The notes beneath the pieces are model-generated. The model had not been told where the DNA came from, did no database searches, and was given only the letters and a program-made list of their open reading frames with translations. A stretch of 23,299 nt of DNA from positions 1 to 23,299 of IMG/VR virus record IMGVR_UViG_3300040801_000926; one strand, 5' to 3'. Of this stretch, positions 1 to 23,299 are shown piece by piece. This stretch comes from a virus. The stretch's first letter is position 1; every line of letters begins with the position of its first letter. A program made the translations under genes and the position numbers.

Positions 1-119
1 CGGCCAACACACCTGAAGAGACGGCCGCTGTGTCTGTGAAAATCGAAGCTATGACCAACCAGTCATACGAATGCATCGAAGCCGCATCCGGTAAGGTAGG
101 TGCCAAATGCGAACAATGA
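1..119 (+). CDS. 3' end of an unidentified CDS (partial)
   Basis: The third frame is open from the left edge to a TGA at 117-119 and encodes the last 38 residues of a protein, ending in GAKCEQ. The fragment has two cysteines, 13 residues apart. It overlaps the start of the downstream lipoprotein gene by 13 bases. Such overlap between an inner-membrane gene and a small lipoprotein gene is typical of i-spanin/o-spanin pairs, but too little of this gene is present to test that idea. The function is not recognisable from this fragment. Confidence 0.6.
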   Translation, partial: ANTPEETAAVSVKIEAMTNQSYECIEAASGKVGAKCEQ

Positions 120-433
120 TGATAACATTGACCATCTTGGCCGCAATCGGTCTGGCTGGCTGTCACCACAATCCCCCCAAGGTCTGTGCCGTTCCCCCGG
201 AACTCCAATTGGTTCCCCAAGGTGAATTGACACTTGACCACCCCCGTGCTATGATCCTGACAATTGAAGGAAAGAAGTACGTTGCATTCACTCCCAAAGA
301 CTGGGAGAAGATCATCAAGAACAATGCCCTGATCGCTGAGTATATCAGGGAAGCGAAGCAACGTGTTATCCTGACCAAAGATTACTATGAACAGGGGATC
401 AGTCACCTTCGAGTGTACGAAGCCGAAGACTAA
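107..433 (+). CDS. Small phage lipoprotein (possible o-spanin)
   Basis: The 108-residue protein starts with a short lipoprotein signal peptide: a hydrophobic stretch ITLTILAAIGLAGC ends in a lipobox with the lipidated Cys at residue 19. The first residues of the mature part are proline-rich (NPPKVC, VPPEL), followed by a mixed helical domain. Lipidation would anchor it to a cell membrane, most likely the outer membrane. The start at 107 has a GGTAGG-like ribosome-binding site, and ATGs at 116 and 119 are alternatives. Small proline-containing lipoproteins overlapping an upstream gene recall phage o-spanins (Rz1 type), which disrupt the outer membrane at lysis. That role is inference; no homologue is recognised by sequence. 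Confidence 0.75.
   Translation: MRTMMITLTILAAIGLAGCHHNPPKVCAVPPELQLVPQGELTLDHPRAMILTIEGKKYVAFTPKDWEKIIKNNALIAEYIREAKQRVILTKDYYEQGISHLRVYEAED
227..255 (+). promoter_or_regulatory. Candidate sigma70 promoter inside the lipoprotein gene
   Basis: TTGACA at 227-232 and TATGAT at 250-255 are separated by exactly 17 bases. The pair lies inside the lipoprotein coding region and points toward the primase. RNA from it would also run antisense through the GIY-YIG gene. A match this close is unlikely to be pure chance, but the coding context lowers confidence. Confidence 0.45.
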
Positions 434-987
434 ATGTGTCTGAACGTGTATCCTTTATATGTAATGTTCTTGTATTGAGAATTTCGTGCTGATTCTGGAA
501 TCATGTTGTTCTCTCTACAGAACCCGGACAAATCTTTTGTGTGAATCACTTTTCCATTTGGTGTTGTGATTTCCCACAATCTTGAATTGGGGTTATTGTT
601 TCCACGGAGTTTGGTGTTGCCGTAATTTGGGTTATTTTTTCCAACATAACTTCGTCTGGTTGAGTAATCGATGTATTTTGATGTGTCTCCACCTTCCCCA
701 CCTTTTTTGAGGTTATATCCTGTGTTTATGGAATCAAATTGGTCTATGATAACCTTCTCACATTCATTCATGTCTTCTTGTGAGAAACAGTGACAAATGT
801 CTTCTATGATGAAATTTTCAATTCCATATTTTCTGATGGCTGAATATAACTTAGATTTCTTTGAATATCTCTTACTAAAAGCGTGTGATTTATGTTCATT
901 CATACGAATTTGAAGACTACGTTCGGTTTTCCCGACATAAACCTTCCCGTTGACAATGCAAGTGATTTTGTATATTCTGTATTTCAT
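430..987 (-). CDS. Free-standing GIY-YIG homing endonuclease, antisense to its neighbours
   Basis: The 185-residue protein begins with a GIY-YIG nuclease domain (residues 3-21: YRIYKITC, then VYVGKT; the conserved Arg is in SLQIRMNEH, and a catalytic-type Glu lies in the NECEKVIIDQFDS stretch). A C-terminal segment, WEITTPNGK through FCRENNMIPESARN, resembles the NUMOD-type DNA-binding helices of phage homing enzymes. The gene is clearly more AT-rich than the genes around it, lies on the opposite strand, and fills the space between the lipoprotein stop (4-base overlap) and the primase. This fits a recently acquired selfish gene. The domain begins at residue 3, so a start downstream of 987 is unlikely. 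There is no visible Shine-Dalgarno sequence. Confidence 0.9.
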   Translation of the reverse strand: MKYRIYKITCIVNGKVYVGKTERSLQIRMNEHKSHAFSKRYSKKSKLYSAIRKYGIENFIIEDICHCFSQEDMNECEKVIIDQFDSINTGYNLKKGGEGGDTSKYIDYSTRRSYVGKNNPNYGNTKLRGNNNPNSRLWEITTPNGKVIHTKDLSGFCRENNMIPESARNSQYKNITYKGYTFRHI

Positions 988-992
988 ATGAG

Positions 993-1000
993 TATTTATA
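993..1000 (-). promoter_or_regulatory. T4-type late promoter octamer for the GIY-YIG gene
   Basis: Read on the minus strand, this is an exact TATAAATA, the T4 late-promoter core. The GIY-YIG start codon lies only five bases beyond it. T4 late transcripts normally begin about six bases after the octamer, so this RNA would start at or next to the AUG and be leaderless or nearly so. Confidence 0.6.
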
Positions 1001-1004
1001 CACT

Positions 1005-2024
1005 ATGACCATGTGGCTTGATGCCAAGTATGCCAGCTTGGTCGGATCACAGCTTGAACTCTTCAAGAAGTTGAGGGACAACACCTACAACTTCCGTTGC
1101 CCCGTGTGTGGGGACTCTCAAAAAGACGAAACAAAGACCCGTGGGTACTTCTATCCCGGGAAGGCCAACCTTCGCTTCAAATGCCACAATTGTGGTGCCA
1201 ACGAATCCTTCTATGACTTCCTGAAGAGACAAGACCCGGGCTTGTTCGAAGAGTACAAGATGGAATTGTTCAAGGAACGTGGTGTCGGCAAACGCACAAC
1301 ACGACACAAAACCCGAGAAATCCCACAACCGAAAAAGCGAAAAAAGCTACAGCTATTCGGTATGAAACGGGTAACCGAACTCCCAGATGACCACCCCGCA
1401 CGTGCGTACCTGTCCGAGCGCATGATACCCGTGCGCACGTGGGATGACATCTTCTATGTGGATCAGATCGAAGACGTGGCCCACCAGATGGCAGCGTACA
1501 AGGAAACCCGATTCGACCGGTCCCCACGAATCATGCTACCGTTCATCAACCGTGAAGGTGTTGTCACACACATTCAAGGACGGGCAATTGTGCCTGTTGA
1601 CAAGTCCAAGCGGTACATCACCTTGGAGATTGAAGAACATGAACCCAAGATATTCGGCCTGTCCAGAATCAGACCCGGAACGCAAAACATCCTTGTGGTT
1701 GAAGGTCCCCTTGATTCTCTTTTTCTTCCTAACACTATCGCTATGGGGGGTGCTGATCTTGGTAGTGGGGGTCTTGACCCTAAGCACACGACCTTCGTTT
1801 TCGACAACGAACCAAGGAACCGGGAAATCATTGGCCGCATGGAGAAGGTGATTGATCGGGGGTTTGGTGTGTGCGTGTGGGGTAAGGATGTGGTTGACAA
1901 AGACATCAACGACATGGTACTATCCGGGGCCAAAGTTGTGGACATCTACGACTATATAACCAGCCACACTTTTCGTGGATTGAAAGCAAAACTCAAACTC
2001 TCGGAGTATAAGCATGTGGGCTGA
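1005..2024 (+). CDS. 61: DNA primase, T4 gp61 type
   Basis: This 339-residue protein aligns by eye along its full length with T4 gp61, the primase that makes RNA primers in the gp41-gp61 primosome. An N-terminal zinc finger has cysteines at residues 32, 35, 60 and 63 (RCPVCGDSQK and KCHNCG). A central region carries IQGRAI. The TOPRIM catalytic core shows ILVVEGPLDSLF, then VFDNEPRN and DKDINDMV. The C-terminus (LKAKLKLSEYK) also matches gp61 (LMAKMRLSKY). ATG at 1011 is an alternative start (MWLDAKY). No clear ribosome-binding site is visible, because the inserted GIY-YIG gene ends 17 bases upstream. The 3' end overlaps the next gene by 11 bases. Confidence 0.93.
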   Translation: MTMWLDAKYASLVGSQLELFKKLRDNTYNFRCPVCGDSQKDETKTRGYFYPGKANLRFKCHNCGANESFYDFLKRQDPGLFEEYKMELFKERGVGKRTTRHKTREIPQPKKRKKLQLFGMKRVTELPDDHPARAYLSERMIPVRTWDDIFYVDQIEDVAHQMAAYKETRFDRSPRIMLPFINREGVVTHIQGRAIVPVDKSKRYITLEIEEHEPKIFGLSRIRPGTQNILVVEGPLDSLFLPNTIAMGGADLGSGGLDPKHTTFVFDNEPRNREIIGRMEKVIDRGFGVCVWGKDVVDKDINDMVLSGAKVVDIYDYITSHTFRGLKAKLKLSEYKHVG

Positions 2025-2478
2025 TCTAACGTTCCCGGGCCTAAACCTATGGAATGCGCCACCAAGCCCGGAGATGATCAAATTTATGAAGGAAGAAATG
2101 GAACAGGTAAAGTACGTCAATTTCAAGGGATTCAAGAACGAAAGTTGTGAGTTCTTCCCTTGTCACAAAGGGGTGAAACGAGAAGATTTCAACTGCCTGT
2201 TCTGTTACTGTCCACTGATGAACCAAGAATGTCCGGGTCCATACAAAGTCTTTGAAGACAAGTACGGTCGAACTCGAAAAGACTGTTCCGACTGTACACT
2301 GAACCACGATGGTATCGAACAATCGTGGAAATTCATTCAGATGTGGGTATCAACATCACCGCAATGGGATGGGGAACCACAATCCAAAGAGAAACAACGA
2401 AAGTACGCACATCTGGTGAAGAAAACCTTTGACCCGGCCGACATTGCGTGGGCTATGAACGAAATCGACAAACAATAA
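2014..2478 (+). CDS. Cysteine-rich small-domain protein next to the B12-dependent RNR
   Basis: The 154-residue protein has a compact cysteine-rich core at about residues 45-95: SCEFFPCH, then CLFCYCPL, then a Cys-Pro-Gly and KDCSDC. This spacing matches the cysteine-rich small domain (Pfam Cys_rich_small). From memory, that domain is linked to cobalamin metabolism, for example at the end of some CobD-like proteins, and may bind metal or an iron-sulfur cluster. The flanking N-terminal (about 40 residues) and C-terminal parts are not recognised. The start has a GGAG site eight bases upstream and overlaps the primase. The gene sits directly before nrdJ, so a role in cobalamin or RNR metallochemistry is a reasonable inference, not proven. 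Confidence 0.75.
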   Translation: MWADLTFPGLNLWNAPPSPEMIKFMKEEMEQVKYVNFKGFKNESCEFFPCHKGVKREDFNCLFCYCPLMNQECPGPYKVFEDKYGRTRKDCSDCTLNHDGIEQSWKFIQMWVSTSPQWDGEPQSKEKQRKYAHLVKKTFDPADIAWAMNEIDKQ

Positions 2479-2495
2479 TTGGAGACAACAGAACT

Positions 2496-5400
2496 ATGAC
2501 TGATACAGTTTTTCAGGACGACTTCTCTGCTGAAGTCTGGCGAACCACATACAAAGACGCAAACGATCAAACCGTTGACGACACCATGAGACGTGTCGCA
2601 CGTGGTGTGGCCGCTGGCGAAAAGACCAAAGCCCTTCGTGAAGAATGGGAAGAGAAATTCTACGACATGCTTTCCGGGTTCAAGGGTACATCCGGTGGCC
2701 GAATCTATTCGAACGCTGGTACCGACTGGAAAGGCACCACCCTGATGAACTGCCTTAGTGGGGATACTGAAATCCTCACAGACAGTGGCATCGTTCGTGC
2801 TGATAGTGTTGTTGGTCAAACAATCAACGTTTTGACATCTAATGGGATATTCAATTCGGTTGATTGGAAATCTTTTGGTGAACAGGAAACGTATCTTATT
2901 ACGTTTTCAAATGGTTATTCGGTTGTTGCTACGGCTGGACATGAGTGGGTTGTTACAAGACCATCTGGTATAGATGAAAAAGCAACAACTAAAAACCTTG
3001 TTGGCCGAAATATTCCCCTACAAGGAATTGAAAACTACACCTACTGTGATGAAAAATCATATATGGATGGTGTCAGAAATGGACTGGTTTTTGGGGATGG
3101 TTACGTTTACACTGATTTTTCTGATGGGAATCAATATTCGGCCTTACAACAATTTGGAGACAGTCGCCATCTGGTGTTGGATAACTTTGGATGGATGAAA
3201 ATAACCAACTACAAAGGTGACCCCGAGGGGATTCATTATGTAAACGGACAACCAAAAGAGTTGAAAGATATACCCGATGTAGGAATGGGACTGGATTACC
3301 TTCGTGGGTTTATTGCTGGATGTATAGCCGCTGACGGTTGTATTGATTCTCGTGGTTCGGTGGTTCTGCATACATCAAATTACGAATATGCCAACCAGAT
3401 TCGTATCATTTCCAATATGTGTGGTCTTCCTGTTGTTTCCTTAAAATTGGAACGTGAGAACTCATCATTCGATGGAAAAAAAGCTGAACTGTGGAAATTG
3501 ACGTTTTCCAAAAAGTATTTCCAACAAGATTCACGTCTTGTTTTGAAAAACAGCCACCGTGAAAAGATGGCAAATTCCCCGGTATCACGAAATAGAACTA
3601 CTATCAAATGTGTGTCTGTTGAACCAACTGGAAAGACTGAACCTGTCTATTGTTGCAATGAACCAACAACTCATACATTTACACTGGGTTCTGGCATTCT
3701 GACTGGAAACTGCTTTGCGGGTCCCCGTGTCGAACAGGACCTTGACAGTCTGAATGGTATCCTGACCCATCTCCAATACCAAGCCAATACCCTGAAGTCC
3801 GAAGGTGGATGGGGTGACAACTTCTCATACATCCGTCCCCGTGGTTGTTTCATCCATGGCATCGGTGTCGAGTCCCCGGGTGCCGTCAAGTACATGGAAC
3901 TGTTCGACCGTTCGTCTGACATCATCACGTCCGGGTCCGGTAAAGAGTCCAAGAACAAGAAAGCCAAGGGCAAAATCCGCAAGGGTGCCATGATGGGTGT
4001 CATGGATGTGTGGCATCCGGACATCATCGAATTCATCACGGCCAAGCAATCGGCCAACCGTCTGTCCAAGTTCAATGTCTCCGTGAACTGTACTGATGAA
4101 TTCATGGACAAGATTCTGAAGCTGAATGCCATGCGTGATGAAGGTGCCAGCGAAGAAGAAATCGATCTGGTCGATCAGTGGCAACTTCGATTCCCTGACA
4201 CTACTCACCCGGCACACAAGACCGAGTGGGATGGCAACCTTGCCAAGTGGATTGGGAAAGGCTACCCGATTGTGGTTCACGATACCGTATCGGCAACAAA
4301 GCTGTGGGAACTGATCATGGAATCAACCTACAACCGTGCCGAGCCGGGGGTTCTGTTCCTTGATCGTGCGAACTACTACAACCCGCTGAACTACCGTGAC
4401 ACCATCTTCACGACCAACCCATGTGGTGAACAAACGCTGGCCCCGGGGGGTGTGTGTGACCTTGGTTCCCTGAACGTGACTCAGTTCATCAAGGAAGATG
4501 GCCCGAACGTATGGTTCGATTACAACGCATTCAAGAAGATGATCCCGACCATGGTTCGTTTCCTTGACAACGTGAACACCGTTTCGTCCGCTTCTCTGCC
4601 TCAGTATGTCGAAGCCATGGAGAAGAAGCGCAGAATCGGTATCGGTATCCTTGGTTGGGGTTCCCTGTTGTTCATGCTGCGCATCCGTTTCGGTTCACCC
4701 GAGGCCGCTGAACTGCGTGAAAAGATCATGTCTACGCTGGCCAAGGAAGCCTACAAGGCATCCATCGATCTGGCTATCGAGAAGGGTATGTTCGAGTATT
4801 GCGAACCTGAGAAGCACGCTGAGAACGCTTTCGTGAAGGAACTGGGTCTTCCCAAGTCCTACATGGAGAAGCTACGCACCACCGGCATCCGGAACAGTTC
4901 GCTTCTGTCGATCCAACCGACCGGCAACACCAGCATCTTCGCCAACGTGGTTTCGGGTGGCCTTGAACCGATCTTCATGCCTGAGTACATTCGTACCGTC
5001 ATCGTGAACACGGTTCCCCCGCACATGGTTGACGTGACCCCGAAATGGTTCGAAGGCCAATGGTTCGAAACCGATGTCTTCAAGTTCGCCAAAGAAGGTG
5101 ATGAAGAAATCTTGAAGGGTGTTGTCGATGGCATCACCTACAAGATCGACAAGAACCGGGGCCTGACCAAGGAAGTGCTGTGTGAAGACTATGGTGTACG
5201 CTGGCTGAAAGCCCGTGACATGTGGGAACCGAAAGCAGACTGGGCAGTCACCACCGTTGAACTGACGGCCAAAGATCACTTGGAAGACATGAAAGGGTTT
5301 GCCCGTTGGGTTGACTCGGCCATCTCCAAGACGATCAACATCCCGAACGATTATCCTTATGAAGATTTCAAGGACATCTACACCGATGCCTACAAATCTG

Positions 5401-6017
5401 GTTGGATCAAGGGTGTTACCACATATCGTTCTGGTACCATGACCACCGTTCTCTCTGCGAAAGAAGAAAAGGACGCTGACCCCGAGGATGAAGAAATCAT
5501 TCTTGATGATGTCAAGCTGCCCGCAGACGCACCCGCACGCCTGAAGACCATTCGGGCCGAAGGGAAGAAGTGGTACCTGACCGTTGTCTATCACGAAAAC
5601 ACAAACCGTCCGTGGGCACTGTTCGTCAAGACCAATGCACACGAAGCGACCGCATCAACCAGTAACGCACTGGAACTGTTGCTGAAGCTGGCACGTGATA
5701 AGGGAATCCCCGAGAAGCACATTTCTGATGTGGAATCGAAGATCGGTGGTGACAACAACCCATCCAAGATCACCCGTGTGATCGGTCTGTTGCTTCGTCA
5801 TGGGGTTCTGGTCAAGAACATCTGTCTGACGCTGGACAAGGTTGAAGAAATGACCGTTGGTTCGTTCCTGTTCCAGATCAAGAAGTTCCTTCAGGACCAC
5901 ATCAAAGAAGGTGAGTCCGTTGACGGTGCTGTCTGTGAAGAGTGTGGAAGCAACCAGATCGTCTACAGCGAAGGGTGTTTCAAGTGCCAGCAATGCGGTT
6001 CGTCCAAGTGCGGCTGA
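2496..6017 (+). CDS. nrdJ: Adenosylcobalamin-dependent (class II) ribonucleotide reductase with intein
   Basis: The precursor is 1,173 residues; removing the 320-residue intein leaves an enzyme of 853 residues. It reduces ribonucleotides to deoxyribonucleotides for phage DNA synthesis. Hallmarks are the first redox cysteine in NCFAGPR (residue 86 after splicing), the NPCGEQ catalytic loop (Cys at precursor residue 643), GGVCDLGSLN with the second redox cysteine, QPTGNTS, and KGVTTYRSGT. A TSCPD domain follows, and a C-terminal Cys-rich tail (CEECGS, GCFKCQQCGSSKCG) is typical of NrdJ. No separate radical-generating subunit gene is visible, as expected for class II. The start at 2496 is chosen for its GGAG site and because an earlier in-frame ATG at 2448 lies inside the previous gene. 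Confidence 0.95.
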   Translation: MTDTVFQDDFSAEVWRTTYKDANDQTVDDTMRRVARGVAAGEKTKALREEWEEKFYDMLSGFKGTSGGRIYSNAGTDWKGTTLMNCLSGDTEILTDSGIVRADSVVGQTINVLTSNGIFNSVDWKSFGEQETYLITFSNGYSVVATAGHEWVVTRPSGIDEKATTKNLVGRNIPLQGIENYTYCDEKSYMDGVRNGLVFGDGYVYTDFSDGNQYSALQQFGDSRHLVLDNFGWMKITNYKGDPEGIHYVNGQPKELKDIPDVGMGLDYLRGFIAGCIAADGCIDSRGSVVLHTSNYEYANQIRIISNMCGLPVVSLKLERENSSFDGKKAELWKLTFSKKYFQQDSRLVLKNSHREKMANSPVSRNRTTIKCVSVEPTGKTEPVYCCNEPTTHTFTLGSGILTGNCFAGPRVEQDLDSLNGILTHLQYQANTLKSEGGWGDNFSYIRPRGCFIHGIGVESPGAVKYMELFDRSSDIITSGSGKESKNKKAKGKIRKGAMMGVMDVWHPDIIEFITAKQSANRLSKFNVSVNCTDEFMDKILKLNAMRDEGASEEEIDLVDQWQLRFPDTTHPAHKTEWDGNLAKWIGKGYPIVVHDTVSATKLWELIMESTYNRAEPGVLFLDRANYYNPLNYRDTIFTTNPCGEQTLAPGGVCDLGSLNVTQFIKEDGPNVWFDYNAFKKMIPTMVRFLDNVNTVSSASLPQYVEAMEKKRRIGIGILGWGSLLFMLRIRFGSPEAAELREKIMSTLAKEAYKASIDLAIEKGMFEYCEPEKHAENAFVKELGLPKSYMEKLRTTGIRNSSLLSIQPTGNTSIFANVVSGGLEPIFMPEYIRTVIVNTVPPHMVDVTPKWFEGQWFETDVFKFAKEGDEEILKGVVDGITYKIDKNRGLTKEVLCEDYGVRWLKARDMWEPKADWAVTTVELTAKDHLEDMKGFARWVDSAISKTINIPNDYPYEDFKDIYTDAYKSGWIKGVTTYRSGTMTTVLSAKEEKDADPEDEEIILDDVKLPADAPARLKTIRAEGKKWYLTVVYHENTNRPWALFVKTNAHEATASTSNALELLLKLARDKGIPEKHISDVESKIGGDNNPSKITRVIGLLLRHGVLVKNICLTLDKVEEMTVGSFLFQIKKFLQDHIKEGESVDGAVCEECGSNQIVYSEGCFKCQQCGSSKCG
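2751..3710 (+). other. Intein with degenerate LAGLIDADG endonuclease, inside nrdJ
   Basis: The 320-residue in-frame insertion begins with the splicing Cys in CLSGDTEILT (block A) and has ATAGHEW (block B). It ends with THTFTLGSGILTGN (blocks F and G) before the extein Cys. The endonuclease section shows two LAGLIDADG-like helices, GLVFGDGYVY and FIAGCIAADGCID. The coding bases are visibly richer in A and T than the flanking nrdJ sequence, which suggests transfer. The penultimate residue is Gly, where most inteins have His. The insertion point lies directly before the active-site cysteine equivalent to Cys225 of E. coli NrdA, so unspliced precursor should be inactive. Confidence 0.93.
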
Positions 6018-6026
6018 TCTGAACCC

Positions 6027-6047
6027 GGGGGCTTCGGCCCCCTTTTT
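6027..6047 (+). terminator. Intrinsic terminator after nrdJ with UUCG tetraloop
   Basis: A six-base-pair GC stem (GGGGGC / GCCCCC) closes a TTCG tetraloop and is followed by five T residues. It lies ten bases after the nrdJ stop codon. UUCG loops are common in T4-group terminators. Confidence 0.9.
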
Positions 6048-6057
6048 GGAGAATGAA

Positions 6058-6363
6058 ATGAGACAAGCAAAAAACCCGTGTTCCAGTCTGTACAGCCGTG
6101 TCGGTACCTTCGAGATTCCGGCCGATCTGTTGTACAGCAATCCGGACCTGTTCATGGCTATCATGGCCGAAGTTCTGATCGTCCGATGTGAAATGATGCA
6201 CGTGGAGAACGCATTCCTGTACACTGCCTATTCCCCGTGGTTCAAGGAACTTCAACCCGGCATGATCTCACCACGATACGTGGTCGAAGCCGATGATGAA
6301 ACGCTTGACGTGCGGTTTCACCAGATTGACCACCTTGGTCAGTTAATCATGGGGGACGACTGA
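6058..6363 (+). CDS. Hypothetical protein, 101 residues
   Basis: The start is set at 6058 because a GGAG site lies six bases upstream and the longer open frame would run back through nrdJ and its terminator. The protein is acidic and looks globular and helical, with two Met/Val-rich stretches (LFMAIMAEVLIV, HVENAFLYTAY) but no clear membrane span. The stop overlaps the ATG of the next gene (TGATG), which suggests translational coupling. Its own transcription must come from read-through of the nrdJ terminator or an unseen promoter. The family is not recognised. Confidence 0.8.
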   Translation: MRQAKNPCSSLYSRVGTFEIPADLLYSNPDLFMAIMAEVLIVRCEMMHVENAFLYTAYSPWFKELQPGMISPRYVVEADDETLDVRFHQIDHLGQLIMGDD

Positions 6364-6572
6364 TGGGTTGTGGGTGTAACCGGGCACCGGATAAGCCGAT
6401 GCCCAAGAAACAAAGCTGGTCGGAACGGACAAACGAACGCTTGAAGATTTGCGGAGAATGTGACAAGCTAATCTCCGCACACAACCTTCAGAAGCGGTGT
6501 TCGGTCTGTGGATGCTACATGGAAGCCAAGGCCAGAATACCCGGGACCGAGTGTCCTTTAGGAAAATGGTGA
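6363..6572 (+). CDS. Small zinc-finger-like protein
   Basis: The 69-residue protein begins MGCGC and carries Cys pairs at residues 30/33 (CGEC) and 46/49 (CSVC), with further cysteines at 51 and 64 (ECPLGKW end). This arrangement looks like a zinc ribbon. The start overlaps the previous stop by one base, so the two genes are probably translated together. Similar short proteins ending in CPLGKW are, to my knowledge, widespread in T4-like phages without an assigned role. The function is unknown; binding to nucleic acid or protein is only a guess from the zinc ribbon. Confidence 0.82.
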   Translation: MGCGCNRAPDKPMPKKQSWSERTNERLKICGECDKLISAHNLQKRCSVCGCYMEAKARIPGTECPLGKW

Positions 6573-6577
6573 CTTAG

Positions 6578-6650
6578 TTTCAAAAAAGACTTGAAGTTTT
6601 CGCCAAGATGTCCGATACTATGGTTGTGGGTCGAGACAACTGAGTGAGGA
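6578..6650 (+). promoter_or_regulatory. Early promoter/RBS cassette, copy 1
   Basis: The -35 TTGAAG (6591-6596) and -10 GATACT (6614-6619) are separated by 17 bases, with an A-rich tract just upstream. The conserved leader GTGGGTCGAGACAACTGAG runs into the ribosome-binding site GAGGA, eight bases before the ATG at 6659. Six related copies occur later in the window. Confidence 0.85.
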
Positions 6651-6658
6651 ACTTTGAA

Positions 6659-6940
6659 ATGACCAACTGGAAAGCCAAAATCGCTGTGATCCGTGAATGC
6701 ACCGAGAACAACGATCATACTGGGGCCTATATCCTTGGATGTGACCTTCTGACCGAACTGGGTTGTGAAATCAGCGACATCCGTGAAGGCTTCGTCAATG
6801 TGGCCTACAACATGGAACTGGTTGGCTACCTGTCCAACGAAATGAACGAGAAGCGGTTCAAGTTGTGGACCAAGCTGAAGACCGCTGCCCGTGCTCTGTT
6901 GGGTGATGACCTGTACAACGAGTTCTACAGGTCCTTCTGA
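6659..6940 (+). CDS. Hypothetical early protein, 93 residues
   Basis: This is the first gene behind promoter cassette 1. ATG 6659 is chosen because the cassette ribosome-binding site lies eight bases upstream; an in-frame GTG at 6644 is part of the cassette itself. The protein is soluble and helical, with four cysteines or so spread through the first half and a basic helix near the end (KRFKLWTKLKTAARALLG). No family is recognised. As a single-gene unit under an early-type promoter, it is probably an accessory host-takeover protein; this is inferred only from its setting. Confidence 0.8.
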   Translation: MTNWKAKIAVIRECTENNDHTGAYILGCDLLTELGCEISDIREGFVNVAYNMELVGYLSNEMNEKRFKLWTKLKTAARALLGDDLYNEFYRSF

Positions 6941-6946
6941 TCGGCC

Positions 6947-6980
6947 ACTAAATACCCCATGAACTATTCAATGGGGGTAT
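6947..6980 (+). promoter_or_regulatory. Late-type -10 element inside an RBS-hiding hairpin before the GIY-YIG gene
   Basis: ACTAAATA at 6947-6954 matches six of eight bases of the T4 late octamer. ATACCCCAT (6952-6960) can pair with ATGGGGGTAT (6971-6980) with one bulged G, closing a ten-base loop. The 3' arm contains the GGGGG ribosome-binding site of the next gene. A late RNA starting near 6960 would lack the 5' arm and leave the site free. Confidence 0.6.
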
Positions 6981-6984
6981 GTCC

Positions 6985-7821
6985 ATGTGGCTATATGAGG
7001 GGGAAGAATTCTCCGAAGACATCAAGAAGTACGAAGGGTTCGTTTATCTGATCGAAAATCTTACCAATGGACGAAAGTACGTTGGTAAGAAGTCGTTCTG
7101 GCAACGTAGAAAAAATCGCAAGACAGGTAGACGACAGAAAAAGGAAAGCGACTGGAAGAAATACTTTGGTTCATCTGATGAAGTGAAGGCCGATGTCAAA
7201 GAACTCGGTGAAGAAAATTTCAAACGCACAATCCTACGCTTGTGCATCTATGCCAAAGAAATGTCGTTCCATGAACAACGTGAGCAATGGGAACGTGGTG
7301 TCCTACACACGGATGAATACTACAACACCAACATCGGGGGCAAGTTCTTTGTAACCGAATCTGAGAAGATTTATGGGGTCGAGTACACCGTAACGACCAA
7401 AAACGATGCGTGGAGAGAAGAAGCAAGTGCCCGGATGACAGGGGACGGCAATATTGCAAAGCGTCCTGATGTACGGGCCAAACTTTCAGAAGCATCCAGC
7501 GGTGAGAATAATGCCATGTTTGGTAAGACGGGTGCCGATCACCCCCGGTACGGAACCAAGCATGGTCCAGAGTTCTCTGAGAAGACATCTGGGGAAAACC
7601 ACCATTCATATTCCGGTAAGTGGGTCACCCCGTGGGGTGTATTCACCAGCGTGGATCGAGCGAGTAAGGACCCGGCCGCTTGGCTAAAGGGATATGCTAT
7701 CCGAAGTGCGTGTTCAAATCCGGAGAAAAGTGTCAACAAGCGACACCTACAGTATGGGTACAGGAAAGAAGACTTGGGAAAAAGGTTCATCGATCTCGGT
7801 TTTTACCGAGAATTTGATTGA
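6985..7821 (+). CDS. GIY-YIG homing endonuclease with NUMOD-type repeats
   Basis: The 278-residue protein opens with MWLYEGEEF, then a GIY-YIG core (FVYLIENLTNGRKYVGKKS), the YFGSS motif and a Glu-containing stretch (SFHEQREQWE). The middle carries NUMOD3-like DNA-contact motifs (SGENNAMFG, GADHPRYG). A C-terminal segment (WVTPWGVFTSVDRAS, then AIRSACSNPEKSV) resembles helix-turn-helix DNA-binding modules of phage homing enzymes. ATG 6985 is preferred because GGGGG lies seven bases upstream; ATG 6979 is too close to it. The gene stands alone between tRNA and accessory genes. It probably cuts a neighbouring site in related phages to spread itself. Confidence 0.9.
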   Translation: MWLYEGEEFSEDIKKYEGFVYLIENLTNGRKYVGKKSFWQRRKNRKTGRRQKKESDWKKYFGSSDEVKADVKELGEENFKRTILRLCIYAKEMSFHEQREQWERGVLHTDEYYNTNIGGKFFVTESEKIYGVEYTVTTKNDAWREEASARMTGDGNIAKRPDVRAKLSEASSGENNAMFGKTGADHPRYGTKHGPEFSEKTSGENHHSYSGKWVTPWGVFTSVDRASKDPAAWLKGYAIRSACSNPEKSVNKRHLQYGYRKEDLGKRFIDLGFYREFD

Positions 7822-7846
7822 CACGGAACGAACCTTGCTATATACT
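7818..7846 (+). promoter_or_regulatory. Consensus sigma70 promoter for the tRNA cluster
   Basis: TTGACA at 7818-7823 and TATACT at 7841-7846 are separated by exactly 17 bases. The -35 box overlaps the stop codon of the GIY-YIG gene. It reads into the 24-codon frame and the three tRNA genes that follow. Confidence 0.85.
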
Positions 7847-7885
7847 ATATCGACATTGAAAATTTCCCCCAAATTCGAGAACGAC

Positions 7886-7960
7886 ATGAACGACCGCACA
7901 CGCACAATGCGAAAACGAAAACACGCTGCCAAGCGTGTGCGGTCTGTCGTGTCCGTCTGA
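7886..7960 (+). CDS. Possible 24-residue highly basic peptide
   Basis: A short frame starts at the first ATG after the 7818 promoter and encodes a peptide rich in Arg and Lys (TMRKRKHAAKRVRS). It has only a weak purine-rich site (CGAGAAC) upstream. It could be a real small peptide, a leader, or chance. Its position between a strong promoter and the tRNA genes is what makes it worth noting. Confidence 0.35.
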   Translation: MNDRTRTMRKRKHAAKRVRSVVSV

Positions 7961-7999
7961 TCCCCTTCTGATCTGACCAAGACACTATGACCCACACAT

Positions 8000-8075
8000 G
8001 GGTCCGTAGTGTAATTGGTAGCACACTATCCTTTTAAGTTAGCCAGTGGGAGTTCGAGTCTCCCCGGACCCACCA
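8000..8075 (+). tRNA. tRNA-Lys(TTT)
   Basis: The acceptor stem GGGTCCG/CGGACCC, the D-arm closed by GTGT/GCAC, and the anticodon loop CTTTTAA with anticodon TTT at 8033-8035 are all visible. The T-arm is GGGAG/CTCCC around TTCGAGT. CCA is encoded at 8073-8075. The anticodon stem has one T-T mismatch. It reads AAA and AAG lysine codons. Confidence 0.93.
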
Positions 8076-8084
8076 AACAACCAT

Positions 8085-8157
8085 GCCCCGGCCGAATGGA
8101 CGGAGTTGACGCTACGAACGTTGATGCGTGTAGGTTCGAGTCCTACCCGGGGTACCA
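8085..8157 (+). tRNA. tRNA-Arg(ACG)
   Basis: The acceptor is GCCCCGG/CCGGGGT with a G-T first pair. The anticodon loop CTACGAA carries ACG at 8114-8116, identical to the loop of E. coli tRNA-Arg(ACG). The stem TGACG/CGTTG has two wobble pairs. The T-arm GTAGG/CCTAC and encoded CCA are intact. The D-region is only 15 bases (CCG/CGG stem), the same short form as in tRNA-Arg(TCT) at 14413, which supports it as real. The A34 would need host TadA editing to inosine. Confidence 0.85.
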
Positions 8158-8162
8158 AATCT

Positions 8163-8239
8163 GGACCTGTCGTATAAATGGCAATTACCCCGGACTCTTA
8201 ATCCGGCTGATGAAGGTTCAAATCCTTCCGGGTCCACCA
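8163..8239 (+). tRNA. tRNA-Lys(CTT)
   Basis: The acceptor is GGACCTG/CGGGTCC. A perfect anticodon stem CCGGA/TCCGG holds the loop CTCTTAA with anticodon CTT at 8197-8199. The T-arm is GAAGG/CCTTC, the discriminator is A, and CCA is encoded. It reads AAG, which appears to be the favoured lysine codon in these genes. It is the second lysine tRNA within 250 bases. Confidence 0.93.
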
Positions 8240-8243
8240 ACAT

Positions 8244-8283
8244 GATAAATACCCTGTATTAACCAGATACGGGGTATTTTTTT
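8244..8283 (+). terminator. Terminator hairpin overlapping a late-type octamer, in front of an HNH gene
   Basis: AATACCCTGTAT and ATACGGGGTATT form a long stem (about 12-13 pairs, loop TAACCAG) followed by seven T residues, so it should end the tRNA transcript. The 5' arm overlaps GATAAATA (8244-8251, seven of eight T4 late bases). The 3' arm holds GGGG, the only ribosome-binding site for the ATG at 8284. RNA starting near 8257 would avoid the hairpin. Confidence 0.8.
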
Positions 8284-8634
8284 ATGAAGACGTGTCCGAA
8301 ATGTGGAGAGACCAAAGAACTATCCGAGTTCTATGATCGGGGGAAGACAGGCAACAAGATTGCATGGTGTAAGGATTGCATGAAGAAGGCCGGACGTGAG
8401 AGAATGCAAGATGTCAAGGCCAAGTGGCTTGAGTACAAAGGTGGTGCCCGTTGTTCGATTTGTGGCTACGACAAGTACATCGGTGCATTGGAGTTCCACC
8501 ACGTCAACCCAGATGAAAAAGAGTTCTCATTCTCAAAGATGCGGTCCTATAACTTCGAACGGGTCAAACCAGAACTTGACAAATGCATCGTGGTATGCTC
8601 GAATTGCCACAAGGAACTGCATAGCGAATTATGA
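8284..8634 (+). CDS. HNH homing endonuclease (zinc-binding)
   Basis: The 116-residue protein has an N-terminal zinc pair set (CPKCGE, WCKDC) and a C-terminal HNH nuclease domain: CSICGY, then LEFHHVNP with the double His, then VVCSNCHKELH. The ATG follows directly after the T-run of the upstream hairpin, so it is probably silent on read-through RNA and expressed from the late-type octamer. The stop overlaps the next ATG (ATGA). The gene sits next to the tRNA cluster, a common home for phage HNH genes. It could act as a homing nuclease or, less likely, have a host-directed role. Confidence 0.9.
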   Translation: MKTCPKCGETKELSEFYDRGKTGNKIAWCKDCMKKAGRERMQDVKAKWLEYKGGARCSICGYDKYIGALEFHHVNPDEKEFSFSKMRSYNFERVKPELDKCIVVCSNCHKELHSEL

Positions 8635-8828
8635 GAACCTTTTCTTTTTGTGACATTGATGGAACCCACGTCATCACAGATGCCGAAATCATCCGTGATT
8701 ACTTCCCCTATTGGTCTGGGAAGATGAAAGAAGTGGGTAAAGAAGACCTGATCAATCATGCAAATTGCATTGATGACTTCTGTGTCCTACACTGGGCATC
8801 GGAAATACTTGGAGATGATGAACTATGA
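8631..8828 (+). CDS. Hypothetical acidic protein, 65 residues
   Basis: The start is coupled to the HNH stop by an ATGA overlap and the end overlaps the next gene by four bases. The protein is short and acidic, with an N-terminal FSFCDIDGTHVITDAE segment. The DxDGT string resembles the first motif of HAD-family phosphatases, but the rest of that fold is missing in 65 residues, so the likeness is probably not functional. No family is assigned. Confidence 0.75.
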   Translation: MRTFSFCDIDGTHVITDAEIIRDYFPYWSGKMKEVGKEDLINHANCIDDFCVLHWASEILGDDEL

Positions 8829-9067
8829 ACAAAATCGAGCGTGCAAAGCGAATCGCTGAACTGGCCAGCAACCACGAATGTCTTACCGAGGCCCTTGGAG
8901 AATTGGCCGGGGGTAAGCGGTTCAGTATCCGTTCTGCCATGGGTGGATACGGCATGTACAACTATTCAAAGGACGCTTTCGACTTTCTGACCGATGAAGA
9001 CATCGGGGCCATCAACAAGCTACGTGCCCGCAAGCGTGCCATTGAAACCGAACTCAAGGCCCTGTAG
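8825..9067 (+). CDS. Hypothetical helical protein, 80 residues
   Basis: The start uses an ATGA overlap with the preceding gene. The N- and C-terminal helices are basic (IERAKRIAEL, KLRARKRAIETELKAL) and flank a glycine-rich middle (SAMGGYGMYNYS). The last ten bases, including the TAG stop, are also the first ten bases of tRNA-Met, so the stop is formed by tRNA positions 8-10. The function is unknown. Confidence 0.75.
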   Translation: MNKIERAKRIAELASNHECLTEALGELAGGKRFSIRSAMGGYGMYNYSKDAFDFLTDEDIGAINKLRARKRAIETELKAL

Positions 9068-9132
9068 CATATGGGTAATGCTTGCCCCTCATAAGGGTGA
9101 AGAATCCGGTTCGAGTCCGGCCGGGGCCACCA
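9058..9132 (+). tRNA. tRNA-Met(CAT), or tRNA-Ile2-like
   Basis: The acceptor is GGCCCTG/CGGGGCC with one T-G wobble. The D-arm is GCAT/ATGC around a GGGTA loop. The loop CTCATAA has anticodon CAT at 9090-9092, held by TGCCC/GGGTG. The T-arm TCCGG/CCGGC has one mismatch at its base, and CCA is encoded. CAT could mean elongator Met, or Ile after lysidine editing; base sequence alone does not decide. Its 5' end lies inside the preceding coding region. Confidence 0.88.
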
Positions 9133-9204
9133 TTCAAAAAAATCCTTGAAGTTTTCTCACCCATGACCGATAATACGGTTGTGGGTTGAGAAAACGACTG
9201 AGGA
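9133..9204 (+). promoter_or_regulatory. Early promoter/RBS cassette, copy 2
   Basis: The -35 TTGAAG (9146-9151) and -10 GATAAT (9169-9174) are 17 bases apart, directly after the CCA end of tRNA-Met. The leader GGTTGTGGGTTGAGAAAACGACTGAGGA is a slightly diverged cassette form and supplies the ribosome-binding site for the 9210 start. Confidence 0.85.
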
Positions 9205-9209
9205 CAATG

Positions 9210-9485
9210 ATGGAAACTTTCAAATTCAACGCTTCGGATATGGTCAAAGGCAAGACCAACTATATCCGCTTCAACACCCGGGCACGTCCCGAAAAATTCA
9301 TGCTCATGTCTGAGCGCACCGGCAAATGGATCATTGTCACCCTTGACAAGGAAGCCACAACCGACCTGTACATGAAAATGGAAGGTTGGGATGGTGAGTA
9401 CGATTGTGCCCTGTACAAGGGAACCACCAACGGTGGAATCGAAGTCACTGTCGAACTCGGCAACACCCCCTACGATGAATTCTGA
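9210..9485 (+). CDS. Hypothetical early protein, 91 residues
   Basis: ATG 9210 is preferred over ATG 9207 because it stands at a better distance from the cassette AGGA. The protein looks like a small beta-rich domain (FMLMSERTGKWIIVTLD, then CALYKGTTNGGIEVTVELG). It has no signal peptide or membrane span and no family is recognised. It is a one-gene unit between two promoter cassettes, a setting typical of small early phage proteins that act on the host. Confidence 0.8.
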   Translation: METFKFNASDMVKGKTNYIRFNTRARPEKFMLMSERTGKWIIVTLDKEATTDLYMKMEGWDGEYDCALYKGTTNGGIEVTVELGNTPYDEF

Positions 9486-9501
9486 GAATTAAACGACTCA
9501 A

Positions 9502-9574
9502 TTTCAAAAAAGACTTGAAGTTTTCGCCAAGACAACCGATACTATGGTTGTGGGTTGAGACAACTGAGTGAGGA
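9502..9574 (+). promoter_or_regulatory. Early promoter/RBS cassette, copy 3
   Basis: The -35 TTGAAG (9515-9520) and -10 GATACT (9538-9543) are 17 bases apart. From TTTCAAAAAAGAC through GAGTGAGGA this copy is almost base-for-base the same as copy 1. It drives the SprT-like gene at 9581 and the two genes after it. Confidence 0.87.
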
Positions 9575-9580
9575 AAAATC

Positions 9581-10129
9581 ATGAACCTGAGTGAAGCACG
9601 AATTCTTGCAGAACTGTACATCGAAAAATACCTGTCCAATCAGGATGGTGGTCGCTGGCATTTCGCATGGAACAATCACAAGCGCACCTATGGGATGTGC
9701 ATATATGGGAAGAAACAGATCGTTCTGTCCAAATTCCTGACACCGCATTGTTCCGAAGCTGAAGTGGAAGACACCATTCTCCACGAAATCGCACACGCAC
9801 TGACCCCGGGGTCTGGACACGGCCGTCTGTGGAAGATCATGGCCCGCAAATTGGGTGCCAATCCCTACTCCACCCGTGCGTTGGATGATGATCAGAAGGA
9901 AGCCGTCTCCGAACACTATAAGTGGGTGATGATCTACATGGGTGAACCGGAAAAGATCATCAAAGGGTACTACCGCAAACCGAATGCTACCACGTTCGCC
10001 AAGATCGGCCGCATGTGGCTTCGCAATCGCATGCGTGAGACCAAAGGCAAACTTACCATCGTCCCGGCTTCTGAGTACAAGAAGCTGAAGGCCCGGAAAG
10101 CTGTCAAAGAATCGAAATACACGTGGTGA
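9581..10129 (+). CDS. SprT-like zinc metalloprotease
   Basis: The 182-residue protein carries the zinc-protease signature HEIAH at residues 68-72 (catalytic Glu 69) and the third ligand region SGHGRLW (His 80). It is preceded by the SprT-type strand (YGMCIYGKKQIVLSKF). SprT/Spartan domains cleave DNA-bound proteins and are often carried by large phages. The C-terminal 80 residues contain a basic region (RMWLRNRMRETKGK, KKLKARKAVKESK) that could bind DNA. It is the first gene behind promoter cassette 3, so it should be made early. The target is unknown; removal of proteins trapped on DNA is an inference from the family. Confidence 0.9.
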   Translation: MNLSEARILAELYIEKYLSNQDGGRWHFAWNNHKRTYGMCIYGKKQIVLSKFLTPHCSEAEVEDTILHEIAHALTPGSGHGRLWKIMARKLGANPYSTRALDDDQKEAVSEHYKWVMIYMGEPEKIIKGYYRKPNATTFAKIGRMWLRNRMRETKGKLTIVPASEYKKLKARKAVKESKYTW

Positions 10130-10134
10130 ACGAC

Positions 10135-10488
10135 ATGAAAGCGAAACTTCTCGGTACAATCACCCCGGAAATGGTCATAGGACTGCGCCACTACCCCGGT
10201 GAGACGATTCAACACTTCAGTCCTATCGATGGGTATGTCACCCGGCCGAAGCCGGTGGTGAGGCTTGGAATCGGTGCACTGGGCACCTACCAAGCCGTGG
10301 ACATCGGCAAACGTGTGTACAAGGTTGGTTCTGTTCATCAAGTGGAAAACGTTGAACAGGTACAGAAGCGCACCGGTCGGACGTTCGAGCAACAAAAGGC
10401 CGCTGGTGAGGAAGCCATCAAACAGGCAAAGGCTAAGTATAAAGGTGAGAAAACCATCTGGGGGACAACAGTCTGGGCACCGGCATGA
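10135..10488 (+). CDS. Hypothetical protein, 117 residues
   Basis: ATG 10135 begins six bases after the SprT-like stop; two in-frame GTG codons at 10123 and 10126 are possible earlier starts. The N-terminal half looks beta-rich (KLLGTITPEMVIGL, VVRLGIGALGTYQAVDIG). It is followed by a charged helix (QVQKRTGRTFEQQKAAGEEAIKQAKAKYKGEK) and a short tail. It is in the same unit as the SprT-like gene and overlaps the next gene by four bases. The family is not recognised. Confidence 0.78.
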   Translation: MKAKLLGTITPEMVIGLRHYPGETIQHFSPIDGYVTRPKPVVRLGIGALGTYQAVDIGKRVYKVGSVHQVENVEQVQKRTGRTFEQQKAAGEEAIKQAKAKYKGEKTIWGTTVWAPA

Positions 10489-10718
10489 TCGATTCAGGAC
10501 ACAATCACCAAAACACATTCGGCACGTGTACCTTTGTGGAGTTCAAGGTTCACGTGTCTGAGTTCTTCGCCTTGGCAAAGACCGCAACGGCCGAACAGAT
10601 TGAACACGGGTTCAAAGCCCTGACGATCTTCTACTTTGGTTTGGATGAAGGCACTTCCGAACTGGACCTTCACCAAGCCGGGTTGTTGTTGGAGATGGCC
10701 GGTCGAGAAGTAAAGTAA
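10485..10718 (+). CDS. Hypothetical protein, 77 residues
   Basis: The start overlaps the preceding stop in an ATGA junction, so it is probably co-translated as the last gene of the cassette 3 unit. The protein is acidic and helical (EHGFKALTIFYFGLDEG, LDLHQAGLLLEMAG), with His and Asn near the N-terminus. It has no zinc motif, signal or membrane span, and its role cannot be read from the sequence. Confidence 0.77.
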   Translation: MIDSGHNHQNTFGTCTFVEFKVHVSEFFALAKTATAEQIEHGFKALTIFYFGLDEGTSELDLHQAGLLLEMAGREVK

Positions 10719-10721
10719 TCA

Positions 10722-10792
10722 GTTGAAAAAAAGACTTGAAGTTTTCTCGCCCATGGTCGATACTATGGACGTGGGTTGAGAACTAAGTGAGG
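10722..10792 (+). promoter_or_regulatory. Early promoter/RBS cassette, copy 4
   Basis: The -35 TTGAAG (10736-10741) and -10 GATACT... read here as CGATACTATGG, with GATACT at 10759-10764, are 17 bases apart. The leader is shortened (GTGGGTTGAGAACTAAGTGAGG) compared with copies 1 and 3. ATG 10798 follows the GAGG at a normal distance. Confidence 0.85.
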
Positions 10793-10797
10793 TTGAC

Positions 10798-11142
10798 ATG
10801 AGTTACCCCGTCTATATGACCAAGGCCGCTTTTACCGAACAGGCTTTCCGTCTCTTCGTTACCTTCGTGGTGCGCAACGGTGTACTGAGCCGTGGACAGG
10901 CACTTGAAGAAGTCGAGATCATGAAGTCTGCCGGAATGGACCTAACTTCTGACATGTCCATGACCGAACGTGAAAGCCGCTACCTGACCAAACAGCGTAT
11001 CGGTGCCAGCTTCCCGCTGACCCGGGCAGACCGCAAGAATCTGTTGCTGTCGCTGGAAAACGCAATCAACCATGCCACGTTCGATGACGAACTGGTTGGA
11101 AACCCTGACAAATACCTGATGTGGCACGGGGGTGCGGCATGA
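10798..11142 (+). CDS. Hypothetical early protein, 114 residues
   Basis: This is the first gene of the cassette 4 unit. The protein is mostly helical: a hydrophobic N-terminal helix (FTEQAFRLFVTFVVRNGVL), a polar middle (GMDLTSDMSMTERESRYLT), and a C-terminal helix (RADRKNLLLSLENAINHATF). It looks soluble rather than membrane-bound. The stop overlaps the next ATG. No family is recognised; a host-directed early function is possible from its context only. Confidence 0.8.
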   Translation: MSYPVYMTKAAFTEQAFRLFVTFVVRNGVLSRGQALEEVEIMKSAGMDLTSDMSMTERESRYLTKQRIGASFPLTRADRKNLLLSLENAINHATFDDELVGNPDKYLMWHGGAA

Positions 11143-11402
11143 ACAACGAAACCATTCTGGCTGATAGCCACCATGTTCAACTGATGGTTGACCGGGGTCA
11201 ACTGATCCCGTCATCGTCCCGGCCCGGGTCCGGCAAGTATGCCCTGATCCAGCGGATCAATGAGTACGACTACTCCGGTCAAGTGGTCGGGTCCCGTCTG
11301 GCCGTGTGTGCCATCGGCTACCGGCACAACATGCGTGCACAGTACCCGGACGCTGAAGTTCGGACGAAGGAATCTACCCGTTGCGCATGTTGCGGAAAAT
11401 AA
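11139..11402 (+). CDS. Hypothetical protein with C-terminal CACC motif, 87 residues
   Basis: The start is taken at the ATGA junction with the preceding gene rather than an upstream in-frame codon. The protein has a serine/proline patch (PSSSRPGSGK), a beta-rich middle and a C-terminal RCACCGK, where a CxxC pair could bind metal, although a second pair is missing. It ends right at promoter cassette 5. The function is unknown. Confidence 0.76.
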   Translation: MNNETILADSHHVQLMVDRGQLIPSSSRPGSGKYALIQRINEYDYSGQVVGSRLAVCAIGYRHNMRAQYPDAEVRTKESTRCACCGK

Positions 11403-11475
11403 TTTCAAAAAGGGGTTGAAGTTTTCCGAAACATGACCGATACTATGGTTGTGGGTTGAGACAACTGAGTGAGGA
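11403..11475 (+). promoter_or_regulatory. Early promoter/RBS cassette, copy 5
   Basis: The -35 TTGAAG (11416-11421) and -10 GATACT (11439-11444) are 17 bases apart, followed by the full-length leader GTGGGTTGAGACAACTGAG and GAGGA. It starts directly at the stop codon of the preceding gene. It leads a run of five overlapping small genes up to 12830. Confidence 0.87.
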
Positions 11476-11483
11476 ACTTGAAA

Positions 11484-11882
11484 ATGGCAATGCCGAAAAC
11501 CGTTTCTGAAGTCTTGAATCTTTCCAAAGAGTGGATGGATGCCGAGCAAAAAGCCATCGTTGATCTGATCGTCAAGAATGACGGTTCGATCCGGGCAACC
11601 AAACCGAAGGTTGATGAAACCAACCCGGTTACTGGCAAGGCTGCCTACGTGTGGAGAATGGTGGTCTTCATCGTGTCACCGAAGGGTGTCCACCAATGCT
11701 GGCCGGTCACCGCTGACTTCGATCTGCCAGCGTATGACGAATCCGGCAAGTGGTCTTCGGCACTCTCACGTGAGATGGCCAAGGAACTGAAGCCGATTGA
11801 AGACGCAATCATCGGGTCTATCCCGACCAACCAGTGGGCCGGTGCCATGCGTTGGGGCCGTGCCTTCGGTCGGATAGCATGA
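11484..11882 (+). CDS. Hypothetical early protein, 132 residues
   Basis: ATG 11484 fits the cassette 5 ribosome-binding site; ATG 11490 is an alternative. The protein begins with a helix (VSEVLNLSKEWMDAEQKAIVDLIVK), continues with a beta-rich domain (AAYVWRMVVFIVSPKGVHQCWPV), and ends with an acid-rich helix and a Trp-containing tail (NQWAGAMRWGRAFG). It heads a chain of tightly overlapping genes. No family is recognised. Confidence 0.8.
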   Translation: MAMPKTVSEVLNLSKEWMDAEQKAIVDLIVKNDGSIRATKPKVDETNPVTGKAAYVWRMVVFIVSPKGVHQCWPVTADFDLPAYDESGKWSSALSREMAKELKPIEDAIIGSIPTNQWAGAMRWGRAFGRIA

Positions 11883-12118
11883 GCAAAAAGACCCGTTTCA
11901 AAGGTCTGGACGAAGCCTTCAAAGACAAGATCAGAAGGCTTCGGAAACAGATCAAACATGCCCGAAAGAGTGGCAACATCGAACACAAGAAACGTTTGAT
12001 TGCCGAACTGAAGAGTGTCATCAAGGTACTGAAAAGTGATGGACCGGTTTCACGAAACCAACATAGACGGGGAGACCATCATCTTGATGGTCGAACCGCA
12101 CCGAATTACCATCGGTAA
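11879..12118 (+). CDS. Hypothetical basic helical protein, long overlap with the next gene
   Basis: It starts at an ATGA junction. The first 54 or so residues are strongly basic and helical (DKIRRLRKQIKHARKSG, KKRLIAELKSVIKVLK) and could form a coiled coil or bind nucleic acid. The last 25 residues (from about DGPVSRN) are encoded in the same 80 bases that start the next gene in another frame. Most overlaps here are 1-30 bases, so the tail may be an extension after loss of an older stop. The function is unknown. Confidence 0.65.
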   Translation: MSKKTRFKGLDEAFKDKIRRLRKQIKHARKSGNIEHKKRLIAELKSVIKVLKSDGPVSRNQHRRGDHHLDGRTAPNYHR

Positions 12119-12269
12119 CCGGTTCGAGTACAATGTTCGCATTCTCACGAACCGGACCCCTGAGATTAACCGGGGTCGGACCCAACAAGCGTTCGATTTC
12201 TTCCGGAACGTGGCACCACTGATACACCGGTCTGAACTGAAGGAAGGGTGGAAGAACTATGCCACGTGA
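12039..12269 (+). CDS. Hypothetical protein, 76 residues
   Basis: ATG 12039 overlaps an in-frame GTG at 12036. The protein is mixed alpha/beta (ETIILMVEPHRITIGNRFEY, QQAFDFFRNVAPLIH). It starts inside the preceding gene and its stop lies 11 bases into the following gene, so it is embedded in a coupled chain. No ribosome-binding site is obvious beyond weak purines, which fits coupled translation. The family is not recognised. Confidence 0.7.
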   Translation: MDRFHETNIDGETIILMVEPHRITIGNRFEYNVRILTNRTPEINRGRTQQAFDFFRNVAPLIHRSELKEGWKNYAT

Positions 12270-12699
12270 GATGAAAGACTGGGGTGGTCACATCATGTAC
12301 GATGGTGATCAGCGTAGGGCAATCGTCCGAACTGATACCAAGAAGATGGCCGCTGAACTGTTTGATGTGTCGATGAACTGTCTGAACGACTACTTCAGTG
12401 TCACCGGCAACAAAACGGAAAAGGCTGCCCTTGACATTGCCGGACCCAATGTGGTATTGGTAGAAGTCGAGAGAGACCGAAAGGTGTTCAAGAAATTGCC
12501 ATACAGTTTCCGGAACGTTCTTCCCCGGAAGATACCGAAACTGTCTGACCTGACACTGTGCAACGAATACCACATTGCGTGTATCATGCGTGACAACGGT
12601 GAGTTCTATCACGACTGGTACCAGCAATACATCGAACAACTTGAAGCTGAAATCGAAAAGCGAGGCATAGAATGGACCACGACAAGCAACTTGAAGTAG
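12259..12699 (+). CDS. Hypothetical protein, 146 residues
   Basis: The start has a strong purine tract (GGAAGGGTGGAAG) a few bases upstream; ATG 12271 is an alternative. The protein has a helical first half (TKKMAAELFDVSMNCLNDYF), a central beta region (NVVLVEVERDRKVFKKLPYS), and a C-terminal charged helix (QQYIEQLEAEIEKRG). It looks soluble. It overlaps the small membrane protein gene by 28 bases. The function is not recognised. Confidence 0.78.
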   Translation: MPREMKDWGGHIMYDGDQRRAIVRTDTKKMAAELFDVSMNCLNDYFSVTGNKTEKAALDIAGPNVVLVEVERDRKVFKKLPYSFRNVLPRKIPKLSDLTLCNEYHIACIMRDNGEFYHDWYQQYIEQLEAEIEKRGIEWTTTSNLK

Positions 12700-12830
12700 A
12701 AGCACTGAGTCATCCCCGGATTGAAGTCCCGGAAGACTACACCATGCCGAAAGCCGTGTTGGCCGCAAGCAAGTTCTTCGCAATCGTGATCATTGGATCG
12801 TTGGCCCTTGCCTTCATCCTCAGTTTGTAA
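12672..12830 (+). CDS. Small single-span membrane protein, 52 residues
   Basis: A 52-codon frame starts inside the preceding gene. Its C-terminal half is one hydrophobic span (FFAIVIIGSLALAFILSL) after a charged N-terminal part (MDHDKQLEVEALSHP). This gives a tail-anchored layout with the N-terminus most likely in the cytoplasm. It is the last gene before a strong terminator. Small membrane proteins in phage early regions often target host membrane functions or block superinfection; that role is speculative here. Confidence 0.65.
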   Translation: MDHDKQLEVEALSHPRIEVPEDYTMPKAVLAASKFFAIVIIGSLALAFILSL

Positions 12831-12864
12831 ATCCTCACATCAACCCACAATTGTGTGAGAATTG

Positions 12865-12904
12865 GGGATCGGCTAAATACCTTTTAGCTGATCCCATTTT
12901 TTTT
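12865..12904 (+). terminator. Strong terminator with late-type octamer in its 5' arm
   Basis: A 13-base-pair stem (GGGATCGGCTAAA with TTTAGCTGATCCC, one G-T pair) closes a TACCT loop and is followed by eight T residues. It ends the cassette 5 unit. GCTAAATA at 12872-12879 (six of eight T4 late bases) lies in the 5' arm and loop, so an RNA starting near 12885 could not form the terminator. Confidence 0.88.
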
Positions 12905-12920
12905 CTATCAGAACAAAGAC

Positions 12921-13619
12921 ATGAAATCCTTTTCAGAATTCATCACAGAATCCAATTCGTCCGGGTGCACCCGTTTCTATACCGGTGAACCCCTTGAGAC
13001 TGGTGGTACGTCTATCGCTGGTGATGTTGCACCACCGATCCGAGACCTGTTCAAAAAAGGTGTCATCAAACAGGGTGACACGATTCTGGACTACGGTGCC
13101 GGTAAGTACGGCCGCAATGCCAACTGGCTACGTGAACAAGGATGCAACGTCTTCGCATTCGACCCATACAACGGAAAGACTTCTGACGGATGGGAAGGTG
13201 TATCGAGTCAGAAGCCGAAAAACGTCCCCCACTCCCTGAAGTTCGATATTGTGTTCTCGGCATACGTCTTGAACGTGGTACCCGAGCATGTTGAGTCCGG
13301 AATTCTTCAGGACATCAAGCGATACAAGGGAGATGCCAAGGAATTCCACATTACCCGGAACAAGGACATCTTCGACAGTGTGAAGAATGCCCTTGCCCGT
13401 GGAGAGAAGACGGTTACCAATTTCTTCAAGCGACACTTCATGGAACAAGATGAAGCAACCGCATCGGTCACTATCGATGACCTGTCAGATGACTTGATCA
13501 GAGAGTTCTGTTGCTTCGGGGTTCAGACATCCCGTGGCTTCCAGCGTATCCCATTCCTTGAGTCAAAGGGATTCAAACTGATGCGTTCAACCGGTGGTTT
13601 CAAAGTTTACACCCGTTGA
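12921..13619 (+). CDS. SAM-dependent methyltransferase with a capsid-targeting-like N-terminus
   Basis: The 232-residue protein has a class I methyltransferase fold signature. Motif I is ILDYGAGKYGRN (residues 55-66), the acidic end of strand 2 is FAFDPY (Asp 81), and the motif IV region is FDIVFSAYVLNVVPE (108-122). The first ten residues, MKSFSEFITE, closely match the T4 capsid-targeting peptide MKTYQEFIAE found on internal head proteins, with FITE/S fitting the prohead protease cut after Glu. It follows a terminator containing a late-type octamer and has only a weak ribosome-binding site. It may be packaged in the head and injected with the DNA. The substrate (DNA, RNA, protein or small molecule) is unknown. 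Confidence 0.82.
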   Translation: MKSFSEFITESNSSGCTRFYTGEPLETGGTSIAGDVAPPIRDLFKKGVIKQGDTILDYGAGKYGRNANWLREQGCNVFAFDPYNGKTSDGWEGVSSQKPKNVPHSLKFDIVFSAYVLNVVPEHVESGILQDIKRYKGDAKEFHITRNKDIFDSVKNALARGEKTVTNFFKRHFMEQDEATASVTIDDLSDDLIREFCCFGVQTSRGFQRIPFLESKGFKLMRSTGGFKVYTR

Positions 13620-13644
13620 CACATCGTCCACATCATGCTATTCT
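13616..13644 (+). promoter_or_regulatory. Consensus-like sigma70 promoter
   Basis: TTGACA at 13616-13621 and TATTCT at 13639-13644 have a 17-base spacer. The -35 box overlaps the methyltransferase stop codon. It is unrelated to the TTGAAG cassettes. It would drive the small genes from 13675 and perhaps tRNA-Arg(TCT). Confidence 0.78.
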
Positions 13645-13674
13645 GATCCTTACAAGCAATAAAGGTACCAACCA

Positions 13675-13857
13675 ATGTCTGTTAAATCCTTTTCTGAATT
13701 CAACCATGATCGTTTCGATGCTGAAAGCAAGAAGCGTAGGCTGAAAGAGAACAAGGCCAAGCGTGCCAGCCAAAAGCAACGTCTTCGTGACATCAATCTG
13801 GATGAAGACTACGATGATGATTTCGAGGCCATGGAGAAATTCAGGAACAGATCATGA
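13675..13857 (+). CDS. Small highly charged protein, 60 residues
   Basis: An AAGG site lies about ten bases upstream. The N-terminus SVKSFSEFNHDRF resembles the start of the methyltransferase just upstream (MKSFSEFITES), but it lacks the I-x-E protease site. The middle is very basic (KKRRLKENKAKRASQKQRLR), and the C-terminus is acidic (NLDEDYDDDFEAMEKF). Small charged proteins with this kind of start recall T4 internal head proteins, so a packaged role is possible. An early regulatory role is equally open. Confidence 0.78.
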   Translation: MSVKSFSEFNHDRFDAESKKRRLKENKAKRASQKQRLRDINLDEDYDDDFEAMEKFRNRS

Positions 13858-14063
13858 AGATCATTATTGTTATGGTGTCCGGTGCTACACACCGGTCAGT
13901 TGATTACACCGAAGAACAGATCAATCGCATGGCTGAAGGTCTCACGAACTTTCGAGATGCCAAATCTATTGCCATTGATGTTCCGGTGAATGAGTCTGGG
14001 TCCGAGATCAGAAAAATCTGGATCAACCCGGGTAACGTTGAACACATTTACATGAGAGATTGA
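13854..14063 (+). CDS. Hypothetical protein, 69 residues
   Basis: The start forms an ATGA junction with the preceding stop, and AGGAAC lies upstream. The protein looks like a small alpha/beta domain: a beta strand IIIVMVSGA, a helix TEEQINRMAEGLTNF, and further strands (AIDVPVNESG, IRKIWINPGNVEHIYM). It shares its layout with the next gene, which also opens with a strand of the type IIVTMKSG, so the two may be distant paralogues. The function is unknown. Confidence 0.76.
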   Translation: MKIIIVMVSGATHRSVDYTEEQINRMAEGLTNFRDAKSIAIDVPVNESGSEIRKIWINPGNVEHIYMRD

Positions 14064-14065
14064 AC

Positions 14066-14404
14066 ATGCAAATTATCGTAACCATGAAATCTGGTAAGGT
14101 CGTCAAAGGCCGTGAGCAATCGTTTGAAGATGCGTGGGCCGAAGGACAAGAACAAGGCCGTGCGCAACTTGGTGACCAGTTCACCGATGAACTTCTGGCC
14201 GAAAAGATGGCCGAATACATTCAGTCGATTGTCGAGCCGTTGGAAAACCATGGGGTCAAGAACCTTGCCACATTCAAACTCGGCAACGAAGACGGTACCC
14301 ACTACTTCCATATCGACAACATCGATTACGTTACCGTGATCGGTCTGGAAGAGATGGCCGATGCGATCCATGAAAAAATCATGGAACTCCAAGAAGCCGA
14401 ATAA
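14066..14404 (+). CDS. Hypothetical acidic protein, 112 residues
   Basis: ATG 14066 follows the preceding stop by two bases; an in-frame TTG at 14060 is a less likely start. The protein begins with a beta hairpin (QIIVTMKSGKVVKG), then has a long helix (FEDAWAEGQEQGRAQLG), and ends with YFHIDNIDYVTVIGLEEMAD and an acidic helix. It has no membrane span or metal site. It ends eight bases before tRNA-Arg. The family is not recognised. Confidence 0.78.
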   Translation: MQIIVTMKSGKVVKGREQSFEDAWAEGQEQGRAQLGDQFTDELLAEKMAEYIQSIVEPLENHGVKNLATFKLGNEDGTHYFHIDNIDYVTVIGLEEMADAIHEKIMELQEAE

Positions 14405-14412
14405 ATATCATT

Positions 14413-14484
14413 GCCCCCACCGATTGGACGGTAACGGGACTTCTAATCCTGTGAATGTGGGTTCGAATCCTACTGGGGGTGCCA
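14413..14484 (+). tRNA. tRNA-Arg(TCT)
   Basis: The acceptor is GCCCCCA/TGGGGGT, with a G-T first pair. The anticodon stem CGGGA/TCCTG holds the loop CTTCTAA with TCT at 14442-14444. The T-arm is GTGGG/CCTAC around TTCGAAT. The discriminator is G and CCA is encoded. The short D-region (CCG/CGG stem, 15 bases) is the same as in tRNA-Arg(ACG) at 8085. It reads AGA and AGG, codons that are rare in many hosts. Confidence 0.9.
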
Positions 14485-14515
14485 ATTTCTTTCAATATGA
14501 CCCGTGGAGTAAGAC

Positions 14516-14848
14516 GTGGCCCTTTTGAAATCTGTCAAGGATGTGGTCTATTCGATCACCCTGAAGCCAAACCCGAAGGATGATAAGCAAGAAGCGAAAA
14601 TCTACTTCGAGTCTTCTGAACAAAAACATGCCTATGTGACCGCTGAGTTCAACTACTGCTATGACGAATACAAAGCGTATTCGGCTGCCATGACGTTGGA
14701 CGAACGTGCCAAGCAATTCGTTTCCCTGTGTTCGAAAAGGGTTGCTTATGCCCGGAAAGTAGGCTATGGTCCTAAAGGAACAAACCCGAGAGTGTGGGAG
14801 AAGCGTCCGAAAAATCCCGTACCCCCGACAACCCCAACGTATGCGTGA
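14516..14848 (+). CDS. Hypothetical protein, 110 residues (GTG start)
   Basis: The GTG start at 14516 has GGAG seven bases upstream, which supports a non-ATG start. The protein is beta-rich in the middle (YSITLKPNPKDDKQEAKIYF, HAYVTAEFNYCYDEY), with a helix (DERAKQFVSLCSKRVAYARK). It ends in a proline-rich basic tail (NPRVWEKRPKNPVPPTTP). It is the first gene after tRNA-Arg. The family is not recognised. Confidence 0.78.
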   Translation: MALLKSVKDVVYSITLKPNPKDDKQEAKIYFESSEQKHAYVTAEFNYCYDEYKAYSAAMTLDERAKQFVSLCSKRVAYARKVGYGPKGTNPRVWEKRPKNPVPPTTPTYA

Positions 14849-14860
14849 GGAATCTTCAGC

Positions 14861-15172
14861 ATGAACAACAAGCAAGCAAAACGTCTGCGCAAGCACATTC
14901 GTTCAATCCTTCCCGATGCCCGCATGGCCACACCGGTCTATGACACCATCGAACACAAGCCCCGGAACTTCTACTATCCCCCGGGTACCCGCATCCCTGA
15001 TGCCCCGGGTATCCACGTTGTGATGACGCCACCGCTGCCGGACGGCAAGCCAAGCCCTGTCATCGTCCAAGTGGACCGTGAACAGCGTGTTCTGGGTATG
15101 TGTCATCGCAAGTTCTACCAACAACTGAAGCGTGACGTGAAGCGTGCACGTGCGGGTGGGAGTCTGGTCTGA
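14861..15172 (+). CDS. Hypothetical basic protein, 103 residues
   Basis: The start MNNKQAKRLRKHIRSI is strongly basic and helical. A proline-rich middle (YYPPGTRIPDAPG, MTPPLPDGKPSP) follows, and the C-terminus is basic again (YQQLKRDVKRARAGG). Such proteins are common in phages; nucleic-acid contact is plausible but unproven. The stop overlaps the exonuclease start by one base (TGATG), so it is probably co-expressed with the DexA-like and Rnh genes. Confidence 0.78.
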   Translation: MNNKQAKRLRKHIRSILPDARMATPVYDTIEHKPRNFYYPPGTRIPDAPGIHVVMTPPLPDGKPSPVIVQVDREQRVLGMCHRKFYQQLKRDVKRARAGGSLV

Positions 15173-15762
15173 TGAACAATCTTCAGGTAGACATCGAGAC
15201 CCTTGGTCTGGATCGTGATGCTATCATCATCCAGATCGGGGCAGTCTTGTACTCGGATGACTTTACCGAGTGGGCAACATTCGACCGGTCAATCAACATC
15301 GATGCCCAAGAAGAAGCCGGGTGCACAGTTACCCAATCGACAATGGATTTCTGGGAGAAGGAAATCAAGGAAGGCCGTGTATCGGAAGAACGTGAGAAGT
15401 ACCTGTTCGCTTCCGAGAACTACCCGGCCGAAGTCGCTGGTGAGTTCAGCCGGTGGTTGTCCGAACAAGGTGAGTTCCGAATCTGGACCAACCACCTTCT
15501 GTTCGATGCCGTCAAGCTGGATCACTTCATGGAGAAGTTTGGGGCCGCACCGTTCACGTCTTCAACCCGGTACAATCGAATCGAGGACCTTGCAACGTTG
15601 AAGTACGCTGCCTTTACCATCAACCCGGACGAAGCCAAGCGACAGTCTGACATGATGTATGCTGACTTCGATGGCAACCAACACGATGCCGTGGACGACT
15701 GCCGGTTCCAGATGCGCATGCATCACATGTACCTGAGCATTCTTCAGGGTGGCAAGCCATAG
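15172..15762 (+). CDS. dexA: DexA-like DEDDh 3'-5' exonuclease
   Basis: The 196-residue protein shows the DEDDh exonuclease pattern: VDIETLG (Asp 7, Glu 9) and IIQIGAV, then FDAVKLDHF (Asp 112), then HDAVDD (His 171, Asp 176). The order and STMDFWEKE segment match T4 DexA, which degrades single-stranded or short DNA. It is shorter than T4 DexA (about 227 residues). The gene is coupled to the 14861 gene by a TGATG overlap and lies nine bases before rnh. A role in recycling DNA ends or host DNA is inferred from the family. Confidence 0.87.
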   Translation: MNNLQVDIETLGLDRDAIIIQIGAVLYSDDFTEWATFDRSINIDAQEEAGCTVTQSTMDFWEKEIKEGRVSEEREKYLFASENYPAEVAGEFSRWLSEQGEFRIWTNHLLFDAVKLDHFMEKFGAAPFTSSTRYNRIEDLATLKYAAFTINPDEAKRQSDMMYADFDGNQHDAVDDCRFQMRMHHMYLSILQGGKP

Positions 15763-15771
15763 GGGGTTCCC

Positions 15772-16647
15772 ATGCTGTTACTTGACCTGTCATCGGTGGT
15801 CATCACTGCGATTGTTGACCTACTGGTGACCGGGAAGAAGACCCCGGACGGACAAGACTGGGAATTGAATGACAACCTTGTCCGTCATGTGGCCATTTCC
15901 CAAATCCTGAACTACAAGAACCGGTTCCGTAAGTTCGGAGAACCGATCTTGTGTGCCGATAGTTCCAACTATTGGAGAAAGCAAGTCTTTCCGAACTACA
16001 AGCAAAACAGGAAGAAGCATCGTAGCGAATCGAACATCGATTGGAACAGGTTGTTTGACCTGTTCGATCAGATCAGAGATGAACTGCGAGAAAACTTCCC
16101 GTACATGATCATCGAAATCGCCAGAGTCGAAGCGGATGACATCATTGCGGTGTTGGCCCGTGAGACTGATGAAGATGTGATGATCGTATCATCGGACAAG
16201 GACATGGTTCAGCTTCAACTGAAGCACGGCAAGCGGATTCAACAGTATTCCCCGGCCGTCAAGAAGCTGATCACCCCAAAGTCAAAGGACTACAGCCTAA
16301 CCATGCACATCATGCGTGGGGACGATGGGGATGGCATTCCAAACATCCTGTCTGATGATGACGTGTTTCTGTGTGACGATAAGCGACAGAAACCAGTGTT
16401 TCAGAAGTTCATCGATTCAGTGGACCAAGCGGAAGATCAGCTTGAAGCGATTGAAAACCCAACTGCCCGCAAGAAGTTCAAGCGGAATCGGCTTCTGATT
16501 GACATGGACTACATTCCGCAACGTGTTGTTGAATGGGTTCATCAAGGGTATGCGCAAGAACAGGAACGTCCGAAGAAGAAACGGATTTACCCGTACCTGA
16601 AAGAAAAGCGCATGAAGTTACTACTCGAACGAATCGGAGAATTCTAA
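15772..16647 (+). CDS. rnh: RNase H / 5'-3' flap nuclease, T4 Rnh type
   Basis: The 291-residue protein aligns with T4 Rnh (305 residues), which removes RNA primers and flaps during lagging-strand synthesis. Seen here are the N-terminal LLLDLSSV (catalytic-type Asp 5), SNYWRKQVFPNYKQNRKKHR, the central EADDIIAVLARE, the VSSDKDMVQL stretch, MRGDDGDGIPNI, and the C-terminal LLIDMDYIP and LLERIGEF. The GGGGG site six bases upstream supports the start. With primase and RNA ligase it forms a T4-like replication and repair set. Confidence 0.93.
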   Translation: MLLLDLSSVVITAIVDLLVTGKKTPDGQDWELNDNLVRHVAISQILNYKNRFRKFGEPILCADSSNYWRKQVFPNYKQNRKKHRSESNIDWNRLFDLFDQIRDELRENFPYMIIEIARVEADDIIAVLARETDEDVMIVSSDKDMVQLQLKHGKRIQQYSPAVKKLITPKSKDYSLTMHIMRGDDGDGIPNILSDDDVFLCDDKRQKPVFQKFIDSVDQAEDQLEAIENPTARKKFKRNRLLIDMDYIPQRVVEWVHQGYAQEQERPKKKRIYPYLKEKRMKLLLERIGEF

Positions 16648-17069
16648 TGGCCAAAATGCTACTTGACCATCTTCTGGAAATCGAAAAACTGACACCGGCC
16701 AAAGCCCGTGACTACGCTATGGGTCTGTACGTGGCGAACCGGCACTTTGCTGACTATGCCGACCTGTGCTACAACCGTGCGTGGGCATCCCGCTGGTATG
16801 GAAAACGGGTGCCCAACTTCAAGGTTGACGGGGTTCCATACGGATACCACTTTACCCAACTGGAACGCACTGTCAACAAGTTCCGGGCCGGTGGCTTCAC
16901 ATCAACTGTCAACCCGGAAACTGACATTTCCGAAGAGAAGGCATTCAAACTGCTGACTCAAGTCATGGAAGGAATTTCCGATGTCGAACAGAAGTTCCTG
17001 AAGCAAATCCTACGGGGCAAAATCCCCTACTTCACCTTGGAGAACTGGAAGGAAGTTCGCAAGGTATAA
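16647..17069 (+). CDS. Hypothetical protein coupled to rnh, 140 residues
   Basis: The ATG overlaps the rnh stop by one base (TAATG). The protein is helical and basic: MLLDHLLEIEKLTPAKARDY, then RAWASRWYGKRVPNFKVDG, and a C-terminal segment SDVEQKFLKQILRGKIPYFTLENW. The E-x-x-FL-x-QIL pattern is reminiscent of the helical N-terminal domain of DNA ligases, but no nucleotidyltransferase motifs are present. It could be a replication accessory factor judged by its neighbour alone. The family is not identified. Confidence 0.78.
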   Translation: MAKMLLDHLLEIEKLTPAKARDYAMGLYVANRHFADYADLCYNRAWASRWYGKRVPNFKVDGVPYGYHFTQLERTVNKFRAGGFTSTVNPETDISEEKAFKLLTQVMEGISDVEQKFLKQILRGKIPYFTLENWKEVRKV

Positions 17070-17076
17070 AAAAGTG

Positions 17077-17143
17077 TTGAAGTTTCTCACCGGTTAGCCG
17101 ATAATAGAAGTGTGAGAGAGATGAACGGCTACCGAGTGGGGGA
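17077..17143 (+). promoter_or_regulatory. Early promoter/RBS cassette, copy 6 (diverged)
   Basis: The -35 TTGAAG (17077-17082) and -10 GATAAT (17100-17105) are 17 bases apart. The leader has drifted, but GAGTGGGGGACTTCAAC before the ATG at 17151 still lines up with the GAGTGAGGAACTT of other copies. This alignment was used to choose that start over GTG 17112 and ATG 17121. Confidence 0.78.
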
Positions 17144-17150
17144 CTTCAAC

Positions 17151-17333
17151 ATGGACATCATTCTTCTTCCGGCAAATAATGCCTACTGCCTGATCATGGG
17201 TACCGACATCGGTACTTCCAACATCATCGATGTCCAAGGCCAACGCTTCTGGAATACCCGGAAAGAACTGTTGGGTGCCTTGGGTTTCAAATCAATGAAA
17301 GAGTTCCGTGAGAACCTTGCGAGGACCGAATGA
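17151..17333 (+). CDS. Hypothetical early protein, 60 residues
   Basis: The ATG at 17151 stands eight bases after GGGGGA; ATG 17121 would add ten residues. The protein has a beta-rich first half (DIILLPANNAYCLIMGTD) and a helix near the end (MKEFRENLAR). A segment NTRKELLGALGFKSM resembles a short DNA- or protein-binding helix but matches no known family. The end overlaps the next ATG by four bases. Confidence 0.72.
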   Translation: MDIILLPANNAYCLIMGTDIGTSNIIDVQGQRFWNTRKELLGALGFKSMKEFRENLARTE

Positions 17334-17491
17334 AGGGTAAAATGAACCCCGAACGGCTGGCCAAGTTTCGTGAGTCACAGCGGCAAAACAGTCTTGACCT
17401 GATCAAGCGTCTACGTGCCCGGTCTAAGTCCCCGGATGACATGTGGGCCGAGATGGCAAACGAGACTGAAGAAAGATTGAAAAAAACTTGA
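17330..17491 (+). CDS. Small charged helical protein, 53 residues
   Basis: An ATGA junction gives the start; an in-frame ATG at 17342 after AAGGGT is an alternative. The protein is one long charged helix (PERLAKFRESQRQNSLDLIKR) with an acidic second half (MWAEMANETEERLK). Its TGA stop lies inside the -35 box of the next promoter, showing how tightly the region is packed. The function is unknown. Confidence 0.68.
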   Translation: MKGKMNPERLAKFRESQRQNSLDLIKRLRARSKSPDDMWAEMANETEERLKKT

Positions 17492-17545
17492 ATTTTTTCT
17501 CAAGATGACCGATACTATGGGTGTGGGTTGAGAAACGAGTGAGGA
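17478..17545 (+). promoter_or_regulatory. Early promoter/RBS cassette, copy 7
   Basis: The -35 TTGAAT (17488-17493) and -10 GATACT (17511-17516) are 17 bases apart. The leader GTGTGGGTTGAGAAACGAGTGAGGA keeps the cassette ribosome-binding site eight bases before the ATG at 17553. The sixth base of the -35 box differs from the other copies. Confidence 0.84.
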
Positions 17546-17552
17546 AAACAAG

Positions 17553-17744
17553 ATGTCCGAATCCCTTGAAAAGCTGAGTCTCTACAAGACTGCATATTCT
17601 CCGATGTACGAATGCTACGTTGGAATTCTGAAGGTTTACCCGGATGTTGATGGTGTCGCAATCATCAAAGCACGTCTGGCCGGTGAACCCGAAGGTAGTT
17701 ACATCCTGTTTCGTGAACACGAACTGACCAATTTTGTACTGTGA
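17553..17744 (+). CDS. Hypothetical early protein, 63 residues
   Basis: This is the first gene of the cassette 7 unit. The protein reads as a small beta-rich domain (MYECYVGILKVYPDVDGVAIIKARL, then SYILFREHELTNFVL) after a short helical start. The pattern of strands could be an RNA- or protein-binding fold, but no family is recognised. The next gene starts ten bases after its stop. Confidence 0.78.
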   Translation: MSESLEKLSLYKTAYSPMYECYVGILKVYPDVDGVAIIKARLAGEPEGSYILFREHELTNFVL

Positions 17745-17754
17745 GGGTATGAGA

Positions 17755-18204
17755 ATGAATCCTGTAATCAGCGTTGAAGTCTTCCATTCTGCATTTGATG
17801 CCGGTTTTGCCAAAGTGGCAGAATTCGCCAACAATGTCATGATGGGTGTGAATCAAGAACTGGAACGTGCGTTCCGCTACACCAACAGCATTGAAGAAGG
17901 CTGGTGGAAAAACCCCGAGGTCACCAATGTCGGTCCCCGGGTTCTGAAAGACGGTGGTGCCCGTAGCACGTCCGTGGGTGACTACATGTTGGTGAGCTAC
18001 GCTGACGGGTCACAAGAGTGGTACGTGGTAGCCGGGTTCGGTTTCGAGAAAGTCGAAGACGACACCGTGGTCGAGTACGAAGGCTACAACTACTACAAGG
18101 GTCAAGTCCTGAGCCGCTACGGTGAAGAGATGCCCTTTGCTGAACTGCGTGCGTCCAAAGCCAACTACGATCCGAAGGTTGCCCGCATGGAGAGTGCCGC
18201 ATGA
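17755..18204 (+). CDS. Hypothetical protein, 149 residues
   Basis: ATG 17755 is preferred because GAGGG lies seven bases upstream; ATG 17749 is too close to it. The protein has an N-terminal helix (HSAFDAGFAKVAEFANNVM) and a beta-rich C-terminal half with many aromatics (SVGDYMLVSYADG, WYVVAGFGFEKVEDD, YEGYNYYKG). It looks like a soluble two-part protein. The stop overlaps the next ATG in an ATGA junction. The family is not recognised. Confidence 0.78.
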   Translation: MNPVISVEVFHSAFDAGFAKVAEFANNVMMGVNQELERAFRYTNSIEEGWWKNPEVTNVGPRVLKDGGARSTSVGDYMLVSYADGSQEWYVVAGFGFEKVEDDTVVEYEGYNYYKGQVLSRYGEEMPFAELRASKANYDPKVARMESAA

Positions 18205-18566
18205 CCCGTGAAGAAGAACTGAAAGCCCAAGAACAGCGGTTGCGCATGATGGAAAAACCGGCACAAACCACCATGGAAGAACGGGCCGCTGATCCGAAGT
18301 TCGATGCCGTCCGAGAAGCACTGGACCGGTATCATGACCATGACGAAACCTTCAACGCCATGTTGGACGAACTTCACAAGTCCGATGGCCCCACCGGTAA
18401 CCAGCTTGCACAAGACTGGTTCGCTGAACAAGACCGGCTGAAGCTGGTGGTTGGATATGAGTTCGTGAAGGTCACCCCGAATTCGGTTGACAAGGCCCCG
18501 TTGGTTGGGATAGAATTCCCGGAAAGGTGTAGCGGATACATCCGATCTGAGAGAAAGGGTAAATAG
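18201..18566 (+). CDS. Hypothetical charged protein, 121 residues
   Basis: It begins at an ATGA junction. The first half is a charged helix (REEELKAQEQRLRMMEK) that could form a coiled coil. The second half includes FDAVREALDRYHDHDE and a beta segment (LKLVVGYEFVKVTP). Its TAG stop overlaps the GTG start of the next gene. The function is unknown. Confidence 0.77.
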   Translation: MTREEELKAQEQRLRMMEKPAQTTMEERAADPKFDAVREALDRYHDHDETFNAMLDELHKSDGPTGNQLAQDWFAEQDRLKLVVGYEFVKVTPNSVDKAPLVGIEFPERCSGYIRSERKGK

Positions 18567-18799
18567 TGGACAACACACAAAAAGCCAGAGTGATCGAACG
18601 GTTCAAGGGTTTGACGGCCGATGACATGAACTACCGGGCACGTACCGGAAGGGTCAACAAGTCAGACCTTGAACAGTGGGCCGAAGTCCAGAACGATTAC
18701 TGTGTATCGATCCAGTGGTACGTTGCAGAATATGTTTCGTACCGTGGGTCGCTGGCCGTTGTGGTACCAGAACTGAGAGATAGGGGAAAAGATGGCTAA
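18566..18799 (+). CDS. Hypothetical protein, 77 residues (GTG start)
   Basis: The GTG start overlaps the preceding TAG stop, and AAGGG lies seven bases upstream. The protein starts with a helix (QKARVIERFKGLTADDM), has a basic stretch (YRARTGRVNKSD), and ends with a beta/aromatic part (CVSIQWYVAEYVSYRGSLAVVV). The last eight bases overlap the HNH gene that follows. The family is not recognised. Confidence 0.75.
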   Translation: MDNTQKARVIERFKGLTADDMNYRARTGRVNKSDLEQWAEVQNDYCVSIQWYVAEYVSYRGSLAVVVPELRDRGKDG

Positions 18800-19160
18800 A
18801 GACAATTGCCCAACGTGTTCCGGGTTGAAAGATACCCGGGCCAAACAATGCGTGAAGTGCCGGATGCGGGACAATCACCCCCGTGAGACCGGTGAGTGGC
18901 AATTGAACAAGGTTTCCGGGTACATGGAGAAACGTATCAATGGTGTTCACTATTACCAGCATAGATACATTATGGAACAACAACTTGGACGGCCGCTTCG
19001 AGTGGACGAACATGTCCATCACCGGGATGGGAACAAGGCAAATAACGTGCCAGAAAATTTGGAAGTGATGTCCGAGTCAGATCATCATAAAGAACACATG
19101 ACCCCCGAGCGTGCCAAAGAAATGAGCATCTTGGGTCATGAAGCAAGATGGGGAAAATAA
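18792..19160 (+). CDS. HNH homing endonuclease (HNH_3 type)
   Basis: The 122-residue protein has an N-terminal zinc pair (CPTCSG, QCVKC), then a basic domain (YMEKRINGVHYYQHRYIMEQ), and a core EHVHHRDGNKANNVPENLEVM with the His pair at residues 76-77 and the Asn of the HNH motif. This core is the HNH_3 type common in phage and intron-associated nucleases. It overlaps the gene before it and its TAA stop overlaps the next ATG, so it has been fitted cleanly into an operon. Homing is the likely role. Confidence 0.9.
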   Translation: MAKDNCPTCSGLKDTRAKQCVKCRMRDNHPRETGEWQLNKVSGYMEKRINGVHYYQHRYIMEQQLGRPLRVDEHVHHRDGNKANNVPENLEVMSESDHHKEHMTPERAKEMSILGHEARWGK

Positions 19161-19417
19161 TGCTTTACGACTATAAGTGCCACAAATGTGAACACATCTT
19201 CGAAAAGAATTTGAAGATGGTGGACCGCAACAAACCAACCATTGAACCGTGTCCGAAATGTGGCGAAGTGGCCGTGAAGCCGTATATGGGAAACACGGCC
19301 CCAAGTCTGGCCGATCCGATCCGTCTTGGACGACAGAAGCCCCCAAGTGGCTTCAATGAAGTTCTACGGAACATTCAGAAGATCAGTCCCGGGAACACGA
19401 TCAAGGTTAGAGACTGA
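19160..19417 (+). CDS. FmdB-like zinc-ribbon protein
   Basis: ATG 19160 overlaps the HNH stop (TAATG) and has GGGGA upstream; an earlier in-frame ATG at 19148 lies inside the HNH gene. The 85-residue protein starts with MLYDYKCHKC and has a second pair CPKC (Cys 7, 10, 31, 34), the pattern of the FmdB zinc-ribbon family. A longer basic tail follows. These proteins are often regulatory or nucleic-acid-binding, but a precise role is not known. The pair of overlaps suggests that the HNH gene was inserted in front of it. Confidence 0.83.
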   Translation: MLYDYKCHKCEHIFEKNLKMVDRNKPTIEPCPKCGEVAVKPYMGNTAPSLADPIRLGRQKPPSGFNEVLRNIQKISPGNTIKVRD

Positions 19418-19435
19418 AGCAAGGAGAAGTACATC

Positions 19436-19564
19436 ATGGTTATCATGGAAACATCAATGCTTGGCCGTTTCCTGATCTGGATTGGGGTTGCCAAGCCACC
19501 ACCGAAGAGAAAGGTGTTTCGGCAAGTGAAAAACTATCCGTGGAAAGAGACCTACTACCGATGA
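19436..19564 (+). CDS. Small protein with hydrophobic N-terminus, 42 residues
   Basis: A clear AGGAG site eight bases upstream supports this short frame. The first 20 residues are hydrophobic (MLGRFLIWIGVAKPPP), followed by a basic tail (KRKVFRQVKNYPW). The span is short for a membrane helix but could attach to a membrane. The stop overlaps the next start (ATGA). Confidence 0.6.
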   Translation: MVIMETSMLGRFLIWIGVAKPPPKRKVFRQVKNYPWKETYYR

Positions 19565-19791
19565 AATGGCAATGGAACGGGTGGAAGAAATCTTTCTGGA
19601 TCGGCAAGCTGTTGATCAAGGTTCTGATTTCCAAATCAGGATCGTGGTCAACAAAAGAACAGGACAGCAAGTACGAACGTATATACATACTTCATGCCGG
19701 GATTCTTCGAAGTGAGACCGGCCTGAAAGCGTTGTCCATCATCATCGGACCCCTGTCGATCATGACCGGGTTTGCAATCGAGGGGGAGTGA
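19561..19791 (+). CDS. Hypothetical basic/hydrophobic protein, 76 residues
   Basis: The start is an ATGA junction with the 42-residue gene. The protein is rich in Trp and Lys at the N-terminus (MKWQWNGWKKSFWIGK), has a central helix, and ends with a hydrophobic segment (ALSIIIGPLSIMTGFAI) that could be a membrane helix. The TGA stop is formed by positions 8-10 of the tRNA that follows, which overlaps the gene end by ten bases. The function is unknown. Confidence 0.68.
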   Translation: MKWQWNGWKKSFWIGKLLIKVLISKSGSWSTKEQDSKYERIYILHAGILRSETGLKALSIIIGPLSIMTGFAIEGE

Positions 19792-19859
19792 CGGGAATTG
19801 GCATACCTTTGGGGCCTAAACCCCCGAGTTTGTGGGTTCGAACCCCACCTTCCCTACCA
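19782..19859 (+). tRNA. tRNA with Leu(TAA)-type anticodon loop (identity uncertain)
   Basis: The acceptor GGGGGAG/CTTCCCT has two G-T pairs. The D-region (TGACGGGAATTGGCATACC) is leucine-like, and the T-arm is GTGGG/CCCAC. The discriminator is A and CCA is encoded. The anticodon stem TGGGG/CCCCG closes the loop CCTAAAC, which reads TAA at 19817-19819 with an unusual C before the anticodon. A one-base shift would give CTA, an amber-suppressor anticodon, but with two mismatches in the stem. The variable loop is only five bases, although bacterial tRNA-Leu normally has a long arm. Confidence 0.7.
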
Positions 19860-19865
19860 ACTATC

Positions 19866-20138
19866 ATGAGCATGCAAGACATCTACGATGAACTTCTGGA
19901 AGTGGCCGGGGACGAAGAAGCGTTCCAAGCCAAGCGGTTGGAAATCCTTGATCGAGAGATCGGGAAACTACCCGAGGAAGACCAACTGAAGGCCCGTCAG
20001 ATTCAATGGAGAATCGATGGTCAACTTCGGGGGTTGACAGGACTGAACCGCTACAATAAAATGGTGGAACTCTTCTGGGAAGGGTTCGCAAAGTTCAAAG
20101 CGGAACTGGACAAGTTCAGAGACGTAACGAAGAATTGA
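19866..20138 (+). CDS. DUF3135-like small protein, 90 residues
   Basis: ATG 19866 is taken as the start because the longer frame runs back through the tRNA; ATG 19872 is an alternative. The protein is acidic at the N-terminus (DIYDELLEVAGDEEAFQ) and continues RLEILDREIGKLPEEDQLKARQIQWRIDGQLRG. This helical pattern resembles the DUF3135 family, which has no known function. It ends about 60 bases before the HNH gene, with a weak AAACAT/ATGTTT hairpin between them. Confidence 0.72.
   Translation: MSMQDIYDELLEVAGDEEAFQAKRLEILDREIGKLPEEDQLKARQIQWRIDGQLRGLTGLNRYNKMVELFWEGFAKFKAELDKFRDVTKN
20034..20062 (+). promoter_or_regulatory. Candidate sigma70 promoter inside the 19866 gene
   Basis: TTGACA at 20034-20039 and TAAAAT at 20057-20062 are 17 bases apart. 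RNA from it would include the HNH gene and the following tRNA. It lies within coding sequence, so it may be a chance match. Confidence 0.35.
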
Positions 20139-20162
20139 AACATTAGCATGTTTTCCATTCTG

Positions 20163-20200
20163 TATAAATACTGGAAACCAAATTATGGGAGTACAGTATG
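20163..20200 (+). promoter_or_regulatory. Exact T4 late octamer and start-codon hairpin before the HNH gene
   Basis: TATAAATA at 20163-20170 is a perfect T4 late core. ATACTG (20168-20173) can pair with CAGTAT (20194-20199), which covers the first two bases of the HNH start codon. The ribosome-binding site GGGAG lies in the loop. A late RNA beginning near 20176 would lack the 5' arm. Confidence 0.65.
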
Positions 20201-20641
20201 CCAAGACAGTATCGAAACTATGTGGATGCAGACATCATCCGTGAGGCGAAAAATGTGAAATCAATTGCCGGGTTGTTGAAGGCCCTTGGTCTTGCACCCC
20301 GGGGTGGTAATTACCACACCATGAAGAAGCATCTCCAACGATTGGGGGTGGATACGGAACACTGGACCGGTCAAGGTTGGTCGAAGGATCAACAGACCAA
20401 GGATTGGTCCGAGTACACAAAGGGCACAACACTGAAACCACATCTCATTCGTGATCGTGGACATAAATGTGAAATGTGTGGCCTGAGTGAATGGATGGAT
20501 GAACCAATTACCCTTGAGGTTCATCATGTGGACGGTGATCGTACAAACAACGAATATGACAATCTTCAGTTATTGTGCTGCAATTGTCATTCAACGACAC
20601 ATAATTGGAAGGGTAAAAATGCGGGTGTGGCTAATAGGTAA
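20198..20641 (+). CDS. HNH homing endonuclease with N-terminal helix-turn-helix, overlapping a tRNA
   Basis: The 147-residue protein has an N-terminal region YVDADIIREAKNVKSIAGLLKALGL typical of a helix-turn-helix in this phage family, then GVDTEHWTGQGW. The HNH core follows: CEMCGL (Cys 91, 94), LEVHHVDGDRTNN (His 109, 110), LQLLCCNCHSTTH. GGGAG lies upstream of the ATG. The last 21 bases and the TAA stop lie inside the tRNA that follows. The gene is most likely a mobile element that settled at the tRNA. Expression is expected late, from the exact octamer upstream. Confidence 0.92.
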   Translation: MPRQYRNYVDADIIREAKNVKSIAGLLKALGLAPRGGNYHTMKKHLQRLGVDTEHWTGQGWSKDQQTKDWSEYTKGTTLKPHLIRDRGHKCEMCGLSEWMDEPITLEVHHVDGDRTNNEYDNLQLLCCNCHSTTHNWKGKNAGVANR

Positions 20642-20696
20642 CGCACTCAGGTTCAAACCTTGAGAGTTGTGAGTTCGAATCTCACCACCCGTACCA
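20621..20696 (+). tRNA. tRNA-Leu(CAA)-type, short variable loop
   Basis: The acceptor GCGGGTG/CACCCGT has a G-T first pair. The anticodon stem TCAGG/CTTGA closes the loop TTCAAAC with CAA at 20654-20656. The T-arm GTGAG/CTCAC is perfect. The discriminator is A and CCA is encoded. The D-arm is weak. The variable loop has only five bases, as for the tRNA at 19782. The 5' part overlaps the end of the HNH gene. Confidence 0.8.
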
Positions 20697-20721
20697 ATTT
20701 TCAACTGAGTGAGAGTAGATC

Positions 20722-20883
20722 ATGACTATTTTTGGAGTACCAGTCATCGTTGATGCATTTACCCTGTTCTGGGGTGGATTTGGGTTGGCCGCTGCCATCC
20801 TTGTTATCAGACTCGCATGCACCACCGAGTGTAAAACCGGTGGTGGTTGCCGCAAGTTCTGTCACCGTGGATTCGGTGGATGA
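20722..20883 (+). CDS. Small membrane protein with cysteine-rich tail, 53 residues
   Basis: The start lies after CTGAGTGAGAG, which looks like a worn copy of the cassette leader. Residues about 8-31 form one hydrophobic span (VIVDAFTLFWGGFGLAAAILVI). A short tail after the span contains four cysteines (ACTTEC, GGCRKFCHRG) that could bind metal or form disulfides. The stop overlaps the next start. A role at the host membrane is possible but not shown. Confidence 0.65.
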   Translation: MTIFGVPVIVDAFTLFWGGFGLAAAILVIRLACTTECKTGGGCRKFCHRGFGG

Positions 20884-21122
20884 TCAACGCCAACGACATC
20901 AACTTCTATGACCTTGGCCGCTGTATCGTTGTCAAGGAATTCAGCTTCAGTACGAACCATATGGGTGATGTCCCGGTGGTTCCACCGATCCCCCGGGTGG
21001 GGGAAACTGTCTTCCTTGATGACATGGCCTACAAAGTCGAAAAGGTTCTCCATGACTGGTGTGAACGCAATGGGGAATTCATTGGTGTCATCACAACCGT
21101 CCATGTTCGACAGGAACCATGA
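20880..21122 (+). CDS. Hypothetical protein, 80 residues
   Basis: The start is the ATGA junction with the small membrane protein gene; an upstream in-frame start would fall inside it. The protein is beta-rich (RCIVVKEFSFS, VVPPIPRVGETVFLDDMAYKVEKVLHDW, FIGVITTVHV), which suggests a compact barrel-like fold. The stop overlaps the next gene by four bases. The family is not recognised. Confidence 0.77.
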   Translation: MINANDINFYDLGRCIVVKEFSFSTNHMGDVPVVPPIPRVGETVFLDDMAYKVEKVLHDWCERNGEFIGVITTVHVRQEP

Positions 21123-21421
21123 GTAAAGATAGCGACTGGAACCAATCTGCCATCGATAGGAAAGACTTCCGACATGGGAAGGTCGATGTACCAGAACGTC
21201 AGAAAAAGGGCCACAAGCGCAAGAAGAAGCCCGTAACGGTCCAATATCGGTACACTGGGAAGCCCGATAACTGGCTGTGGAGAAAAGGTGACTGGTCAAC
21301 GTGGGGTAAATACGCTACAGAGTCAGATGCCCTACAGGCAATCGAGACACAACGCAAGAAACCCTTTTGGGGTACTGACTTTGAATTCAGACTGAAAGGA
21401 AAGAAAGGCAATGTCAAGTAA
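21119..21421 (+). CDS. Hypothetical basic protein, 100 residues
   Basis: It starts at an ATGA junction. The N-terminal 45 residues are highly basic (PERQKKGHKRKKKPVTVQYRY), and the second half is rich in Trp, Lys and aromatics (DNWLWRKGDWSTWGKYATES, KPFWGTDFEFRLKGKKG). The charge suggests contact with nucleic acid or the cell envelope. Its end overlaps the next gene by 11 bases. The function is unknown. Confidence 0.77.
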   Translation: MSKDSDWNQSAIDRKDFRHGKVDVPERQKKGHKRKKKPVTVQYRYTGKPDNWLWRKGDWSTWGKYATESDALQAIETQRKKPFWGTDFEFRLKGKKGNVK

Positions 21422-21614
21422 CTACCATGAGTATTCCGTCTACTTGGATGACCGGTACATTGATGTCATTCAAGTGGCACCATCTGCCAAGTGTGCATAC
21501 GTGTGCGAACTGGCAACCCAAATCGTCTGCCGACTTGAAGGCATCGAACGGTCCTGTATCAGTGGATGCAAGCTGCCATCCGATTCACGGAGAGTCGATC
21601 TGACAACCCTTTAG
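21411..21614 (+). CDS. Hypothetical protein with several cysteines, 67 residues
   Basis: The ATG lies inside the end of the previous gene. The protein has four cysteines in a run of helix and loop (AKCAYVCELATQIVCRLEG, then RSCISGC), which could bind metal, but the spacing matches no known zinc motif. It ends two bases before the nuclease gene. No family is recognised. Confidence 0.72.
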   Translation: MSSNYHEYSVYLDDRYIDVIQVAPSAKCAYVCELATQIVCRLEGIERSCISGCKLPSDSRRVDLTTL

Positions 21615-21615
21615 C

Positions 21616-22266
21616 ATGCCTACCCTTGATCTTGTTCCATATCATGACCTGACACAGATTGATTCACCAACCGGCCGGACGTACATCACCCCGGCCGGGA
21701 ATCAATACCCATCTGTCACCACCGTTCTTGGTGCCAAGCCGAAACCCGAGCTTGATGAATGGCGTGCCCGTGTGGGTGCCCGTGAGGCTGACCGCATCAC
21801 CAGAACGTCTACCGTGGCCGGTGAGAAGCTACACAAAGCCTGTGAGAATTACCTTTTAGGGAAAGAAGTTGGTCGTCTGGACCCCGCAATTAAACGGATG
21901 TTCAACAAGATCAGGCCAGAACTTGACAAGATCGATGTTGTCCGGGGTATCGAGATACCCATGTGGTCCGACTATCTGAAGGTCGCTGGCCGGTCTGACT
22001 GTATTGCCGTGTATGAAGGTGAACTCACCATCATTGACTTCAAGAACTCCCGTAGAGAGAAGTTGAGAGAATGGATCGAAGGGTATTTCCTTCAAGGGAC
22101 CATCTATGCTATGATGTTCATGGAAGTCTACAGAATGCCGGTCAAGCGAATTGCCATCATGGTGGCAACGTGGGATGGACAGAAGCAAGTCTTCCGTGAG
22201 AATGTTAAAGATCGGCTACAAGCGGTCGAAGAATTGATGGTGAACTACAATCCGTTGTGGAGTTGA
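21616..22266 (+). CDS. PD-(D/E)XK exonuclease, RecB/MGME1-like
   Basis: The 216-residue protein has the layout of this nuclease superfamily. It contains SVTTVLGAKPKPELDEWRAR, a helix AGEKLHKACENYL (His 73, Glu 77), RGIEIPMW (Glu 113), GRSDCIAVYEG (Asp 128), LTIIDFKNS (Asp 141, Lys 143), and YFLQGTIYAM (Gln 160), as in RecB-like and MGME1-like exonucleases. Such enzymes trim single-stranded DNA ends. No helicase domain is attached. It sits beside the RNA ligase, with the ATG two bases after the previous stop. A role in DNA processing during replication or recombination is inferred from the family. Confidence 0.87.
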   Translation: MPTLDLVPYHDLTQIDSPTGRTYITPAGNQYPSVTTVLGAKPKPELDEWRARVGAREADRITRTSTVAGEKLHKACENYLLGKEVGRLDPAIKRMFNKIRPELDKIDVVRGIEIPMWSDYLKVAGRSDCIAVYEGELTIIDFKNSRREKLREWIEGYFLQGTIYAMMFMEVYRMPVKRIAIMVATWDGQKQVFRENVKDRLQAVEELMVNYNPLWS

Positions 22267-22268
22267 AT

Positions 22269-23252
22269 ATGGAATTCGTGAAATACAGTAGCATTGAAAA
22301 CAGCTATCGTGACAAGTTTCTGAGCAAGATTCGTGAACACGTTCCCCCGTCTATGCGGTGGGCAGTTCAGGAAAAGGTTCACGGTGCCAACCTTCAGATC
22401 ATGGTGAATGAAACCGGTGTGACGTTCGCTTCCCGGTCTCAGGTGATCGAAGACACAAAGGACTTCTACAAGTTGTCCCTGATTTCGGCAACCCTTGCCA
22501 GCCGTGCGGAAGCCGCATTCAAATCCCTGAACCACGTCAACGGGTGCAAAGAGGTTCGCATCTTTGGGGAACTCTTCGGGGGTAGTTACCCACATCCGGA
22601 AGTTGGAGTGAACAACATTGCCCCGTGCGTTCAGAAGGGTGTGTTCTATTCCCCAGACCTTCACTTCTATGCCTTCGACCTGATGGTTGATGGTGAGTTG
22701 GTCAACACGTTGACCGCAAGTACGGTGTTTGACGTGTCTGGGTTCTTCCGTGCGAAAACGCTTTTCAGCGGTACCTTGGATGAATGCCTTTCGTACCCGA
22801 ACGATGGCCTGACCACCATTCCCGGGGAACTCGGTCTTCCTGACATCGATGGAAACATCATGGAAGGTGTCATCATCAAGCCGGTTGAACCCGGGTTCAT
22901 TGGTATGAGTCGGGTGATTCTGAAGAACAAAAACGAACAGTTCTCTGAAAAACAGAAGGAACCCCGCAAGGCCCGACAGCCTGAGATCGTCTCTGACGAA
23001 CTTCAAGCGGCATTCGATACCTTGAGTCAGTACCTTGTGGAAAACCGCTTGGATGCCGTTCTGAGCAAGGTGGGGGGTGAAGTTGAAGGCCCGATGGTCG
23101 GCAAGATCATGGGGATGGTTGTTCAGGATGCCATGGAAGACCTGTTGAAAGACGAACCCGAGGTTGTTGCCAAATTGGAGAAGACAGAACGCAAGCGTTT
23201 GGGTAAAATGGCTCAAAGTGTCGTTCGACCGATGGTTCTTTCGAGGATGTGA
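22269..23252 (+). CDS. rnlB: RNA ligase, T4 Rnl2 type
   Basis: The 327-residue protein matches T4 Rnl2 (334 residues) along its length. The start MEFVKYSSIENSY parallels T4 MFKKYSSLENHY, so ATG 22269 is preferred over an in-frame GTG at 22257. The nucleotidyltransferase motifs are present: EKVHGAN with the AMP-accepting Lys 36, RIFGELFGG (motif III), EGVIIKP (motif IV) and LKNKNEQFSEK (motif V). The C-terminal helical domain follows the family pattern. Rnl2 seals nicked double-stranded RNA and is thought to repair cut RNA. A GGAG site lies upstream. Confidence 0.94.
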   Translation: MEFVKYSSIENSYRDKFLSKIREHVPPSMRWAVQEKVHGANLQIMVNETGVTFASRSQVIEDTKDFYKLSLISATLASRAEAAFKSLNHVNGCKEVRIFGELFGGSYPHPEVGVNNIAPCVQKGVFYSPDLHFYAFDLMVDGELVNTLTASTVFDVSGFFRAKTLFSGTLDECLSYPNDGLTTIPGELGLPDIDGNIMEGVIIKPVEPGFIGMSRVILKNKNEQFSEKQKEPRKARQPEIVSDELQAAFDTLSQYLVENRLDAVLSKVGGEVEGPMVGKIMGMVVQDAMEDLLKDEPEVVAKLEKTERKRLGKMAQSVVRPMVLSRM

Positions 23253-23254
23253 CC

Positions 23255-23299
23255 ATGTATTTGTTTTTCTTTTTTGCCGGTCTGGGTGTTCTGTGGGCA
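23255..23299 (+). CDS. Start of a membrane protein (partial)
   Basis: A new frame begins two bases after the ligase stop, with GAGG upstream. The 15 visible residues are strongly hydrophobic (MYLFFFFAGLGVLWA), so it opens with a signal or membrane helix. The rest lies beyond the right edge. No function can be assigned. Confidence 0.6.
   Translation, partial: MYLFFFFAGLGVLWA

Follow-up and report, generated by a model that had tools for sequence, protein, structure and literature searches.

Why should a core that resembles a phage late promoter be placed inside an RNA hairpin just ahead of a gene, and why should this arrangement recur before several genes of one phage? The window analysed here, i.e., the complete 23,299-base IMG/VR virus record IMGVR_UViG_3300040801_000926, raises this question at positions 6,947 to 20,200 of its plus strand. 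A whole-window megablast against phages gave zero matches and hence no close named relative. The fragment encodes T4-type RNase H and RNA ligase 2, together with a ribonucleotide reductase carrying an apparent intein, and its RNase H is 35–41% identical to those of Sinorhizobium phage phiM12, Caulobacter phage Cr30, cyanophages and others. Taking the missing close match, the RNase H kinship and the T4-type gene set together, we read the fragment as a piece of a deep-branching T4-like phage, probably covering mostly the early region. Promoter-like sequences of the predicted early type are found upstream of the hairpin-bearing genes on the same strand. The early-type phage promoter TTGAAGTTTTC...GATACTATGG has six plus-strand copies in the window, one of which (11416–11445, +) lies upstream of the genes running into position 12865, and a sigma70-like promoter matching at 11 of 12 positions (7818–7846, +) precedes a row of tRNA genes ending at the 8247 element. 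Neither gp55 nor gp33 was recognised within the 23-kb fragment; because no gp55 gene is recognised there, the promoter role of TAAATA has been judged comparatively, from related phages.

TAAATA occurs eight times in the window against 3.8 +/- 1.85 expected, so the number by itself is unremarkable. Its placement is more informative. The earlier note had put a late core ahead of four named genes, and copies are indeed present at 6949, 8246, 12874 and 20165, 30–47 nt upstream of the genes starting at 6985, 8284, 12921 and 20198, respectively. Five of the eight copies are found no more than 50 nt ahead of one of the six HEG/methyltransferase genes (binomial p ~6e-10, for a gene set chosen post hoc), and the HNH gene at 18792–19160 has no late core upstream. 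Scored against the TATAAATA-type late promoter, the octamers match at 6/8 (ACTAAATA, 6947–6954), 7/8 (GATAAATA, 8244–8251), 6/8 (GCTAAATA, 12872–12879) and 8/8 positions (TATAAATA, 20163–20170), all on the plus strand. The exact octamer TATAAATA is found at two sites, 20163 (+) and 1000–993 (−). Since the T4 late octamer spans −13 to −6 (PMC1524935), transcription is predicted to start at 6960, 8257, 12885 and 20176.

Comparison with other phages supports a promoter reading of these cores. In the region 15–45 nt upstream of ORFs, the most enriched hexamer is TAAATA in T4, phiM12 and Syn9, and TAAGTA in Cr30; in six T4-like contigs, too, TAAATA ranks first (43 vs 4.0, p 2e-29). The window shares with the gp55-dependent T4-type late promoter (TATAAATA at −13 to −6) the TAAATA core and, through its relatives, this gene-upstream enrichment, although the window octamers mostly match at only 6–7 of 8 positions. 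Part of this divergence has a parallel in Aeh1, whose reported late core is CTAAATA (PMC1524935): this heptamer is found twice in the window, with C at octamer position 2 in both sites, and the 6949 core is of this form.

At all four sites the late core lies in or just before the 5′ arm of a hairpin, and two of these hairpins are strong, one is moderate and one is weak. At 8246 the stem (8247–8279, 14 bp, −17.2 kcal/mol, z −4.9) was equalled by 0 of 200 shuffles and runs into a T7 tract, so that the whole composite element covers 8247–8283, and the 3′ arm carries GGGG (8271–8274), the SD of the HNH endonuclease gene at 8284–8634 (+; PHROG 2255, 8e-37). As tRNA genes occupy 8000–8239 behind the promoter at 7818, we infer that the element would end the tRNA transcript and at the same time mask the SD. 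In a protein search, most relatives of this HNH gene lack the layout, and several adjoin tRNA genes.

The hairpin at 12874 is the strongest of the four (12865–12895, 13 bp, −22.9 kcal/mol, z −5.5, 0/200 shuffles as good). It is followed by T8, with the whole element spanning 12865–12904; the late-type core falls in the 5′ arm and loop, and the RBS is left uncovered. That is, the sequence supports a role as terminator only. The gene behind it (12921–13619, +) encodes a class I methyltransferase (Pfam Methyltransf_23, 2e-6). We considered it as an endonuclease or homing gene and rejected this, as Methyltransf_23 was the only match and its PHROG, 14016, is of unknown function. Its N-terminus, MKSFSEFITE/S, matches the capsid-targeting sequence MKTYQEFIAE of T4 IPII/IPIII, with a plausible gp21-like prohead-protease site after the E, and its homologue from a Straboviridae phage of Vibrio starts with MAKSLNDFLTE/V. 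No relatives were found in viral contigs; the homologues are in Vibrio phages. The T4 internal proteins with a capsid-targeting sequence are a diverse injected or packaged set, some with defence functions (PMC3012670). Here, unlike in that set, the targeting-like peptide is joined to a methyltransferase; the most plausible reading is a late protein that is packaged in the capsid and possibly injected, rather than the product of a mobile gene.

The element at 6949 takes another form. Its hairpin (6952–6979, TACCCC pairing with GGGGGTA) has −11.6 kcal/mol and a z of −1.3 as a short piece or −3.0 as a 60-nt window. The 3′ arm includes the SD at 6973–6977 for the ATG at 6985, and there is no U-run, so the element would act by RBS occlusion only, without a terminator. 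It precedes a SegE-like GIY-YIG endonuclease gene with a NUMOD3 extension (6985–7821, +; Pfam PF19835, 6e-38; NUMOD3, 3e-4; PHROG homing endonuclease). The ATG at 6979 is too near the SD and was rejected as the start, and 6985 was taken. Finally, at 20165, also without a U-run, a weak hairpin (20168–20199, ATACTG pairing with CAGTAT, −8.4 kcal/mol, z −0.3 to −2.0) covers the first two bases of the ATG of an HNH endonuclease gene (20198–20641, +; PF01844, 5e-6; PHROG 10822, 2e-34), which overlaps the tRNA-Leu at 20621. For the genes at 6985, 8284, 20198 and 430–987 (−), GIY-YIG or HNH catalytic domains are present, which makes these candidate homing endonuclease genes.

Overall, the pairing of both SDs and of the start at 20198–20199, as well as the terminator look of 8247–8283 and 12865–12904, agree with what the earlier note had described, and its central structural claim also holds: when RNA is begun at the predicted start sites, the truncated folds lose all four hairpins. 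Its idea of one layout shared by four genes survives in part. The core is common to all four, but 6949 masks the SD only, 8246 masks and terminates, and 12874 terminates only, which makes one theme in three versions, with 20165 as a weak case. Comparison with shuffled sequences likewise favours 8247 and 12865 strongly and 6952 moderately, but not 20168 in a 60-nt window, which leaves three of the four hairpins as convincing.

A switch of this kind has been established for I-TevI, segB, mobE, e and soc (PMC2988022, PMC3014915). T4 I-TevI, segB, 49 and e and Aeh1 mobE have a late core in the 5′ arm, an SD or AUG masked by the 3′ arm, a late RNA unable to fold the hairpin, and early or middle promoters upstream of a nuclease or lysis gene (PMC2988022, PMC3014915); the window resembles them in the core and in the truncated folds, in the putative masking at 6949, 8246 and perhaps 20165, and in the promoter-like sites upstream of its nuclease genes. 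As a positive control, T4 itself was put through an identical scan, which recovered the textbook cases e, segB, I-TevI and gene 49. In phiM12, two annotated seg-type GIY-YIG homing endonuclease genes are found behind hairpin-embedded ACTAAATA, one with a hairpin at 78717 of −21.8 kcal/mol and the other at 192231 (−) with −19.0 kcal/mol and a T6 run, i.e., the composite, terminator-type form; strong hairpin-embedded cores are also present between the divergent gp48 and gp4. RBS occlusion near TAAATA shows a modest excess over control hexamers (34% vs 26% in T4, 48% vs 30% in phiM12), in a generic test that discriminates weakly in AT-rich genomes. The exact pattern TAAATACC...GGTATTT was found zero times in 11 reference T4-likes. 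The proposed mechanism is the known T4 switch, to which a putative terminator is added in two cases. Whereas T4 e, 49, segB and I-TevI have no U-run directly before the ATG, the 8246 element, phiM12 192231 and many contig elements do, and at 12874 the hairpin departs further, being a terminator only. Compared with an ordinary intrinsic terminator, 8247 and 12865 have the same GC-containing stem, 5-nt loop and T7–T8 run, but with a predicted promoter in the 5′ arm, so that the start site would decide whether the terminator is present in the RNA.

To see how far the composite form extends, we have scanned 2.9 million viral contigs with the pattern TAAATACCN{3,30}GGTATTTT and have obtained at least 120 matches, which include near-identical relatives. 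Many of the matches listed are elements of the form TAAATACC-loop-GGTATTTT-ATG ahead of late genes; their 5′ arm is the late promoter, and their 3′ arm consists of the SD together with the terminator U-run. Among the matches listed, an ORF starts within 16 nt of 40 of the 76 stable TAAATACC...GGTATTTT hairpins and of 3 of the 45 unstable ones (p 1e-7), while the proportion for hairpins with a scrambled core is 10/54 (p 1e-4 against the 40/76), a control that is not neutral, as it also picked up hairpins of a similar kind around sigma70 TATAAT boxes. In the stable true-core set listed, the ATG most often lies three bases past TTTT and the SD is supplied by the 3′ arm, in many cases as GAGG or GGGG; in the scrambled-core control the ATG is usually more distant, after a separate SD. 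Products encoded behind the listed elements include a head-tail adaptor, RuvC- and RusA-like Holliday-junction resolvases, homing and HNH endonucleases, and tail fibres, and these genes are expected to be of late type. The T4 resolvase gene 49 itself uses the older, non-composite form. We have found no description of a composite late promoter/terminator in the open-licence papers searched.

Could the two strong hairpins instead be ordinary intrinsic terminators, one ending the tRNA unit and the other the gene at 12672–12830, with TAAATA no more than part of an A-rich 5′ arm complementary to the U-run and without a promoter role? Terminators often have an A-tract opposite the U-run, both hairpins lie directly after a transcription unit, and two cores in the window match at only 6/8. 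We nevertheless regard this reading as unlikely, since ORF starts follow the scrambled-core hairpins much less often, related phages have TAAATA as their most enriched upstream hexamer, and the core is likewise found ahead of the genes at 6985, 20198 and 987 (−), all of which lack a terminator. It would be more surprising still if the palindromes were DNA operators for endonuclease autorepression rather than RNA switches. I-TevI does bind an operator that overlaps the late promoter of its own gene (PMC2988022), but the element is also found before structural genes without a DNA-binding product, and the stems vary between relatives yet still pair with the SD or start, though many of them were picked for folding. 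With respect to the paired changes that the earlier note had proposed to look for, each 3′ arm pairs better with its own 5′ arm than with a swapped one (−11.1 vs −4.4 kcal/mol, permutation p 2e-4), a result that is biased by several hairpins pre-picked for folding and falls short of a proof of covariation.

The site at 20165 deserves a separate judgement. It may be a genuine late promoter without a functional hairpin, the gene being simply late, and we give this an even chance; it would be compatible with the switch explanation at the other sites. The full TATAAATA octamer and a 60-nt fold no better than shuffles speak for it, but the local 43-nt fold beats 189 of 200 shuffles and covers the ATG.

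Based on the above analyses, we consider it probable that in this T4-like phage the elements act as late expression switches gated by the transcription start site. What we observe directly is the sequence, the folds, the loss of the hairpins on truncation and the recurrence in other phages; promoter activity, timing, termination and the effects on translation would follow from these as below. A host-type RNA polymerase would make early transcripts that read into the genes, and in these the hairpin would fold, hiding the SD or start at 6949, 8246 and perhaps 20165, and ending transcription at 8246 and 12874. The late polymerase with a gp55-type sigma would start about six bases past TAAATA, inside the 5′ half of the hairpin, and the resulting late RNA, without the 5′ arm, would escape both termination and masking. 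A single short palindrome of the composite type would act as late promoter, as translation lock and as terminator for the unit upstream. The nuclease genes and the methyltransferase gene would thus probably be silent on early RNAs and on only late. The anatomy, the T4 control and phiM12 favour this silencing and escape, which the earlier note had proposed, though not for all four genes in one uniform layout; the sequence supports a second lock, by termination, at 8246 and 12874, and the same arrangement is seen ahead of late genes in other phages.

Besides the four plus-strand genes, there is a minus-strand GIY-YIG endonuclease gene with TATAAATA (430–987, −; PF01541, 4e-10; PHROG 314, 8e-26), the sole HEG on that strand, which the earlier note had overlooked. 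Its octamer (993–1000, −) is not accompanied by a hairpin, and the predicted +1, 987, is the A of the ATG, so that a leaderless late mRNA is predicted. Little read-through should reach a gene on the minus strand when the early region around it runs on the plus strand, which may be the reason for the missing hairpin in this one case. The same spacing has been found in the SegE-like family: in 39 of 76 distinct genes, forming about 11 clusters at 80% identity, TA[AT][AG]TA lies at −10 to −12, and none of the 39 has an SD. This spacing is seen in 2 of 205 other ORFs of the SegE-like loci and, across four reference genomes, in 1 of 1147. Since the stop codon of the upstream gene lies anywhere from −6 to −35, the motif is not upstream coding sequence. 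Another 20 of the 76 genes have an upstream late core, and none has both. In six phages with leaderless-spaced SegE-like genes, the only further genes found with this spacing encode the gp25 baseplate wedge. gp25 is a true late gene.

The hairpin layout is itself distributed unevenly. In the protein search with the SegE-like GIY-YIG gene, a hairpin-embedded late core is present in the relatives L023 and L025 and absent in L024, and it is found in about a dozen of 79 further SegE-like loci. As it is present in only some SegE-like relatives and missing in most HNH-8284 relatives, the layout seems to have been gained and lost, and is not tied to every family. It is possible, on somewhat less than even terms, that T4-like phages have two interchangeable ways to make a gene depend on the late start: the composite palindrome combining promoter, terminator and SD lock, or leaderless spacing. 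In the second route, judged by spacing only, the +1 would be the A of the ATG, giving a leaderless late mRNA, while read-through RNA would offer no SD. We have found no description of leaderless late mRNA in T4-likes in the open-licence papers searched.

What is new is the repeated occurrence of the composite form among environmental phages, together with a second, putatively leaderless route within the same family of genes. If this is true, the T4 early/late RNA switch would turn from a device of a few T4 genes into a recurrent part of environmental T4-like phages, and a transcriptional lock would be added to the translational one. It would also link genes that are harmful early, such as homing nucleases and Holliday-junction resolvases, with late structural genes, and would provide compact sequences for testing, with termination and translation set solely by the transcription start site.

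On the minus strand of the window (430-1000), a GIY-YIG gene is preceded by TATAAATA, which ends 6 nt before its ATG, and the late mRNA of this gene is predicted to be leaderless. The same spacing is observed in 39 of the 76 SegE-like GIY-YIG endonuclease genes collected from viral contigs. Proteins of this SegE-like type are labelled 'NAD synthetase' in PHROGs (PHROG_447) and in many cyanophage records, as is the case for Syn9 gp202 (NC_008296, 161618-162085). The Pfam assignment of the proteins so labelled (PHROG_447; Syn9 gp202) is SegE_GIY-YIG, and the label is a propagated misannotation.

Elsewhere in the window, the N-terminus of the methyltransferase, MKSFSEFITE (12921-12953), resembles the T4 capsid-targeting sequence, and the matching stretch in its Vibrio phage homologue is MAKSLNDFLTE. 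A small gene at 13675-13857 also opens with MSVKSFSEF. In addition, the ribonucleotide reductase gene (2448-6017) is split by an apparent LAGLIDADG-type intein at residues ~100-430.

The predicted +1 of AATAAATA (14400-14413) lies at 14413, exactly at the 5' end of tRNA-Arg (14413-14484), though this placement may be due to chance since AATAAATA overlaps a stop codon. A long and conserved early-type promoter, TTGAAGTTTTC-N-GATACTATGGTTGTGGGTTGAGACAACTGAGTGAGGA, occurs in six copies in the window (6591, 9515, 10736, 11416, 17077, and 17488). Several viral contigs from the control scan (L283-L402) carry a TATAATAACC...GGTTATTTTTTTGGAG...ATG arrangement, a sigma70-type -10 box within a terminator-like hairpin. 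Finally, the most enriched upstream hexamer in Caulobacter phage Cr30 (KF301602) is TAAGTA rather than TAAATA, and this enrichment suggests that the late-promoter consensus has shifted in this phage.
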